Assembly: GCF_030845195.1 (NCBI RefSeq)
Contig: NZ_CP132543.1
Coordinates: forward strand, 389,501 to 453,500
Source: Sanyastnella coralliicola
GTDB taxonomy: Bacteria; Bacteroidota; Bacteroidia; Flavobacteriales_D; Sanyastnellaceae
DNA length: 64,000 nt
Reading direction: 5' to 3'
Shown: positions 1-64,000 of the stretch, in pieces
Layout: each line of letters begins with the position of its first letter
Numbering within the stretch: the first letter of the stretch is position 1
Notes under the pieces: model-generated
Databases searched by the model: none
The model's input: only the letters and a program-made list of their open reading frames with translations
What the model was told of the DNA's origin: nothing
Position numbers and translations under genes: made by a program

Positions 1-1
1 C

Positions 2-259
2 TTTGTTCCCTCGGGAGGTGGACAGTGGGCCGTGCAAGGAGCGATCATTGTGCAGAGCTCAATGGAATTGGGTATTCCGTTAGCGAAGGGGATTATGGCC
101 TTGGCTTATGGTGATCAGATCACCAATATGCTTCAGCCCTTCTGGGCCTTGCCGCTACTTGGAATTACTGGGTTGAAGGCGAAAGATATCCTTCCTTACA
201 CCTTGCTGATGATGGGAGTAGGAGCATTGATATTCATCGGGGTACTGCTGATCTTCTAA
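2..259 (+). CDS. atoE: C-terminal fragment of AtoE-type short-chain fatty acid transporter
   Basis: The reading frame is open from base 2, so the gene starts outside the window; about 85 residues remain. The visible part begins FVPSGGGQWAVQG, which I recognise as the conserved loop of the AtoE family (short-chain fatty acid uptake across the inner membrane), followed by two hydrophobic segments and a C-terminal hydrophobic end (LIFIGVLLIF). The family is normally about 440-470 residues, so this is roughly the last fifth. A weak hairpin follows the stop. The substrate (acetoacetate, butyrate or similar) cannot be told from this fragment. Confidence 0.8.
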   Translation, partial: FVPSGGGQWAVQGAIIVQSSMELGIPLAKGIMALAYGDQITNMLQPFWALPLLGITGLKAKDILPYTLLMMGVGALIFIGVLLIF

Positions 260-268
260 AAGACAAGA

Positions 269-284
269 AGCGGCTTCCGCCGCT
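269..284 (+). terminator. Weak hairpin after the transporter gene
   Basis: A 6-bp stem AGCGGC/GCCGCT with a TTCC loop lies 10 bases after the stop. The downstream tract is only CCTTAT, so termination would be inefficient. It could equally be a 3' stability hairpin. Confidence 0.35.
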
Positions 285-523
285 CCTTATAGTGTAGACA
301 TGAGAAAGACCGTTGTCTTTCGATTCCGGACTTCTCCGGGGGTGCCCCAAACCCCTAAACCTTCTGAGGCACCGAGTTGAAACCTTTTGCATTCTGAAAT
401 TACATTCCCCACAGAAGAGGTGGGAGGAGACTTATATCAACGGCGTACTTTCTTCGGGATTGGTATACCGTTCATCACAGTGAATTATGAGTGGAAATGT
501 GCTTATGTGAGCGGCAAGGCTTC

Positions 524-578
524 CCGAATTATCAGAGGCATTACCGATTACTCATTGAAGTCGACCGGTTAATCAATG
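524..578 (+). promoter_or_regulatory. Three phased direct repeats (20-21 bp period), candidate activator site
   Basis: Three related 14-mers start at 524 (CCGAATTATCAGAG), 544 (CCGATTACTCATTG) and 565 (CCGGTTAATCAATG), so spacing is 20 and 21 bp, two helical turns. A perfect Bacteroidota -7 element (TATCTTTG) follows at 605. LytTR-domain regulators typically bind direct repeats of this period upstream of the promoter, and a LytTR regulator is encoded nearby at 5761-6498. A similar array occurs at 5592-5647. The link to that regulator is inference. Confidence 0.4.
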
Positions 579-604
579 GACTAAAATGGGGTGGAAGTGC
601 GCTC

Positions 605-612
605 TATCTTTG
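605..612 (+). promoter_or_regulatory. Bacteroidota -7 promoter element TATCTTTG
   Basis: Exact match to TAnnTTTG, the -7 element of the major Bacteroidota sigma factor. No gene starts within 280 bases downstream, but a strong terminator ends at 728, so the transcript would be about 110 nt. No convincing -33 TTG is seen, which fits a promoter that needs an activator. Confidence 0.45.
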
Positions 613-618
613 ATACGG

Positions 619-728
619 TTAATACACGAACACACAACAACTACTTAGTCTAACTACTCAACTAATCGCATAGCGATACCTATCTCATCTAACTCTCTCT
701 AAGCCGCCTTCGGGCGGTTTTCTTTTTT
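619..728 (+). ncRNA. Candidate small RNA framed by promoter and terminator
   Basis: The interval runs from just after the TATCTTTG element to the T-run of a strong terminator and has no credible ORF. It is A/C/T-rich and mostly unstructured, with a small hairpin ATCGC-ATA-GCGAT near 667-679 and the terminator stem at the 3' end. It does not resemble tmRNA, 6S or RNase P RNA. It could also be an attenuated leader of the 892 gene. Prediction only. Confidence 0.3.
701..728 (+). terminator. Rho-independent terminator with TTCG tetraloop
   Basis: Stem of eight pairs (core CCGCC/GGCGG at 704-708 and 713-717, extended by a G-T and two A-T pairs), TTCG loop, then a long T-run. It separates the region above from the promoter area of the PKD-repeat gene. 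Confidence 0.85.
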
Positions 729-759
729 TTGTCTAAAACACTGTAAAACAGCTGTTTGT

Positions 760-795
760 CCGAATTCTAATCTGGGTTAACCGAATTCTCATCTG
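760..795 (+). promoter_or_regulatory. Two 15-bp direct repeats, 21 bp apart, upstream of the PKD-repeat gene
   Basis: CCGAATTCTAATCTG at 760 and CCGAATTCTCATCTG at 781 differ at one position and are exactly 21 bp apart. The motif start CCGAATTCTCA resembles the arrays at 524-578 and 5592-5647. A possible promoter (TATAAACT, 823-830) sits 42 bp after the second repeat start, the same distance seen in the array at 524. They probably control the gene at 892. Confidence 0.4.
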
Positions 796-891
796 AAACT
801 TCCGTTTGCTTATCGGCCTGGGTATAAACTACTGATTCGCTGCACCTTCGACTCAACAACCAACCATTTCTATTAACTAATCCCAAAAGCT

Positions 892-3800
892 ATGTTCTCC
901 AACAAACTTTTTCGAGGATTGATTGCAGTACTCACTTTATGGTGTTGCACATTCACAATCCAGGGTCAGGTTCAGAACACATATTTCAACGGTTCGAATC
1001 ATGACCATTACTCTCCAACTCCGTCACTCTCAGTTACTGGTAATACAGTAATGGCGGGCACTATTGAAACCGCTGCAGGACTTGACATCCACGTGATCGA
1101 AATTGATCCAACGGGTGCAATTGTCTGGGAGCAGGTTTACATTACTCCTGAAGACGACCGAGCGTTTGATATTATCGGTATTGATAATAGCTACTTGATC
1201 GTCGGATTAACAACCCAAAACACTATCGAAACAGCATTGGCGATGGAAATCGATCTTGCTGGAGCAGTAGTTAACACTCAGACTTACTTGGATCCGATGT
1301 ATGGTTCAGGTTCGCGACTGCTCCATGTGAATCGAGTTCAAGGTGATGCGACAGGTGGTGGATTTATTGCTGCAGGTTGGGTTGGTGGAAACCAACTCAG
1401 CATGCCGAAATCAGGTTTGCTACTGCGTATAGATGCGGGCTTGAATTTCTCGTGGGCGCGATTCTTCGAGTCTGTTTCAGGAAACAATGACTACGACATG
1501 TGTTCGAATGTCATTGAAACTCCCGGGAAAGGATTCTTTGTGAGTGGTTCATCAAATGCCACTTACGGTGATCAGCTTGTACTTGCTGCGCAGGTTGATT
1601 ATGGGAATAACCTCTCTTGGGAGACGTCTTGGGCTGATAACTCTGGTTCTGGACATTACCAAGTAGGTGCATCGGCATACTACGACCAACAAACAGAGCA
1701 GGTTTACCAGCTTGCGAACTTGTCTATCATCCATCACTTCGGAGTAAATAAATTCGATGTGAATACGGGTGTGCGCGATGTCTTCAACTCATGGCGTTTG
1801 TTCAGCAACTTCGGATACGCCAATATCCAAGGGTTCCGTATTCAGGAATCATTGGCTGATCCAAACAACCTAATTATTGCAGGTTACATGCGTGAGCATA
1901 CTTGGCGGGAAGTTGATGAGAATGGAAACAACACAGGAGTGACTCAGTCAGGTTCTGTTCCATTCCAAATGGAGATGCCAAAGTTGCCTGGTTCTATTAT
2001 TGCAGGTGGAGGTAACCCAATTATCTGGGATCAGATGTACTTGGTTCCGTCTCCTGGGTTCAATATTGCGAATGATATCTACGATTCATTCAGCGCAGGC
2101 CAACAACCGCGGATCTACCATCCTGAAATGGATATGCCATCAGTATTTGGAAACGGATACCAACTTACGGCATACCGAGGCCTAGCTGTTGGTGGTCCAT
2201 ACGAGCTTGAGTTCATCGAAACTGATTTGAACGGGGTGAACCCATGTTCATCTGCTCCGCTTGGATTCGTGACTGCTTCGGTACAGTGGTTCGATAACCC
2301 AGTTATTGAGACTGAGCCTCTTTCTCTTCAGGGATTCCCAATTTCAATTCCTGAGCAACCTGGTAACCACCAGTTTGGACCTTGTCCTGATAACTTCGGT
2401 GACCCTTGTACACTCGATCCTGTGATTGATGTAGCACAAGAGGATTGCGATACATTCCGATTCTTCGGTGTAAACAACGGTGTGGCCCTTTCGGCTGACG
2501 TTTGTTTCGAATGGAACTTTGGTGACGGCAACGTTAGCAATGCGATCAACCCAACACACACTTATGCAGCTGACGGTGTTTACACTGCTTGCTTGAAAGT
2601 TTGGTGTTGTGACGATCCTTCAACAGCGGTTGATGTATGTCAGGATGTTGTCGTTGACTGCTGTGATGATCCAGTTCCTGGAATTTCATGGGAGTGTGAC
2701 GGTGATCAGATTATCATTACTGCTACCCATAATGGGATGCCAGCGAGTCCTAACGAATACTGTTGGGTTTGGGAAGATGGTACAGCCGGAGGAACGTACA
2801 CGATTCCGTTGATTGATTGCGATGGTTCGTATGGCGTATGTCTTCAGATGTTCTGTTGTGATGAAGATCCTGCGAATGCAGCAACAGTATGCTTCGATTT
2901 CGTAGCTGATTGTTGCACATGTGAACCGCTTCCGGCTTCAGATATCGATTTCTCTTGGGGACCAACTGGAATTGATCCATTCTGTCCTGACGGTTGTTCC
3001 ATTGGATTTAACTGTCCAATTATAGACCCTGATCTATATTGTGTTGAATGGGACTTCGGTGATGGTACCACTTTCACTGATCCAAACCAGTGTCCGATTC
3101 ACTGTTTCCAGTGCAGCGGTGTGTACGAAGTATGTCTGACGGTGTACTGTTGCGAAGATCCGAACATCAGCACCACTGTTTGTCACGAGGTAGAAGTGAA
3201 CTGCTGTACGCTTCCTTCAAATGTAGACTTTGCGTTGACTTACGGTCAAGATGAATGTACTGTGATCACAGATATGATCATGCCGGATGTTCCTTGTCCG
3301 AATGACTTCTGTTTCTCATGGGATATGGGTGATGGAACAGTTTACCCAGGGGTAGCTGGTGTGACACACACTTACCCTGCAAGCGGAGTGTACACGATCT
3401 GTTTGACTGTATTCTGTTGCTCCGATCCTTCGATTAACTATACGATTTGTCAGCAGTTTGATGCGAACTGTCCGGTTCCTTGTGAATTGCCAAATCAGTT
3501 CGGAATCGATGTAGTGTCGAATCCAAACGATTGTTCAGTTGGATTCTGCATTGACCCATCTGTATTCCCTGCAGGAACTGATCTATCCCTTTACTGCACT
3601 ACATGGAGCTTCGGTGACGGAACAGTTGAAGATTACCCAGTTGATGTATGTCCACAACACTTCTACGAGTGTAGCGGGGTGTATGATGTATGTGTTGACC
3701 TCTATTGTTGTGATGATCCAGATACACGAATCACAATGTGTATTCCTGTTGAGGTCAACTGCTGTAACCTGCCAACGAACGCTGACTTCGCATTGACATA

Positions 3801-5523
3801 CGGTCAAGATGAATGTACTGTTGTAACCGATATCATCCTTCCAGATGTTCCTTGTCCAGAAGACCTCTGCTGGTCATGGGATATGGGTGACGGAACGGTG
3901 TACTCAAACGTTGCCGGTGTAAGTCACACATATGCTTCAAGCGGAGTTTACAATGTTTGTTTGACGATCTTCTGTTGTCTTGATCCTTCAATCAACTACA
4001 CAATTTGCTACGAGTTTGACGCACTTTGTCCGGAACCGTGTGAACTTCCGAATCAGTTTGATTTCGATGTATTCACTGATCCAACAAATGCCTCATGTGA
4101 ACTTGGATTCTGTATTCCAGCAACGATGTTGCCTCCAGGAGCAAATCCAGATGACTACTGCACAACTTGGAGCTTTGGCGATGGAACAGTTGCTGACTAC
4201 CCATTCGCATTCTGTCCAGTACACACTTACGAGTGTAGCGGAGAGTACGAAGTATGTGTAGATATCTACTGCTGTGATGATCCAGATGTACGTGTAACGT
4301 CATGCCAGATCGTAACAGTAGACTGCTGCACGCTCCCTACGAACGTAGACATTGCTTTGACATACGGACAAGATGATTGTACTGTGGTAACAGAGATGTT
4401 CTTACCATTCACTCCATGTCCGAATGATTTCTGCTTCACATGGGATATGGGCGACGGAACGGTTTACCCAGGTATTCCATCTGTAACGCACACGTACGGA
4501 GCGAGTGGAGTGTACAATGTATGCTTGACCGTATACTGCTGTAATGATCCATCAATCAACTACACGATTTGTCAAGAGTTCGATGCGAACTGTCCGGTTC
4601 CTTGTGAGCTTCCAAATCAGTTTGATATTGAAGTAGTGAACAACGCTGCTGATTGTTCAGTAGGATTCTGTATTGATCCAACAGCATTCCCAGCTGGAAC
4701 TGATCTCTCTCAGTACTGCACAACATGGTACTTCGGAGATGGAACGGTTGCTGACTACCCAGTAGACGTATGTCCTGAGCACACTTACGAGTGTAGCGGA
4801 ATGTACGAAGTATGTGTAGATCTCTACTGCTGTGACGAACCTGATAACCGCATTACCATGTGTGTTCCAGTAGAAGTTGATTGCTGCAATCTTCCTGCAA
4901 ATGCAGACATCGCACTGTCATACGGAGACGATGAGTGTACTGTGGTAGGTGAGCTCTTCCTTCCAATTTCACCTTGTCCAAATGACTTCTGTATCGATTG
5001 GGATATGGGTGATGGAACGATCTACTCAGGTGTGACTTCAGTAACGCATACATACGGAGCGAGTGGAGTATACAATGTGTGCGTAACAATCTACTGCTGT
5101 AATGACCCTTCGATCAACTACACGATTTGTCAAGAGTTCGATGCGCTATGCGATGACCCTTGTCCGAAGCCATGTGAGTTGCATCCGGTTTTCATTGTAC
5201 AAGATCAAGATGATTGTACTTACCAGTTCTACAACATGAGTGTTGCTGGTACTTACACTACAATCACTAGCTACTCTTGGGACTTCGGAGATGGTAACAC
5301 ATCAACGTTGAGCGATCCGTCACATACTTACGCGGGAAGTGGAACATACACTGTATGTCTCACAATCACTGGAGTCTCTCCAGAAGGAACTTGTCAGGAG
5401 ACCTTCTGTTGGACAGTGGAAGCAGATTGCTACTGTGATTCTGATGTGAATCAGGATGGACAGATCAGTATTGCTGACCTACTCCAGATCCTATCGAGTT
5501 TTGGCTCAAATAGCTGTAACTAA
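892..5523 (+). CDS. Secreted cysteine-rich PKD-repeat protein with dockerin-like C-terminus
   Basis: A 1543-residue exported protein with a signal peptide (about residues 1-25, ending near IQGQ). Residues 30-500 look like a propeller-type region with repeated short strands. From about residue 505 there is a long run of PKD-type domains, each with a W.FGDG or WDMGDG core and a HTY..SGVY..CL strand, and very many Cys-Cys pairs. A double-PKD unit of 186-188 residues is repeated three times and then partly a fourth time. The last 30 residues carry an EF-hand/dockerin-like motif (DVNQDGQISIADLLQIL) instead of a recognised T9SS tail. PKD arrays usually serve adhesion or carbohydrate contact. A terminator follows. 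Function beyond surface/secreted protein is unknown. Confidence 0.85.
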   Translation: MFSNKLFRGLIAVLTLWCCTFTIQGQVQNTYFNGSNHDHYSPTPSLSVTGNTVMAGTIETAAGLDIHVIEIDPTGAIVWEQVYITPEDDRAFDIIGIDNSYLIVGLTTQNTIETALAMEIDLAGAVVNTQTYLDPMYGSGSRLLHVNRVQGDATGGGFIAAGWVGGNQLSMPKSGLLLRIDAGLNFSWARFFESVSGNNDYDMCSNVIETPGKGFFVSGSSNATYGDQLVLAAQVDYGNNLSWETSWADNSGSGHYQVGASAYYDQQTEQVYQLANLSIIHHFGVNKFDVNTGVRDVFNSWRLFSNFGYANIQGFRIQESLADPNNLIIAGYMREHTWREVDENGNNTGVTQSGSVPFQMEMPKLPGSIIAGGGNPIIWDQMYLVPSPGFNIANDIYDSFSAGQQPRIYHPEMDMPSVFGNGYQLTAYRGLAVGGPYELEFIETDLNGVNPCSSAPLGFVTASVQWFDNPVIETEPLSLQGFPISIPEQPGNHQFGPCPDNFGDPCTLDPVIDVAQEDCDTFRFFGVNNGVALSADVCFEWNFGDGNVSNAINPTHTYAADGVYTACLKVWCCDDPSTAVDVCQDVVVDCCDDPVPGISWECDGDQIIITATHNGMPASPNEYCWVWEDGTAGGTYTIPLIDCDGSYGVCLQMFCCDEDPANAATVCFDFVADCCTCEPLPASDIDFSWGPTGIDPFCPDGCSIGFNCPIIDPDLYCVEWDFGDGTTFTDPNQCPIHCFQCSGVYEVCLTVYCCEDPNISTTVCHEVEVNCCTLPSNVDFALTYGQDECTVITDMIMPDVPCPNDFCFSWDMGDGTVYPGVAGVTHTYPASGVYTICLTVFCCSDPSINYTICQQFDANCPVPCELPNQFGIDVVSNPNDCSVGFCIDPSVFPAGTDLSLYCTTWSFGDGTVEDYPVDVCPQHFYECSGVYDVCVDLYCCDDPDTRITMCIPVEVNCCNLPTNADFALTYGQDECTVVTDIILPDVPCPEDLCWSWDMGDGTVYSNVAGVSHTYASSGVYNVCLTIFCCLDPSINYTICYEFDALCPEPCELPNQFDFDVFTDPTNASCELGFCIPATMLPPGANPDDYCTTWSFGDGTVADYPFAFCPVHTYECSGEYEVCVDIYCCDDPDVRVTSCQIVTVDCCTLPTNVDIALTYGQDDCTVVTEMFLPFTPCPNDFCFTWDMGDGTVYPGIPSVTHTYGASGVYNVCLTVYCCNDPSINYTICQEFDANCPVPCELPNQFDIEVVNNAADCSVGFCIDPTAFPAGTDLSQYCTTWYFGDGTVADYPVDVCPEHTYECSGMYEVCVDLYCCDEPDNRITMCVPVEVDCCNLPANADIALSYGDDECTVVGELFLPISPCPNDFCIDWDMGDGTIYSGVTSVTHTYGASGVYNVCVTIYCCNDPSINYTICQEFDALCDDPCPKPCELHPVFIVQDQDDCTYQFYNMSVAGTYTTITSYSWDFGDGNTSTLSDPSHTYAGSGTYTVCLTITGVSPEGTCQETFCWTVEADCYCDSDVNQDGQISIADLLQILSSFGSNSCN
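3202..5157 (+). repeat. Tandem double-PKD coding repeats, period 558-564 bp
   Basis: Units start at the CC of CC.LP..-DxALTYG at bases 3202, 3760, 4324 and 4882, giving periods of 558, 564 and 558 bp (186, 188 and 186 codons). The fourth unit is partial and ends near 5157. The DNA similarity is high, which suggests recent duplication and a site where copy number could change. Confidence 0.85.
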
Positions 5524-5548
5524 GTTGCAGTGACTCGACTAACCAAGT

Positions 5549-5577
5549 AAAGGGAGGCTTCGGCCTCCCTTTTTTTA
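5549..5577 (+). terminator. Rho-independent terminator of the PKD-repeat gene
   Basis: Stem AAAGGGAGGC/GCCTCCCTTT with a TTCG loop and a run of T, 25 bases after the stop codon. Confidence 0.9.
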
Positions 5578-5591
5578 TTCCTAATCTTTTT

Positions 5592-5647
5592 CCGAATCCT
5601 CATTCGAATAGCACGAATGTGTCTTCGGAATAACCGAATACTCAATG
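5592..5647 (+). promoter_or_regulatory. Second phased repeat array (21-bp period) beside the LytTR regulator gene
   Basis: Related elements start at 5592 (CCGAATCCTCATTC), 5613 (ACGAATGTGTCTTC) and 5634 (CCGAATACTCAATG), exactly 21 bp apart. The sequence after the last element (AAATGGGAGG...GAAGTG) also resembles that after the last element of the 524-578 array (AAATGGGGTGGAAGTG). A weak promoter-like GATATTCG lies at 5674-5681. The array sits between two convergent genes, where no gene promoter is needed, which is odd. Confidence 0.35.
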
Positions 5648-5729
5648 ACGTGAAATGGGAGGTAAGAAGTGTGGATATTCGAAGTGAGGGCAGACGATCA
5701 AATAGTCGCTCGAACAGGTGCTTTATTGT

Positions 5730-5755
5730 GAAAGCGGGGTAATGACTCCGCTTTC
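5730..5755. terminator. Hairpin between convergent genes
   Basis: Stem GAAAGCGG/CCGCTTTC with a 10-base loop, directly after the LytTR gene stop (minus strand). T-runs are weak on both sides (TCTCTATTTATT on plus). It may end the regulator transcript, or a short plus-strand RNA starting after the repeat array. Confidence 0.4.
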
Positions 5756-5760
5756 TCTAT

Positions 5761-6498
5761 TTATTGACCTGTCAAGAAGGAAAGGAATTCCTCTTTCCTG
5801 CGGCGTGCGACAAGTACCTCAGAGCCGTCATCCATAAGAATGTAACCACCGTCTTCTTTCATGTACTTCTTCACGTGCTCCATATTCACGATATGCGATT
5901 GGTGGGTACGGAAGAATTGCTCATCAGGTAAGATACCTTCAAACTCCTTCATGGATTTAGGAACGAGAATGCGTTCCCCAGTTGTTAAGAAGAAGTTGGT
6001 GTAGTTCGAATCGGATTCCAGGCGAATGATGTTCTCAAGTTTCACCACCGTGAAGCCTTCCTGAGAGCTTAAAGTGATTCGATCTGACTTTCCTGATTTC
6101 TTGAACTCAAGAAGATTGTCAATTCGTTGTTCTCCTGATTCCTGAGAATTCTTCACTTTCGATACTGACTCGATGAGTTCATCCGGGTCGATAGGTTTCA
6201 GTAAGTAGTCAATCGCACTGTATTTGAAAGCTTTGATTGCGAATTCATCAAAGGCCGTACAGAAGATGACTTGAAACTTTGGGTTTCGGACCTTCTCGAG
6301 CAAATCAAAACCAGTTCCGTCTTCCATTTGAATGTCTAGAAGTACGAGGTCGGGTTCACCTGCCATGATCTTTCGGTAACCATCTTGCACACCCGAGGCT
6401 TCGTCAATAAGCTCTACAGATGGGCAGTACATGCGAAGAAAAGCGCGCAATGTTCCGCGTGCATCTTCCTCGTCGTCTACGATAATAGTCTTGATCAT
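5761..6498 (-). CDS. LytTR-family response regulator
   Basis: A 245-residue cytoplasmic regulator. The receiver domain (1-~118) has the acidic pair D8-D9, phosphoacceptor D55 (LVLLDIQM) and the conserved lysine in YLLKPID. Residues ~140-243 form a LytTR DNA-binding domain (FFRTHQSHIVN core). It lies 46 bp downstream of the histidine kinase gene in the same direction, so the two form a LytS/LytR-type pair. LytTR proteins bind direct repeats spaced about two helical turns, and such repeats occur 110-170 bp beyond its 3' end and at 524-578 and 760-795. Targets in this window are therefore a reasonable inference, not shown. Confidence 0.93.
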   Translation of the reverse strand: MIKTIIVDDEEDARGTLRAFLRMYCPSVELIDEASGVQDGYRKIMAGEPDLVLLDIQMEDGTGFDLLEKVRNPKFQVIFCTAFDEFAIKAFKYSAIDYLLKPIDPDELIESVSKVKNSQESGEQRIDNLLEFKKSGKSDRITLSSQEGFTVVKLENIIRLESDSNYTNFFLTTGERILVPKSMKEFEGILPDEQFFRTHQSHIVNMEHVKKYMKEDGGYILMDDGSEVLVARRRKEEFLSFLTGQ

Positions 6499-6544
6499 GG
6501 CGTTGTTCTGGTTGTCCTAAGTTGAGAAAAAGTTCGCAAATGGC

Positions 6545-7501
6545 TCAGGATACCCTGATCTTGACATCCACTTTAGTTCCTAGAACCTCTCCTTGGCGAT
6601 CTTTCACCTCTTGGATTGTGACCTTCTTATCTGTGTTCCCTTCGTCCAACATTTCAAGTCGTTTTTGGGTGATGGTCATCCCAACTGACTTATGGAGCGT
6701 TTTGACGCCTTGCTGTTGTTTCAGGCGTTTGGAAGTTTCGTAACCGATTCCGTTATCCGTCACCGTAGCTAACAAGTACTTTCCGTCCATGATGTAGTAC
6801 AAACGGATTTGACCTTGGCTGCGAGTCTGAGCTAGTCCGTGAATGATCGCATTCTCGAGATACGGTTGAATGAGTAGTGGAGGAAGGATAATATCTGTTG
6901 GATCAATATCCTCATCAATCACAATGTCGAAGTCAAATTTGTCTTTGAAACGCATTTTCTCCAGTTCCATGTAGAGGCGGAGTGATTCGATTTCTTCCTC
7001 CAAAGTGATTTTCTGGGAGCGTGCGTGGTTCAGCATTGAACGAACAAGTCGGCTGAACTTAGCCAGGAATCGATTCGCCTTCTCATTCTCTTCATTGGCA
7101 ATGTAGCTTTGGATCGAATTCAAGCTATTGAAGATGAAATGCGGGTTCATCTGCGCCTGAAGGGCTGAACGTTCAAGGTGGGCCAGTTTTGCCTCCAGCA
7201 CGGCATTCTTTCTTGATCGATTCAAGAAGAAGCGGAAAGCGAAATAAATAATCGCCACGGCAATCACCGAGATTAATATCCAGACTCCGGTTTCGTCAAG
7301 AATTCCAGGTGGTTCTTCAACTTTGATGGCAATGTCTAAGGGGCCATTCTCTGTTTGAATGGTGAGTGGGGTGATCTCGCCTTCGGCGGAAACGGTTATC
7401 GTGTCTCCTGCGGCATATTGACCTAGAAGAGCGATGCTCGTTCCGGCGTTAGCCAAAAGAAAAAAACAAATGATCAGAGCCTTGGAAATTCGACGTTCCA
7501 T
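6545..7501 (-). CDS. LytS-like membrane histidine kinase
   Basis: I place the start at the ATG at 7501 (MERRISKALI), giving 318 residues; the longer frame upstream would overlap the preceding gene. An N-terminal hydrophobic stretch (7-27) and a transmembrane segment (~73-92) enclose a short external region of about 45 residues. The kinase part is the His_kinase family (YpdA/LytS type): phosphoacceptor H120 in NPHFIFNSLNSIQ, then an ATPase domain with N box (PYLENAIIHG) and G box (DNGIGY). It lacks a large sensor domain, so the signal may be membrane-borne or come from a partner. The upstream FG-GAP gene ends 37 bp before it and could be in the same operon. Confidence 0.92.
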   Translation of the reverse strand: MERRISKALIICFFLLANAGTSIALLGQYAAGDTITVSAEGEITPLTIQTENGPLDIAIKVEEPPGILDETGVWILISVIAVAIIYFAFRFFLNRSRKNAVLEAKLAHLERSALQAQMNPHFIFNSLNSIQSYIANEENEKANRFLAKFSRLVRSMLNHARSQKITLEEEIESLRLYMELEKMRFKDKFDFDIVIDEDIDPTDIILPPLLIQPYLENAIIHGLAQTRSQGQIRLYYIMDGKYLLATVTDNGIGYETSKRLKQQQGVKTLHKSVGMTITQKRLEMLDEGNTDKKVTIQEVKDRQGEVLGTKVDVKIRVS

Positions 7502-7538
7502 GGCGTGAAGATGCCCATTTGAGCGGTGAATCGCAAGA

Positions 7539-9644
7539 CTATCTAAAGAGTAGTTTTCGTGTGATCGTGTGTGATCCCGAACGAACCTTAACGAAATAGA
7601 CGCCAGGATTGATATCACTCGGTTTGTTGAGTTCGAGCGTCGCATGGGTGCGATCAAAAGGTAGATCGTAGGTCTCGATGATCTTTCCGCCTGATCCGAT
7701 CAGTGTGACTTCAGCATCACCCATCAACCCACTCAATTGAATATACCAGCTGTCATGTGCTGGCAAAATTGGGTTGGGATATAAGCGCAACGAGAACGCA
7801 TCATTCTCCATCGACGCTGCTGTTAACCAAGGGCCATTCACAGCGCCATTGTAGTCTACTTGCTTCAATCGATAGTAGTTGATTCCTGTAAGTGGGAATG
7901 GGTCGGTGAATTGATAGAACTGAGGTGTCAGTGTTGTACCTGCACCTGTTACTTGAGCTAATTTCTCCCATTGAGATCCATCAGCCGATCGTTCCAAGAT
8001 GAAGTAATCATTGTCATGTTCCGTATAGGTAGCCCATTCAACTTCGATGACCTTGTCTTGCGGTGTGGCCTTGAAATAATTCAACTCTACCGGAAGTAGA
8101 TTACAACCAATGTTGCTGAGTACCCCAAAACTATCACGTACGTAGCGGAAGGTCTGATCTGTGAGATCTGAAGGTGTGATTAGTGTATCTACTTGCACAC
8201 GCTCACCGCCGATGTTCGTGAAGTTCAGGAGCAATTGGTAGGTCTCGTCCGGTCCATCTGGAAGGCCGAAATGGATCGAAGAAGCGTGCATACACCCGTG
8301 TCCGAACGAAGTGTGTGCGTCTCGAATTCCACCAACAATGGTCGTTCCATCTGATGATTTCAGAACCGCTGTTGCTCCGTGGTCTACTCGCGTAAATCCT
8401 CCTCCAAGGTCAAGAAGTGGTTCAATGAAAAGGTAGTTGCTATTGTTGGTGCTGTTTCTCCATAGTTGGTTGCCGCCGGAACGGTTGACATAAAGGTCCA
8501 TGTCTCCGTCGGCGTCGTAATCGGCAAATACACATCCTTCGGCGTCTCCGTTGACATAGATCGATCGGTTGTTGTGTGTAAATGAGAAGTTTCCAGGAGT
8601 AGATTCGTTGGTGAACAGATAGCTCGCGCCGCTATCGTCGGCAACGAAAAGATCGAGGTCACCGTCGTTGTCAACATCCCCAGCGGCGCAACCGTCAATG
8701 CCAGTTCCGAATGTGACACTAGCAGAGGTCGCCGGTTCCCCTGTGGAAGAGAAAGAACCTGTAGACGTTTGTTCCCAGATTTGAGTGGTGCCATTCGCCG
8801 TCCAGAACAGATCAAAGTCTCCATCGTTGTCGAAATCGGCAAAGATGACAGCCCCTTTGTTTCCATTATCAGCGTCGTCAATATTCATGATGTCGGTGAA
8901 GCTTCCTCCATCGTTGCGAAGAAGGTCGTTCTGATCTTTCTTACGAACTAAGAGATCTACCCAACCGTCGTCATTGTAATCGGCGGTAGCCATATAATCA
9001 CCGTCGGTGGCAGAAGTGTAGAGACCTAAAGGACTCGAATTCGGTGTAACATGGGTGAAGTTACTGGTGCAATCGCCAGGGTTCTCCAGAATATCTACTC
9101 CATAATTGTGATTCTCGAGGATGAGGTCAAGGAAACCGTCGCCCTCATAATCGAGCCATGCTAATCCTTCACAGTTCAGACCATTCGTTAGCGTGGTAAT
9201 TTCATAGTTGGGTTCATGATCGCCGTCACCAAAACTCCATGCCGGATCTCCACCCGGGCCTTGGTTCAAATACACTTCAAGGTGGTATGCTCGATTTCGC
9301 GCAAAGTCTAGGTAACCATCGTTGTTGTAGTCACCCCAAACACATGAACGTTCTAACGTTCCATCCAAAAGGTGTGGAGCCAATGTTGCTGTAACATCAG
9401 TAAATGAAGGGTCAGGGTAGTTGCAATCACTTTGAAGCAGTCGCGTACGATAAGTGCCATTGCTCGTATTTACCAAGATGTCGAGACAGCCGTCGTTATT
9501 GAAGTCGACAATGCTGACACCGCCGTCTTTGTTTCCGGCAATATCAGCGCCAACGGTTGCGGCTACATTGGAGAACTGTGCGCTTGTTGCCAAACTTATC
9601 AGCATGGCAACAGCGAAGGCGATGTTTTTAATAGGGTGTGGCAT
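7539..9644 (-). CDS. Secreted FG-GAP/VCBS repeat protein with T9SS type A sorting domain
   Basis: The start chosen is MPHPIKNIAF at 9644, which gives a clean signal peptide ending TSAQ; 701 residues. The body has repeated FG-GAP/VCBS-type motifs of the form ADFDNDGDFDLF, DVDNDGDLDLFVAD and DYDADGDMDLYVN (residues ~30-400), which form a Ca-binding beta-propeller. An ASPIC/UnbV-like stretch follows (HFGLPDGPDETY). The C-terminus (YPNP ... GVYFVKVRSG ... KLLFR) is a T9SS type A sorting domain, so the protein is exported and likely surface-attached or released. It is followed by the kinase/regulator pair, which may mean it is part of the signal input. Confidence 0.9.
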   Translation of the reverse strand: MPHPIKNIAFAVAMLISLATSAQFSNVAATVGADIAGNKDGGVSIVDFNNDGCLDILVNTSNGTYRTRLLQSDCNYPDPSFTDVTATLAPHLLDGTLERSCVWGDYNNDGYLDFARNRAYHLEVYLNQGPGGDPAWSFGDGDHEPNYEITTLTNGLNCEGLAWLDYEGDGFLDLILENHNYGVDILENPGDCTSNFTHVTPNSSPLGLYTSATDGDYMATADYNDDGWVDLLVRKKDQNDLLRNDGGSFTDIMNIDDADNGNKGAVIFADFDNDGDFDLFWTANGTTQIWEQTSTGSFSSTGEPATSASVTFGTGIDGCAAGDVDNDGDLDLFVADDSGASYLFTNESTPGNFSFTHNNRSIYVNGDAEGCVFADYDADGDMDLYVNRSGGNQLWRNSTNNSNYLFIEPLLDLGGGFTRVDHGATAVLKSSDGTTIVGGIRDAHTSFGHGCMHASSIHFGLPDGPDETYQLLLNFTNIGGERVQVDTLITPSDLTDQTFRYVRDSFGVLSNIGCNLLPVELNYFKATPQDKVIEVEWATYTEHDNDYFILERSADGSQWEKLAQVTGAGTTLTPQFYQFTDPFPLTGINYYRLKQVDYNGAVNGPWLTAASMENDAFSLRLYPNPILPAHDSWYIQLSGLMGDAEVTLIGSGGKIIETYDLPFDRTHATLELNKPSDINPGVYFVKVRSGSHTITRKLLFR

Positions 9645-9686
9645 CGTGCGTAAATACGTTTCGCACGTCAAAAGGTTTCCTTAGCG

Positions 9687-9694
9687 TATCTTTG
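9687..9694 (+). promoter_or_regulatory. -7 element TATCTTTG of the M16 peptidase gene
   Basis: Exact TAnnTTTG match followed by CGG, ending 7 bases before the ATG at 9702. The transcript would start at or within a few bases of the start codon, so there is no room for a Shine-Dalgarno sequence. Confidence 0.6.
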
Positions 9695-9701
9695 CGGGCC
9701 C

Positions 9702-10934
9702 ATGGACTTTCACACTTTTCAATTGCCGAACGGCATCCGAGTAATTCATAGACAGACGACAAGCCAAGTTGCGCATTGTGGTTTGATTGTGAATGCCGGT
9801 TCGCGTGATGAAAAGGACAATCAACAAGGGCTTGCTCACTTCATTGAACATTGTTTCTTCAAAGGCACTGAACGCCGTAAAACCTATCACATTCTCAGTC
9901 GATTAGATAGCGTAGGTGCTGAAATCAATGCTTATACGACCAAGGAAGAGACCTGGGTTTACGCTAGTTTCCTTGATAAGCACCTTTCGCGTGCGATTGA
10001 GCTGATCGCAGATATTACCTTCCGAAGCACTTTTCCGCTCAAAGAAATTGAGAAGGAGAAAGATGTGATCATCGATGAGATCAACAGTTACTTAGATGCC
10101 CCAAGTGAAATGATCTTCGATGACTTTGAGGAGCTCTTATTTAAAGGACACCCCATCGGAAGGAACATTCTCGGTACGGAGGATAGCGTTAGATCGCTAT
10201 CGCGGGAAGACATTTTTGAGATGATTGATCGTCGCTACCGAAGTGATCAAATCGTTTTCAGTTCAGTGGGCCCAAGTTCACCGAAGCGAATCAAGGCCAT
10301 GTGTGAAAAGCATTTTGCTTCATGGGGTGACCGCATTACTCAGGAACCACGTCAGCCGTTTAGCGGATATCAAGCTCGAGAAGAGGAAGTGCAGAAGGAG
10401 ACTTTCCAGATGCACTACATCTTGGGTAATGAAGGTTATCACGCCGGACATAAAAACAAGACAGCTCTGGTCTTATTGAATAACGTCTTAGGTGGGCCAG
10501 CCATGAATAGCCGCTTGAACTTGCAGGTTCGCGAGAAGCATGGCATTGCTTACAATATTGAGTCAAGTTACTCTCCTTATTCAGATACTGGGATTGTTCA
10601 GATCTACTTGGGCACAGATGAGCGATTATTTGCAAAAGCTGAACGACTTGTACGAAACGAGCTGAAGAAACTGCGCGAAAAATCGCTCGGGACTACCCAG
10701 CTTCATATGGCGAAGCAACAGTTGATCGGACAGATTGCACTCGCTCAAGAGAGTGGAGTAGGAACGATGATCGCCCTCGGAAAAAGCTTCCTGATGTATG
10801 ATCGCGTAGATTCGCTGCAAGAGGTTTATCGATCAATCGAAAAAATTTCAGCGGAACAATTGCTAGAAGTAGCGAATGAGGTCTTTGACGAAAAGAAACT
10901 GACGAGGCTGTTATACAAGCCTTCGCGTTCTTAG
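9702..10934 (+). CDS. M16-family zinc metallopeptidase
   Basis: A 410-residue protein with the inverted zinc motif HFIEH (H46, E49, H50) typical of M16 (pitrilysin/MPP) peptidases, and downstream acidic residues in EKDVIIDEI that would supply the third ligand. The second half is the inactive M16_C-type domain. Length fits the single-chain bacterial processing-peptidase type (about 410-430). No signal peptide, so probably cytoplasmic. It stands alone, with its own promoter-like sequence right next to the start, and overlaps the convergent downstream gene by 4 bp. Confidence 0.93.
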   Translation: MDFHTFQLPNGIRVIHRQTTSQVAHCGLIVNAGSRDEKDNQQGLAHFIEHCFFKGTERRKTYHILSRLDSVGAEINAYTTKEETWVYASFLDKHLSRAIELIADITFRSTFPLKEIEKEKDVIIDEINSYLDAPSEMIFDDFEELLFKGHPIGRNILGTEDSVRSLSREDIFEMIDRRYRSDQIVFSSVGPSSPKRIKAMCEKHFASWGDRITQEPRQPFSGYQAREEEVQKETFQMHYILGNEGYHAGHKNKTALVLLNNVLGGPAMNSRLNLQVREKHGIAYNIESSYSPYSDTGIVQIYLGTDERLFAKAERLVRNELKKLREKSLGTTQLHMAKQQLIGQIALAQESGVGTMIALGKSFLMYDRVDSLQEVYRSIEKISAEQLLEVANEVFDEKKLTRLLYKPSRS

Positions 10935-11350
10935 TCAGTAGAAAATTTGTGGACGTCGTTATTATCGAACTCGATTTGGTTCTTCACTAATCGCATCTTC
11001 TCGGCGATAACACCCCATTCTCTGTAGCCGTTCTCAATGAGCCACATTGCGGCATTTTCATCATTGTCTGCAGCCCGTGCCATATACCCCATAATATCGA
11101 GGTCGTTCTTACGAAGCCAGAATACAGCATTTGGATTTCCTTCAGACCCATTGATGAGTGCCATTAGGTGAGGGAAGCCATTTTGGAGCAGCCAATCGCG
11201 TGCACTTTGCTCATTTCTCAGAGCAAAGCAAAACAACCCTAATTCAGGGTAGCCGCTTCGAATGAGCCAATCGCGGATCTCGTTGTTTCCGCTGATAGCC
11301 TCGCCCCAAGCGATGATCACTTTTGATGGATAATCTGTCTTTAACTGCAC
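10931..11350 (-). CDS. Small protein with four W-L-x-x-N-G-Y repeats, unknown function
   Basis: 139 residues, no signal peptide and no membrane segment. It contains four similar units of about 30 residues, each with an RDWL..NG[FY]P.L or MWLIENGYREWG type core (DWLIRSGY, DWLLQNGF, FWLRKNDL, MWLIENGY). This looks like a short helical-repeat fold, something like ankyrin or leucine-rich variants in style, but I do not recognise the family. The gene is convergent with the peptidase gene (4-bp overlap) and divergent from the MOSC gene. Confidence 0.75.
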   Translation of the reverse strand: MQLKTDYPSKVIIAWGEAISGNNEIRDWLIRSGYPELGLFCFALRNEQSARDWLLQNGFPHLMALINGSEGNPNAVFWLRKNDLDIMGYMARAADNDENAAMWLIENGYREWGVIAEKMRLVKNQIEFDNNDVHKFSTD

Positions 11351-11401
11351 GAATCAAAGGTACTGATTGTTTAGGATGAACGGAAAGTGCCTTGACTTTA
11401 T

Positions 11402-11409
11402 GATATTTG
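11402..11409 (+). promoter_or_regulatory. -7-like element GATATTTG before the MOSC gene
   Basis: One mismatch to TAnnTTTG, followed by CGG as in other promoters of this window, 9 bases before the ATG at 11418. It supports that start over upstream ATGs in the same frame. Confidence 0.45.
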
Positions 11410-11417
11410 CGGAGAAG

Positions 11418-12005
11418 ATGAAGTTTGAAAAACTACCACAGCAGGGAAAAGTTGTAGCACTCCTGAGAACCTTTAAGGGGAAATCATTTGTGACTCAACA
11501 TGTAGACAAGATGAGTTTAACCTTAGCGGGTATTCCAGGTGACCGTCACTCGGGATTCCATAAAAGCGCTGGGGTGCGTGAACAGAACCTCTACAAGAAA
11601 GGAACTCCTGTGGCTAACCATCGCCAGTGGTCTGCACTCAGTGTGGAGGAATTGCGAGAAATCGCTAAAGCCATGGAGCTGGAGCAACTAGAGCCTTCTC
11701 ACCTTGGAGCGAACATGCTTTTCGAGGGTATTCCAAACCTTACCAAACTTCCTCCCTTTACCCGCATTCGAATAGGCAAGAACCCATACGTTGCTACGCT
11801 CGTGGTTTATGAAGAGAACCTGCCATGTAAGTTCCCTCAAGAGATGATGGAGCAAGCGGGAGTTGACATCAATGGAAAGGCCTTCACCGCAGCAGCCAAA
11901 GGCAAGCGAGGCTTAGTTGGCTGGGTAGAAAAAGGCGCCCGTATTCATGTGGGTGATCCAGTACAGGTATTGGTTCCCGTGTGGGCCAAGAATCTCGACC
12001 TATAA
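11418..12005 (+). CDS. MOSC-domain protein
   Basis: I choose MKFEKLPQQG at 11418 because a promoter-like GATATTTGCGG lies just before it; 195 residues. Features of MOSC (molybdenum cofactor sulfurase C-terminal) domains are visible: GIPGDRHSG, NHRQWSALS, LGANMLFEG and the cysteine in EENLPCKFP, which in this family can carry sulfur or thiol adducts. Stand-alone bacterial MOSC proteins (YiiM/YuaD type) act in sulfur delivery or in reduction of hydroxylated compounds. The precise substrate is unknown. It ends one base before a convergent gene. Confidence 0.85.
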   Translation: MKFEKLPQQGKVVALLRTFKGKSFVTQHVDKMSLTLAGIPGDRHSGFHKSAGVREQNLYKKGTPVANHRQWSALSVEELREIAKAMELEQLEPSHLGANMLFEGIPNLTKLPPFTRIRIGKNPYVATLVVYEENLPCKFPQEMMEQAGVDINGKAFTAAAKGKRGLVGWVEKGARIHVGDPVQVLVPVWAKNLDL

Positions 12006-13799
12006 TTATCGGAAGACTTTCAGTCGTTCCGTTTGATTTCCGCTCGACACTTGCACAACGTACATTCCTGATGCTAGATCGTCAAGTCGCACGCGCTGAT
12101 CAACATTCGTCTGATCAATGACAAGTTGGCCATTTGCAGCATATACCTGAAGATGAATCGTTGAGGTGTTTCCGCTAATAATTATTTCGCCTGCGGCGGA
12201 ATAGCTCAGTTGTATAGAGCTGGTTAACTCCTGCACACTCACAATGTCACACTGTTCGACTTCAACCACAATACTAGCAGAAACCGGACAACCATCTAGC
12301 TCTGCCGTAAAAAGAACTTCGTAGGTTCCAGGCTCCGTGAATGTGAATATGGGAGTCTCTTCCATGCTTGTTCCTAGTCCAGCGAAATCCCAGAGAATAT
12401 TGGTGAGTATTCCGTCACTCTCGTAGCTGAAGGGGATTTGGTTCCCAGCGCAGAAGGAGTTGGTCGTTGGATTTGGTTCCGCCGTTAAGGCGATATCATT
12501 ATCTGGAATTACTTCTACATTGAAACCCAAAGCATAAGTGCAGGCATCAAAATCACCAAAGGATGCGGTCTGAACCCAAACGCCATCTGGAGCGGTGAAG
12601 CTGCTTGTTCCTGCTGGCATCGCGACACTTGCGTAAACCCAATTAGAGTTGCCTGGAATAGGCGAGAACGAAACCATATTTCCATTAAGGTTAACGCCAC
12701 TTTCTGTTCCGGCTAAAGCAACGAAGTTGATGCTATAGTCGCTGAAGAACTGTGTAATCGGTCCTACGAGGTCACTGTTCAATAAAGACTGACCGGTCGA
12801 CTGGTTTTTCAGAGGATTGAGAATGGCGAATGAAGGTCCGGCGTCGGTGGCATTGCAATCGCTACTTCGGTTGAAATGTCCGATGAACACCCCTTTGGTT
12901 GCTTTCAAAATCTCCGGTGTGTTCAACGAATAATTGAAGGTTTCACCTGCATTCAGCGTGACAATGTCGTCACATGAAAGGTAGATGTCAGTGTCATCTT
13001 CAGTTGCAAGAACCTTATACTCACAGGTACCTTGACTCAAGTAAGGAATGAGAGGGAATTCGAGTCCCGTAAAACTCAAAGGAGGCATTTGTTCCCAAAG
13101 GTGGCTGTCTTCACCCGTACAACCAACAGCCGCTTGTTGGGCTCCAGTGAATACGGCAATCTTCTCTCCTCCAATTGCGGTGACCGTCGTTCCTGTTAGG
13201 TCTCCCGTAGCTTTGATTTGGTATGACTGCCCTTCGTCCATGGTGATGGTGAAAGGTGTACCTCCCGGAAACAACTCCGTCGTCAGCGTACTTGGAATGA
13301 TTTCAATTTCAGTTTGGTCTTCGGTCGCTACAATCGTCATGGCGCTGAACGATCCGCCATTCTGATCTACGCCTGCGAGTACCAAGTAATCGCTTCCCAG
13401 TAAGTCTTCACTAATTAGTCTTGAACCGTCGCTGAAGTAAGTTCGATAATGTATCCCTGATACATTAACTGGAATATCTGTCTCGATCAGAATACCCTTG
13501 TTCGTAATCACCTGGGAGTTTTCATTGTACCAGATGGCTTCAGGTAAAATCACTTCCAGCGCACCTCCCGAACCTTCAAACGGCACGGTCAGACCGGTTT
13601 GAGGAACAGTCATCGTTCCCGTGACAGGGCCGTCGCTGTATACCCAAAATCCAAAGGTTGGTTCTCCGTTGAACTGTAGGGTGATGTTCTCCATATAAGC
13701 CATCCAGAAACGGGTGCCCTCTGAGTTGAGTTGCGCCGTGGCTTGAACTGTGAAGAAAAGGAGAAGTGTAAGTGCCGAGAGATGAGTGCGTTTAAGCAT
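12006..13799 (-). CDS. Secreted IgGFc-binding-like protein with PKD and T9SS type A domain
   Basis: 597 residues with a signal peptide (ending ATAQ). Residues ~25-400 match the style of the IgGFc-binding N-terminal family found in many Bacteroidota surface proteins (EGTRFWMAYMEN start, SDYLVLAGVD, HLWEQMPP). Residues ~430-510 form a PKD-like domain (ILWDFAGLGTS, FTFTEPGTYEV). The last 75 residues are a type A T9SS sorting domain (LQVYAANGQLV, ASGMYVVQV, ERLKVFR). The name of the N-terminal family comes from a mammalian mucin-like protein and does not prove IgG binding here; adhesion is the usual guess. Confidence 0.85.
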   Translation of the reverse strand: MLKRTHLSALTLLLFFTVQATAQLNSEGTRFWMAYMENITLQFNGEPTFGFWVYSDGPVTGTMTVPQTGLTVPFEGSGGALEVILPEAIWYNENSQVITNKGILIETDIPVNVSGIHYRTYFSDGSRLISEDLLGSDYLVLAGVDQNGGSFSAMTIVATEDQTEIEIIPSTLTTELFPGGTPFTITMDEGQSYQIKATGDLTGTTVTAIGGEKIAVFTGAQQAAVGCTGEDSHLWEQMPPLSFTGLEFPLIPYLSQGTCEYKVLATEDDTDIYLSCDDIVTLNAGETFNYSLNTPEILKATKGVFIGHFNRSSDCNATDAGPSFAILNPLKNQSTGQSLLNSDLVGPITQFFSDYSINFVALAGTESGVNLNGNMVSFSPIPGNSNWVYASVAMPAGTSSFTAPDGVWVQTASFGDFDACTYALGFNVEVIPDNDIALTAEPNPTTNSFCAGNQIPFSYESDGILTNILWDFAGLGTSMEETPIFTFTEPGTYEVLFTAELDGCPVSASIVVEVEQCDIVSVQELTSSIQLSYSAAGEIIISGNTSTIHLQVYAANGQLVIDQTNVDQRVRLDDLASGMYVVQVSSGNQTERLKVFR

Positions 13800-13877
13800 A
13801 GTTCAGATGTTTGCATAAAGAACTAACATCTCTGAGAGAAGTTCATTAATACTCACTGCAAATCTTGGATTCTGACC

Positions 13878-13885
13878 TACCTTTG
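13878..13885 (+). promoter_or_regulatory. -7 element TACCTTTG of the MFS gene
   Basis: Exact TAnnTTTG followed by CGGC, 6 bases before the ATG at 13892. The transcript is predicted to be leaderless or nearly so. Confidence 0.6.
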
Positions 13886-13891
13886 CGGCAC

Positions 13892-15070
13892 ATGACAAAG
13901 CATCGAATCTTTACCCCTCAGTTCTGGGTACTTTGTAGCAGTACGGTTTTCTTCATGTGTAGCTTTTCGATGCTTCTTCCAGAGCTTCCAGGTTATTTGA
14001 AAACCCTTGGTGGTGAAGAGTATATCGGTTGGATCGTTGGTCTGTTCACCTTAAATGCTTTTTTCTCGCGATTTGTTAGTGGACGAATGGCGGATGACGC
14101 CGGCCGGATGAAAGTAATTTACATCGGAACCGCCGTCACGGTAGTTGCAAGCTTTGCATACCTCGGAGTATGGTCTGTATGGGCCTTCTTAGCGCTAAGA
14201 TTCTTCCACGGTTTAAGTACGGGGTTTCGTCCAACTGGAACCACCGCCTACTTATCCGATGTCATCCATATTTCGAGGAGGGGAGAGGCCATGGGGCTGC
14301 TCGGCGTAGCCGGGAATGCTGGAATGGCACTAGGACCAGCCATTGGTAGTGTAGTGCGTGTACATTACGGTTATGATGCCATGTTTATCGCTTCTGGGCT
14401 CCTAGGTGTTGTGGCATTAATCTTAACCACACGATTGAAGGAATCGCTACCTGATCCGAAACCGATTCAGTTGCGCCATTTCAATCTCTTCAAAGGACAA
14501 CTTTTCGATTTTTCAAGCTGGCCTGCAGCGGTGGTGTTGCTTCCTCCGGCCTTCGCGTTCGGAGTGTTTTTGACGGTGTCTCCAGACTTCGTGGGAGATC
14601 TAGGTTACACGTATCGAGGGGCTTTTAATACCACCATTGTGATCAGCTCCATCGCTACGCGCTTCTTTGCCGGAAAGGCGAGCGATAAGCATGGCCGTAT
14701 ACCGCTCTTGATAATTGGTGCGGTGTTACTAGCTATTGGAATGGGCGTGATTAGTATTGCGAAAGATCCACTAGTAGCCAGTATCGGAGGTGTGATCTAT
14801 GGAGTCAGTATTGGAATTAACATGCCAACGATCTTCGCATGGACCGTTGACTTTGCCAAGCCAGGTAAGACAGCCATGGCCTTGGGAACAATGCTCATGT
14901 CGTTAGAGGTTGGTATCGGCGCGGGGGCGTTTATTTCCGGTGCGATGTACCAGGGAGATGTATCAATTATCCCAATGACTTATCAGTTATCGGCACTTCT
15001 TTCGGTGCTAGGCGTGGTGGTTTTATTGTTCATGAAACCTAGATTCCACAAGCCTTTTGTTAGTGAATAG
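13892..15070 (+). CDS. Major facilitator superfamily transporter
   Basis: Start at MTKHRIF (13892), directly after a promoter element; 392 residues. Twelve hydrophobic segments are apparent, with the MFS loop 2-3 motif in FVSGRMADDAGRMKV and its second-half counterpart FAGKASDKHGRIPL. It belongs with the MDR/arabinose-efflux-like MFS group; the substrate is unknown. It stands alone between the divergent T9SS gene and the sigma-factor operon. Confidence 0.9.
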   Translation: MTKHRIFTPQFWVLCSSTVFFMCSFSMLLPELPGYLKTLGGEEYIGWIVGLFTLNAFFSRFVSGRMADDAGRMKVIYIGTAVTVVASFAYLGVWSVWAFLALRFFHGLSTGFRPTGTTAYLSDVIHISRRGEAMGLLGVAGNAGMALGPAIGSVVRVHYGYDAMFIASGLLGVVALILTTRLKESLPDPKPIQLRHFNLFKGQLFDFSSWPAAVVLLPPAFAFGVFLTVSPDFVGDLGYTYRGAFNTTIVISSIATRFFAGKASDKHGRIPLLIIGAVLLAIGMGVISIAKDPLVASIGGVIYGVSIGINMPTIFAWTVDFAKPGKTAMALGTMLMSLEVGIGAGAFISGAMYQGDVSIIPMTYQLSALLSVLGVVVLLFMKPRFHKPFVSE

Positions 15071-15165
15071 TTCTTTCACTCGTATTCCCACATAAGAAAA
15101 ATGACACCTTGGTGTGACCTTTTGAACGGAGTGCCGTCACAAGACTGACAAATAGCCACACCAAA

Positions 15166-15738
15166 TTGTTAAAGCGCAAGAAGCGTAAGTTATCTGACGA
15201 GGAAATCGTCAAGATCGTAGTGGAAGAAAAAAGCCACGACGATTTTGGGATACTGTACGACCGGTATGCGGAGAAGGTGTATCACAAATGCATCAGCTTC
15301 GTCAAGGATACCGATCTCGCACAAGACCTCGCGCACGATATCTTTATAAAGACCTTCGTGAATCTCTCTCGATTCACGCACAAGTCTCGCTTCTCGACAT
15401 GGTTGTACAGTTTGACGTACAACTTCTGTATCGACTACCTGCGCAAAAACAACAAGGTGCGCTATGAGTCAGATGACCAACTGGTCAACATACCAAATGA
15501 CGAAGATGACCGAAACGAAAAGGAACTTCTAAGCCTAAAAGCAAGTAGGCTTGCGAGTGTTCTGGATCTGATTTCTCCTGACGACAAGGCAATTCTCTTG
15601 ATGAAGTATCAAGATGATATGTCTGTCAAAGACCTTGAGGCTGCCCTCGAGATCTCTGAAAGTGCAGTGAAAATGAGGGTAAAAAGAGCAAGAGCAAAAG
15701 CTGTGGAGACTTACCGCAAAACTTACACAGATGAGTGA
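15166..15738 (+). CDS. ECF-type RNA polymerase sigma factor (TTG start)
   Basis: 190 residues. An in-frame stop at 15145 leaves only the TTG at 15166 as a normal start (the other codons are not initiators). Region 2 is clear (DFGILYDRYAEKVYHKC, DLAQDLAHDIFIKTF, FSTWLYSLTYNFCIDYLR) and region 4 has an HTH (MSVKDLEAALEISESAVKMRVKRAR). It is the first gene of an operon with a 64-residue protein (8-bp overlap), two MscS-like channels and a DUF3078 protein. No classical anti-sigma gene follows, so control is unclear; the small protein is a candidate. Confidence 0.92.
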   Translation: MLKRKKRKLSDEEIVKIVVEEKSHDDFGILYDRYAEKVYHKCISFVKDTDLAQDLAHDIFIKTFVNLSRFTHKSRFSTWLYSLTYNFCIDYLRKNNKVRYESDDQLVNIPNDEDDRNEKELLSLKASRLASVLDLISPDDKAILLMKYQDDMSVKDLEAALEISESAVKMRVKRARAKAVETYRKTYTDE

Positions 15739-15925
15739 CAATCCGTTTAAAATCATAGAGCCCCGAGAAGAGCTTCCGGAAAACCTCCGGAAAGACGTGA
15801 TGGGTAGCGTGAAGACCGTGGTCTTGATGTTGCGTTTCGTGCAGCTATTCGTGGGTGATTTTTCCGCGGTAATCATCGAAAAATTGTCCCGCTCAAACAA
15901 ATCTTCTGACAACGACGAATCCTAA
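15731..15925 (+). CDS. Small protein co-translated with the sigma factor
   Basis: 64 residues. Its ATG lies inside the last codons of the sigma gene (8-bp overlap), typical of translational coupling. The sequence has a polar N-terminus (NPFKIIEPREELPENL) and an amphipathic to hydrophobic middle (MGSVKTVVLMLRFVQLFVG) that could lie on or in the membrane. I recall similar short proteins next to sigma factors in Flavobacteriia but know no function. It could act on the sigma factor. Confidence 0.7.
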   Translation: MSDNPFKIIEPREELPENLRKDVMGSVKTVVLMLRFVQLFVGDFSAVIIEKLSRSNKSSDNDES

Positions 15926-15933
15926 TTATAGCC

Positions 15934-16776
15934 ATGGAAACACTTGATAGAATTAAAGAAGCGCTGATGAATTCCTTTGCCTCATTTGGTGAAGGCATCG
16001 CTGATTACGTACCTATCGTGATCAGTGCATTGGTGGTACTTCTTGTTGGTTGGATTATCTCCAAATTATTCGCCGGACTCATCCACAAAGGACTCAAGTC
16101 GATCAAATTTGATGCTCTTATTGAGAAGATCGGTTTAGACAAAATGCTCTCGAAAATCAAAAAGGATCTCAGCGGAGCATACGTCCTTTCGCGCATTTTT
16201 TACTGGATTCTCATGTTGCTTTTCATCACTTCAGCAGCCAACGTACTCGGATGGCAAATGTTGACAGATGGAATTGCGGCCTTCATGGGGTACTTGCCAA
16301 CTTTGGGGATTTCATTGATCATCTTCATCATCGGTGTTTACGTTGCTGAGTTGATTAAAACCATGGTTTATACCGCGGCCAATTCGATTGGGATCTCGGG
16401 TGCAAAGACCATCGCGAACATCGTGTACTATCTGCTTTTCATCTTCATCGCGATTACAGCCTTGAACCAAGCAGGTATTGATACAGATATTATCACTTCG
16501 AACCTGACCATCATTCTCGCTTCTGTACTTCTTGCCTTTGCATTGTCGTATGGAATCGCCTCTCGACACATTGTCACCAACATGTTGAGCTCTTTCTACA
16601 GCAAAGGGAAATTCAGAGAGGGTCAACGCATTCGCATGGGAGAGGTAGAGGGTACCATCCTTACTATTGACAGTGTTTCTGTGACGATCGAAACAGCCGA
16701 CGGAAACATGGTCGTGCCAAGTAAGCAATTGATTGAAGAACAAGTTTTGATCCTCGAAAAACCGAACGAGGAATAA
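15934..16776 (+). CDS. MscS-like protein with N-terminal transmembrane-helix repeats
   Basis: 280 residues with about five hydrophobic segments. The repeated IVISALVVLLVGWIISKL and LGISLIIFIIGVYVAELI helices match the 'conserved TM helix' type found at the N-terminus of some mechanosensitive channel homologues, followed by a short MscS-like beta domain (FREGQRIRMGEVEGTILTID, VVPSKQLIEEQ). The C-terminal MscS domain is cut short compared with true channels. It sits 8 bp after the small gene and 25 bp before a complete MscS gene, in one operon. Confidence 0.85.
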   Translation: METLDRIKEALMNSFASFGEGIADYVPIVISALVVLLVGWIISKLFAGLIHKGLKSIKFDALIEKIGLDKMLSKIKKDLSGAYVLSRIFYWILMLLFITSAANVLGWQMLTDGIAAFMGYLPTLGISLIIFIIGVYVAELIKTMVYTAANSIGISGAKTIANIVYYLLFIFIAITALNQAGIDTDIITSNLTIILASVLLAFALSYGIASRHIVTNMLSSFYSKGKFREGQRIRMGEVEGTILTIDSVSVTIETADGNMVVPSKQLIEEQVLILEKPNEE

Positions 16777-16801
16777 GCCTAAACAGATAACCAAATACAA
16801 C

Positions 16802-17623
16802 ATGGAAAACATTGACTGGAACGCCTGGATTGACAAAGGCGGAGAACTCATTATGAGCTACGCACCAAAGGTGCTACTTGCTATCCTGGTCCTCATCATT
16901 GGTATGAGAATCATCAAACTCGTTCAGAAAGCGGTACGCAAAGCATGCGATCGAAGTAAGATGGAGGAAGCCTTGAAGTCTTTTGTGGCTAGCCTTGCTG
17001 GATGGATCCTTAAAATTGTCCTTTTCATCGCTGTTGCTGACATGGTAGGCGTGGAAACAACAAGCTTCGTGGCCATTGTAGGTGCTGCTGGATTAGCAGT
17101 TGGATTAGCCCTTCAAGGAACCTTGGCAAACTTCGCCGGTGGAGTACTGATTATGATCTTCAAGCCATACAAAGTAGGTTCCTTGGTGGAGTCTCAAGGT
17201 GTACTAGGTGTAGTTAAGGAGATTCAGATCTTCAATACGGTACTGCTCACCCCAGAAAACAAAACAGCCATCATGCCGAATGGCGCTGTGATGAATAATC
17301 ATCTTATCAATTACACTCGAGAAGGAAAGATCCGAGTTGATTTGACGATCGGGGTGTCTTATGACTCAGATATTAAACAAGCGAAAGAGGTGATGATGAA
17401 CGTGATGTTGGCAGATGACCGTGTGTTGAAGGACCCTGCTCCGACATGTGCGGTTTCGGCACTTGCCGATAGTTCGGTAAATTTTGCTGTTCGTCCTTGG
17501 TGTCACCCAGATCATTACTGGGATGTATACTTCGATACATTGGAAAACTGTAAACTTGCGCTCGATAATGCGAACATTAGCATTCCGTTCCCGCAGGTGG
17601 ATGTACATATGATCAACAACTAA
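16802..17623 (+). CDS. Small-conductance mechanosensitive channel (MscS family)
   Basis: 273 residues, the usual length for MscS. Two N-terminal helices are followed by the pore helix with its Gly/Ala pattern (VGAAGLAVGLALQGTLANFAGGVLIM), the beta domain (YKVGSLVESQGVLGVVKEIQIFNTVL), and the alpha/beta tail (ALADSSVNFAVRPWC). It would open in the inner membrane on high tension and release solutes on hypo-osmotic shock. It shares an operon with an ECF sigma factor, suggesting regulation by envelope or osmotic stress. Confidence 0.94.
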   Translation: MENIDWNAWIDKGGELIMSYAPKVLLAILVLIIGMRIIKLVQKAVRKACDRSKMEEALKSFVASLAGWILKIVLFIAVADMVGVETTSFVAIVGAAGLAVGLALQGTLANFAGGVLIMIFKPYKVGSLVESQGVLGVVKEIQIFNTVLLTPENKTAIMPNGAVMNNHLINYTREGKIRVDLTIGVSYDSDIKQAKEVMMNVMLADDRVLKDPAPTCAVSALADSSVNFAVRPWCHPDHYWDVYFDTLENCKLALDNANISIPFPQVDVHMINN

Positions 17624-17647
17624 TTAGATCGAATCAATTTTAGAACG

Positions 17648-18622
17648 ATGAAAAAGCTACTTCTGTCGATCGCTCTTTTTTCGAGCGTGAGCCTATTTGC
17701 TCAAGATAGCCTACTGTCTGAACCAGAAAAGGAAAAGGTTTTCACAGCACTTCAGCAAGATGATGCTGCTCCAGCTGATACAAGCTGGAAGAAAGGGGGA
17801 ACCCTCGGACTCAACTTTAGCCAAGTTTACCTTGAAAACTGGGCTGCCGGTGGACAAAGTTCACTTTCTGGTACAGCGTTGGTCAACCTTTTCGCGAACT
17901 ACTCTAAAGGAAAAGCTTCTTGGGATAATACACTTGACCTTGCCTACGGACTTTTACGTCAAGGAGAAGAAGGAGTATTGATCAAGACCGATGACCGTAT
18001 TGACTTCGCTTCGAAATACGGTTACAAGGCTGGCAAGAAATGGTACTACAGCGCATTACTGAACTTCAGAACTCAGTTTGCACCAGGTTACGCTTTGGTT
18101 GACGGAGTGCCTGATGAGTCGAACATCATCTCTGACCTCTTGGCACCTGCCTACACATTGGCATCGCTCGGTATGGATTACAAGCCGAACAACAAGTTCA
18201 CGGCGTTCATCTCGCCAGCGACATACAAGATGACCATCGTAATGAATGATTCATTGGCTGACATCGGTGCTTTTGGAGTAGATCCAGGAGAGAACTTCCG
18301 ATCTGAGATCGGAGGATACGTTCGCGCAGCATACAACACTGCAGTGGTAGAGAACGTGAGCTTCCTAACAAAGATTGATCTCTTCTCCAACTACTTGAAC
18401 AACCCAGGAAACATTGATGTTAACTGGGAAGTATTGATCTCAATGAAGATCAACGAGTTCATGAACGCAACGGTCTCTACACAATTGTTGTACGATGATG
18501 ATATCGCCCTTCAAAAGAAGGATGAGGTATTCAACGACGAAGGTGTTTTGATCGATTCAGGTCGAGGACCCGGAGTACAGTTTAAAGAAGTACTAGCGAT
18601 CGGATTCAGTTACAAGTTCTGA
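17648..18622 (+). CDS. DUF3078 family exported protein
   Basis: 324 residues with a signal peptide (SLFAQ cleavage region). The sequence W..GG..GLNFSQVYLENWAAGGQSS and the later SKYGYKAGKKWYYSALLNFRTQF are typical of DUF3078, a Bacteroidota family with predicted outer-membrane beta-barrel character. Function is unknown. Last gene of the sigma/MscS operon (24 bp after the channel gene) and followed by a strong terminator. Confidence 0.85.
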   Translation: MKKLLLSIALFSSVSLFAQDSLLSEPEKEKVFTALQQDDAAPADTSWKKGGTLGLNFSQVYLENWAAGGQSSLSGTALVNLFANYSKGKASWDNTLDLAYGLLRQGEEGVLIKTDDRIDFASKYGYKAGKKWYYSALLNFRTQFAPGYALVDGVPDESNIISDLLAPAYTLASLGMDYKPNNKFTAFISPATYKMTIVMNDSLADIGAFGVDPGENFRSEIGGYVRAAYNTAVVENVSFLTKIDLFSNYLNNPGNIDVNWEVLISMKINEFMNATVSTQLLYDDDIALQKKDEVFNDEGVLIDSGRGPGVQFKEVLAIGFSYKF

Positions 18623-18638
18623 TCACTAAGAGATATTG

Positions 18639-18668
18639 AAAAAGGCGCCCTTGAGGCGCCTTTTTTAT
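18639..18668. terminator. Bidirectional terminator between convergent genes
   Basis: Stem AAAAGGCGCC/GGCGCCTTTT with a short loop and T-runs on both strands. It serves the DUF3078 operon (plus) and the small membrane protein gene (minus). Confidence 0.88.
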
Positions 18669-18678
18669 TTCATGTTCT

Positions 18679-19128
18679 TTATGCATCGAGCACTTCAGAA
18701 GGTATATCCGTTTCAGGGGGATCCTTCTTCGAAATCATCCACGCGAACCATGCCATTGGGATATAAGCTAGCGCTAGGTCTAGTATAATGAACCAGGTTG
18801 GTGAAGGAATGAGTGCAGCGGCGGTGATTCCACCCAATAGGAACCAGATTCCTAATGCCAAGGCAATGCTGATGCGTTTAGTAGCTGCAAGTCTTACAGC
18901 TACCCAAGCACCCACTAAGGTTCCAATAGCATGACCTAGGAATGGTCCGACGAAGTGTTTGCCTTCGAATTTATCTGCATTATCAATAATGGATTGCATG
19001 TCATTGACATCCACTCCTTCAGGAGCGGGTATCATCATGCCAATCACTTGGATTAGGCCCATGTTGACGATGGATCCAGCGACGATTCCTGCTATGATAG
19101 CAAGTACATTTCTGAGGATAGGGTTCAT
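18679..19128 (-). CDS. Four-helix integral membrane protein, unknown function
   Basis: 149 residues with four hydrophobic segments (starting near residues 7, 62, 86 and 110) and a polar external loop (EGVDVNDMQSIIDNADKFEG). The pattern of a conserved HFVGPFLGHAIGTLVGAW stretch is common in short Bacteroidota membrane proteins, but I do not know a function. Single-gene unit between the terminator and the helicase gene. Confidence 0.8.
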   Translation of the reverse strand: MNPILRNVLAIIAGIVAGSIVNMGLIQVIGMMIPAPEGVDVNDMQSIIDNADKFEGKHFVGPFLGHAIGTLVGAWVAVRLAATKRISIALALGIWFLLGGITAAALIPSPTWFIILDLALAYIPMAWFAWMISKKDPPETDIPSEVLDA

Positions 19129-19189
19129 AAGGTTTGATTAAGGACTCCCCAATATAGAAGAATCTACCTAGAACCCAGGGAGCTACGAA

Positions 19190-20656
19190 TTAACGACGTT
19201 TCCCTTTTTTCTTTCCGTATGAAGACTTCTTACGACCGTGCTTGAACTCTTTTCTACCGCCATTGCGCTTGTTGTAGCCTTTTGGCCCCTTCTTTCGCCA
19301 TCTAGGTTCTTCATCGCTATCGCGGAATCGTCCTTTCGTAGTAGCAGCGTCTAGTGATAGATCAATTTCAAGTCGCTCCACTTCACGAGTCAATAAACGA
19401 GCAATCAACTCGTCTTTACCCATGTCTTTTAGGATGCCACGTGCTTTATTGAAAAGCTGGTCATCTAACAAAGGACTTACTCGCTGCTGTTCTATCTTAC
19501 GAGCCCACTCTTCTACGCGGATTTCTTGAATCAACTCAGCGGTAGGGATCGAAATCTCACGGAAACGAATTTTAAGATCACGACTAAGTCGATCAATACG
19601 GTGCTTGTCACGTCCGCCAACGAATGAAATAGAAGTTCCTTTCTTTCCAGCGCGTGCCGTACGTCCACTGCGGTGAGTGTAGAACGCAGAATCATCTGGC
19701 AAGCTGTAGTGGAACACGTGTGTCAAGTCTGAGACATCAATACCACGCGCAGCTACGTCAGTCGCTACAAGTACTTGAAGGTCATGGTTCTTGAAACGAC
19801 GCATTACACGATCGCGCTGATGCTGGCTCAAATCTCCGTGAAGAGAATCAGCGCGGTAGCCCTTTTTGAAGAGCTCATCAGAGGTGTTTTGTGTATCTCT
19901 CTTTGTTCGACAGAATACAATACCTCGCATATCTGGAGTCACATCCATGAAACGCTTGAGCGCTTCTAGCTTATCCGACATACGCACCACCACGAAACGG
20001 TGATCAATGTTCTTATTGACTTCGTTTTTCTGGCTGACCTTAATCTCCATCGGGTCCTCCATGTATTCCTGAACAATGCGACGAATCTCTTTCGACATCG
20101 TGGCACTGAATAGCCATGTGAGTTTTTCCTCAGGAGTGTAGCTCAAAATACGATCAAGGTCCTCCTTGAAGCCCATGTTCAACATCTCATCAGCTTCGTC
20201 AAGAACCATGATGCGAAGTTGCCCGAGTTTTACCGCCTTACGTTGGATAAGGTCGATCAAACGTCCAGGTGTAGCGATGATCACGTGTTGTGGACGTTCC
20301 AAGGCTTTCAATTGGGGAACAATACTAGCTCCACCATAGACACAAAGGATGTTGATTTTCTCGCGGTACTTTCCAAACAATTTGATCTGTTCGGCAATCT
20401 GCTGACCCAATTCTCGGGTAGGTGCCAAGATCAACGCCTGGGTGTATCGTTTTGATGGATCGATATGCTCCAACATCGGAAGCCCGAACGCCGCTGTCTT
20501 ACCTGTACCTGTCTGCGCGAGGCCAATCAAGTCAGTAAACCCAGAAATGAGCTCGGGGATGGCTTTCGCCTGAATTTCGCTTGGCTTTTCAAATCCGATC
20601 TCTCGGATTGCCCTTAAACTAGGCTCTGAAAGCCCCAGGTGATCAAATGATGACAA
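19190..20656 (-). CDS. DEAD-box RNA helicase (TTG start)
   Basis: 488 residues. Motifs in order: Q motif (GFEKPSEIQAKAIP), Walker A AQTGTGKT, PTRELGQQ, DEAD in VLDEADEML, SAT in LFSATMSKE, ATDVAARGID and HRSGRTARAG. The tail after residue ~420 is highly basic and rich in Gly, Lys and Arg, as in the DeaD/CsdA and RhlE groups, and should bind RNA. The start is a TTG at 20656 (no ATG is available upstream in frame). A GACCTTTG promoter-like element lies 26 bases upstream. Likely role: ribosome assembly or cold-related RNA unwinding. Confidence 0.95.
   Translation of the reverse strand: MSSFDHLGLSEPSLRAIREIGFEKPSEIQAKAIPELISGFTDLIGLAQTGTGKTAAFGLPMLEHIDPSKRYTQALILAPTRELGQQIAEQIKLFGKYREKINILCVYGGASIVPQLKALERPQHVIIATPGRLIDLIQRKAVKLGQLRIMVLDEADEMLNMGFKEDLDRILSYTPEEKLTWLFSATMSKEIRRIVQEYMEDPMEIKVSQKNEVNKNIDHRFVVVRMSDKLEALKRFMDVTPDMRGIVFCRTKRDTQNTSDELFKKGYRADSLHGDLSQHQRDRVMRRFKNHDLQVLVATDVAARGIDVSDLTHVFHYSLPDDSAFYTHRSGRTARAGKKGTSISFVGGRDKHRIDRLSRDLKIRFREISIPTAELIQEIRVEEWARKIEQQRVSPLLDDQLFNKARGILKDMGKDELIARLLTREVERLEIDLSLDAATTKGRFRDSDEEPRWRKKGPKGYNKRNGGRKEFKHGRKKSSYGKKKGKRR
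19314..19328 (+). repeat. One-mismatch copy of the dispersed TTCGCTAGCGCGGAAT motif
   Basis: TCGCTATCGCGGAAT inside the helicase gene, antisense to it, differs from the motif at one base. Weakest member of the set and possibly chance. Confidence 0.35.
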
Positions 20657-20681
20657 GTGGGATTGTTTAAAAAGTAAGGTG

Positions 20682-20689
20682 CAAAGGTC
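20682..20689 (-). promoter_or_regulatory. -7-like element GACCTTTG of the helicase gene
   Basis: One mismatch to TAnnTTTG, 25 bases upstream of the TTG start on the minus strand. Confidence 0.4.
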
Positions 20690-20695
20690 GTCTAT

Positions 20696-21172
20696 TTATT
20701 TCGAATGACCTTCATTTTCAGGGAATTTGAGCTTCATTCCTTCATGTGAAGCAACAAATCCTAGCTTTTCATAGAAGCGAAGTGCGTCTGGACGTTGCTT
20801 GTCAGTGGTAAGTTGCAGTAAATGAGCGCCTTTGCTTCTTGCTCTTGCGATGGCCCATCGGAATGCCTGTTCACCTAAACCTTGACCTCGCATATGCTCA
20901 TGAATTCGTACCCCTTCAATTTGAGCTCTGGTTCCCCCTTGGTAAGTCAAATAGGGGATGAACGTCAATTGGAAACAACCCACTACTTCTCCTTCATGGT
21001 CTAGCACCATTAATTCTTGATTCTCATCTGCGTCAATTCGGGCGAAGGCGGCTGTGTACTTGCTGTTTAGCGGAAGAGTCGCATCCTCACGATGCTCCCC
21101 AAGCTTGTCATTGGCAAGCAAGAGCACTATGGCGGTGAGATCTGAATCGGTGGCTTGACGTATGGTGATCAT
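20696..21172 (-). CDS. GNAT-family N-acetyltransferase
   Basis: 158 residues forming one GNAT domain: N-terminal ITIRQATDSDLTAI, central beta strands, the acetyl-CoA loop RGQGLGEQAFRWA (R/Q-x-x-G-x-G/A) at about 115-120, and the C-terminal ALRFYEKLGF. Substrate unknown. Its ATG overlaps the stop of the 97-residue membrane protein gene (ATGA), so the two are coupled. Confidence 0.92.
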   Translation of the reverse strand: MITIRQATDSDLTAIVLLLANDKLGEHREDATLPLNSKYTAAFARIDADENQELMVLDHEGEVVGCFQLTFIPYLTYQGGTRAQIEGVRIHEHMRGQGLGEQAFRWAIARARSKGAHLLQLTTDKQRPDALRFYEKLGFVASHEGMKLKFPENEGHSK

Positions 21173-21462
21173 GAATCAAATAAGACGGGTTGAATGTACA
21201 CAAAGTACACCATTACCGCCGCCGAAGCTAAGACGAGAGCCAAGATTAGCAAGCGCCGATTTTGTTTACGTCTAGCTTGTTGGAATTCTGCTTTAAGGGC
21301 AGCTAATCGCACAGGGTCTGGCTCAGGTAGATCAAGATAGATTTCCTTTCGATGTTCGTCTGAATGCCTTGACTTACGATGACTCGTTGTGGCATATTTC
21401 GCGGCGTCACGATTCTCTTTGATGGCCTTCCGCATGGCCGATATGCTTCCGAAGTTTCCCAT
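21169..21462 (-). CDS. Small single-span membrane protein
   Basis: 97 residues: a basic, polar N-terminal two-thirds (KSRHSDEHRKE) and one transmembrane segment (RLLILALVLASAAVMVYFVYI, ~70-91) near the C-terminus. No known family. It is translationally coupled to the GNAT gene. Confidence 0.75.
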   Translation of the reverse strand: MGNFGSISAMRKAIKENRDAAKYATTSHRKSRHSDEHRKEIYLDLPEPDPVRLAALKAEFQQARRKQNRRLLILALVLASAAVMVYFVYIQPVLFDS

Positions 21463-21562
21463 GTCTTATTCTATGGAAAACAGAGGGTTGCAGCCGAATA
21501 TAGTGGCGAACGGAATCTAAAGAATTCCCAGCGGTAGCTGGAAATGACGAAAAAATGGGGAT

Positions 21563-22603
21563 TTACATCAAAACACCATTATTGGCTTCAATACCCGGTG
21601 GAATTTCTTTCTCATCAAGCATTTGTCTTAAGTCAATCTCAATGGTTCGACAAAGGCTCAACATTGGTATATCATTCCCGAGGCCCTCAAAGGGGTTTTC
21701 ACTGTAATCACCAATCAATTCCATCATCATGTAAATCCAGCTTACAACGACTAGAATCGGGATAGCAACCCAGATTCCGTAGCTACCCATTTCCGCAAAT
21801 TGCGGTAAGAGTCCGAAAGGCAAGAGAAAGATGAATATACTCACGAAGATAAAGCTCATATTCGCGTACTGACGAGGGAAAGGGAACTTCTTAATGCGTT
21901 CACATCTTCCTTGATGGATGTAGAGATCGCCTAAGATTTTCTGAAGTGACGTATGGCGGAAACTATCGATAACTCCTGCTTCGTAGAGCGCTTTCAGGTC
22001 TTCGCCTTGACGATCAACTAAGAAGGTAGCCTTGTTCTTTTTATCAGCCATAATGGCTTGTTCCTCCTTGCTTGTGCAACGCTGAATGACATCTTCATGA
22101 TCTCGATCTTTAATGAGCCCAAGCCCAAAGCGCTTCATTCGGTTTTCTGTCGTTCGCGCCACGTGGAATCCTTGATTAATGTGCTCCCATTCCGTTGGAA
22201 CCAACAAGTTCAAGCGCAATTGGTACAACCAAGCGATGTGGCGGTGAATCAGGCGGGTTTTGATTTCATCCAGCTCTTGATCTGAAAGCGCTTCCTTCCC
22301 TTCAAAGCCACCTATGGAATAGCCTTTAACAGCGGTGCCCCATTCGCGACTGCTATTGACAATGGCGCCCCAGATTTTCCGAGCTTCCCACATGCGATCG
22401 TAAGACTGATTGTTTTTGAAACCTACATAGAAAGCGACTGCAGTACCAATCACACTCACTGGTATCCATGAGACATAAAAAACAGAACCATCGGTGTAAT
22501 AGTACAGCGCTGCTACTGCGGTCATCCACAAGGTAAGCCAGGCAATGTGCCCGCCACTGAATGATAAGATGCCTTTGACCCCAAAGGATTTATAGATGTA
22601 CAT
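21563..22603 (-). CDS. Bestrophin-family (UPF0187) membrane protein
   Basis: 346 residues. The N-terminal helix region and the NNQSYDRMWEARKIWGAIVNSSREWG segment are characteristic of bacterial bestrophin homologues, which form pentameric ion channels in the inner membrane; the C-terminal NPFEGLGNDIPM is also conserved in the family. Bacterial members described so far conduct cations. The gene begins 7 bp after the stop of the 180-residue gene, so the two likely form an operon. Confidence 0.93.
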   Translation of the reverse strand: MYIYKSFGVKGILSFSGGHIAWLTLWMTAVAALYYYTDGSVFYVSWIPVSVIGTAVAFYVGFKNNQSYDRMWEARKIWGAIVNSSREWGTAVKGYSIGGFEGKEALSDQELDEIKTRLIHRHIAWLYQLRLNLLVPTEWEHINQGFHVARTTENRMKRFGLGLIKDRDHEDVIQRCTSKEEQAIMADKKNKATFLVDRQGEDLKALYEAGVIDSFRHTSLQKILGDLYIHQGRCERIKKFPFPRQYANMSFIFVSIFIFLLPFGLLPQFAEMGSYGIWVAIPILVVVSWIYMMMELIGDYSENPFEGLGNDIPMLSLCRTIEIDLRQMLDEKEIPPGIEANNGVLM

Positions 22604-22609
22604 AGGTGC

Positions 22610-23152
22610 TTAGTTGACTTTGACTAGGTTAATCAATTCAGTCATGCGGCCATCGGTTTTTGAGAGCAGCAATTCATTTTCTCCTGGTGACAGAACCTTG
22701 AATGTTCCGGTCAGGGGAGGGCCACCAGGGGTAGATTCAAGGGCAAATACCCAAGTGGTATCAGTAGCCTGAAACTCGCGTTGAACCCACTGTGATTTCC
22801 CATCTCCGAACTTAATTCGGTCACTGTCCACCACAATTTTTAGGTTTCCATCCCAGCTTTCGGTCAGATCATCAATATGAATATTGTCGCCCCCAAGATC
22901 AGTTGTTTGTGTCCATTTGATCACATTCCAGTAGGTAGCTGATGCTGAGCCTGCCTGCTCAGGCTTCTCACCATACTTCGCCAAGATGTAAATCAAGCCT
23001 CCAAATCCTAACACAAAAGTGAGGATGGCGCTAATTTTCATCATCCTAGCTTTTCGGGCATAGCCAAAGATGTAGAGGGCAATTCCAAGAACGGTGGCGA
23101 TGGCGCAAGCAACGCTGATTAATCCGATAGTAGCCATGGGCTGAATTTGCAT
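22610..23152 (-). CDS. Membrane-anchored protein with a C-terminal soluble domain
   Basis: 180 residues: two hydrophobic segments (~7-29 and ~38-60), then a soluble domain of about 110 residues rich in beta strands that I cannot assign. The start may also be the ATG at 23137 (MATIGLIS); both keep the first helix. It is upstream of and probably cotranscribed with the bestrophin gene, so a link with that channel is possible. Confidence 0.75.
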   Translation of the reverse strand: MQIQPMATIGLISVACAIATVLGIALYIFGYARKARMMKISAILTFVLGFGGLIYILAKYGEKPEQAGSASATYWNVIKWTQTTDLGGDNIHIDDLTESWDGNLKIVVDSDRIKFGDGKSQWVQREFQATDTTWVFALESTPGGPPLTGTFKVLSPGENELLLSKTDGRMTELINLVKVN

Positions 23153-23194
23153 AAAATTAATGGAAGATTAACGCTGGAAACGAATAGGATATCA

Positions 23195-23202
23195 GACCTT
23201 TG
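23195..23202 (+). promoter_or_regulatory. -7-like element GACCTTTG upstream of the T9SS gene at 23222
   Basis: One mismatch to TAnnTTTG, followed by CGGCG, 19 bases before the ATG. Confidence 0.4.
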
Positions 23203-23221
23203 CGGCGCAAAAACGAAAAAC

Positions 23222-24226
23222 ATGCTTCGCTCTCTCATTGGCGTTTTGTTCATGTTACCTCTAGCCGCTCAGGCTCAATGCCTTTCCGGAACCCTCAGTG
23301 TTTCCGGGGCAGGGTGTGGATGTCTTGGTGGTTGTAACCTCCTGGCATACGGCGGACCCAATTGCGGTGCGGGTACTTCAGGGAATTGTGATGGCGGACA
23401 ACAATCGATGTCTGTTTGGATTGATACCCAAGATGCATCCTGCGAAATTCAAGTAGAAGCGCGTATGTCTAACCGTCCTGGTTGTACAGCCAGCGGGGCA
23501 GATAGTGGAGATCAATTGAGGGTAAGAAACAGCGCTGGTTCTTCACCCTGGATGACCGGTGCAAGCAATTCAACGCTGTACGATTCACATACCCAAACGG
23601 GCGGATATATTGTTGTTGAAGGTTCGGCGAATCGCGCTGATGAAATCATTACCTACGACGTGAATTACGTCGATGGAACCTGTCCCTTCTGCATTCTTCT
23701 TCCGGTGACTTACACCAGTTTCGACGCCTATTTAGATGGAACCGATCTCTTACTGAGTTGGGAAACGGCTTCAGAACAAGATAATCAAGGCTTCTACGTA
23801 GAAATTGGACGCACGCTTGCTGATTTTGAACCGGTTCAGTTTGTACCTGGCAATGGTAATTCGAGTGTTTCGAACACCTACCATCACATGCTAGATCTCC
23901 ATGCCGGAGGCAGTTACTACGTTCGACTTCGCCAGCAAGACTTCAACGGCATGTTCACCTATTCGCCGGTGATTGAAGTAAGCTTGCCATACTACGAAAC
24001 CTTCGATGTTTCGTTTGTTTCTGAACGTGCTCAAATTCGTTACCAAGGGAAGTCAATCCAAGCCTGTCAGTTTTCGGTCTATTCGTTCAGCGGTCAATTG
24101 ATCCAGCAACAAACACAAACGATGGATGAAGGTGAGGTGTTTGAAATGGATCTGAACATTCACCGCGGTATTCTTCATGTGATGGATGCTGACGGAAATA
24201 TATTCCGCCAGAAGTTCGTTTTCTAG
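23222..24226 (+). CDS. Secreted cysteine/glycine-rich protein with T9SS-type C-terminus
   Basis: Start at MLRSLIGVLF (23222), which gives a signal peptide ending AQAQ; 334 residues. The N-terminal domain (20-160) has many Cys and Gly (GAGCGCLGGCN) and no family I recognise. The segment LPVTYTSFDAYLDGTDLLLSWETASE..NQGFYVE is the fibronectin-like linker that commonly precedes T9SS sorting domains, and the C-terminus (FSVYSFSGQL ... GILHVMDADGN..RQKFVF) fits a type A sorting domain, though without the usual YPNP motif. Probably a secreted or surface protein. Confidence 0.8.
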   Translation: MLRSLIGVLFMLPLAAQAQCLSGTLSVSGAGCGCLGGCNLLAYGGPNCGAGTSGNCDGGQQSMSVWIDTQDASCEIQVEARMSNRPGCTASGADSGDQLRVRNSAGSSPWMTGASNSTLYDSHTQTGGYIVVEGSANRADEIITYDVNYVDGTCPFCILLPVTYTSFDAYLDGTDLLLSWETASEQDNQGFYVEIGRTLADFEPVQFVPGNGNSSVSNTYHHMLDLHAGGSYYVRLRQQDFNGMFTYSPVIEVSLPYYETFDVSFVSERAQIRYQGKSIQACQFSVYSFSGQLIQQQTQTMDEGEVFEMDLNIHRGILHVMDADGNIFRQKFVF

Positions 24227-24254
24227 AGGTTACTACCTTCGTGAAAACTACCTT

Positions 24255-25253
24255 ATGCGTCCCCTTCTTCACCTTTCACTCTTCCTTTTTCTCTTTATTT
24301 CGCTAGCGCGGAATGGCTATACCCAACATCCGGAGAACCTTGTTTTTGAAGGTGCTGGAATTCGCGGACTCGCCTACGGGGGAGTAATAGAGGCTTTAAA
24401 TGAACAAGGTCATCTAGATTCATTGCAACGCGTTGGAGGTACCTCAGCTGGAGCGGTAACCGCTTTGTTACTTTCCCTACGCTATGAGCCCGAAGAGATT
24501 ATTCGCATCATAGAATCTACACCCTGGGAAAGTTTCAATGATGCCCAAGTTCCTTTTTTAGCTTCGGGAGTTTATCGCATGAATAAGCACTACGGTTGGT
24601 ACCCAGGTGATCAGTTCCATGAGTGGATTGCCTCTGTCATTGCTTTGAAAACAGGAAGTACAGAAACCACCTTCGCTGAGGCCAGAAATGCCGGGTTCCT
24701 CGATCTCTATGTAACAGCCACTTCTGTGAACCGTCAAGAACTGGTGTACTTATCAGTCGAGACCTATCCAGAAATGCGTCTTTCGGATGCGATGCGCATT
24801 GCGATTTCAATTCCCTTCTATTTCGAAGCTGTACCGATTACTGCAGAGGGAGAAGTAGTAGAAGATCCATCCAGTAGTTCTGTTCAACATCTCTTAATTG
24901 ATGGAGGACTACTTGCGAACTACCCAATTCATATGTTCGATCGATCAGATGGGCAAAACTCAGGAATAACCATTGGCGTTCGCATGGATACCCCTGAACA
25001 AATTGATGCTGACCAGCAGCGTGAAGGTTTGGTAGACCTTGATATCAACTCATTGCAAAGCTATACTGAAGCCTTGTATGTCTTGACCCTAGAGACATTA
25101 AGTCGAAACAGCATGTCAGAAGACGATTGGAGTCGAACAATCAGTGTTTCGACTGAAGGGATTGGTCCGCGCATTCGAGAATTATCAATGGAAGAAAGAA
25201 GGTCGTTAATCGAAAGTGGAAAGAAGGCGGTTGACGATTTTCTGAACGACTAA
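24255..25253 (+). CDS. Patatin-like phospholipase with signal peptide
   Basis: Start at MRPLLHLSLF (24255), 332 residues, beginning with a signal peptide (ending near GYTQ). Patatin motifs are complete: the oxyanion loop GAGIRG (33-38), the nucleophile elbow GGTSAG (Ser64) and the catalytic Asp in IDGG. This Ser-Asp dyad hydrolyses acyl esters of phospholipids. An exported patatin would act in the periplasm or at the outer membrane. A dispersed TTCGCTAGCGCGGAAT repeat lies within the signal-peptide coding part. Promoter-like TACCTTCG at 24234-24241. Confidence 0.9.
   Translation: MRPLLHLSLFLFLFISLARNGYTQHPENLVFEGAGIRGLAYGGVIEALNEQGHLDSLQRVGGTSAGAVTALLLSLRYEPEEIIRIIESTPWESFNDAQVPFLASGVYRMNKHYGWYPGDQFHEWIASVIALKTGSTETTFAEARNAGFLDLYVTATSVNRQELVYLSVETYPEMRLSDAMRIAISIPFYFEAVPITAEGEVVEDPSSSSVQHLLIDGGLLANYPIHMFDRSDGQNSGITIGVRMDTPEQIDADQQREGLVDLDINSLQSYTEALYVLTLETLSRNSMSEDDWSRTISVSTEGIGPRIRELSMEERRSLIESGKKAVDDFLND
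24299..24314 (+). repeat. Dispersed 16-bp repeat TTCGCTAGCGCGGAAT, copy 1
   Basis: Exact copy within the patatin gene (codes S-L-A-R-N). Flanks TTA before and GG after are shared with copy 2 at 27366, so the identity between those two runs to 22 bp. Confidence 0.7.
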
Positions 25254-25263
25254 GCTCTTCGCC

Positions 25264-25271
25264 TATATTTG
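25264..25271 (+). promoter_or_regulatory. -7 element TATATTTG of fabD
   Basis: Exact TAnnTTTG match ending 16 bases before the ATG at 25288, directly after the stop of the patatin gene. Confidence 0.55.
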
Positions 25272-25287
25272 CCGAAATCTTCAGATT

Positions 25288-26181
25288 ATGAAAAAGGCAT
25301 TTGTATTCCCAGGACAGGGTTCTCAATTCCCTGGAATGGCTAAAGATCTTTACGATACGCTTGGAGCGGCGAAAGACCGTTTCGAGCAAGCCAATGACAT
25401 CCTCGGTTTCCGTATCACAGATATTATGTTTGACGGAACTGAAGAGGAGCTGAAACAAACGAAGGTTACGCAACCAGCGATTTTCCTTCACTCAGTAATC
25501 CTGGCCGAGTCAATGGGAGATGCATTCCAACCTGATATGGTTGCTGGACATAGCCTTGGTGAGTTTTCTGCGCTGGTGTCTGCAGGAGCTATGAAATTCG
25601 AAGACGGACTGAAACTGGTTTCAGCTCGTGCCCAAGCCATGCAGCGAGCTTGTGAGATCAATCCATCTACCATGGCTGCAATCCTTGGTCTAGAAGACGA
25701 TGTGGTTGAATCAACTTGTGCTGAAATTGATGGCGTTGTTGTAGCTGCAAACTACAACTGTCCAGGACAGCTAGTGATCTCTGGATCAAACGAAGCTGTT
25801 CAAAAAGCATGTGAGGTCTTCACAGAGAAAGGGGCACGTCGTGCGTTGCTTCTTCCTGTAGGGGGAGCATTCCACTCACCGCTAATGGAGCCAGCACGTG
25901 AAGAACTCGAGGGTGCGATTTCGGCAACAGCATTTACTGCTCCTGTTTGTCCGATTTACCAGAATGTGACTGCTTCAGCAGTGACTTCTCCAGAAGAGAT
26001 TCAAGCGAACTTAGTAAAGCAGTTGACAGCTCCAGTTCGTTGGACGCAAACGATGCAGCAGATGATTGCTGACGGTGCTGGTGAAGCCGTTGAGGTAGGA
26101 CCAGGTAAAGTGCTTCAAGGCCTCTTCAAGAAGATCGATCGCAAGTTCCCAGTTAGTGGGGTTGCGCTTGAAACGAGCTGA
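25288..26181 (+). CDS. fabD: Malonyl-CoA:ACP transacylase
   Basis: 297 residues, normal length for FabD. It has the N-terminal FVFPGQGSQFPGM, the nucleophile motif GHSLG (Ser89), the catalytic histidine in GGAFHSPLM, and the arginine-bearing substrate pocket region. It moves malonyl from CoA to acyl carrier protein in type II fatty acid synthesis in the cytoplasm. It has its own promoter-like sequence and terminator, so it appears monocistronic rather than in a fab cluster. Confidence 0.97.
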   Translation: MKKAFVFPGQGSQFPGMAKDLYDTLGAAKDRFEQANDILGFRITDIMFDGTEEELKQTKVTQPAIFLHSVILAESMGDAFQPDMVAGHSLGEFSALVSAGAMKFEDGLKLVSARAQAMQRACEINPSTMAAILGLEDDVVESTCAEIDGVVVAANYNCPGQLVISGSNEAVQKACEVFTEKGARRALLLPVGGAFHSPLMEPAREELEGAISATAFTAPVCPIYQNVTASAVTSPEEIQANLVKQLTAPVRWTQTMQQMIADGAGEAVEVGPGKVLQGLFKKIDRKFPVSGVALETS

Positions 26182-26208
26182 TCATTTCCCAGAACATAAG
26201 ACAAAAGA

Positions 26209-26232
26209 AAAGCCCCGCATCTGCGGGGCTTT
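26209..26232 (+). terminator. Rho-independent terminator of fabD
   Basis: Stem AAAGCCCCGC/GCGGGGCTTT with loop ATCT, 27 bases after the stop. T-tract is short (TTTAACC). Confidence 0.85.
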
Positions 26233-26337
26233 AACCTTTAACTATATACAATCTTTTCACGCTCCATCTCGTTCCCTAAATCTCCAACACGTGTGAAAGG
26301 ACGTTGAACTTTATTACTTCTAGCAAGCAAAAAAGTT

Positions 26338-26532
26338 TCAGTCCATTTCTTGAATTGCGTGGAATAGGTTCGAATATTCGATTTCGCGTTCTTCTAACTG
26401 AACATGAAGTGAATCATTTTCAGCCTTCAGTGCTTTGTTCTCTTCTTTGATCTTCGCCAACTCGTGCTTAACCTTCAAGAAGTCTTGCATAAGCTTTTGG
26501 CGCTCAGCGGTGAGTTGAGTGATATCTGCCAT
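26338..26532 (-). CDS. Small coiled-coil protein
   Basis: 64 residues, almost fully helical with a heptad pattern (LMQDFLKVKHELAKIKEENKALKAENDSL in its full form, residues 14-46). No signal peptide. The ATG start is preceded by a long non-coding stretch. Short coiled-coil proteins of this kind are common and could be cell-division (ZapB-like) or phage-shock-like partners, but nothing specific is seen. Confidence 0.65.
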   Translation of the reverse strand: MADITQLTAERQKLMQDFLKVKHELAKIKEENKALKAENDSLHVQLEEREIEYSNLFHAIQEMD

Positions 26533-26620
26533 AATTCTAATGTTAGGTTGAAGGTCGACAAACTTTCACTTCAAAATAACGAAGATTTTCAGACTTCTTC
26601 ACTTCAATCTGTTAACAGGC

Positions 26621-27298
26621 TTATTCTACTTCTACTGAACGCGTAGATCCGCGGTAGCGTCCGTTGATCACTCCTCCAACGTCAGTTCCTTGTTGAATGT
26701 CAGGAGTGTAGCTGCGTTCGATGATGGCAGTAGTTGTACCAGCAGGGAGTTGCTGCAGTTGATCCATTCCAAGTAGAATGTTCGTTGCGCCGTCGCTGTT
26801 TTCTACGAATAGTTGAGCATCCCCTTCATTGATTCCATTCAGCCAAACGCTGACGATTTCGTCAGAGCCGAGAGCATCTCCGTCCCATTCAATTTCGAAA
26901 GATGCATTCTGATCAATTGGTCCGAATGTGCTTGGGAATTCGACAGAACGAATCTCCGCGTCATTCATGTAGGTGTTGCCATTCAAGTCATCGAATTCGA
27001 AAGTTCCCGAACTAACAAACCCGGCATAATCTTCTTCATAATAAGCCAATCCTTCACGGAATGGAATCGGATCACCATTGAAGCGTACCTCAGAAGGCTC
27101 GGTCAATTCGAGTTTGGTTCCGGCAGAATGTCCGAAGCGGAAAGTTGCTCGGGCATAGGTAATGTCTTCATCTGCATCATAGAACAATTCGTAACGAGCC
27201 CAGATGCGATCTTGATTTACATTTTCTGAGTCCTCGCGCATGCAGCTAGCTAAGCTCATGCCAAGGAAAGTGAGTAGTGTGAGTGTTTTCCAATTCAT
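26621..27298 (-). CDS. Lipoprotein, unknown function
   Basis: Start at MNWKTLTLLTF (27298; an ATG two codons upstream is equally possible). A lipoprotein signal with lipobox LASC is clear, so the mature protein starts at Cys18 and is membrane-anchored. The remaining 208 residues are acidic and beta-rich, and I recognise no family. It is divergent from the ECF sigma gene at 27503; a palindrome and a dispersed repeat copy lie between them. Confidence 0.8.
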   Translation of the reverse strand: MNWKTLTLLTFLGMSLASCMREDSENVNQDRIWARYELFYDADEDITYARATFRFGHSAGTKLELTEPSEVRFNGDPIPFREGLAYYEEDYAGFVSSGTFEFDDLNGNTYMNDAEIRSVEFPSTFGPIDQNASFEIEWDGDALGSDEIVSVWLNGINEGDAQLFVENSDGATNILLGMDQLQQLPAGTTTAIIERSYTPDIQQGTDVGGVINGRYRGSTRSVEVE

Positions 27299-27365
27299 GG
27301 TCATTGGGTTTTGTGACTTGCTCTCTATAAACAAGGGACATGCCAAAGTGCAATTTGCTGCTTAT

Positions 27366-27381
27366 TTCGCTAGCGCGGAAT
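27366..27381 (+). repeat. Dispersed 16-bp repeat, copy 2 (intergenic)
   Basis: Exact TTCGCTAGCGCGGAAT, the only copy outside a gene, in the 204-bp space between the lipoprotein and sigma genes. Confidence 0.7.
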
Positions 27382-27440
27382 GGGGCAATGATGTACTTAT
27401 TTACACGCCGGTGTTCCTTATTCGAACAAATGAATTTGAG

Positions 27441-27456
27441 TAGATTCGGGAATCTA
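27441..27456. promoter_or_regulatory. Palindrome TAGATTC-GG-GAATCTA between divergent genes
   Basis: Perfect 7-bp inverted repeat with a 2-bp centre, 47 bases before the sigma gene. It could be the operator of a dimeric regulator or a small hairpin. Not followed by T's, so not a terminator. Confidence 0.35.
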
Positions 27457-27502
27457 ATCAGTCCCGGTCGTCTATACTCATGAAAGCGGTCGGTAAGGTG
27501 GC

Positions 27503-28030
27503 ATGGCAACTCCGATCGAGCACATATGGCAACGGAAGATGGAAGGAGATTCTTCGGCAGACAATGAACTGTTCCGAGTATTATATCCGCCTTTGGTTAT
27601 TTCAGCCTATAGCATTCTGAAGCAGAAAGAAGATGCTCAAGACACCGCCTCAGAAACCATGATAAAGGTGGTAGCGCTCACTCCAGCCGATGGGGTGAAG
27701 AACGTGAGAACATGGGCCATCACTACGTGCAAGAATGCTGCATTAACGAAGATTCGTTTGGATAAACGAAGACGAGAGATCGTAGCAAAAGAGATGCCTG
27801 AGAAAACAGAACGTGCAGCCATTGCCGATGAAAAGGTAAGGCTAAGCCAGTTGGAGGAAACGATCAACGCAAGCTTGAATGCACTGGATCAAAAGATTTG
27901 GAACCTACATATGCAAGGCTTCGACAATGTCGAGATTGCCAAAGCCTGCGCAATGATTCCGAAAACCGTGGCGAACAGAAAGTCACTGATCCGTAAAACC
28001 TTGATGAAGAAGTTACATGACTGGAGATAA
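27503..28030 (+). CDS. ECF-type RNA polymerase sigma factor
   Basis: 175 residues with region 2 (LYPPLVISAYSILKQKEDAQDTASETMIKV, in part, residues 25-57) and a region 4 HTH (LHMQGFDNVEIAKACAMIPKTVANRKSLIRKTL, in part). It is more divergent than the other two sigma factors here. Its end overlaps the start of the anti-sigma gene by 14 bp, so the two are translationally coupled, the usual sign of a sigma/anti-sigma pair. Confidence 0.88.
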   Translation: MATPIEHIWQRKMEGDSSADNELFRVLYPPLVISAYSILKQKEDAQDTASETMIKVVALTPADGVKNVRTWAITTCKNAALTKIRLDKRRREIVAKEMPEKTERAAIADEKVRLSQLEETINASLNALDQKIWNLHMQGFDNVEIAKACAMIPKTVANRKSLIRKTLMKKLHDWR

Positions 28031-28757
28031 GAACACATACACCATCGAACTCTTGATCGACTACGCCTTAGGACTGACTACTGCGGAAGGTACGAAGAGA
28101 GTGAACGAGATTTTGGCCACAGATGAAGAGGCACAAGCTCATCTGCATACCATCAAAGAAATGCTCGCTTCAGGCATGGAGCCGGAGGAGTTAATTGAAA
28201 TGATTCAGCCTAAAGCCGAGGTCTCAAAAGAAGTGAAGAAGTCTTCACCTTCATGGATATGGGCTGCAGCAGGAATCGCGGTGTTCTTAGTAGCAGGTTA
28301 TCTACTCTTTGCCCTTCAACCGAACTTCGATGATATGATGGCTGAAGCGGTATCAGAAAAGTACCCGGCGGCTGTAGTGCGAGGTGAAGAGGATGCGAAG
28401 GCTCATGAAGCATACGCCCAAGGAAACTACGAGCTGGCAAGAACGCTCTTCCAAAGCTCAACGTCAGAGAATCCTGAAGATCGATTCTATTCTGCCCTCA
28501 GCGCGATGTACAATAGTCAATATGCTGAGGCCTTTAATGAGTTTGGTGATTTGGCCTACGAAGATCACGCTTACAAACGAGCATCGTACTGGTACGGATC
28601 AATCTGCGCCATTGAAATTGATTCTTGTGTTCATGCACAAAACTACCTGGCCTATCTGGCTAGAAATCAAGGGTACAAAAACGATGAGGCGAGGGCTTTA
28701 TACAAAGCGCTTTCGTATGAACCATGCACCCAGAAAGACGAGGGTGACAAGAACTAG
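28017..28757 (+). CDS. Membrane anti-sigma factor with periplasmic TPR-like domain
   Basis: 246 residues. N-terminal ~75 residues (ELLIDYALGLTTAEGTKRVNE...) look like a short cytoplasmic anti-sigma segment, one transmembrane helix spans ~80-100 (WIWAAAGIAVFLVAGYLLFAL), and the periplasmic part has TPR-like helix pairs (AHEAYAQGNYELARTLFQSS; AYKRASYWYGSICAIE). The gene overlaps the sigma gene by 14 bp upstream and the convergent TPR-CHAT gene by 60 bp at its end. The periplasmic TPR could bind a partner that triggers proteolysis and sigma release. Assigning the role rests on gene position and topology, as sequence similarity is low. Confidence 0.75.
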   Translation: MTGDKNTYTIELLIDYALGLTTAEGTKRVNEILATDEEAQAHLHTIKEMLASGMEPEELIEMIQPKAEVSKEVKKSSPSWIWAAAGIAVFLVAGYLLFALQPNFDDMMAEAVSEKYPAAVVRGEEDAKAHEAYAQGNYELARTLFQSSTSENPEDRFYSALSAMYNSQYAEAFNEFGDLAYEDHAYKRASYWYGSICAIEIDSCVHAQNYLAYLARNQGYKNDEARALYKALSYEPCTQKDEGDKN

Positions 28758-31409
28758 AATCGAAAGTACATACTCCATTCCTGTCTTCGGTTGAGCAAAT
28801 TGGATGTTACCTCCATACACCTGCCAATTGGCCCAGAAATAAGGGTGAGCTCGCAAGGGATCCTCTCCGTTTCGCATCAGATCTGATGCAGCGATTAGGG
28901 CATTCGAAGCAGTAGCACCTTCGGCAAGATGTTGATAGTAGGAAGCCATAAATTCCGCGCTAGCGAAATCATCAGCCTTCCAAAGACCGGCCAACACCGT
29001 CTGCGCACCACGACGCAAGAAAGGTGTACTCAAATCTTGAACACTTTCACCTGGAAGAATCTCCCCCAAGGCCGTTTCACATGCACTCAATGTGACATGC
29101 GGTGTGGTAAACGCCAACTCATATAATCCTTGCGGAGTAACGATCGTATCGTTCCCATCATTTCCAGTAAGCACCAAGCCTCGAGATAGACGCTCTGATT
29201 GGGTATGCATCGCCAAATGAAGCGCGCGATCAGAATAAGCCACTTTTTTGAGTGAGGCCATGGAACACAAGCTGTCTTGAAATGATTGCTCAATTAACCC
29301 TAGATCTTGAAGCAATTGCAGCTCTTTCTCAACACCAATAAGCGAGCTCAATTTCGAAGTATAGAATTGCTTGGTCATGGCTTCAACCTTCAACTCTTGA
29401 TCTGCTGTGGCTTCGAAATGATCAGCACTGTGAACGCGAATTATCTCGCTCAGTTCGCCTGCTGTGGCAAGCTGGCAAAGCGATAAATTGATCTGATGAA
29501 GCGGTCCGTCAGCATTGATGTAGACACGATCGTTCAAGTTATCGAGGCCCAGGAGACTCCCAAGTTTTGAATAATTCGTTTTCCACGCTTCGCGAAGTTG
29601 CGTTGAACCAATGGCATAGGCTCTATCGCTCACGGAAGTATACGCTGCCTTGACTTGAGACTCCAGATCATGGGCGTCAATCCGCTGCAGGCGAAGAGCG
29701 TTCGCGGTCACATCCATTTTCCACAAAACATCGTCGATCAGCAGGAAGCTGATATAGCGTTGTTGGTCACTCAGACTAGACTGCAACTTCGAAAGCGATT
29801 GTGATAAACTTCTTCGGTCTTCCGGGAGTGCTTGAATTCGCTGAATCAATTCAGCGCGCATTTCACCGGTGCGGTCACCTGAATTCTCAATCTGAGATCT
29901 GAGATAAAAGATCTTGGAAAGATCATCGCGGATCTGCTCATCTTCATCGCTGTAGCTAGCTAAAAACCATTGATGAGTGAACGATTTACATCCTTCGATC
30001 CACTCAAAGATCATGGGCTGATACTCTTCACTGATGTCGCCATTGAGCTCAACGTAAACATCATTAATCATGTAGTGGTAGGAGTCACGTACGTCTTCAT
30101 AGAATGTAGAACTCGCCTCTTCGAAGATCAGTGCACTTCTGCAATCGAGCAACAAATCAATCGCACGTTGATAATGGGGAACGCGATCTTCTAGCTTTGA
30201 TTCAAGCTGAGATGCCAACAGAAGTGTTTCTGAAAGATCGACCTCGGGCATGAGCTTCCCGTCAATTTCATAGCCAAGCAGTGTCTGTGTGATCAATTGT
30301 TCAGCTAATTCAGGGCCTCCTTTTAAGGCAAGTCTGATCTTTTCATTGGCTAGGGGAAGACGCGCAGGATGATTGGCATAGGCGCTGTCAAATGCAATGA
30401 AAGAGTCATCAATTGTCTTCAAGATCTCGAAGCCATTTTCTGAAGGTGGATCAAAGAGATAGGCAGACCACTGCGTCTCGAGCTGACGAACAGGATTCAC
30501 TTGAGACATGTCACCTTCCAGCACATCACGGAAAGTGATGGCCGCTTTCGCCGTATCTCCCAAATCCAAGTAAGCCTGACCACGGAGCAATTGAAGTTCG
30601 ATGTAGCGCAACTCGGGTTGACGACTCGTTTCTAGAATGGACTGACTACGATCGAACCATCGAGCAGAGCCTTCAGCGTCACCCATCTCGGCACAGATCG
30701 TTCCCAAGTTGTTGCATGGGTAGATCATGTCGGGAGTGTCGTTTTCAGATTTACTTGCCGCAATGGTGATGGAGCGCTCAAAGAATTCCCGCGATAGCGG
30801 AAGATCACCTTGTTCTAAATAAAGTACCCCGATGTTATTCAAGTTTCGTCCGTACCTACGACTATCCTCACCGTGGATTTTACCATTGAGTTCCAGTGCG
30901 GCTTTCAGATGATAGAGTGCTTCTGATGCATTCCCCAGGTTCCATTCAACAATACCCATGTTATTGTGGAATTTGGCTTGGTCAGAACCAACCGTATCGT
31001 TGACCAAATAAGGAGCGACCTTCCGCATCATGTTTCGAGCATCTACCGGACTGCCAGTGAACCAAAGGAACTCAGCGTAAGAGTCTATAAAGGTGCTTTT
31101 GTCATTCCATGGGGCTTCTGGGAAATCGGTGGCTAAGCGAGAAAATGTTTGAGCAAAGAGCGAATCTGCTCTTTCATTATCACCAACGCGAACGGCAATG
31201 GAACCAATCGCGCCTACATTGCGCAAGTACCTTTCTGGAGGCCAAGCCGACATCTGTGCTAAAAGAGAGTCAGCTGCTTGCGCCGCGGCTTCCATTTGTC
31301 CATCGTGCATCAAATCACGCAGGCGTTGTTCGTCTTTATCTGCCTGAGCAAACGACGAAAACCCTGAGAGTATCAGTGCGAAGAAGAAGAAAGTTAGCCT
31401 GTAAATCAC
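28698..31409 (-). CDS. Periplasmic TPR-CHAT protein with C-terminal membrane anchor
   Basis: 903 residues. Signal peptide (1-~22, SFAQ), TPR-like repeats over ~50-330 (NNMGIVEWNLGNASEALYHL, NNIGVLYLEQGDLPLSREFF), a long helical middle, and a C-terminal CHAT domain of the caspase-like fold. The predicted catalytic pair is His735 (LHLAMHTQ) and Cys777 (LSACETALG). A final helix (~878-898) followed by RKRFV anchors it in the inner membrane with the catalytic domain outside. CHAT proteins with TPR parts act as proteases in several signalling and defence systems. The overlapping convergent gene encodes the anti-sigma, so it could be its substrate. This is inference; the pair shares no operon. Confidence 0.88.
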   Translation of the reverse strand: MIYRLTFFFFALILSGFSSFAQADKDEQRLRDLMHDGQMEAAAQAADSLLAQMSAWPPERYLRNVGAIGSIAVRVGDNERADSLFAQTFSRLATDFPEAPWNDKSTFIDSYAEFLWFTGSPVDARNMMRKVAPYLVNDTVGSDQAKFHNNMGIVEWNLGNASEALYHLKAALELNGKIHGEDSRRYGRNLNNIGVLYLEQGDLPLSREFFERSITIAASKSENDTPDMIYPCNNLGTICAEMGDAEGSARWFDRSQSILETSRQPELRYIELQLLRGQAYLDLGDTAKAAITFRDVLEGDMSQVNPVRQLETQWSAYLFDPPSENGFEILKTIDDSFIAFDSAYANHPARLPLANEKIRLALKGGPELAEQLITQTLLGYEIDGKLMPEVDLSETLLLASQLESKLEDRVPHYQRAIDLLLDCRSALIFEEASSTFYEDVRDSYHYMINDVYVELNGDISEEYQPMIFEWIEGCKSFTHQWFLASYSDEDEQIRDDLSKIFYLRSQIENSGDRTGEMRAELIQRIQALPEDRRSLSQSLSKLQSSLSDQQRYISFLLIDDVLWKMDVTANALRLQRIDAHDLESQVKAAYTSVSDRAYAIGSTQLREAWKTNYSKLGSLLGLDNLNDRVYINADGPLHQINLSLCQLATAGELSEIIRVHSADHFEATADQELKVEAMTKQFYTSKLSSLIGVEKELQLLQDLGLIEQSFQDSLCSMASLKKVAYSDRALHLAMHTQSERLSRGLVLTGNDGNDTIVTPQGLYELAFTTPHVTLSACETALGEILPGESVQDLSTPFLRRGAQTVLAGLWKADDFASAEFMASYYQHLAEGATASNALIAASDLMRNGEDPLRAHPYFWANWQVYGGNIQFAQPKTGMEYVLSILVLVTLVFLGAWFIRKRFV
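28952..28967 (-). repeat. Dispersed 16-bp repeat, copy 3
   Basis: Exact copy in the CHAT gene, sense orientation, coding F-A-S-A-E. Confidence 0.7.
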
Positions 31410-31506
31410 AGAATGTCAGTTGGTTGAAAATTAATTTCAAAATCTCGCCAAGGAAAATCCAAGTAGGGACGTACTGTCTAGTGAAGGAAATTTAATCCAA
31501 AAACCA

Positions 31507-33537
31507 ATGCGTATGAAAACTTTACAGAGAGTAATGATCGCAGCCTTTTTCGGCCTCCTGGGGCTAGCTGCATCTGCCCAGGGAGACGATCCATTCGGGA
31601 TCGACTGCGACTGTCCGGAACCGACTCCGGAGGACATCGTGTGTGTGGAAGTGGAGGGAGATATCTTCCCGATGCCAAGCGCATGTATTGCTGAATGCCT
31701 TGAACTGGAAATAGTTGAAGGTGATTGTGACTTCAATGGAGGAGGAGATAACCCAATCGATTTCGATTGTGACTGTCCGGAACCAACTGAAGATGACCTG
31801 GTATGTGTAGAAACAGACTTTGGAATCGAGCCATTTCCAAGTGCTTGTTTCGCAGAGTGTCTAGGTTTGACTGTAGTAGAAGGAGACTGTGATTTCGGTT
31901 ACGGCGACGACTATGACTATGAAGATCCATGGGATGTTGATTGTGATTGTCCGGAGCCAACAGAGGATGATTTCGTTTGTGTTGAAACAGAATTTGGGAT
32001 TGAGCTATTCCCAAGTGCATGTATCGCAGAGTGTTTTGGATTAGAAGTAGTAGAAGGAGATTGTGACATCTTCGACGGTGGAGACAATGACTACGATTGG
32101 GGTGACGAAGATGATTACGGTTACGATTGTGATTGTGATTACGAAGGAGCTTTCGATCTCGTTTGCGTTGAAACAGGATTCGGAATTATTGAAATTCCAT
32201 TGTGCTTCGCAGAATGCGACGGACTAGAAATCGTTGAGTGCGATTACGAAGATGGAAACGATGATGATTACGATTACGAAGACCCATGGGATGTTGATTG
32301 TGATTGTCCGGAGCCAACCGAAGATGACTTCGTTTGTGTTGAAACAGGATTTGGAATTGAGCTATTCCCAAGCGCTTGTTTTGCCGAATGTCTTGGTCTG
32401 ACTGTAGTAGAAGGAGATTGTGATATCTACGACGGCGGTGATGACTGGGATGATGATTGGGGTAACGATGATTACGATTACGACTGTGATTGTGATTACG
32501 AAGGTGCCTTTGAACTCGTATGTGTAGATCCTGGATTCGGTATCGTCATCGAAATGCCATTGTGTCTTGCAGAATGCGAAGGATTGGAAATCGTTGACTG
32601 TGATTTCGATTACGACGATGACTACGAAGATCCATTCGATATAGAGTGCGATTGTCCTGAGCCAACGGAGGAAGACATTGTATGTGTAGAGACTCCATTC
32701 GGAATTGAGCCTTTCCCAAGTGCATGTCTAGCTGAATGCTTCGGATTCGAGGTAGTAGAAGGCGACTGTGACTTCAACGATGGTGACTACGACGAAGGTG
32801 ATTGCCCATGGGGTGATGACTGGGGAGATGATTGGGGTGACGACTGGGACAATGGCGATTTCGATTGCGATTGTGACTACGAAGGAGCTTTTGATCTCGT
32901 ATGTGTTGAAACAGGATTTGAGGTGATCGTAATGCCAGCATGTTTGGCAGCATGCGAAGGACTAGAAGTAGTAGACTGTGATTTCGAAGACGGCGACGGA
33001 AACGACGGCGGCTGGGATGACGATTACGATGGAGATGACTATGACTACGATTGTGATTGTGATTACGAAGGAGCATTCGATCTAGTATGTGTAGACACAG
33101 GATTTGGAATCTTCGAAATGCCTGCTTGCTTGGCAGAATGTGAAGGCTTGGACGTAGTTGATTGTGACTACGAAGACGAAGGTGAAGAAGATGGCGACGG
33201 TGTCAACGGTGGTGGAGTAAATATCCCACTCGTTGGAATTCAAGCCGAAGAAGCTGTATTCTTATCAGCACGCAATGACCTGGAATCAATGTTGCTGTTC
33301 CCGAACCCTACGCAACACCGCACAACGCTTCAGCTAGAAGTTACCGACGAGCGTTCGGTACAAGTAGAGATCTACTCGTCAATGGGACAACTCGTACACA
33401 GTGCAAACCATCAGATGGGAGCTGGTCAGATCCAGATCGAACTATCGATCACTGACTTACCAGTAGGTAGCTACATCGTGAAACTGACAGATAGCACAGG
33501 CGCTTCTGCGACAGAGCGATTAGTGAAAACACACTAA
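31507..33537 (+). CDS. Secreted protein with nine Kazal-like repeats and T9SS type A domain
   Basis: 676 residues, signal peptide ending ASAQ. Nine six-cysteine units follow (residues ~33-555): five of type CDCPEPTEDD.VCVET.FGIE.FPSAC.AEC.GL.VVEGDC and four of type CDCDYEGAF-LVCV..GF...MP.C.AECEGL.VVDC. The cysteine spacing and the AC.AEC.G core match bacterial Kazal-type protease-inhibitor domains. Units are joined by very acidic linkers rich in Asp, Gly, Tyr and Trp. The last ~80 residues are a T9SS type A domain (LLFPNPTQH ... GSYIVKLTDS). The protein is thus exported; the linkers could bind calcium. Kazal assignment is by eye. A terminator follows, before a sigma operon. Confidence 0.85.
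   Translation: MRMKTLQRVMIAAFFGLLGLAASAQGDDPFGIDCDCPEPTPEDIVCVEVEGDIFPMPSACIAECLELEIVEGDCDFNGGGDNPIDFDCDCPEPTEDDLVCVETDFGIEPFPSACFAECLGLTVVEGDCDFGYGDDYDYEDPWDVDCDCPEPTEDDFVCVETEFGIELFPSACIAECFGLEVVEGDCDIFDGGDNDYDWGDEDDYGYDCDCDYEGAFDLVCVETGFGIIEIPLCFAECDGLEIVECDYEDGNDDDYDYEDPWDVDCDCPEPTEDDFVCVETGFGIELFPSACFAECLGLTVVEGDCDIYDGGDDWDDDWGNDDYDYDCDCDYEGAFELVCVDPGFGIVIEMPLCLAECEGLEIVDCDFDYDDDYEDPFDIECDCPEPTEEDIVCVETPFGIEPFPSACLAECFGFEVVEGDCDFNDGDYDEGDCPWGDDWGDDWGDDWDNGDFDCDCDYEGAFDLVCVETGFEVIVMPACLAACEGLEVVDCDFEDGDGNDGGWDDDYDGDDYDYDCDCDYEGAFDLVCVDTGFGIFEMPACLAECEGLDVVDCDYEDEGEEDGDGVNGGGVNIPLVGIQAEEAVFLSARNDLESMLLFPNPTQHRTTLQLEVTDERSVQVEIYSSMGQLVHSANHQMGAGQIQIELSITDLPVGSYIVKLTDSTGASATERLVKTH
31603..33175 (+). 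repeat. Nine tandem Kazal-like coding repeats with acidic linkers
   Basis: Two alternating classes, order A-A-A-B-A-B-A-B-B, unit length 54-73 codons, with DNA similarity high enough between class members that unequal crossing-over is likely. Linkers vary most in length. Confidence 0.8.
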
Positions 33538-33550
33538 AGATTGTATAGTT

Positions 33551-33582
33551 AAAGGATCCACTTTTCGGAGTGGGTCCTTTTC
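33551..33582 (+). terminator. Rho-independent terminator after the Kazal-like gene
   Basis: Stem AAAGGATCCACT/AGTGGGTCCTTT (one G-T pair), loop of 6, then TCCCTTT. It ends just before the sigma gene start, so that gene must have its own promoter or read-through. Confidence 0.75.
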
Positions 33583-33593
33583 CCTTTAACCTG

Positions 33594-34172
33594 GTGAACT
33601 ACAAGGAAGACAAGATACTCCGTGGGTGTCTGAAAAGAGACCGTAAGGCTCAGTATGTTTTTTACAAACATCACTTTGCCTACCTGTTCTCGATATGTCT
33701 ACGCTACGCGTCTTCCAGAGAAGAAGCTATGGAGATGCTGAACCTCTCATTCGCCAGGATCATGTTGAACTTAGATAAGTACAACAAAGAACAAGCCCTA
33801 AAAACATGGATTCGGAGCATCACGGTCAATTGCATTATTGATGAGTTCCGCAAACAAAAACGATACAAAGAGAATATCGCGATCGGGACGGATATCGTGG
33901 AGGAATACAGAATGGAAAATTCAGAACACCTCCGTATTGGAAGCAACCTACTGGAGGTGATCCAAGAGAAGCTCACTGAGCTGCATCCAATGACCCGTAG
34001 CGTGTTTAACTTATATGCGATTGATGGTTATAAGCACCGTGAAATCGCAGAACTATTAAAGATTTCGGAGGGTACTTCCGCTTGGCACTACAGTGTGGCC
34101 AGAAAAGCGTTGAAAGAATTCCTCCAACCTGAACTAGAGCATTTGACAAAGAATGGAAAAGCATCTGCATAA
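33594..34172 (+). CDS. ECF-type RNA polymerase sigma factor (GTG start)
   Basis: I choose the GTG at 33594 (VNYKEDKILRGCLK), since an earlier GTG lies inside the terminator stem; 192 residues. Region 2 (QYVFYKHHFAYLFSICLRY, LNLSFARIMLNLDKY, LKTWIRSITVNCIIDEFRK) and region 4 (YKHREIAELLKISEGTSAWHYSVARK) are plain. The stop overlaps the start of the membrane-spanning gene at 34153 by 20 bp, giving a coupled sigma/anti-sigma pair. Confidence 0.9.
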   Translation: MNYKEDKILRGCLKRDRKAQYVFYKHHFAYLFSICLRYASSREEAMEMLNLSFARIMLNLDKYNKEQALKTWIRSITVNCIIDEFRKQKRYKENIAIGTDIVEEYRMENSEHLRIGSNLLEVIQEKLTELHPMTRSVFNLYAIDGYKHREIAELLKISEGTSAWHYSVARKALKEFLQPELEHLTKNGKASA

Positions 34173-35415
34173 CGAAGCTTTTAAGGAAGAGTACTGGGAT
34201 GATGCCCTCGCCGTACTGAAGCGCGAAGAGCGCAAGCAGTTCGTGCGCAAGGTATTGTCATGGTTACCTCCTGCTGCGGTCGTGGTAGCCGCAGTGGTGA
34301 TGTACTTCCTGCCGGCAGGACATGGCCCGGCGCAGCTTGCGGATAACACTTCTCGCGACCCGATTCAACATGAGTCGTCCCAAGAAGTGGTGTCAACGGA
34401 TACCGCTCCCCAAGAAACTTTCTACAATGTGAATGAAGTAGAAAATTCAACATCAGATTCTCACTCTCATTCTAATTCTCATTCTCATTCTTCCTCTCCA
34501 TCTTCCTCTTTCGCTAGCGCGGAATCGGACACTCCTCAACTAGAAGGAGTTGCTGACTTGGGAACAAGATCGATGAAGGAAGAATTAAAGGAAGAATTAG
34601 AATTGAAGGAAGAATTAGGGACAGAATTAGAATTTGAAACGGAAGTAGAATCTGAGGGGTATGGGGGATCAATGCTCGAACGTACTACCACAACTACCCC
34701 TACTATTAATGCACCAACCGGTTTGTCGCTCGCTTCCATTCGCGGGTACCGTCATGTTGATCCGTCGGGTGTACTTAAGTTCCGCACTTTTGAAGATAAG
34801 CACCGCAACTTCTTGCGTGAGTCAGTGAAACCTACTCAACTGATGGTGTACGTTGGAAATGCCTTTGCTGCTGGCTATGGAACGGTCAAAGGAGCTACCG
34901 TATTCAACCCGCAAGCAGGGATTGCACTCGAACAACGCATCGCCAACGGACTGTGGATTCGAGGAGGACTTGGAGGTCAGCAGTTGACAGAAGTACGTGT
35001 GAGTAAAGACTTCCGTGAGGTGACGCCTGGCTTTGGTTACGAGTACTCCTATACTGAGATCTCAACGGTGAAGCTCTACCTAGCGGAATTGCCAGTTTCT
35101 TTGATATGGGATGCGAACGTTCGCCACTCATTCTTCGGAGGAGCAGGACTCGAATATGTAACAGTCACGAAGAACGAGCTGACAACCACTGAGGTGAGCT
35201 TGTTTAGTGAAGAGGTAGTTGCAGAGTCTGAAGATTACGGCTACCTCACCGGATTCTCCCCACTCATGTGGAACTTACATGGAGGATACCGCTTCCGATT
35301 GACACGATCAGCATCACTAGACTTCACTTATAGCACCGGATTGAACTCGGTGGTTGAAGGAAGCGATGCTCGAAATAAGCGTTTCATTGTCAGACTAAAT
35401 TGGAGACTGAAATGA
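34153..35415 (+). CDS. Predicted dual-membrane anti-sigma with outer-membrane beta-barrel
   Basis: 420 residues. A short cytoplasmic segment (1-~33) is followed by one transmembrane helix (~36-54), a long disordered linker (~60-200) with Ser/His and Lys/Glu/Leu repeats, and a C-terminal ~205 residues that look like an outer-membrane beta-barrel (alternating strands, LNWRLK end). This is the layout of the dual membrane-spanning anti-sigma factors (Dma) described in Bacteroides thetaiotaomicron, in which an outer-membrane barrel controls a cognate sigma factor. The gene overlaps the sigma gene by 20 bp and the next lipoprotein gene by 4 bp (ATGA). No catalytic motif. A dispersed 16-bp repeat lies in the linker. 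Confidence 0.8.
   Translation: MEKHLHNEAFKEEYWDDALAVLKREERKQFVRKVLSWLPPAAVVVAAVVMYFLPAGHGPAQLADNTSRDPIQHESSQEVVSTDTAPQETFYNVNEVENSTSDSHSHSNSHSHSSSPSSSFASAESDTPQLEGVADLGTRSMKEELKEELELKEELGTELEFETEVESEGYGGSMLERTTTTTPTINAPTGLSLASIRGYRHVDPSGVLKFRTFEDKHRNFLRESVKPTQLMVYVGNAFAAGYGTVKGATVFNPQAGIALEQRIANGLWIRGGLGGQQLTEVRVSKDFREVTPGFGYEYSYTEISTVKLYLAELPVSLIWDANVRHSFFGGAGLEYVTVTKNELTTTEVSLFSEEVVAESEDYGYLTGFSPLMWNLHGGYRFRLTRSASLDFTYSTGLNSVVEGSDARNKRFIVRLNWRLK
34459..34510 (+). repeat. Simple-sequence repeat (TCTCAT-like) in the periplasmic linker
   Basis: Imperfect TCTCAT hexamers code for Ser-His-Ser-His. A second simple repeat (GAAGAATTA units, about 34576-34635) codes for KEEL-type residues. Hexamer and nonamer steps keep frame, so copy-number change would alter linker length only. 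Confidence 0.65.
34510..34525 (+). repeat. Dispersed 16-bp repeat, copy 4
   Basis: Exact copy in the linker part of the dual-membrane anti-sigma gene, coding F-A-S-A-E, same frame as copy 3. Confidence 0.7.
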
Positions 35416-36521
35416 GAAAGATATTGATCATAGCTCTGTGCTTGGTGGCCCTTTCTGCTTGTCGGAAAGAGGAGCCGGAAAGCGAAGTGCACCGCACCCC
35501 GGATTTCGAGGTTGAAGGAACCTTGAACGGAGAAGCCTTTGACATGACTCCAGGTACCAACGGATTGTACATGTTTACTGAATCGTGGGACAACGACTTT
35601 GGTGGATTCGAATCAATCACCACCATCACGGTGCCCGATTCAGATGGCATGGAATTGAGTTTCCGTTTCATTGCAGGAGATGAAGAAATCGATAACACAG
35701 CTGCACACATCGAAGGCTTAGGAGAGTCTGATGTTGCTCTAGGTTTTGAAGATGAGGTGAATACCATTCTTCACCTTAATTCAGAGGAACAAGAGGTGTT
35801 TTGGTTTGTGAATGGAAATGCCGTGGTAGATGGCGAGGATCCATCCGTTGAGGTCGATCCAAATTTTCCGGTTGAGATAGGATATTTAAGTGATTTGTTG
35901 TGCGGTGGAAGTATGACTTGTACCGTATTTCCGATTGCTCCTTGCTCTGGCGATGTCATGATTGGAGTGATTAATGCGCACATCGATTACGAGGCCGAAG
36001 AGTTTATTCTATTTCCTCCTGTCACTGACCCTGACTTGATCTTGCTTTGGGAGGTGAATGAGTCTTTCTACCAGACCATCGGAATGGATCCTTTGGTGAT
36101 TCCATTTGACCCGTTCGGATTTGGGTTGGAGATCTCTGTTTCACTGGCCATTACAGATAATGGAACTGAGTTTGTTCCCTTCATTGACCAATTCATCGAG
36201 CTACCTTTAGATGATTGTCAACTGCCGTGGGTAGAAAGTGAAATTGAACGCGAACACGAACCCGTGATTCAAGTATTCTTCACAGATGAAGGAGGAAACC
36301 GCTATTCTTCGATTCTAGAGTGTGACCCTCTTGGAGGGCAACCCGATGAATCATTCTTTACGATCCATACTGTTACACCATACGAAGCAAATGAGCAAGG
36401 ACAGGCCACGCTACAAGTCGATTTTTCGACTTCTATCTTGCTCAAAGAAGAATCGGGAGGACCGCTTGGAGAGGAGGTACTTCTCGAACTTCAAAACGCA
36501 TCCATTGCGTTTGCTTATTAA
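35412..36521 (+). CDS. Lipoprotein of the sigma/anti-sigma operon
   Basis: Start at MRKILIIALCL (35412), whose ATG overlaps the previous stop (ATGA). The lipobox LSAC places the lipidated Cys at position 17; 369 residues. The mature part is acidic and beta-rich with no known domain. Position suggests that it is controlled by or works with the dual-membrane anti-sigma, for example as a surface-exposed lipoprotein. A terminator follows. Confidence 0.8.
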   Translation: MRKILIIALCLVALSACRKEEPESEVHRTPDFEVEGTLNGEAFDMTPGTNGLYMFTESWDNDFGGFESITTITVPDSDGMELSFRFIAGDEEIDNTAAHIEGLGESDVALGFEDEVNTILHLNSEEQEVFWFVNGNAVVDGEDPSVEVDPNFPVEIGYLSDLLCGGSMTCTVFPIAPCSGDVMIGVINAHIDYEAEEFILFPPVTDPDLILLWEVNESFYQTIGMDPLVIPFDPFGFGLEISVSLAITDNGTEFVPFIDQFIELPLDDCQLPWVESEIEREHEPVIQVFFTDEGGNRYSSILECDPLGGQPDESFFTIHTVTPYEANEQGQATLQVDFSTSILLKEESGGPLGEEVLLELQNASIAFAY

Positions 36522-36553
36522 AAGCTGTAGATCGCACTTTTGACCTGCAGAAA

Positions 36554-36579
36554 AAAAGCCCCGCATTTGCGGGGCTTTT
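36554..36579. terminator. Bidirectional terminator
   Basis: Stem AAAAGCCCCGC/GCGGGGCTTTT with loop ATTT, A-run before and T-run after, between convergent genes. Nearly the same stem as the fabD terminator. Confidence 0.88.
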
Positions 36580-36599
36580 CTTTACGTACACTATTCAAA

Positions 36600-38732
36600 T
36601 CAGAACTCCGTCACGCGGAATTCAGTCCTTCGGTTGATCTCGTGGTCTTCATCGGAACAGTCGTTCCCGTTTCCACAGTTGTTGATCAACACGGTCTCTC
36701 CATAACCTCTTGACGTGAGGCGGTTTTTGGCGATACCGTTTTGAATAAGGTATTCAACAGCGGCTTTCGCACGCTTTTGACTTAGTTTCAGGTTGTATGA
36801 GTCACTACCACGAGCATCAGTATGTGACCCGAGTTCGATCTTCATTGTTGGATTGTCGTTCAACAAGGCGATGATCTTGTCTAGCTCGGTTGCTGCGTCT
36901 TGGCGGATGCGGTAATCGTTGTAATCGTAGTTGATGTTTTCGATACGCACCGTCATATTGACCTCAATCTTTTCGAAGTTGAGATCGATGCCAGTTAAAG
37001 CAGTAAGGTCGTTCACACCAGTAGTAATGTTGTTGGTGTTGAAGAAAACTGATTTCGTGAAATAGCCTTCTTTCGACAGCGTGAGCTCATAGCTGCTTGA
37101 TGGGTCCAAATCGAAGTTCAAGTTTCCGTCATTAGTGGTGGTTACTACCGTCACTTCATCTGTTCCCAGCTTGGTCAGCACTCCTCTAACTTCTTCTAGT
37201 CCTTCATTCGTGGCTTTGTCACGAATAACGGTCGCACCAACATATCCTAATGAGGTTAGTTCAATGGTACCTGCATCTAAAGTGTAAATCTCTTGATTAC
37301 ACGCTGATACCGCTTTTTCGGCGCTAGCCAAGGCAGGACCTGCATTGAAAGTTAATTCGGCATCTGTTGCAGCTGGAACATCGGTGACCAAGTCAAAGAT
37401 TCCATTGCTATTCGTCACCGCTGTCCCAATGACTTCACCAGTAGCGTTCAGCACATTGACAGTACAGTTCATCACTGCTGTTCCTGCATCGTCAACTACA
37501 ACACCAGTGTAGTTCCATTCACGATCTTTCAAGACTTTGACCTTGTAGAGATCGTCGTTGGTTGCTTCGTTTTCACGGTTGGATGCGAAGTAGGCAACAC
37601 GTTGGTCCTCTCGCAATGTGAAAGAGAAATCATCTGCTGTTGAATTCACCGGAGCTCCAAGGTTCAGTGCTGTTCCGCATGAACCGTTGGTGAATGGTGC
37701 TTCAAATACATCCAAGCCTCCAAGGTTGGCGTGACCATCTGACGAGAAGTACAAGAATTCATCTACACCGAAGTGCGGGAACATCTCATTCATTGGCGTA
37801 TTCACAGTTGGTCCGGCGTTCACTGGAGTGCCCCAGTTTCCATCGTCCATCTTCTGGCAAATCCAGATATCTGTTCCTCCAAGTCCGCCTTCCATATCTG
37901 ATGTAAAGGCGATGAATTCGCCATCACGCGTGATGGTAGGATGACCAGTTGAGTAATCTGCACTGTTATGCGTGAACCCTGTTGGAGTTCTCCATTCTCC
38001 AGCCACCATTTCAGCTACGAGGATTTCTAGCTTACGCGTTTGATCCCCTTCGGCGTTAGCCTGATTACGAGTGAAGTAGAAAGTTTCACCATCATTGATA
38101 AAACAACCTGGCCCTTCGTGCAACGCTGTATTGACTGTAGCGGGTAGGGGAGTGAACTCTGGCGTTCCTTCAACTGATTCCGTCAACATATAAAGGTCTA
38201 GGAAAGGACGTCCATTCCACTTGAAACGACGCTTTACAGCCACGTCATTTTCACGGTCAGAAACAAAAACCAAATCTCCATCTAAGAAGCAAGGTCCGAA
38301 TTCAGAACCTTCGGTATTGAATTCTTCCTTCTGGACGTTGAAACGTCCGTTGTCTGTCTTGATCATTTCGATCAGCTCTGCCGAGTAGGATTCATTCGAG
38401 CAACCTTGACTCAGGATTTCAGCCTGATCAGCGTTGCCTGTACTACGAAGTGCATGCGCAAATCGGCATACTTCGTCTGAATCTAGGTTACCGGCCTTGC
38501 CATACCATTCGGCAGCGGCCTGCATGTCGCGAAGAGCAAAGTAACTCTCTGCTAACCCGAGGGCAACACGACTACTATCAACTCCTCGATTGAGTAGATT
38601 GGTGTAACGATCAATTGCTTCGGCATAAGCCAAATCATTTCTAGAACGATCAGCTTTACGAAGTGCTCCTTCTTGAGCCACCATGGTGGTCGTGAGAAAG
38701 AGACTGAATATGATTAGAATGTTCTTTTTCAT
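36600..38732 (-). CDS. PorE-like OmpA-family protein (TPR, PD40 propeller, regulatory domain, OmpA)
   Basis: 710 residues with a signal peptide (MVAQ). Domain order: TPR region (20-125), PD40/WD40-like propeller (~130-395; TGHPTITRDGEFIAFTSD is a typical blade), carboxypeptidase-regulatory-like folds (~405-600), and an OmpA peptidoglycan-binding domain (~610-708; NYDYNDYRIRQDA, LGSHTDARGSDSYN, RGYGE). This matches PorE of the T9SS of Porphyromonas gingivalis and the OmpA genes that follow sprF-type genes. It lies 11 bp after the PorP/SprF gene, in the adhesin operon, and probably ties surface secretion to peptidoglycan. Confidence 0.92.
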   Translation of the reverse strand: MKKNILIIFSLFLTTTMVAQEGALRKADRSRNDLAYAEAIDRYTNLLNRGVDSSRVALGLAESYFALRDMQAAAEWYGKAGNLDSDEVCRFAHALRSTGNADQAEILSQGCSNESYSAELIEMIKTDNGRFNVQKEEFNTEGSEFGPCFLDGDLVFVSDRENDVAVKRRFKWNGRPFLDLYMLTESVEGTPEFTPLPATVNTALHEGPGCFINDGETFYFTRNQANAEGDQTRKLEILVAEMVAGEWRTPTGFTHNSADYSTGHPTITRDGEFIAFTSDMEGGLGGTDIWICQKMDDGNWGTPVNAGPTVNTPMNEMFPHFGVDEFLYFSSDGHANLGGLDVFEAPFTNGSCGTALNLGAPVNSTADDFSFTLREDQRVAYFASNRENEATNDDLYKVKVLKDREWNYTGVVVDDAGTAVMNCTVNVLNATGEVIGTAVTNSNGIFDLVTDVPAATDAELTFNAGPALASAEKAVSACNQEIYTLDAGTIELTSLGYVGATVIRDKATNEGLEEVRGVLTKLGTDEVTVVTTTNDGNLNFDLDPSSSYELTLSKEGYFTKSVFFNTNNITTGVNDLTALTGIDLNFEKIEVNMTVRIENINYDYNDYRIRQDAATELDKIIALLNDNPTMKIELGSHTDARGSDSYNLKLSQKRAKAAVEYLIQNGIAKNRLTSRGYGETVLINNCGNGNDCSDEDHEINRRTEFRVTEF

Positions 38733-38742
38733 TGTGATCGAA

Positions 38743-39669
38743 TTAGAAGTAACGTGGTGAAAGCGTTTTGTCTTTCTTGAATGTGAAGTCGTAGCTCAAC
38801 ATCAACTCATGAGATCCGGTGCTGTATGAAGCGAGATCAGTGAGCGGAAAGTCATAAGAGTATCCAGCACGGAGTTGATCAGTCAAACTGAAGCTACACA
38901 AGACAGCTGCTGACTCTTGATAACGGTACATACCACCGATCCATAGACGTTCATCAATCAAAAGATTGGCAGTGACGTCGAATGAAATCGGAGCTCCATT
39001 GACATAGCGGATGAGTGTTGTAGGCTTCAATTTCAATGTGCTGTTCAGGTCAATGACCGTTCCAGCCATCAAGAAATAGTGACGTACTTCTCGTCCTTGC
39101 ATCAAATCATCTGCACCATCTACTTCGTTCTCAATCAGCTTAGGAGTTGAAATACCCAAGAAGCTGCGATCAGACCACCAGTAGGCACTGAACCCGAAGT
39201 TCGGTAGGGGCTTGTTGCGTAGGTTTTGTGAGAAGCTAATGTCTTCACCATCGGTGCCTGTTAGAGAGGTGAGGTCAGCTGTAAACAGACTCACTCCAGC
39301 CTTGAGTCCAAGGGCAAGACGAGATTTCTCAGTCACGCGCATTCGGTAAGCGAAGTCTCCAAAGATTGAAGTGTTCTTTGTTGGACCTGCTTCGTCTCGT
39401 CGGAAGGAGAGACCTACCGCCAAACTCTCATTTGGAAGCGGGGTGTGCATCACCAAAGATTGGGTGCGTGGTCGTCCTTCGATACCTACCCACTGCTCTC
39501 GGGCAAGTAGGGTCACGTTCATGGCTTCACGCGTTCCTGCATACCCTGAGTTAATACTCAATGGGTTGAAGAAGTACTGCGTGAACATTGGGTCTTGCTG
39601 TGCATCAGCGTTTGCTGAAAAAGTCAGCATCGCGATTACCGCCAGTGTGGTCTTCAGCAAGTTTTTCAT
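38743..39669 (-). CDS. PorP/SprF-family outer-membrane protein
   Basis: Start at MKNLLKTTLAV (39669), 308 residues, signal peptide ending NADAQ. The N-terminal QDPMFTQYFFNPLSINSGYAGT is the hallmark of the PorP/SprF family. In T9SS organisms each SprF-like barrel is paired with a large type B adhesin and helps its attachment at the surface; here the partner would be the 2005-residue protein just upstream. C-terminal SYDF strand fits an outer-membrane barrel. Confidence 0.94.
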   Translation of the reverse strand: MKNLLKTTLAVIAMLTFSANADAQQDPMFTQYFFNPLSINSGYAGTREAMNVTLLAREQWVGIEGRPRTQSLVMHTPLPNESLAVGLSFRRDEAGPTKNTSIFGDFAYRMRVTEKSRLALGLKAGVSLFTADLTSLTGTDGEDISFSQNLRNKPLPNFGFSAYWWSDRSFLGISTPKLIENEVDGADDLMQGREVRHYFLMAGTVIDLNSTLKLKPTTLIRYVNGAPISFDVTANLLIDERLWIGGMYRYQESAAVLCSFSLTDQLRAGYSYDFPLTDLASYSTGSHELMLSYDFTFKKDKTLSPRYF

Positions 39670-39708
39670 ATGTGAAATATTGAATTTCATGATTTCTGCA
39701 TTTGATGA

Positions 39709-42700
39709 TTACTGACGATTGATGTAGACATAACCCTGCATTGGGGCTGTGACACCGTCATTTGGTTCGAGGATATAGTAGTACGTTCCTGTTGGGAGTG
39801 TTCCGGCACCAGAGGTGTTTCCGTTACCATCCCAATCATTAGCGTAAGGGAGTGCCTTGTACACTTCGTTACCCCAGCGATTGATAATCGTTACCGATGC
39901 TCTAGGGTACAACTGTTCAAGTCCTTCGATAACCCATGTGTCACCTACACCGTCTCCGTTTGGAGAGAATCCTTGAGGGATAACTAGGTCAGTGAAACAA
40001 TCATCTGGGTCAAGCGAGTCAACGATTCCGTCACCATCACAGTCGTTCTGATCAGATTCGTCTTCGTCAAGTACTCCATCGTTGTCAGCATCTTCGTCAA
40101 CGTAGTCTGGGTTCCCGTCGCCATCAGTATCGATTGGGTCTTCAGGGTTACCTACTTCTTCTTCGTCGAGAACACCGTCATTATCTGAATCATCATCAGT
40201 GTAATCAGGCATGCCGTCATCGTCAGTGTCTACATCACCTTCGATTTCATCATCAATTCCGTCGTTATCTGAATCTTCGTCTTGATAATCTGGAACCCCG
40301 TCACCGTCAGTGTCTACGTCACCTTCAGTGTCGTCATTAATTCCATCGTTGTCAGAGTCTTCATCTTGGTAATCAGGAACTCCATCGCCGTCGGTATCAA
40401 CAGGGTCGTTGCCGTCACCGGCTTCTTCCTCATCATCGATTCCGTCTCCGTCTGAGTCGGTGTCTTGGAAGTCGGGTTCACCGTCACCATCGGTATCGAT
40501 TGGATCTGTTGCGTCTTCACCAGCTTCATCTTCATCACTGATACCGTCGTTGTCTGAATCTTCGTCTAGGTAGTCAGGAATGTCATCACCATCTGTATCG
40601 GTGATGTCTCCGTCGTCTCCGTTTTCGACGTAATCAGGGATTTCGTCGTTGTCAGAATCGCTATCCTGGTAGTCTGGCGTTCCGTCGCCATCAGTATCTA
40701 CCGGATTGTTTCCGTTTCCAGCTTCTGTTTCATCATTGATGCCGTCATTATCTGAATCGGCATCAAGAATGTCAGGAATGCCGTCGTTATCAGTATCGAC
40801 AACAACTACGGTACAAAGGTCTAGAGTTGTAGGGTTAGCCTCAATTTCATCCGGAATTCCATCTCCATCTGAATCTGTGTCGAGGTAGTTCATTACTCCG
40901 TCACCATCGGTATCTTCAGTAACTCCTTCGAGGTAATCAGGAACAGAGTCACCATCTGAGTCTGCTGGCGTCACCGTGATGGTCACCGTTACGTTTTCGC
41001 AGAGTTCAGGAGATCCATCGTCACAAACCACGTAAGTGATTTCATCCTCACCACAGAATCCTAGTTCAGGGATGTAAGTGATGGTTCCATCAGGGTTCAT
41101 GACTACTTCTCCATTTCCTTCATCGAGAATGGCTGTCACCGTGAGGTTGTCGCCATCAATATCGTAGTCGTTGTTCAAGACATCAATATCCAGTGGGATT
41201 TGATCTGTCGTTGATCCGCCATCAACCACACCAACAGGGGCGTCGTTAACTGGGAGTACATCGATTTGAACCAAGGCTGAAGCACATGCTCCGTAGTCAT
41301 CACACCAAGTGATTTCAAGAAGGTCTTCACCGTGGTAATTGAGTTCTGGTTCATAACGGAAACAAGCGTCTGTTGTTGAAACACCATCAGATATCACACC
41401 ATGTGTTGCTGATGAGTTTTCCACTTGGAATACGTTTCCGTCTCCATCAATATCTTCAAGAGTGATACAAATGTCGATCGTACCGTCTTCATTCATCACA
41501 AGAGACTGTCCGTCAAATACCCCGTCAACTGGAGTATATCCGTTCACTGTAGCGATGACAGGTGCGTCATTCACCGGTAAGACGTTGAGCATTACCGATG
41601 CTTGAGAACACAAGCCTTCGTTGTCACAGATCTCATAAGTGAAGGTGTCATTACCGAACCAGTTTTCATCGTTTGGTGTGTATGTGAATTCCCCAAGGAT
41701 GCTGATGGAAATGGTACCATGTGCTGTTTCCGTAGAATAGTCGTCACTTACTAGCAGCAGGATTCCTTCAGGGTCGAAGTCATTCTCTGTCAACTGCGCT
41801 GTGATCGATTCACCTTCATATAGCGTGAAGATGTCGTCGATGGCTACCGGAGCCTGGTTTTGTCCTAAGTCAGGGGCAACAACCTCGATCGATACGATAC
41901 CGATACCACAGTTGTTTCCGTTCACTGTTTCACAGATCATGTATGTGAATTCATCCACTCCTTCGAAGCCAGCTTCTGGCTCGTAGATGAAATCTCCCGC
42001 TGCGTTTAGGGATACTTCACCGTGTTCTGGTGCTAGAATTGGCACTGCTGCTACGGTTAGCATATCGCCTTCAGGGTCGAAGTCGTTCAACGACACCGAT
42101 CCTTGGAGTGTGCCATTGACAGACATGACAAAGATGTCGTTATTGGCAATTGGGTTCGAGTTTTCGTTTGGATTCGTGTTAATCACCTCGATCGTCACTG
42201 TTCCTTCGTCACATGCTTGTGGATCAAAGTCGTCACAGATCTTGTAGGTAAATGAATCTGAACCACTGTATCCTTCGAAAGGAGTGTAGACGTAGTTTCC
42301 GTCCTCATCCATTGTTACGGTTCCAAAGTTCGGTTCGTCTACCAATTCTGCTTCTATAGAGAAACTGTGGCCATCAGGGTCAGTATCGTTAAAGAGTACA
42401 TTCCCTTCCGCGCTAGCGTTATTGAGAACGTTATTAACGTCGTTAATCGCTTGAATACCGTCGTTCACCTCTGTCACTTCAATAACTAGGCCAGCCGATT
42501 CGCAAAGTCCTTGTGCGTCACAGATCTGGTAAGAGATGAGCGCGAACCCATACCAATTCGAAGCTGGTTGGAAAGTGATCGAGCCATCATTGTTGACGTT
42601 CGCAACACCCTCGCCTTGTACTGCGAGAATAGATACAGAACTAAGGTCTAGGTCTCCATTCGGGTCAGTATCGTTGTCAGCGACAGCTACTTGAACTGGG

Positions 42701-45700
42701 ACATCTTCAGGAGTGATGGCATAATCACCTTCTGGATTTGGTCGGTCATCACCGATCAAGATCACGAGGGTTCCTTCTGAACACAAGATTGGCTCAGGAG
42801 AACCTAGGTCACAGATCTGATAAACAACCGCATCTGAACCGATGGCATCTGCATTCGCCGTGTAGGTAATCGTTCCGTCGGCATTGACTTCAACGGTACC
42901 TTGAGCAGGTTCTGTTAACAGTGTCACAGAAGTGGCATCCAGTAATTGCTCAATGTCAGAATCATTCGCTGCAACGTCTACCGTTACTGATTCTTCGATT
43001 AAACACGTCACCAAATCGTCTTCTACAATTGGAGCATCGTTCACTGGTACGATGGTTACGGCCACATCACCCAAATCACAAATTGCTGGGGTAGGGAAGC
43101 CGTCATCACATGCCTGGTAACGGAAGAAATCAACACCTTCATAGTTGTCTTCAGGAATGTAGGTGATGGTGCCGTCGTCTTCGATGACTACTTCACCATG
43201 TTCTGGTGCTTCAACGATAATCAATGAGCTCGGGTCAGCAGAACCGTCAATATCAGTGTCGTTTGCCAAGACGTCGATATTGATTGCTTCATCTTCATAA
43301 GTTGAAGTGGCATCATTTTCGGCCATGAGACCGTCGTTTACGCCTGTGACTTCAATGGTTAACACTCCTTCAGAACATGCTGAAGGGGTTGGTGAACCGT
43401 CATCACAGATTTCATAGGTAATCTGATCTGTTCCATAGAAATCAGGATCAGGGATATATCGGATAGCTCCATTGTCTAAGACAACGGCATTCCCATTGTC
43501 AGCTTGAACTGAAATGGAAAGTGTATTTACATCAAGAGAGCCATCTACGTCGGAGTCATTATTCAGAACTTGAACAACAACACCTAGATCGTCATCTTCT
43601 TCTGTGATTCCGCTATCGTCGATCACTTTAGGGGCGTCGTTGATTGGATTTACCGTAATCGTGACCGTTCCAGTACCACATAATTCTGGAGAAGGGCTGG
43701 CGTCGTCACAAATGGCATAGAAGAACTCATCTTCGCCGTTGAAATCAGCGTTCGGAGTATATAGGATGGTATTATCAGCTGTTACTTCAGCGGTACCGAA
43801 ACTAGGTTCTAGACTGATCGTGAGGGATGAGGTGTTAAGCAATCCATCGGGGTCACTATCATTATCTAAAATGGCGATTTCAATCGAACCGTCTTCATCA
43901 ACATCTGTGGCATCGTTGTTCACGATAGGTGCATCATTCACCGCGTTCACTGTTACTGTGACTGTTGCAGTGACGCATTGATCTAGATCATCACAAACTT
44001 CATAGGTGAATGAGTCAGATCCATAAAAATCATCATTGGGGGTGTAGGTAAACAGTCCGTCATCACTCATGTTAACCGCACCATTTGTGGGGTCCGTTGA
44101 TATAGAATAGGTTAAATCATCTCCATCTGGATCACTGTCATTACCACTTACATCTCCACTTCCTGAGAGATCTTCGTCGGTTTCAAAGGTGTCGTCAACT
44201 GCTGAAGGGGCAGCATTACAGCCACCACCCGTGATGTAGTTCACTGAAATTGACTCTTCGTAAGAACAGCCAAAGTTATCGGTCACTTCAATAGTGTATT
44301 CGTTGGCACCAGCTGCAGCACCACTAACTGTAGCACTGTAACAATCTGCGCCCTCGTCGTCGACGTCAGTCCATGAAGCGTTATCACAATCTTCGGTGTA
44401 TTCAGGGGTATAGGTAATGATTGTGGCATGAAGACCTTCGTCAACATTGATTGCCCAATCAAAAAGGTAACCGTCATCAGCACCCCAGAGGTCGCAGATT
44501 TCGATTTCCCAAGTACCGTTCAACGGACAACCAACAAGGTTCGAGAATGGTTGAACAGATTCGTATTCACCAGAGGCTAGGGTACCACCTGAGTTTTCTG
44601 CCCAAGTTCCGTTGGTCGCATCTGGAGTCCAGTAATAGTCATATCCTTCACCAGGTGTCCCGTCGGTTCCACCAACAGGAATACCAAGGTTAGTTCCACC
44701 ACCGCTTTGTTGGTGAGTTACGAGTGTTTGTCCATTAGGGCAAATGAAAGTAATCACCAAGTCACCCATGAATGAGTGCTCAAAGTTGACAAAGAGGTTT
44801 TCGATTTGACTAGCGTCGGAAATCGTAGCACCAGGAATGAAGTGTTCAAATGTCAATTCATGTTCGAAACAAGCAGCCTGACTGTCCGGAACCCACTGAG
44901 GTTCGCCGAAGTTGGCTTCTGGAACATTTGACCAAGTTGTTGGAGTTACTTCCGCGGTTAGTTCGACTTCTGTACCCAGGCATTCTCCGTCAGAAGATGC
45001 GCTGAGTTCAATTTCAGGAGTTGTACTTACATAGACCACGTAATCAGGAGCATTCACACTCGAACAGTCGCTGTCATCGGTCAACGCCAGTTGCACAATG
45101 TAGGCTCCGGGTTCGTCGTAAGAATATGTTACAGATGGCCAATCGTTCGATGAGGTTCCATCGCCGAGGTCCCAAGTGGCACTCTGAAGAACGGCATCAC
45201 CAACGAAGGTCGAAGTAGACCCATCAAAAGTGATCTCTTCACCAACACATACTTGTACTGGTACTGATTGGTCTGAAGTAACATTGGCCCATGGTTTACT
45301 ACATGGGATCCCACAACTAATCGCTGCACCGAAGTTTCCTACGTCTCCATCACCATTGGAAGTGAATTCAACCGTAAGACAACCGGCAACATTGGTTGCG
45401 GTAATGTCGGCACCTTGAAGTTCGGTTCCTGTGTAGGTTCCGATCAAAGGAGCTGTATTATCAGAACCATCATAAATAGATAGTTCATCACCTGTTCCCA
45501 AGTTGAAAACAGTGAAATACAAATTGATAAGATCAGAGGCTTCCGTACCATCTGAACAAATGGTAGTGGTCAAATCCTCGTTGTCGCCGTAGTCAGCAGC
45601 ACTGTATCCGCTATCAACGATAAAAGCACCACAGTCTGTGATGTTCGCCGTTCCGATAGGAATCTGCTGCCCGTAAGAGGCCATGACAATTACTGCCATG

Positions 45701-45726
45701 ACCAGAGTGGTCAGAATTGATTTCAT
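39709..45726 (-). CDS. Giant T9SS type B adhesin: CUB-like, PKD, P-domain, 11 Ig-like, TSP3 repeats
   Basis: 2005 residues. Signal peptide (1-~20, SYGQ), a CUB-like domain (~25-135), a PKD domain (~140-235), a proprotein-convertase P-domain-like region (~265-430), about eleven tandem Ig/cadherin-like domains of ~98 residues (~500-1583; PVNDAP...DxDPDGD...GTVTITV), a thrombospondin type 3 Ca-binding block (~1588-1907; [19 protein letters not shown]-type), and a type B sorting domain (~1912-2005; [24 protein letters not shown]). It is exported by T9SS and held at the cell surface, like SprB-type adhesins used in gliding or biofilm. Operon partners are PorP/SprF and PorE-like genes. Confidence 0.93.
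40005..40965 (-). repeat. Thrombospondin type 3 coding repeats
   Basis: About 320 codons of D-x-D-x-D-G repeats ([19 protein letters not shown]). Many units are nearly identical at DNA level (for instance the copies around 40250-40400), so the length can vary between strains. Confidence 0.85.
42406..42418 (-). repeat. Dispersed repeat, copy 5 (13-bp core)
   Basis: CGCTAGCGCGGAA core in the adhesin gene, sense orientation, coding N-A-S-A-E-G. The first TT of the motif is AA here. Confidence 0.6.
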
Positions 45727-45735
45727 GTCTTGAGC

Positions 45736-46143
45736 TTAGTGAGGTTGTTGGTTGATGTTCTTTCTGTCCAGCAGCGTTTGACAACGGCTTTCTGAATAGA
45801 AAATCACGACGTATCCGGTATCCCCGATACGGAAATACTGGTGTTCAGAACCTGGGAGGATCTGCGCCTTAAAAGGGTTGATATTCGTTTGCGTAGCTTC
45901 CGGGTCCCTTGCAAGAAGGTCTTCCAAGTCGCGTTCTTTACCAGGCATATAGCTTACCTGGTAGCTATCTTCAGCAACAAAGTTCAACCATGAGATCTCT
46001 TCAGCGTTGAAGCTTTCGAGCTCTGCATTGGTGAATGCGTTTGCTACTTTTTCTACGGGCGCAACATCTTGCGCTTGAGTTGCCAAACAAGAAATAATGA
46101 GGGCAACGACCAAACCGATCCGGTTCTTGAATCTCGTGATCAT
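45736..46143 (-). CDS. Small exported protein, first gene of the adhesin operon
   Basis: 135 residues with a signal peptide (ATQAQ) and a mature part of about 110 residues with no family I recognise (LNFVAEDSYQVSYMPGK). It ends 9 bp before the giant adhesin start, so it is very likely cotranscribed. The C-terminus has a single Cys. Small exported proteins are often found with such adhesin operons; role unknown. Confidence 0.75.
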   Translation of the reverse strand: MITRFKNRIGLVVALIISCLATQAQDVAPVEKVANAFTNAELESFNAEEISWLNFVAEDSYQVSYMPGKERDLEDLLARDPEATQTNINPFKAQILPGSEHQYFRIGDTGYVVIFYSESRCQTLLDRKNINQQPH

Positions 46144-46439
46144 AGGGTGACTTAATTGATTTCTAGGCGAATCTACTTGCGTGATGTCCAGAGGTTTGTC
46201 GGTGGGTCACCTAGGGAACTGTCGACCATGACTGAAGCAGGTATTCCAAAAAAGCCAACCACCATGTAGGACTCTTTTAGGGGGCTGTAGGTGAGAAACT
46301 GAAGACGGTTGAAGTCGATCTAAGCCAGAAGCCACGTGTAGTCTAGGATTTAGATGTAGGACGAGCTTATGGATTTCATAACAAGAATTGATTGAACTAT
46401 TGAGGCATTTTTGCGTTTACTTTGTCGATCATAAATGAG
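46144..46439. other. Intergenic region between divergent operons
   Basis: About 295 bases holding the divergent promoters of the adhesin operon and of isocitrate dehydrogenase. TTTACTTTG near 46416-46424 is the likely icd -7 region. No ORF, strong hairpin or repeat array seen. Confidence 0.5.
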
Positions 46440-47891
46440 ATGAGCATGGAAAAACAACGCGTTACGGTCGCTTATGGCGATGGAATTGGGCCTGAAATCA
46501 TGAAGGCAACACTATCAATTTTGGAGGCAGCTGAAGTGCCTTTGGAATATGATGTTATTGAGATCGGAGAGAAGATTTATTTAAGCGGTGTGAAGAGCGG
46601 AATTAGCACGGAAGCTTGGGATACTCTTCGTAACAATGCTGCTTTCCTGAAAGCGCCAATTACCACACCACAAGGAGGTGGGTACAAGAGTTTGAATGTG
46701 ACGATTCGTAAGTCACTCGGACTTTTCGCTAACGTTCGTCCTGTTGTTGCACTTACCCCTTATGTAAAATCGAATCACCCGAAGATGGACCTCGTGATCG
46801 TTCGTGAGAATGAGGAAGATCTATACGCTGGTATCGAACACCAACAAACTCCAGAGGTGGTTCAGACCCTGAAGCTAGTAAGCCGCCCTGGATGTGAGAA
46901 GATTGTACGCTACGCCTTTGAATACGCTCGTGTGAACGGACGTAAAAAGGTGACTTGTATGACGAAAGATAACATCATGAAGCACAGTGATGGTTTGTTC
47001 CGTCAAGTGTTTAATGAAGTCAAAGAAGAATACCCAGATATCGAATCAGATCACTGGATCATTGATATCGGCTCTGCAGTAGTAGCTAATCGTCCAGAAA
47101 CCCTGGATGTAGTCGTTACGCTTAACCTATATGGAGATATTATTTCAGATATCGCTGCTGAAGTAGGTGGTTCTGTTGGACTTGGAGGTTCAGCGAATGT
47201 AGGAGCTACCGTAAGTATGTTCGAAGCCATCCACGGTTCGGCACCAGACATCGCTGGAAAAGGAATTGCAAATCCATCAGGACTCCTGAATGGAGCGATT
47301 ATGATGCTAGATCACCTCGGTCTTCAAGACAAGGCGCGCATGATTAAGAATGCATTCCTTAAGACATTGGAAGATGGATACCATACAGGTGATATCTACC
47401 GCGAAGAGATCAGTAAAGAGCGAGTGAATACACAAGGATTCGCCGCAAAAGTGATCGAGAATCTCGGACAAGAGCCATCTCAGTTGCCTGCAGCGCGCGC
47501 CGCGAAAGGTGGGAAGATCACTATCAAAACAACGGAAATCAATCGCGCAAGCAAAAAGCTTGTAGGGGTTGACGTATTCATTGATTGGGATAAAGCTAAC
47601 CGCGATCCAGACGTCATTGGAGATGGCCTACGTGCGATTCAAGGGGACAAAATGTACCTCAAAATGATCACCAATCGTGGGGTGAAGGTTTACCCTGACG
47701 GATTACCTGAGACTTTCAAGACTGATCACTGGAGATGTCGTTTCACAGCGCAAAACGGAAACGATTTGGGTAATGCGGACGTAATCGAGCTTCTCTCAAA
47801 TATCGAAGGTGCTGACTTCGATTTCATCAAAACAGAGCAACTCTACGAATTTGATGGGAAGAGAGGATACTCTCTAGCCCAAGGAGAATAA
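46440..47891 (+). CDS. icd: NADP-dependent isocitrate dehydrogenase
   Basis: Start at 46440 (MSMEKQRVTVAYGDG); the ATG at 46446 is as good. 483 residues, the longer form with a C-terminal extension of about 130 residues known in Bacteroidota and Thermus-like enzymes. Key motifs: YGDGIGPEI, KSLNVTIRKSLGLFANVRP (isocitrate contacts), IVRENEEDLYAG, and the coenzyme-binding signature NLYGDIISDIAAEVGGSVGLGGSANVG. It makes 2-oxoglutarate in the TCA cycle. NADP use is inferred by family. Confidence 0.95.
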   Translation: MSMEKQRVTVAYGDGIGPEIMKATLSILEAAEVPLEYDVIEIGEKIYLSGVKSGISTEAWDTLRNNAAFLKAPITTPQGGGYKSLNVTIRKSLGLFANVRPVVALTPYVKSNHPKMDLVIVRENEEDLYAGIEHQQTPEVVQTLKLVSRPGCEKIVRYAFEYARVNGRKKVTCMTKDNIMKHSDGLFRQVFNEVKEEYPDIESDHWIIDIGSAVVANRPETLDVVVTLNLYGDIISDIAAEVGGSVGLGGSANVGATVSMFEAIHGSAPDIAGKGIANPSGLLNGAIMMLDHLGLQDKARMIKNAFLKTLEDGYHTGDIYREEISKERVNTQGFAAKVIENLGQEPSQLPAARAAKGGKITIKTTEINRASKKLVGVDVFIDWDKANRDPDVIGDGLRAIQGDKMYLKMITNRGVKVYPDGLPETFKTDHWRCRFTAQNGNDLGNADVIELLSNIEGADFDFIKTEQLYEFDGKRGYSLAQGE

Positions 47892-47904
47892 GAATAAAGG
47901 ACAC

Positions 47905-48933
47905 CTAGTACCGGCGGTTCATGGAAATGCGGACGAGCGAAAGCATAATCGGCACTTCTATGAGCACGCCGACTACGGTGACCAACGCAGCTCCGGATTC
48001 CAATCCGAACAACGCAATGGCAACCGCAACTGCCAATTCAAAGAAGTTGCTCGCACCAATCATGGCCGCAGGTGCACAGGTTTGATAAGGCAGTTTCAAG
48101 AACTTCCCTCCGAACCATCCCGCGAAAAAGATCAAGTAGGTTTGAATAGCCAGTGGAATGGCAATCAATAGAATGGCCAATGGATCATTCAGGATTTTCT
48201 CGCCTTGAAATGCAAAGAGTAGAATTAAGGTGCTCAGTAAGGCTATGATCGAAACCGGCTTAAGCTTGGGAATAAACCGCTCTTTCAACCATTGCGCCCC
48301 TTTCGTTTTCAGGATGTATTTATTGGCTAAATATCCCGCTGTTAACGGAATCACCACAAAAGCAATGGTGCTCGTGATCAACACGTTCCAAGGTGTTTCG
48401 ATGGAAGTGATCCCTAACAAGAATCGAACAATTGGTACAAAAGCGAAGACCATGATCAGGTCATTGACAGACACTTGTATCAAGGTGTAATTCGGATTTC
48501 CCTCTGCTAAGTAAGACCAAACAAAAACCATGGCAGTGCATGGTGCCGCACCTAAAAGGATGGCACCAGCCATGTATTCATTCGCGGTGGCATCATCGAT
48601 CAGCCCTTCATAGATGAAGTCAAAGAACAGCCAAGCGATCAACGCCATCGAAAATGGTTTGATCAACCAGTTGATGAAAACGGTCAAACCAATGCCCTTC
48701 GAATTTGACTTCAGATTTTTGATGGAAGAGAAATCAATCTGCACCATCATCGGAAAGATCATTGCCCAAATCAATACCGCTATTGGGATGTTCACATGGT
48801 ATACTTCAAGTTCGGCAATGCCTTGGATCTGATCCCCTGCGAGTTTACCGATACCAATACCAAGGGCGATACACAGCAGTACCCACCAAGTCAGGTGTTT
48901 CTCAAACCCTTGAATCGCTCTACGTTCTGCCAT
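47905..48933 (-). CDS. acr3: ACR3-type arsenite efflux transporter
   Basis: 342 residues with ten hydrophobic segments. The ACR3 signature GAAPCTAMVFVW includes the cysteine essential for arsenite transport, and NDLIMVFAFVPIV and GASNFFELAVAVA are typical. It expels arsenite from the cytoplasm. It begins one base after the stop of the arsenate-reductase homologue, in an arsRC-acr3 operon that is convergent with icd. Confidence 0.95.
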   Translation of the reverse strand: MAERRAIQGFEKHLTWWVLLCIALGIGIGKLAGDQIQGIAELEVYHVNIPIAVLIWAMIFPMMVQIDFSSIKNLKSNSKGIGLTVFINWLIKPFSMALIAWLFFDFIYEGLIDDATANEYMAGAILLGAAPCTAMVFVWSYLAEGNPNYTLIQVSVNDLIMVFAFVPIVRFLLGITSIETPWNVLITSTIAFVVIPLTAGYLANKYILKTKGAQWLKERFIPKLKPVSIIALLSTLILLFAFQGEKILNDPLAILLIAIPLAIQTYLIFFAGWFGGKFLKLPYQTCAPAAMIGASNFFELAVAVAIALFGLESGAALVTVVGVLIEVPIMLSLVRISMNRRY

Positions 48934-48934
48934 T

Positions 48935-49648
48935 TTACTTCACGCGAGACATCAACCACAGCATTTCACGGCCAATTTGGTGACTCCGAGCATAGTAAGT
49001 AGAGTCTTCCAAGTCTGTGTCGTCAGATACTTTAGGGTCAATGTATCTGATGGGGAAGCGTGCTTCGGCACCGTATACGATTGGACAACTCTCATCTGCG
49101 TGAGAGCAAGTCATGATTGCAATGAATCCGCTTTGAGGATTTGATTCATGCGTGTATTTCTTTGAGAAACATACCATGTGAGATCCCGGGGCCATTTGTA
49201 GCTCGTAGTTAGGATTGTCTCCCTGTGCGTCTGAGATCTTGAAGCCGTCTTTACGCAGCGCATTCACTGCGCGAATATTGAAAGCGGTTGCCTCAGTTCC
49301 TCCTGAGAATGTTGAGATACCGTCAAGTTCATAATAGGCAGCGGCAGTTGCCGCCCAGATTTGACTGAGATGACTACGACGACTATTGTGTGTGCAAATA
49401 AAGGTCAAATCAACAGGCTCGTTCTTCTGTCGTTTTTCAGAAATGAAGTCTGCTAGCTCTTGCAGTTCGTCTTTGCGTGTCTCTTCAATCTGATCTTGTT
49501 CGGCGATCAAGGAAGAGATTCTTTCTTCAATCTGTGGGAAGAGCTTCATCTTTTTGTCTTCGTTGGTTGTAGTGGGAGATTCGTCGCAATATTCTGAAAT
49601 CCCGAAAAGCGACGAGATAAAAATGATGGAGAGCGTTAACGTTTTCAT
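48935..49648 (-). CDS. Exported LMW-phosphatase-fold protein (arsenate reductase homologue)
   Basis: Start at the ATG at 49648, which overlaps the arsR stop by one base (TGATG), so it is well fixed; 237 residues. Residues ~37-237 are the LMW protein-tyrosine-phosphatase/arsenate-reductase family found in ars operons, with the CX5RS loop CTHNSRRS (Cys85, Arg91). Unlike the usual cytoplasmic forms, which begin near MKLFPQIEERI, this has 33 extra residues starting with a hydrophobic signal-like segment (MKTLTLSIIFISSLFGIS). It may be exported or membrane-tethered. Arsenate reductase is the obvious role but is not proven. Confidence 0.88.
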   Translation of the reverse strand: MKTLTLSIIFISSLFGISEYCDESPTTTNEDKKMKLFPQIEERISSLIAEQDQIEETRKDELQELADFISEKRQKNEPVDLTFICTHNSRRSHLSQIWAATAAAYYELDGISTFSGGTEATAFNIRAVNALRKDGFKISDAQGDNPNYELQMAPGSHMVCFSKKYTHESNPQSGFIAIMTCSHADESCPIVYGAEARFPIRYIDPKVSDDTDLEDSTYYARSHQIGREMLWLMSRVK

Positions 49649-49977
49649 CAGCAACACTTGTTGCGCTCAGCGAAATGCTCAGAGCGCTCGTTAAAGAAGT
49701 CAGCGAGTTCTTGAAAAGCGTGCTCGTTAATGCAATAACAAACACGACTTCCGGTCACAGTACCTTCAATCAGTCCCGCGTTTTTCATCTCTTTCAGGTG
49801 CTGCGAGATGGTAGGTTGTGCGAGTCCAACGACATCTTGTAGATCGCCACAAATACAGTTAGGCGTCGCTAGTAAATGCTCTACAATGGCCAGGCGTGCT
49901 GGATGAGCCAAACTCTTCATCAAAGTCACTTTACGGAGGATATCCGTACTGAATCCTTCAGTCTTTGTAATTCCCAC
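49648..49977 (-). CDS. arsR: ArsR-family metalloregulator (GTG start)
   Basis: 109 residues, starting at GTG (MGITKTEGF agrees with family starts). Winged-HTH with AHPARLAIVEHLL and AQPTISQHLKEMKNAGLI. Cysteines in NCICGDL and at the C-terminal CC end, plus Cys in VCYCI, could bind arsenite. As repressor it would be released by As(III), turning on this operon. Its own operator-like palindrome lies directly against the start codon. Confidence 0.93.
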   Translation of the reverse strand: MGITKTEGFSTDILRKVTLMKSLAHPARLAIVEHLLATPNCICGDLQDVVGLAQPTISQHLKEMKNAGLIEGTVTGSRVCYCINEHAFQELADFFNERSEHFAERNKCC

Positions 49978-49993
49978 ATTGCAATATTACAAT
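49978..49993 (-). promoter_or_regulatory. Candidate ArsR operator abutting the arsR start
   Basis: A 16-bp near-palindrome, ATTGTAATATTGCAAT on the minus strand, with 14 of 16 positions symmetric, starts one base upstream of the GTG. Binding there would cover the start of transcription and translation. Confidence 0.55.
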
Positions 49994-50102
49994 ATGCCGA
50001 TGGTAAGAATAGGGCATATGACGTATTGCAACGAAAACTTAACATTCGAATCTTTAACCTGAGCTAAGGTCTGAAGAATAGACTCGTGGCTAAACTGAAA
50101 TA

Positions 50103-50128
50103 AAAAGGTCTCCTTGTGGAGACCTTTT
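50103..50128. terminator. Terminator AAAAGGTCTCC/GGAGACCTTTT
   Basis: Eleven-bp stem with loop TTGT and T-runs on both strands. It ends the Spy-like gene on the minus strand and separates it from the ars operon. Confidence 0.85.
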
Positions 50129-50174
50129 CTTTTAACCTGTATATCATGATTCGGCAGCTTTCTGCCGTTGCTGA

Positions 50175-50594
50175 TTATTGCCGTGGTACGGTTGGGCCAA
50201 CATCTTGGCGGTGCTTGCGCTTCGCTTCCTTGTCTTTTTTCATCGCTGCCCACGTTTTACGTTGATCAGGAGTCAATATCTGATCAATCTCTGCGTCCAT
50301 CTGTTCGCGAACAGCTTTCATCTCTTCACGACGGGCTTCACGATCATCTTTTGATTCCGATTTGATCTTCTTGCGCTCCGGACGGTACTTTTCGTGGATT
50401 TCATCCCACTGTGCAATTTGTGTTTCTGTGAGTTGAAGTGCTTCGATAGTTTCTGCGCGGCGTCTTTCATGACGCTCTTCTGCGTTTGCTCGTCGATCTT
50501 CTTTGCTGCACTTTTCAGAACAGTCTTTGGTTTCTTGTGCGCTTGCCCCGATTGCCATGAATCCGGCAAGTAGCATCATCATCATTTTCTTCAT
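50175..50594 (-). CDS. Spy/CpxP-like periplasmic protein
   Basis: Start at MKKMMMMLLAG (50594), 139 residues, signal peptide ending ASAQ. The mature chain is charged and helical and has two LTxxQ motifs (LTETQIAQW and LTPDQRKTW), the mark of the Spy/CpxP chaperone family. Such proteins limit aggregation or sense metal and envelope stress in the periplasm. A Cys pair (CSEKC) near the mature N-terminus could bind metal. Confidence 0.85.
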   Translation of the reverse strand: MKKMMMMLLAGFMAIGASAQETKDCSEKCSKEDRRANAEERHERRRAETIEALQLTETQIAQWDEIHEKYRPERKKIKSESKDDREARREEMKAVREQMDAEIDQILTPDQRKTWAAMKKDKEAKRKHRQDVGPTVPRQ

Positions 50595-50643
50595 AGTGTC
50601 TTTCAGATTTATCGCTAATAGGACTGGCTGAAAGGAAGAAGGT

Positions 50644-51864
50644 TTAATCGAGTAGGGAATTGGCAATAGAAGTACCTGCAATCCAGGAACATGTCCAAGC
50701 AGCTTGAAAGTTGAATCCTCCGGTAACGGCGTCTATGTTGAGCACTTCGCCGGCCAAATACAATCCCGGGAAGTCTTTTGACTCCATAGATTTGAAATTC
50801 ACCGCTTTCAACTCTACACCTCCGGCAGTGACGAATTCCTCCTTAAAGGTGCTCTTGCCATTGACTTCGAGCGTGCATGAGATAATATTCCGTTTGAGAT
50901 GCTCGAGATTGCGCTTGTTTTGATCAGCCCAGTTCCCAACATGAACACCGGCATCATCTACCATTTGGTGCCATAGGCGTTTTGGGATCTCTGGATATAC
51001 CGTAGAAGCCACACTGCGTGTTGCGAATCGGGTGCGTTGATCTGAGATCCAGTCATCGATGGTCGATTCTTGATCCATGGTCCAGTTCACAATTACGTCG
51101 AATCGATAATTCCGCTCATGCAAATCTCGTGCTCCCCAGGCACTAGTCTTCAGGATGGCAGGCCCACTCAATCCCCAATGGGTGATAAGTAGAGGACCAT
51201 GATCATTCAACTTGGTTCCCGGGATCTTAATTTCTGCATTGGGAACGCTTAGCCCCATAAGACCATCAATGACCGCTGACTTAATATTGAATGTGAAAAG
51301 CGAAGGAACTTGATCAACCATCGGTAGACCTAGCCCCTGAAGCATCTTCCAGGCAGCAGGACTAGAACCGGCGGTAAAGAAGAGTTTCTGCGTGGTCAGG
51401 GTGGCATCAGAAGTTGTCACTTCCCAATGATCATCTTTCGGTAAAATGGTTGTCACTCCACTGCTAGTTCTGAGCTCAATCTTTCGATCTCTCAGCTCTT
51501 TCATGAAGCAGTCTATGATTGTTTGACTATCGTCGGAAATGGGAAATACTCTACCATCGTCTTCAATCTTTGTCTCCACGCCTCGTTCGCCGAGCCAACC
51601 CATCATGTCTCCTGTCATAAAGGTGTTGAATGGTCCTAAAAGCTCACGTTGACCTCGCGGATAGAATTTAGAAAGCTCTCTTGGGTCGAAGATACCGTGT
51701 GTCACATTGCAACGTCCACCGCCTGAGATCTTGACCTTCTCTAAGGGTCTTTTCGCCTTTTCAAGGATTAGAATTTTAGCAGAAGGATTTACCTCTGCAC
51801 AACGAATGGCTCCGAAAACCCCTGCGGCTCCAGCACCAACTACGATCAAATCAAGATCAGCCAT
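50644..51864 (-). CDS. HI0933-family FAD-dependent oxidoreductase
   Basis: 406 residues. N-terminal dinucleotide-binding motif IVVGAGAAGVFGAIR, the family-specific KVKISGGGRCNVTH, and the C-terminal FAD contact GLYLAGEVLNIDAVTGGFNFQ match TIGR00275/YhiN-type flavoproteins. Reaction unknown in this family. The start overlaps the end of the cNMP/AlbA_2 gene by 8 bp, so both are in one operon. Confidence 0.93.
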   Translation of the reverse strand: MADLDLIVVGAGAAGVFGAIRCAEVNPSAKILILEKAKRPLEKVKISGGGRCNVTHGIFDPRELSKFYPRGQRELLGPFNTFMTGDMMGWLGERGVETKIEDDGRVFPISDDSQTIIDCFMKELRDRKIELRTSSGVTTILPKDDHWEVTTSDATLTTQKLFFTAGSSPAAWKMLQGLGLPMVDQVPSLFTFNIKSAVIDGLMGLSVPNAEIKIPGTKLNDHGPLLITHWGLSGPAILKTSAWGARDLHERNYRFDVIVNWTMDQESTIDDWISDQRTRFATRSVASTVYPEIPKRLWHQMVDDAGVHVGNWADQNKRNLEHLKRNIISCTLEVNGKSTFKEEFVTAGGVELKAVNFKSMESKDFPGLYLAGEVLNIDAVTGGFNFQAAWTCSWIAGTSIANSLLD

Positions 51865-52753
51865 TTACACGAAGAAGTTCAGCAGGGAATCTGCGAGCGA
51901 TGTAATGCAAGGCTGCACCAAAACCCAGCTGTTGGTTGGTTGAGCCCGATCGAATGAAGAAGCTTTCACCTGAAGTTCCTTTTCCGGTGAAGGCGTAGAT
52001 CGGACGATCAGATGGAACCACATCAATACGGTAGACCCCCTTGCCTTCAAAACAGGAGTGACAGAAGTGTACGAATGGCATGGCGTCAGTACCCAGTTTC
52101 TCACGGATGAGGTTCTGGAAATCTTGGTCGTACTTATCGGCTGCTTGATTGGAATAGTCAGGAACGCCAATGACCTCTCCCGCATCATTCACTCCAATGA
52201 GCAATGTTCCTCCTTGGGTATTCAGGAAAGCTGCGATTGACTTGATGATGTTAGGATTGTGGCCTCCTTCTTTGAACTCGAGTTGTTCATCTTCTCCTCG
52301 TTGTATCAAGGTTTCAGTACTGTTGTCAAGCAACTCATGAAGATAGTTTACCGTGTTCTGGAATAAGAGGCGGAGCAATGAAGGATTGGAATCTGAAGGG
52401 ATCAGCCCTTGACTTTCAAGCTTGCTCTTTTCAAAGGTGATCACTTGGGAAATGTCATCTCCTCCCGTAGCCGAACCAAGACGTTCATTCTCAGTGAGTG
52501 CGGCCACCTCACCGAAAAGCTGACCTGTTTTGAGCGTTTTCACTTTTCCGTTTTTCAAGAATAGCTTGAAGCAGCCTTTCGAAACAACGAATAGTCGCTT
52601 CCCTTCTTGATGTGATTTGAACACCTCTTCGTTTCGGCTCAAGGTCCACACTTCGTGAATCTCGTAAAGGTCAGATCGCTTCTCTTCAGATAATACGTTG
52701 AGTACGGAAGCCTCAATCGCTTGGTCAAATGCTGAACGCTCTAGTTTTTGCAT
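51857..52753 (-). CDS. Cyclic-nucleotide-binding-like domain fused to an AlbA_2 (Schlafen-like) domain
   Basis: 298 residues from the ATG at 52753, 3 bases after a promoter motif. Residues ~1-130 resemble a cNMP-binding/CAP effector domain (FVVSKGCFKLFLKNGK, GQLFGEVAALT). Residues ~155-285 are an AlbA_2 domain (QLEFKEG, SIAAFLNTQGGTLLIGVNDAGEVIGV), a nucleic-acid- or ATP-binding module also found in Schlafen-type proteins. No HTH is seen. The fusion may couple a small-molecule signal to RNA or DNA binding. The cNMP pocket looks poorly conserved. Confidence 0.85.
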   Translation of the reverse strand: MQKLERSAFDQAIEASVLNVLSEEKRSDLYEIHEVWTLSRNEEVFKSHQEGKRLFVVSKGCFKLFLKNGKVKTLKTGQLFGEVAALTENERLGSATGGDDISQVITFEKSKLESQGLIPSDSNPSLLRLLFQNTVNYLHELLDNSTETLIQRGEDEQLEFKEGGHNPNIIKSIAAFLNTQGGTLLIGVNDAGEVIGVPDYSNQAADKYDQDFQNLIREKLGTDAMPFVHFCHSCFEGKGVYRIDVVPSDRPIYAFTGKGTSGESFFIRSGSTNQQLGFGAALHYIARRFPAELLRVNG

Positions 52754-52756
52754 ACG

Positions 52757-52764
52757 CAAATGTA
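52757..52764 (-). promoter_or_regulatory. -7 element TACATTTG, 3 bases before the start codon
   Basis: Exact TAnnTTTG on the minus strand followed by CGT and then ATG. Any transcript should start within the first codons, so the real start could be leaderless or lie downstream. Confidence 0.5.
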
Positions 52765-52851
52765 GGACTTAGATGGATGGCGCAGTCAAAATACGACAAG
52801 TGCCTTATTTACTTCAGCGGTCTTCTGGCGGAATTTTGTGAAGACTAATCA

Positions 52852-53838
52852 ATGAATGTCATTATGAACGCTAGACGAATCCTTTTCACCGCCCTCATTC
52901 TTTGCGCTTCCCTTGTGGGAAAGGCGCAACAAGTCAACTACACAGTTGAAGCAGACGACCCTGCGAAAGACCCCGTGGTCATTTTGAATCTGGAGTTGAT
53001 GTCAGTTGACATTAATTCTAGAAGTATCGATGCCATGGCACTTACTTGGGGAGCTTGGGGAATTGTTGAACCCATTCCAAGGATCGGAGTCAACTTCAAG
53101 TACAACCGTAGCTTGCTGTCATTCGGAAGACTTGGCTTTAGAGATTACCGTCCAGGTCAAGAATTGAATTTAGGAGGGTACTTCGTCTTCGGTAAGAGCC
53201 TCAAGACGAAACCAACCAAGGTAACGTTGGATGTTCAACAAGGAGAAACTACTTACTCTACGAACGTTTCAGGTGATCGCGTGGCGACACGAGAAGAAAT
53301 TGAAACTTACATTATGGTTCCAGCACAACGCTACCGGCAGTATGGTGTGCGTGGCGGTTTGTTCCGTAAGTCGAATGCTTATAACGTGCGCGAAGCGTTC
53401 GATATCGAAGACATTGAATTCCCTTACGAATACACCGAGCTCACATCAACAGGAGTTTATGCAGGGCTGTTTATTCGTCGCGGTTCAAATGTCTTCATCA
53501 ATACGAATACTCACGGACGTCAGTTCAATTCAGCAATGTCTGATATCTATCTCGACGTACTGTTGGTACCCGGGAATAAGATCACTCACCTAGAAGTAGA
53601 AGAAGGAGAGGACACGGTAGACATTACTGATGATTTGAAAGAGGTGCAAAGCTTCGCACCGCTTGGTTTCCGTCTGGGGTACAACCTCTACCAATTTGAA
53701 AAGCGTGCATTGACCGGTAAGAAATTCGGTCTGGCAACGTCCATGGAAGTTGGGTACAACCCATACATGGGATGGTTCATGAATGGAGGACTTAGCATGA
53801 CTCTGGTTAAGGCAACACGTCCGGCGACGCTTAACTAA
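52852..53838 (+). CDS. Exported protein, probable outer-membrane beta-barrel
   Basis: 328 residues with a signal peptide (VGKAQQ), alternating aromatic/polar strands, and glycine-rich turns toward the C-terminus (GYNPYMGWFMNGGLSM). The middle part has many charged residues (EVEEGEDTVDI). I do not recognise the family. It lies 6 bp before the next gene; both are probably cotranscribed. A GAATTTTG promoter-like element is at 52831-52838. Confidence 0.75.
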   Translation: MNVIMNARRILFTALILCASLVGKAQQVNYTVEADDPAKDPVVILNLELMSVDINSRSIDAMALTWGAWGIVEPIPRIGVNFKYNRSLLSFGRLGFRDYRPGQELNLGGYFVFGKSLKTKPTKVTLDVQQGETTYSTNVSGDRVATREEIETYIMVPAQRYRQYGVRGGLFRKSNAYNVREAFDIEDIEFPYEYTELTSTGVYAGLFIRRGSNVFINTNTHGRQFNSAMSDIYLDVLLVPGNKITHLEVEEGEDTVDITDDLKEVQSFAPLGFRLGYNLYQFEKRALTGKKFGLATSMEVGYNPYMGWFMNGGLSMTLVKATRPATLN

Positions 53839-53844
53839 TTCATC

Positions 53845-54636
53845 ATGCGTTTGCTTTTGATGGCTGTTGGTTTGCTTTTGGCGAACACGCTTTACAGCCA
53901 GACTTTACAGGACTTCGGCTACATCGGAGACTCCTATGACGGATATCTTTACTTAGGGGCCATGGTAAAGTCTTCATCAGTGAAGAACCCAGGCGCTCCT
54001 CGTGAAGAAGTGCATGATCAACAGGTGTATAACGTCGATGTCAATATCCGTACGGCCCATTTTGGATTAGGTGAAAGTCGTTATAGCCTCAATTATAAAC
54101 TGCTAACCGATCTCCTCTATATCGTAGATGATATGGTCAATGACGACGGTGAGAGCTATTATCGCAGCGAGAGTTCCAGCCTTTCCAATGGCATCATTGG
54201 GTGGCATGGGTTTGGCTGGAACTTCATAGCTCGAGATCGATTGGTCGTTGCCGTGGGGTTCAATTTCAATGATTACTTCGCCGGCACGAGTTACTTATAT
54301 GAAGATTCAGTTGAAACAGGTCTCATTTCCAATGAACCGCACGGCTGGTATATCGCTTCAGGCCCAACCATGTTCGCTGACGTATTACTCACGCGATTCT
54401 TGATCCTTCATGTACAATCTGATTTCTCCATGCCTTTTGCGAAGCCAGTGGCCTTGAGCTATGGCATCGACGATCCTGATTATCCGCACCCGCATTTCTT
54501 CCACTTTGCAGCAGAGGTGGTGACTCCGGTAGGAATCTTTGTTGGCGCTGATTACAGTAAACTGATTAACCGCGGAGATCTGCACAACAATACCAGTCGC
54601 CTTGACATCAATCTAGGCTTCAAGTTTGTGCTCTAG
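53845..54636 (+). CDS. Exported protein, probable outer-membrane beta-barrel
   Basis: 263 residues with a signal peptide (LYSQ). The strand pattern (LVVAVGFNFNDYF, IFVGADYSKLINRG) and the end LDINLGFKFVL, a C-terminal aromatic strand, fit an outer-membrane barrel. No family known to me. Operon with the gene upstream, convergent with the haloperoxidase-family gene 3 bp away. Confidence 0.75.
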   Translation: MRLLLMAVGLLLANTLYSQTLQDFGYIGDSYDGYLYLGAMVKSSSVKNPGAPREEVHDQQVYNVDVNIRTAHFGLGESRYSLNYKLLTDLLYIVDDMVNDDGESYYRSESSSLSNGIIGWHGFGWNFIARDRLVVAVGFNFNDYFAGTSYLYEDSVETGLISNEPHGWYIASGPTMFADVLLTRFLILHVQSDFSMPFAKPVALSYGIDDPDYPHPHFFHFAAEVVTPVGIFVGADYSKLINRGDLHNNTSRLDINLGFKFVL

Positions 54637-54639
54637 TAT

Positions 54640-57600
54640 TTACTTCTCCTTAACGAAGACTACGGTTTTCGTCAATGCCTGAGTCCCATTCTTAAGATGA
54701 AGAATGTATTGACCCGCCGCATAGCCATCTGTTGGGATACGAAGCATCGTACCATTACTCTGACCACTTGTTAGTAGTTGACCTGTGGTGCTATAAAGCT
54801 CGTAGGTAATGTTTTCGCTAGCGCGGAATTGGACCTGGAGATCTTGACCGATCACAGTTGGAATTGGGAATACGCTGCTTTCAGCAAGCGAAGATTCGTC
54901 AATGCCAATCACCGTGAAGTCAACGTCAAACGCATCTTCTACAGTCAACAGTACAAGAGGGTTACCCACCAAGTCAGTTGGACCGAGCACATTGATGTCA
55001 ACTGTGGTTGTCACAGGATCAAACAGTTCCACATCAAAGGTGGCTAGGAAGTTGAATGGATTCTGCCATGATTCGTCTACAGATGAAACTGTCTGGTTGA
55101 TCTGACCACCTTCTAAGGTGTAGGTGAGGTCAGTTTCAGTGTCAATCGCTTCGTCAAACACGAAGAGAAGATCGAAGGTAGCTTCTCCCACAGCAGTTTC
55201 AGTCAACGGATTCAATGATGGCAAGATTAGACTCAATTCAGGAGCCTTGGTGTCAATCAAAATTTCAGTCTCATCGCTCGTGGCTTCAATGGGGTTTCCG
55301 GCAAGGTCTGTTGCCGTCTCAATTGACCAGGCAACACCATCTGCTTCTAGATCAGTATCCACTGTTTCAAAGCTAGCTCTCCAAACTGTAGGGGTGAGCC
55401 ATTCTCCTTCCGCGTTAGCGAAAACAGCAGCGACTTGAGCATCATCAAAAGTCACGTTCAATAGTGACTCGGCATCCATCAATTCCGAAAACTCGAAATC
55501 GAATTCAATCTCGTTTCCTGCAAATTCCTCGTTGATTAAGGTTTGATCACTTGAGCTAGCCACGAGTGTTGGAACAATCATGTCGATGATCAACACGTCC
55601 TCTTCCGTGTGAGGAATTGATAATTCTCCCTCAGCATTAGGGGCTTCGGTGATGGTAATGTCGATGCTACCCAAGTCAACTGCTAGCACTGAAATATCAT
55701 AGGTTCCACTGTAAGTCATGTTGTCAAGCCAGATGCCAGAAGATGGTGTCAGAACGGATGATACGTTCTCATCACTGAACTCAATGGAAGGCACACTCAG
55801 CTGATCCATTTCTTGATCGAACATGATATCAATCGTCATCTGCATCCCATCCATCAAGGTGTTCACCACGCTCGTTGAAGGCGTCACCGCCGCCACGCGT
55901 GGAAGTCCCGCCTCGATGTATTCATTCGCGTGAATGAAGCTGTGAAGTCCGATCTCAATACCCATCAAACGACCTGGTACGTCATCAGCAGGAGGGTGGA
56001 TTCCACCCCAAATACGGCTCAAACTACACTGGTCAGAAGCATCGCGGTAAGTAGCCCATTGAAGCGTTACGTCTTCAGAAGGACCTTCTTCAAAAACCAA
56101 GAATTCGTTTTGCTCACAGTGGAACTCTCCCATTCCTCCTGGGAAGAAAGCATCACCCGTCATGAACGTCATGACTTCAGCGGCAGCTCGTGAGTAAGTA
56201 GAGTGTCCACTCACGTACCCAGCAAACGGTGGGGTTACGAAGGTTGGACGTTGATAAGGCCACCAGTTCTCAGCAAGGATCCATCCAACGCCTGCGTAAT
56301 CTGTTTCTGGTTCAGGAATGAAATCTGGTCCTCGCCAAGTGTAGAATTTGATTTTGCCCACATTGATTCCGCCAAGTCCGGCTAGTGGATCATTTTCACC
56401 AACCAGCTCAATCAATCCATCAATCAAAGGTATCCCCGCTGGATCGAAAGAAGGAAGATCTGGATCGGTATTCTGTCCACGATCAGCCATGAAGCGGAGG
56501 GCTGCTACCGGACGAATGTAGTCGTACCAGCCTTTGATACTCCACGCAGTAACGGCAGCGTCATGCATGGCACCTCCTAGCGTGAAGTAGGTTTTGACAT
56601 CCCACTCCAGGTCATCTAGTTCTGGTCCTTCACCGCGCCATCTTTTTTCGAGCATCGGGTGAGAATTCACATAGTTCAGAATAGTGAACCAGTGCCCTGG
56701 AGGTGTTTCTGAGTCAGGTCCATCAGCCCAGAACTCTGCAAGGATTCGTGAGTAGTCTGAGCGTTTTATAAACTGCGGAATGTATGGCTCACCTGTGGCA
56801 GGGTTAATGTCGTGTCCTTCTCCTGCGTCTCCGCCGTCGAAGAAGTCGTAGAAAGTATTGTATTGATCAAACGAAGTTGGTAGGCTCTCCACGTTTCCAA
56901 TGCTTGCAGGTGAAATGTCCCAGAGTGTTTCGTCGTTTGGATCGTGGTGTGATTGCCATACGGTTACCATGCTGAAACCCCAGCGGTAGAACTCGTCTCC
57001 TTCACGTGTTCCGAGGGTGTCAATGAATGGTGGTGGGCCTGGATCATGATATACGTTGTAGTTGAATCCATCTCTTTCGTACTGCGTCATTACAGAATCG
57101 TCAAGAGCGAAGGGTACAACATTCCCCCATTCAGGACTCAAGAAAGGAGGGGTATCTGTGAATGGGTTTCCTCCTTGGTCGATAAACTCTGGTACTTCCA
57201 ACGGCTGCCAACGATTCGGGTCGTCAATGTTGGGGTTTCCAGGACCTGTCATGTCTAGTGGTTCATTGACAGGGAGGTAGTATGAATTGGCGTAATCTGA
57301 TCCTTCGTTTGATCCGTCTTGTAGACCAAAAGCGATCATCATTTCGGCTAGGTAATTCCCCAGCGCAGCTGGTGGCCCCATTTCATAATCAGTATCAGTG
57401 AATTCAGTGTCGTAGCCGAGATCCATCATGGTTTCATCCAAGCTTTCAAGGATGTCGTCTGCTCCCGGAGAGAATTGGAAACGATGTGTCAGCAGGCGAT
57501 AGGTGGCGTATGAAATCGCTTCTTCTCTCGCTGCGTAAAGATCTTCAGGCATTTCTACCCCTGCAAAGGGAACTTCAAATCCTCCCAATGTATTCCCTAG

Positions 57601-57819
57601 GAAGTAGGTTGATGCTTGATCATCATACACCGCCCAAGCGTCATACATCAATACAGATGAATGGAATAGGTTACGCGCATGAACCGTTGGACGAGCAAAG
57701 TCAGCTCGAATGGCACCGAGTAAAACTTCATTCCAAGTATGCGCAATGCTTTCTTGCGCCGAAGTGAACATCGGTTGTGCAAAGAGGAGCACAAAAAGGA
57801 GGAGTAAGGTTCTTTTCAT
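54640..57819 (-). CDS. Secreted vanadium-haloperoxidase-family protein with Ig-like repeats and T9SS domain (1)
   Basis: Start at MKRTLLLLFVL (57819), 1059 residues, signal peptide ending TSAQ. Catalytic-site motifs of the vanadium haloperoxidase/acid phosphatase superfamily are complete: K-x6-RP (KGWYDYIRP, ~430), SGH (YVSGHST, ~537; Val replaces Pro of PSGH) and SR-x5-H-x3-D (SRIWGGIHPPADD, ~606). Three Ig-like domains of ~100 residues follow and the end is a T9SS type A domain (FPIPTVIG, YAAGQYILHL, KTVVFVKEK). It could oxidise halides or be a phosphatase; the protein would work outside the cell. Its neighbour is a paralogue. Two dispersed-repeat copies lie inside. Confidence 0.87.
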   Translation of the reverse strand: MKRTLLLLFVLLFAQPMFTSAQESIAHTWNEVLLGAIRADFARPTVHARNLFHSSVLMYDAWAVYDDQASTYFLGNTLGGFEVPFAGVEMPEDLYAAREEAISYATYRLLTHRFQFSPGADDILESLDETMMDLGYDTEFTDTDYEMGPPAALGNYLAEMMIAFGLQDGSNEGSDYANSYYLPVNEPLDMTGPGNPNIDDPNRWQPLEVPEFIDQGGNPFTDTPPFLSPEWGNVVPFALDDSVMTQYERDGFNYNVYHDPGPPPFIDTLGTREGDEFYRWGFSMVTVWQSHHDPNDETLWDISPASIGNVESLPTSFDQYNTFYDFFDGGDAGEGHDINPATGEPYIPQFIKRSDYSRILAEFWADGPDSETPPGHWFTILNYVNSHPMLEKRWRGEGPELDDLEWDVKTYFTLGGAMHDAAVTAWSIKGWYDYIRPVAALRFMADRGQNTDPDLPSFDPAGIPLIDGLIELVGENDPLAGLGGINVGKIKFYTWRGPDFIPEPETDYAGVGWILAENWWPYQRPTFVTPPFAGYVSGHSTYSRAAAEVMTFMTGDAFFPGGMGEFHCEQNEFLVFEEGPSEDVTLQWATYRDASDQCSLSRIWGGIHPPADDVPGRLMGIEIGLHSFIHANEYIEAGLPRVAAVTPSTSVVNTLMDGMQMTIDIMFDQEMDQLSVPSIEFSDENVSSVLTPSSGIWLDNMTYSGTYDISVLAVDLGSIDITITEAPNAEGELSIPHTEEDVLIIDMIVPTLVASSSDQTLINEEFAGNEIEFDFEFSELMDAESLLNVTFDDAQVAAVFANAEGEWLTPTVWRASFETVDTDLEADGVAWSIETATDLAGNPIEATSDETEILIDTKAPELSLILPSLNPLTETAVGEATFDLLFVFDEAIDTETDLTYTLEGGQINQTVSSVDESWQNPFNFLATFDVELFDPVTTTVDINVLGPTDLVGNPLVLLTVEDAFDVDFTVIGIDESSLAESSVFPIPTVIGQDLQVQFRASENITYELYSTTGQLLTSGQSNGTMLRIPTDGYAAGQYILHLKNGTQALTKTVVFVKEK
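54814..54829 (+). repeat. Dispersed 16-bp repeat, copy 6 (antisense)
   Basis: Exact copy in haloperoxidase-family gene 1, opposite to the gene, reading F-R-A-S-E-N in protein. Confidence 0.7.
55408..55422 (-). repeat. Dispersed repeat, copy 7 (one mismatch)
   Basis: TTCGCTAACGCGGAA, sense orientation in haloperoxidase-family gene 1, coding F-A-N-A-E, same frame as copies 3 and 4. Confidence 0.6.
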
Positions 57820-57835
57820 GATTGCAGGGTTTGTC

Positions 57836-57843
57836 CAAAAATA
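57836..57843 (-). promoter_or_regulatory. -7 element TATTTTTG of haloperoxidase-family gene 1
   Basis: Exact TAnnTTTG on the minus strand, 16 bases before the ATG at 57819. The 96-bp gap to the upstream paralogue therefore may carry a separate promoter. Confidence 0.45.
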
Positions 57844-57915
57844 CAAAGGGTTTCTTCTGGTGTCAGTAAAACCGAACATTCAAAAGAAACCCTAAGTTCA
57901 ACAAGTATGTAAATC

Positions 57916-60900
57916 CTAGCGTAGGATGTTAAATCTCAGTATGCTCACACCTTCCGCTGTTTGAATTGCGATGGTGTAATTACCAGCTGCCATCTCATTC
58001 GTCTGAACAGCAATCTGTTGTTGTACTGATCCAGCGAGCATTGGAATCTGGCGAACCAGCTCTCCATTCGCTCCGTGGATATCAAGTGACTCCACCACGT
58101 CTGGGTTATCCATACGGATTGTTAGCACATCTCCACTTGTTACTGGGTTCGGGTAAATCGATACACCGAAGTTTTCGTTTTCGTTCACCCCAACTGGGTT
58201 GATGTCGATGTCGAAGAAGTCATCGTAATCAGTTTGAACCAATAGATTGCCGGCAGCATCAATAGCTCCAGTGACAACGATGTCGATATCAAGAAGAAGT
58301 ACTGTTTCGTTGCTCACGTTGTACACTTGCTGGTAGCTCGTGCTGTTCAACCATCCTGATGCATCGTCATTCGCCGTAAGCGTAGTTGACGGGTCTTCAT
58401 CTGGGAACAAGATGAACGGATCAACATCTGTATCCATCGCTTCATCAAAGATGATCAAGAGTGAGAAGTTCTCATCACCAGCATCAGCGAAGATTAATTC
58501 GTAGTCGTTAGCGCTCAATACAATCGGCTCTGGGTTGCGTGTGTCAATAGCGAGAACATCGTCCATTGACATCATCATCTGCTCGTTTCCGTTTGCATCT
58601 AATGTTCCGCTTATAGTGATTCCGACGTTGTCGATTTCAACGCCTTCATCAGAAAGGTCATAAAGGGCTGTGTACGTCATGTCGTCAACCCAAGATCCAC
58701 TAGCGAAGGTTACTGATGCGCTAATGTCTTCAGAGAATTCAATCATTGGCATTGACATCATATCCATCGCTTCGCTGAACTCCAATGTCAAATCAACGCT
58801 TTCAGCACCAACATTGATGTCTGCTAGCAGGTTGTCATTGATGTCAGCATTCTGAAGTGAAGGGTTCTCAGTATCAATGGCGAATGGTGTCATCACCATC
58901 TCCACCACGACTTCGTTTCCTGCCATATCAGTAGCAGTCGCCGCTTCGAGGTTGATCATTGATAAGTCTTCATTTGCATCGATTACAGTGAATTCAAAGT
59001 GGTAAGTCATGTCGTCCATCCACATTGAGTTCATTTCATCCAGTGTCAATGAGTTTGCCAATGGATCATCGTTAGGGAATACCAATTCGGCGTTAGCCAT
59101 CATAGACATCACTTCGTCGAAAGCCACATCAATAGCGAATGTTCCTCCTGCAGCTACAGCATCGTTGATCACGGTAGCGTCAGGTGTCACCATCATCACA
59201 GATGGGTTGTGTGTATCAATGGAGAAGAGATCGACATCAAGGTAGATGTTCTGAATATTACCAGCGGCGTCAAACGCATCTAGCAATTCGATATCTACAT
59301 CTGCTACTTCCTCGTTGTTATCTGTCAAGTCGAATACCACTTGGTAGCTCACATTGTCAAGCCAAGCGCTCGCATCAGCATTCACAGCCAATGTGTTGCT
59401 TGGATCTTCCATTGGGAAGTTCACAGTTGGCTCAACTGAAGTGTCCATTGACTCATCGTAGGTCACAGTGATCGCGATCGTAGACTCGGCTACTTCACTA
59501 TCGCTGATCAATGAGAAGTCATCTGTAAAATCAACTGATGGGTTGCGTGTGTCAATTGCGAAAGCAAAGTCTTCAACGTGTGGAGCCTGAGAGAATCCAT
59601 CAGTATCAACTGCACCAACTACCTGCATGAAGATTGAAAACAACTCAACATCTGCATCCGTAATTAAGTACTGCAAAGAGTAGGTAGTTGCATTGGCCCA
59701 TTCCGCGCTAGCGAGAGAGAGCGAAGACATGGTAGGATCATCAAACGGCCAAGAGATCTCCGGCGTAGACATCATGTCCATGTTGGTGTCATAAGTGATA
59801 TTGATCTGCAGGGTAGAACCAGCATCCCCCTCATTTACTACATCAATTGATGCTTGAACGTTCTCAACGCGTGGCGCGTTCGAAGTGAAGTAAGTTACCG
59901 CAAGGTCATACACTTCAGGTCCGAGTTCTAGACCGATCAAACGACCAGGAATATCATCAGCCGGTGGGTGAATACCTCCCCAAATCCTACTCAAAGAAGT
60001 TTGGTCACTTGCATCTTGATATGTTGCCCATTGAAGAATGATATCTGTACTTGGACCTTCTTCAAAAACAAGGAATTCATTCTGTTCTGCTACGAAGTCG
60101 CTCATACCTCCTGGAAAGTATGGAGACCCGGTTATAAGGGTTAGTACCTCCGCAGCTGCTCTGGAGAATACAGAGTGTCCACTGACATAACCTGCAAAAG
60201 GCGGGGATACAAATGTTGGTCGTTGATAAGGCCACCAGTCCTTCGCCAAAATCCACCCCACTCCTGCTTCGTCGAGTCCAACTCCATCATCATCAAACGT
60301 AATATAGTCTGGACCTCTCCAGGTATAGATTTTTATTTCATTGAGGTTTTCGTTGTTGTCACCTACGAGCGGGTCGTTCTCCTCCACGAGCTCCACATAG
60401 CCCTCAATTAGCGGCCATCCATCTGGGTGATAATTTGGTAAACCAACATCTGAGCATTGACCTTTTTCTGCCATATATCTTATCGCTGAGACAGGTCTCA
60501 AATAGTCATAATATCCCTTAATACTCCAAGCACAAATAGCCGCATCGTGCATTGTGGATCCTAAAGTGAAATATGATTTAACATCCCATTCGAGATCGTC
60601 AATAATTGGCCCTTGGCCGTTCCATCGCTTATCTAGAAGTGGATGAGCATTTACTTTGTTAAGAATAGTAAACCAGTGACCAGGCGGTGTTTCTGAGTCA
60701 GGGCCATCGGCCCAGAATTCAGCCAAAACACGCGCGTAATCCGCTCTTTTTACGAGCTGGGGAGTATATGGTTCATTCGTCGCAGGATTCACTGAGTAAC
60801 CTTGACTCTGATCACCGCCTTCGAAGAAGTCATAAAAAAGGTTGTAATCATCAAAGTCATCAGGGATAGAAGGATTGTTTCCGAGGGATGCAGGGGAAAT

Positions 60901-61830
60901 GTCAATTATCGTAGGATCGTTAATATCATGATGACTTTGCCATAAGGCCACCATTACATATCCCCATTTCCAATTAGACTCTAATCCTTCACCAAGCCCT
61001 TGTTCAAGAAAAGGTGGAGCACCTGGGTCTTTCCATACCTGATAAGTATCCCCATCGCGCACGTGAGTGGTAAGATCATCTTCGTTTAGCGAAAAAGGCA
61101 CAACATCACCCCATTCAGGAGAAAGGAAATCTACAATAGCTTCGATTGGATTGCCAGCTTGATCAATGGCTCCTTCAACAACCAGAGGCTGCCATCTATT
61201 TGGGTCAATCATGTCTGGATTCCCAGAGGCACCCATATCTAATGGTTCATTTACAGGTGCGTAATACTGATTAGTGAATCCATTGATTTCGTTTGATCCG
61301 TCTGTCAAACCGAAGGCGATGATCTCTTGAGCGATGTAATTACCTAAATGAGCAGGTGTTCCGTCGATGTAGTCTACCGACGTAATGTCTGGGTCATACC
61401 CAAGTTCATTCATCTTCGCATTCACTTCCTGGAAGATTTCTGCCACCCCAGGAGCATTCTGGAATCGGTAAAGGATCAGATTGTACATCGCGTAGCTGAT
61501 CGCTTCTTCTCGGGCTGCCTGAATGTCATCAGTTGCAGGTACACCATCGAATAAACATTCGTAGTCACCTACCGTTTTCCCAAGGAAGAAAGGCTGAGCT
61601 TCTTCGTCGTACACAGCCCAGACATCGTACATAGCCACCGAAGTGTGCCAGAGATTACGAGCGTGCACGGTCGGACGTGCAAAATCATTTCGAATCGCGT
61701 CGAGTAGGACCTCATTCCATTGATGAGCTACTGTGATTTCTTGTGCATTTGTTGTTTGAGGGACGAAAATCCCGAGGGTCAGAACAACAAAGAATACGCG
61801 AAACATTACGGTGCGTAAAGTTTTGTCCAT
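57916..61830 (-). CDS. Secreted vanadium-haloperoxidase-family protein with Ig-like repeats and T9SS domain (2)
   Basis: Start placed at MDKTLRTVMFRV (61830; MFRVFFV at 61806 also possible), 1304 residues, signal peptide ending TNAQ. Motifs are as in the paralogue: KGYYDYLRP (~437), YVSGHSV (~551), SRIWGGIHPPADD (~621). Five Ig-like domains with Met/Asp-rich SMDT or MDMMSMP runs follow, and a T9SS type A domain (YPNPVTSGD ... GNYTIAIQTAEG). It differs mainly by two extra Ig-like repeats. The two genes are a tandem duplication. Halide oxidation is a family-level guess. No clear promoter element found. Confidence 0.87.
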   Translation of the reverse strand: MDKTLRTVMFRVFFVVLTLGIFVPQTTNAQEITVAHQWNEVLLDAIRNDFARPTVHARNLWHTSVAMYDVWAVYDEEAQPFFLGKTVGDYECLFDGVPATDDIQAAREEAISYAMYNLILYRFQNAPGVAEIFQEVNAKMNELGYDPDITSVDYIDGTPAHLGNYIAQEIIAFGLTDGSNEINGFTNQYYAPVNEPLDMGASGNPDMIDPNRWQPLVVEGAIDQAGNPIEAIVDFLSPEWGDVVPFSLNEDDLTTHVRDGDTYQVWKDPGAPPFLEQGLGEGLESNWKWGYVMVALWQSHHDINDPTIIDISPASLGNNPSIPDDFDDYNLFYDFFEGGDQSQGYSVNPATNEPYTPQLVKRADYARVLAEFWADGPDSETPPGHWFTILNKVNAHPLLDKRWNGQGPIIDDLEWDVKSYFTLGSTMHDAAICAWSIKGYYDYLRPVSAIRYMAEKGQCSDVGLPNYHPDGWPLIEGYVELVEENDPLVGDNNENLNEIKIYTWRGPDYITFDDDGVGLDEAGVGWILAKDWWPYQRPTFVSPPFAGYVSGHSVFSRAAAEVLTLITGSPYFPGGMSDFVAEQNEFLVFEEGPSTDIILQWATYQDASDQTSLSRIWGGIHPPADDIPGRLIGLELGPEVYDLAVTYFTSNAPRVENVQASIDVVNEGDAGSTLQINITYDTNMDMMSTPEISWPFDDPTMSSLSLASAEWANATTYSLQYLITDADVELFSIFMQVVGAVDTDGFSQAPHVEDFAFAIDTRNPSVDFTDDFSLISDSEVAESTIAITVTYDESMDTSVEPTVNFPMEDPSNTLAVNADASAWLDNVSYQVVFDLTDNNEEVADVDIELLDAFDAAGNIQNIYLDVDLFSIDTHNPSVMMVTPDATVINDAVAAGGTFAIDVAFDEVMSMMANAELVFPNDDPLANSLTLDEMNSMWMDDMTYHFEFTVIDANEDLSMINLEAATATDMAGNEVVVEMVMTPFAIDTENPSLQNADINDNLLADINVGAESVDLTLEFSEAMDMMSMPMIEFSEDISASVTFASGSWVDDMTYTALYDLSDEGVEIDNVGITISGTLDANGNEQMMMSMDDVLAIDTRNPEPIVLSANDYELIFADAGDENFSLLIIFDEAMDTDVDPFILFPDEDPSTTLTANDDASGWLNSTSYQQVYNVSNETVLLLDIDIVVTGAIDAAGNLLVQTDYDDFFDIDINPVGVNENENFGVSIYPNPVTSGDVLTIRMDNPDVVESLDIHGANGELVRQIPMLAGSVQQQIAVQTNEMAAGNYTIAIQTAEGVSILRFNILR
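59700..59714 (-). repeat. Dispersed repeat, copy 8
   Basis: TCGCTAGCGCGGAAT, sense orientation in haloperoxidase-family gene 2, coding L-A-S-A-E-W. Confidence 0.65.
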
Positions 61831-61969
61831 AGATAGAGAGTATTTGCTAATTGCCGTTACACTTGTGCGAGTGCTTAGCGTCATTAAGGTTTTGGAAGAA
61901 TAAATATAGCAAACGCTTCCCGTTTTTACCGTACAGAACTGTGCTAAAATGTCAATCCTGACAATTGTC

Positions 61970-62000
61970 AAAAAAGAAAGAGACCCCTGATGGGGCCTCT
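61970..62000 (-). terminator. Terminator of the OmpA gene (minus strand)
   Basis: Stem AGAGGCCCC/GGGGTCTCT (one mismatch) with loop ATCA and then TTCTTTTTT on the minus strand, 8 bases after the OmpA stop. Confidence 0.8.
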
Positions 62001-62007
62001 TATTCCG

Positions 62008-63756
62008 TTATAGTGATGCTTGATAGTCAGTCTGTCGCAACTCATTCAAGAACTCCCTCAATTCAGCGAGGTTGACTTCTTTGAATTTCACTTTTTGAGT
62101 GGCTTTTCCATTCAAGGGGGTATGCCCCAACATGATATCTCCTTCATCGTCGAGATAGTAAGAGAAAATAACCGCGTTGGCATCCTTTGGAATTCTTCGG
62201 GCAACGTAGCCTTTATCTGCTTGTGTCATATTCATCATACTCTGAATCTCCGTGAAGGCGAGTACAACACGTCCTTGTCCTTCTAAATCAACCTTGACGA
62301 GTACATCTTCCTTTTCTTCTTCAGGCGTACCTAGGAATCGATCACAATTAATCCATCCCATGTGACCTACGCTGTAGACGTATTGATTGAGCGGATTCAT
62401 CCCTAATTGTCCTGCAGCTTCCAGTTCTAGCGCACGGTTCGTTCGAATTGAATCGCAGGTGGATCTCCACGCCTCCAATTCTTCTTCGTACTGTCCGTTG
62501 AATTGAGCCATGAGCTTCTTCCATCTGGCCTTTTCTTCTGGAATGATGACTTCTTGAAAGTGGCGTTCTGCCGAATCGAGCGCTGTAAAGTAAGCCACGC
62601 TGTCTTTGGCATATTGCGCAACTCTTGCTGGCAAAGTGCGCATGTCTTCTTGGTACCGAAGTTTGCGTTTTTCACAGCGTTCTACCGCTTTGTCGTACAG
62701 ATCGATTTTGGCTTGTCGCGCCTCTTCCGCACGCATGATTTTCTTTCCTCGTCCGAAGACTTCGTACCACTTGAATTCGACATCATAGGCTTGAAGATTC
62801 GGATACTTAGGCTCTCGAGGGTAGATCGGACTTACCGGTTTCCTTGGTTGATCAGGCAAGTCGAAATTGCGTTTAGGCTCTTTGTACCCGTTAGTGTAAG
62901 GCTGGGGAAAAGGAGGGAAGACAAGTTCTTCCACCCCCAACGGTTGTTGACCAGTGGCCTGCCAATTTCCTCCGTCGTTCGAAACGAAAAGCTGCATGCC
63001 TGGTTGAAGTTGATCTGTAGGAAGAGCTACGGTGAGCGAAGCACCTTCCGTCAGCTCGAGTTCTTCTCCATTTAAACTTGCGCTTAGCTTCATCATACCT
63101 CCCGTTTCGATCAATTGATCATCGCTGACGGTAGATAGTTTCGAGGCCACAAAATCAAAGGGGTCCAAGGCTTCCACAATGGTGAATTCAATCTCTTGGT
63201 CGACTAAATCACCCGAAGCGTTCACAAAAGACATGGCTGGGATGGCGATAACCGAGCCCCGGTCGCTTTTGATCAGATGATCTTCCGTGGGGTCGATTTG
63301 AACTGTCACTTGATTTTGTTCCCGAAGTTGGTCGAGCAGTTCCGCTTCGGATTCAAAAAAATGACGTGTCAGCTGAAGATCAACCCTTCGGTTCGCGGCC
63401 ATTCCATCTTCGGTAGTATTGCTGAACTGTGGTTCCGCTTCTCCGAAGGAATAACTCACGACACTTTTCGGGTGATACCCCAAAGACAGCAAATAGCTTT
63501 TTACGACTTGCGTCCTTCGCTCTGCCAAGGCTTCGTTATAATCAACGCTACCGCGGGAATCAGTATGCCCTGAAATCACAAGGCTGAGGTTTTCGCCGGG
63601 TGAAAAATCAGCTAAGAATTCGTTGAGAGCGCGATGAGCTTCTGGCGTGAGCTCATGACTGGCCGTCTCAAAAAGAACAGCCAGATGGTGTGTGGTGGAT
63701 GATGCAAAAGTGCATACGGTGAGCAAACAGGCAACCAGTAATGTAATATGCTTCAT
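62008..63756 (-). CDS. OmpA-domain envelope protein with N-terminal peptidoglycan-binding domain
   Basis: Start at MKHITLLVACL (63756), 582 residues, signal peptide. Unusually the OmpA domain is at the N-terminus (~22-130: VLFETASHELTPEAHRALNE, ISGHTDSRGSVDYNEALAERR, FGEAEPQF, NRRVDLQLT). Residues ~150-290 resemble ZU5/beta-sandwich parts (DRGSVIAIPAMSF), then a proline-rich spacer, a long helical region (~340-440), and a final beta domain. It should be bound to peptidoglycan in the periplasm. Function unknown. Confidence 0.88.
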   Translation of the reverse strand: MKHITLLVACLLTVCTFASSTTHHLAVLFETASHELTPEAHRALNEFLADFSPGENLSLVISGHTDSRGSVDYNEALAERRTQVVKSYLLSLGYHPKSVVSYSFGEAEPQFSNTTEDGMAANRRVDLQLTRHFFESEAELLDQLREQNQVTVQIDPTEDHLIKSDRGSVIAIPAMSFVNASGDLVDQEIEFTIVEALDPFDFVASKLSTVSDDQLIETGGMMKLSASLNGEELELTEGASLTVALPTDQLQPGMQLFVSNDGGNWQATGQQPLGVEELVFPPFPQPYTNGYKEPKRNFDLPDQPRKPVSPIYPREPKYPNLQAYDVEFKWYEVFGRGKKIMRAEEARQAKIDLYDKAVERCEKRKLRYQEDMRTLPARVAQYAKDSVAYFTALDSAERHFQEVIIPEEKARWKKLMAQFNGQYEEELEAWRSTCDSIRTNRALELEAAGQLGMNPLNQYVYSVGHMGWINCDRFLGTPEEEKEDVLVKVDLEGQGRVVLAFTEIQSMMNMTQADKGYVARRIPKDANAVIFSYYLDDEGDIMLGHTPLNGKATQKVKFKEVNLAELREFLNELRQTDYQASL

Positions 63757-63766
63757 GGCTTTAGGT

Positions 63767-63783
63767 ATTGGTTGCAAACCAAT
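63767..63783. promoter_or_regulatory. Inverted repeat ATTGGTT-GCA-AACCAAT upstream of the OmpA gene
   Basis: Perfect 7-bp arms with a 3-bp centre, 10 bases before the ATG at 63756. It could be a regulator site or a leader hairpin. Confidence 0.4.
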
Positions 63784-63826
63784 AACTCTGGAAGCCTGGG
63801 ATTATTGTTCGCCCAAGGCTTACAAT

Positions 63827-63930
63827 TGTAGGCTGTAGGCTGTAAGCTGTATGCTGTTTTTTGGTGGACGGTGGACGGTGGACGGTTGACAGGGGGGAAC
63901 AGGTTATGGTTATAGATTATAGATTATCGA
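63827..63930. repeat. Three consecutive heptanucleotide repeat arrays
   Basis: TGTAGGC units (63827-63857, about 4.4 copies with single changes), GGTGGAC units (63863-63890, 4 copies, the last GGTTGAC) and TTATAGA units (63910-63930, 3 copies). A further GTAGGCTGT piece lies at 63957-63965. All have a 7-bp period though their sequences differ. Intergenic; no ORF in the last 240 bases. Confidence 0.7.
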
Positions 63931-64000
63931 TTGAATACCATGGCCTACGCCAGCCCGTAGGCTGTGAGGACTTCTGCGAAAAACTCCTCTACGTGATTAC

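Follow-up and report, generated by a model that had tools for sequence, protein, structure and literature searches.

Genome-wide uptake signals are described in the literature in Neisseriaceae (DUS) and Pasteurellaceae (USS) as linear words, present in hundreds of copies on both strands, many of them genic, with a favoured reading-frame orientation, dialects, and change by substitution rather than insertion. REPs, the GTAG- or CGTC-tagged palindromes of TnpA-REP/RAYT proteins, are short tagged stem-loops with compensated stems (the CGTC families also have 4-5 nt loops) that lie mainly between genes, frequently in pairs or clusters, and arise by insertion. HIP1 of cyanobacteria is a very abundant short genic word, a fixed octamer palindrome. 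Chi and KOPS are asymmetric, over-represented and genic, and their strand bias follows the direction of replication. The tag that we describe here is like DUS and USS in all the respects listed except that it forms a hairpin whose stem covaries, and its uptake role and receptor are putative. It shares the stem-loop of REPs, but its copies are genic, single and formed in place, and they end in GATG or GAA rather than in a terminal GTAG or CGTC tag.

The window (the whole stretch of 64,000 nucleotides that was analysed) holds seven copies of the exact 13-mer CGCTAGCGCGGAA, two one-mismatch copies and three relatives with compensated stems:

19315 to 19327, plus strand: CGC-TATC-GCG-GAA (T at core position 6), antisense in the DEAD-box helicase ORF 19190-20656 (minus strand).
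24301 to 24313, plus strand: exact copy, CGC-TAGC-GCG-GAA, sense frame 1, in the N-terminal part of the patatin-like protein ORF 24186-25253 (plus strand).
27368 to 27380, plus strand: exact copy, CGC-TAGC-GCG-GAA, intergenic between ORF 26621-27346 (minus strand) and ORF 27503-28030 (plus strand; ECF sigma factor).
28953 to 28965, minus strand: exact copy, CGC-TAGC-GCG-GAA, sense FASAE, in the TPR/CHAT protein ORF 28698-31409 (minus strand).
34512 to 34524, plus strand: exact copy, CGC-TAGC-GCG-GAA, sense FASAE, in ORF 34153-35415 (plus strand; no Pfam hit).
37317 to 37329, minus strand: compensated stem, GGC-TAGC-GCC-GAA, sense in the OmpA-family ORF 36600-38732 (minus strand); the same in the sister species.
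38049 to 38061, minus strand: compensated stem, GGC-TAAC-GCC-GAA, in the same OmpA-family ORF 36600-38732 (minus strand); unpaired in the sister species.
42406 to 42418, minus strand: exact copy, CGC-TAGC-GCG-GAA, sense NASAE, in a 2005-aa type IX secreted Ig/cadherin-domain protein; the sister species has A at core position 6.
54816 to 54828, plus strand: exact copy, CGC-TAGC-GCG-GAA, antisense in ORF 54640-57879 (minus strand); identical in the sister species.
55408 to 55420, minus strand: CGC-TAAC-GCG-GAA (A at core position 6), sense FANAE, in ORF 54640-57879 (minus strand); identical in the sister species.
59086 to 59098, minus strand: compensated stem, GGC-TAAC-GCC-GAA, sense in ORF 57916-61971 (minus strand).
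59701 to 59713, minus strand: exact copy, CGC-TAGC-GCG-GAA, sense LASAE, in ORF 57916-61971 (minus strand).

All seven exact 13-mers that the first-pass annotation had claimed are present, its positions being mostly the starts of 16-mers; the one-mismatch copy at 55408 and the weak copy that it put at 19314 are also there. With up to two mismatches, the window has 14 matches, whereas 100 dinucleotide-preserving shuffles averaged 0.79 and never exceeded 4. As annotated, all but one of the eight good copies (55408 and the exact seven) lie in ORFs, and five (28953, 34512, 42406, 55408 and 59701) encode [F/N/L]-A-[S/N]-A-E in the sense direction. The claim that all copies are in or adjacent to genes for exported or regulatory proteins fails for 19315.

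The 4.1-Mb genome (G000) contains 430 copies of CGCTAGCGCGGAA. When core position 6 is left free (CGCTANCGCGGAA), the number rises to 770 (401 on the plus strand and 369 on the minus strand), and a reversed-pattern control gives 0; such a presence on both strands suits a signal that acts at the level of DNA. The sister species (G001) has 667 copies of the word, while 394 other genomes sampled across the phylum have at most 4 each; the feature thus extends far beyond the window. Core position 6 is not G in 340 of the 770 copies, and G, T, A and C all occur there. This breaks the palindrome CGCTAGCG, in contrast to the fixed one of HIP1, and the HIP1-like octamer first suggested is not supported.

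The word is almost certainly one lineage's dialect of a dispersed, orientation-specific hairpin tag with a perfect short stem, a loop of 4-5 nt and an unpaired 3' GA(T/A). In G000 it takes the form CGC-[TANC]-GCG-GAA, and variant stems (GGC/GCC, CAC/GTG and CTC/GAG) retain pairing; the two arms change together, with loop and tail constant. Hardly any one-mismatch copies occur (2 in G000 over 36 variant classes excluding position 6, and 9 in G001). Among the 486 G000 sites with arms other than CGC/GCG, 45 are paired, against 8.6 (maximum 21) after arm shuffling. A second congener (G002) uses C-N5-[AAAA, GAAA or AGAA]-N5'-G-GATG, and 33 of 36 copies picked blind to pairing were fully paired (arm-shuffle mean 2.2, maximum 8). 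In a member of another genus (G016) the dialect is TTT-CNNCC-[TNNC/TNNNC]-GGN'N'G-GATG, with 12 of 13 copies (shuffle mean 1.6) and 13 of 15 copies (3.5) paired. Stems range from 3 to 6 bp; tails are GATG in G002 and G016 and GAA in G000 and G001. As general background, a C-G closing pair makes GNNA loops in DNA unusually stable; the argument here does not rest on this. The hairpin with its covarying stem and the compensated-stem copies had been overlooked in the first-pass annotation.

Dialects track lineage, with G000/G001, G002 and G016 each different, and the congeners have like copy numbers but unlike dialects. For DUS, species dialects are described in PMC3630211.

Placement was studied at 148 G000 sites in 685 kb. 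Of these, 137 are in ORFs and 11 are intergenic; since 10% of the sequence is non-coding, genic placement is proportional to coding density. Codon usage alone would give about 0.11 genic copies in the 685 kb, and the sites fall in four frames. The preferred frame noted earlier is real, although it is the frame most compatible with codon usage. That compatibility is what a coincidence at the level of codons or of an ASAE peptide would have in its favour, but the counts refute it, orthologues carry unrelated residues at most tag sites, and with reversed controls at 0 we regard its probability as virtually nil.

Genic sites are sense more often than antisense (91:46), which would suit hairpins that act in mRNA as targets of a nuclease or an RNA-binding protein. 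So would the strand specificity of the loop and 3' tail, and on RNA folding the shown strand is somewhat better in two of three dialect examples (DNA folding energies differ little between the two strands). However, 46 antisense and 11 intergenic sites among 148 fit messages poorly, and the sense share equals the codon-usage expectation (0.664 against 0.685, p 0.58, in G000; 17:5 against 0.76 expected in G002). We find this explanation very improbable.

There was no replication-strand bias among these sites (80 leading and 68 lagging, p 0.37, with the origin set by the GC skew of the sampled stretches), which separates the tag, along with its hairpin shape, from Chi and KOPS. Of the options of uptake or segregation raised at first, DNA uptake or marking is the best functional reading; a segregation or replication-polarity signal is not supported. 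A chromosome-maintenance site without polarity, needing an exposed hairpin for a nucleoid, topology, recombination or ssDNA-gap protein, would agree with the absence of strand bias, the near-random spacing (CV 0.96) and the conserved, genome-wide distribution. Slow change would be the expectation for such a site, whereas loop and tail differ between congeners and no tag was detected in most sampled genera; we consider it quite unlikely. Only 8 pairs of neighbours lie within 300 bp among the 148 sites, four of them oppositely oriented, and terminator-like inverted pairs were rejected on these numbers.

Tags overwrite pre-existing sequence and arise in place. In 42 of 48 orthologue comparisons (one best alignment per site at no less than 40% identity, some possibly with paralogues) there is no insertion at the site, which gives no support to the inserted mobile element proposed at first. 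Three G000 sites of this set sit in repeated modules of one locus (L028). Either sequence showed a gap in 9 of the 48 comparisons; random windows taken from these alignments gave 10-12%, which leaves room for a few indels close to sites; in G016, 3 of 8 comparisons had a gap at the site. In an initial set at any identity, superseded by this one, G000 had 86 gapless alignments out of 123 and G002 had 53 out of 80. Between the sister species (with G001 contigs 6 and 7 correctly placed by motif spacing), 68 of 78 aligned sites are conserved, compared with 39.1% of 59,896 control windows, and all 10 lost sites were lost by in-place substitutions. Tags are sparser in DNA not shared with the sister species: 58 kb of it held 5 sites, and 349 kb of shared DNA held 78 (p 0.028).

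These results bear on whether the tags are REP-like palindromes that serve as binding or cleavage sites for a TnpA-REP/RAYT type of Y1/HUH transposase-like protein, with the GATG 3' end as guide and CATC as the 5' foot on the other strand. The architecture is close, both being short stem-loops with tetranucleotide tags and compensated stems, and PMC3733652 and PMC8266576 describe some TnpA-REP as reading the loop of tagged stem-loops. A PF01797 match was found in 4 of 4 tag bearers and in 12 of 26 other genomes tested (Fisher p 0.10). Against this, REPs are mostly intergenic and intragenic ones are described as insertions; the RAYT profile has 0 matches in G016 and 3 in G003, which showed no tag, and the RAYT-like/Y1 genes of the window, G001 and G002 are not tag-flanked as a set. 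On balance we think a REP-like nature unlikely.

Our preferred reading, to which as a whole we give a probability of roughly 0.4, is that the tag marks DNA as self, is read in the form of a single-stranded hairpin, and most likely aids the uptake of kin DNA. A cell factor would recognise the tag in single-stranded DNA and thereby distinguish the cell's own DNA. The most likely use would be to give kin DNA an advantage when DNA is taken up naturally and recombined. Uptake with such a bias would build tags into the genome through substitutions and maintain them there, which is the view taken of the DUS and USS of Neisseriaceae and Pasteurellaceae. The tag would be a functional analogue of DUS/USS in Bacteroidota, with a hairpin in place of a linear duplex word. 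PMC7965970 reports that R. columbina, of the same phylum, is transformed preferentially by its own DNA. The near absence of one-mismatch copies counts against the uptake model, being a sharper edge than drive and decay might leave, and so do the gaps at sites in G016. We found no precedent in the literature consulted for a hairpin reader of incoming DNA, the known DUS and USS being linear words.

All 12 relatives tested carry comEC, as does G000. Relatives in which no tag was detected are among them, and the gene does not follow the presence of tags; it is uninformative and was rejected as a co-occurring partner. A pilus/secretion ATPase family, considered as a receptor candidate, is strong in G000 and G001 and was not found in G002 (G016 was outside the search). 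Neither this family nor the Y1 transposase or RAYT profile shows clean co-occurrence with the tag.

There is not quite an even chance, in our estimate, that the tag represents a new class of genome-wide self mark, distinct from both linear uptake sequences and mobile REPs: hundreds of ssDNA hairpins written in genes by substitution, with loop and 3'-tail dialects and a putative hairpin-binding protein. If so, marking of a cell's own DNA evolved at least one further time and can exploit DNA secondary structure, and the tag is a specific candidate for the means by which some Bacteroidota might distinguish their own DNA from that of others. Tag oligonucleotides could be used directly as bait for the putative reader protein.

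Phage spread was rejected as the source of the tags, because viral contigs with dialect words numbered 3, 0 and 0 for three words, with one copy each. No clear tag was detected in 20-60 kb each of G003, G007, G008, G010, G011, G012, G017, G038, G039 and G045 (G037, about 10 kb, was left out). Weak signals were seen in G011 and G012, and clustered repeats in G007 and G045. Tags in hundreds of copies occur in some marine flavobacterial genomes, mostly genic and with a loop that varies by species; tag density is about 170-190 per Mb.

The repeated word in the window belongs to a dispersed, covarying and conserved DNA hairpin tag that exists in dialects and was mostly written in place. All seven exact copies of the 13-mer flagged by the first-pass annotation, and both one-mismatch copies, lie where it had placed them. 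The genome of S. coralliicola (G000) is a single contig of 4,097,636 bp, of which the window is bases 389501-453500, and it contains 430 copies of the 13-mer (220 forward, 210 reverse; reversed control 0), with 65 in the first 464 kb sampled. Of 39 variant classes with a single mismatch, those changed at core position 6 were the only common ones in the G000 sample (20 with T, 15 with A and 3 with C); the remaining 36 came to 2 copies in G000 and, across 296 kb of the sister species (G001), to 9. This points to a pattern with that position free, CGCTANCGCGGAA, which occurs 401 + 369 = 770 times in the G000 genome. The sister species carries 371 + 296 = 667 copies. In a second congener (G002) the exact word is missing and the other variants account for one copy. 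Searching with a conserved protein of the window led to a locus of MAG ALOHA_ZT_13 (Flavobacteriales, JAKVAX), whose genome agrees with G001 in motif counts and listed positions, and to one of MAG M30B41 (JAGYJM), whose genome agrees with G002 in the same way. In a set of 395 genomes drawn evenly from the phylum, the 394 besides G000 hold 0 to 4 copies.

Re-read, the G000 word is a hairpin, CGC-[TANC]-GCG-GAA, with core position 6 as the N of the loop. The pattern C..TA.C..GGAA matched 184 times in 685 kb of G000, and the stem was paired in 164. Paired stems other than CGC/GCG before GAA were GGC/GCC (17), CAC/GTG (9), CTC/GAG (4), CCC/GGG (2) and single others. With CGC/GCG excluded, 45 of 486 matches to NNN-TANC-NNN-GAA were paired, against a mean of 8.6 and a maximum of 21 when the 3' arms were shuffled 5000 times. 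Where G000 and G001 align, 29 places carry such a paired tag in one or both species and have a stem that is not CGC/GCG in one or both. Fourteen are paired in both species, one through a compensatory change (CTC/GAG vs TTC/GAA).

Other dialects were found in G002 and in a member of another genus of the family (G016). A k-mer scan of G002 surfaced CGCAAAAGCG, whose copies are hairpins of the form C-N5-[AAAA, GAAA or AGAA]-N5'-G-GATG. When matches to C-N5-loop-N5-GGATG were chosen blind to pairing, 33/36 paired at all five free positions (shuffle mean 2.2), as did 24 of the 27 distinct matches (1.2 by shuffling). The partial pattern CNNCGCNNNNGCGNNGGA has 645 copies in G002 (318 + 327; control 13); in this search, which took in 349 members of the order, the second-highest count was 44 (control 25). 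In G016, C-N4-[TNNC or TNNNC]-N4-GGATG was paired in 12/13 and 13/15 cases (shuffle means 1.6 and 3.5). The genome-wide pattern TTTCNNCCTN{2,3}CGGNNGGA gave 381 matches there (control 0); across 199 genomes, G002 had 18, G000 and G001 4 each, and all others apart from G016 at most 2. C is the rarest base just 5' of the stem in all three dialects (G000 5/148, G002 1/42, G016 0/25), as though the 3' GA has to be left unpaired.

Paired TTT-hairpins with an identical loop, TCAAC, occur once each at G000:C1:2336064, G001:C49:3308, G007:C60:76179 and G026:C166:7628. They span two genera; in the second (G007, G026), no tag system was detected. A sample of another genus (G011, L169-L171) is enriched in ATTTGGCC and in words that overlap it, with 19 dispersed copies in 60 kb vs 3.7 expected; this may be a different dispersed word.

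Comparison of G000 with G001 covered 407 kb, with an identity of 0.916 where aligned. Ignoring core position 6, 68 of 78 aligned sites were intact, against 39.1% of 59,896 random 13-base windows (p 2e-18), and the remaining 10 carried 1-3 substitutions each and were gap-free. Site density was 0.223 per kb in shared DNA (78 sites) vs 0.086 per kb in non-shared DNA (5 sites; p 0.028). The suggestion that sites are insertions was not upheld by distant orthologues (identity at least 40%, single best orthologue per site): the tagged genome has no insertion at 42/48 sites (G000 19/21, G002 18/19, G016 5/8). Since most orthologues also have different residues at the tag position, we conclude that sites were mostly written over pre-existing sequence. 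For G016 the sample (5/8) is small and the picture less clear.

ORFs contain 137 of the 148 sites in the 685 kb of G000, where the coding fraction is 0.90; from codon usage, a total of 0.11 genic copies would be expected. The genic sites fall into two sense frames (77 and 14) and two antisense frames (28 and 18). The preferred frame noticed earlier is real, but is mainly codon compatibility, because the observed sense share (0.664) matches the codon-usage prediction (0.685; p 0.58). Individual frames fit the codon model loosely, with antisense 2 and sense 1 above prediction and antisense 0 below. Judged by GC skew in the stretches that were sampled, the origin lies at about 3.7 Mb and the terminus at about 1.7 Mb; the sites show no strand bias relative to the origin, with 80 leading and 68 lagging (p 0.37).

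Our literature search, mostly at title level and largely among open-access papers, returned no report that we recognised as describing these hairpins. REPs are described as tagged stem-loops with compensated stems, mostly intergenic, and intragenic ones as insertions (PMC3733652). The tag does not belong with them: location, tag and mode of origin all differ. TnpA-REP is described as reading folded single strands via a tetranucleotide, the stem and in some groups also the loop (PMC8266576). We infer that our tag is recognised in single-stranded DNA.

The DNA uptake sequences (DUS) of Neisseriaceae occur as dialects (PMC3630211), and uptake sequences inside genes are reported to show orientation bias (PMC2346458). 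The tag behaves like a DUS so far as genome evidence reaches, and we infer a possible self-DNA or uptake role. However, a DUS is a fixed linear word, which the tag is not, and raises uptake, which for the tag is a prediction; for these reasons we do not claim DUS membership. R. columbina is reported to prefer its own DNA in uptake, and the candidate signal words proposed for it are A/T-rich (PMC7965970). R. anatipestifer transformation genes are described as found mainly in Flavobacteriaceae (PMC8459023).

None of the partner genes considered follows the presence of the tag. comEC is present in G000 and in 12/12 relatives tested. In a profile search, the secretion/pilus ATPase family gave full-length matches above cut-off in G000, G001, G008 and G041, and no hit of any kind in G002. 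PF01797 was positive in 16/30 genomes, including all four tag bearers, with a weak match in G000, and RAYT profile matches numbered 3 in G000, 3 in G001, 6 in G002 and 0 in G016. The G000 gene for a full-length T2SSE/pilus-type ATPase (also in G001, absent from G002) is at G000:C1:2200538-2201656, within L022, and the 20-kb stretch around it has no tag. In G000, G001 and G016, genes for Y1/IS200-like transposases adjoin ORFs made of short tandem repeats, at these loci:

L193:4244-4795, Y1/IS200-like genes and repeat ORFs
L194:6047-6316, the same
L196:2032-2733 and 3371-3709, the same

Dispersed tandem arrays are common in G002 too.

Proteins with type IX secretion tails are encoded in the window, in keeping with Bacteroidota. 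An exported protein rich in Asp and Cys is encoded at 31507-33537; it carries many Cys modules that are nearly identical, and its tail is type IX-like.
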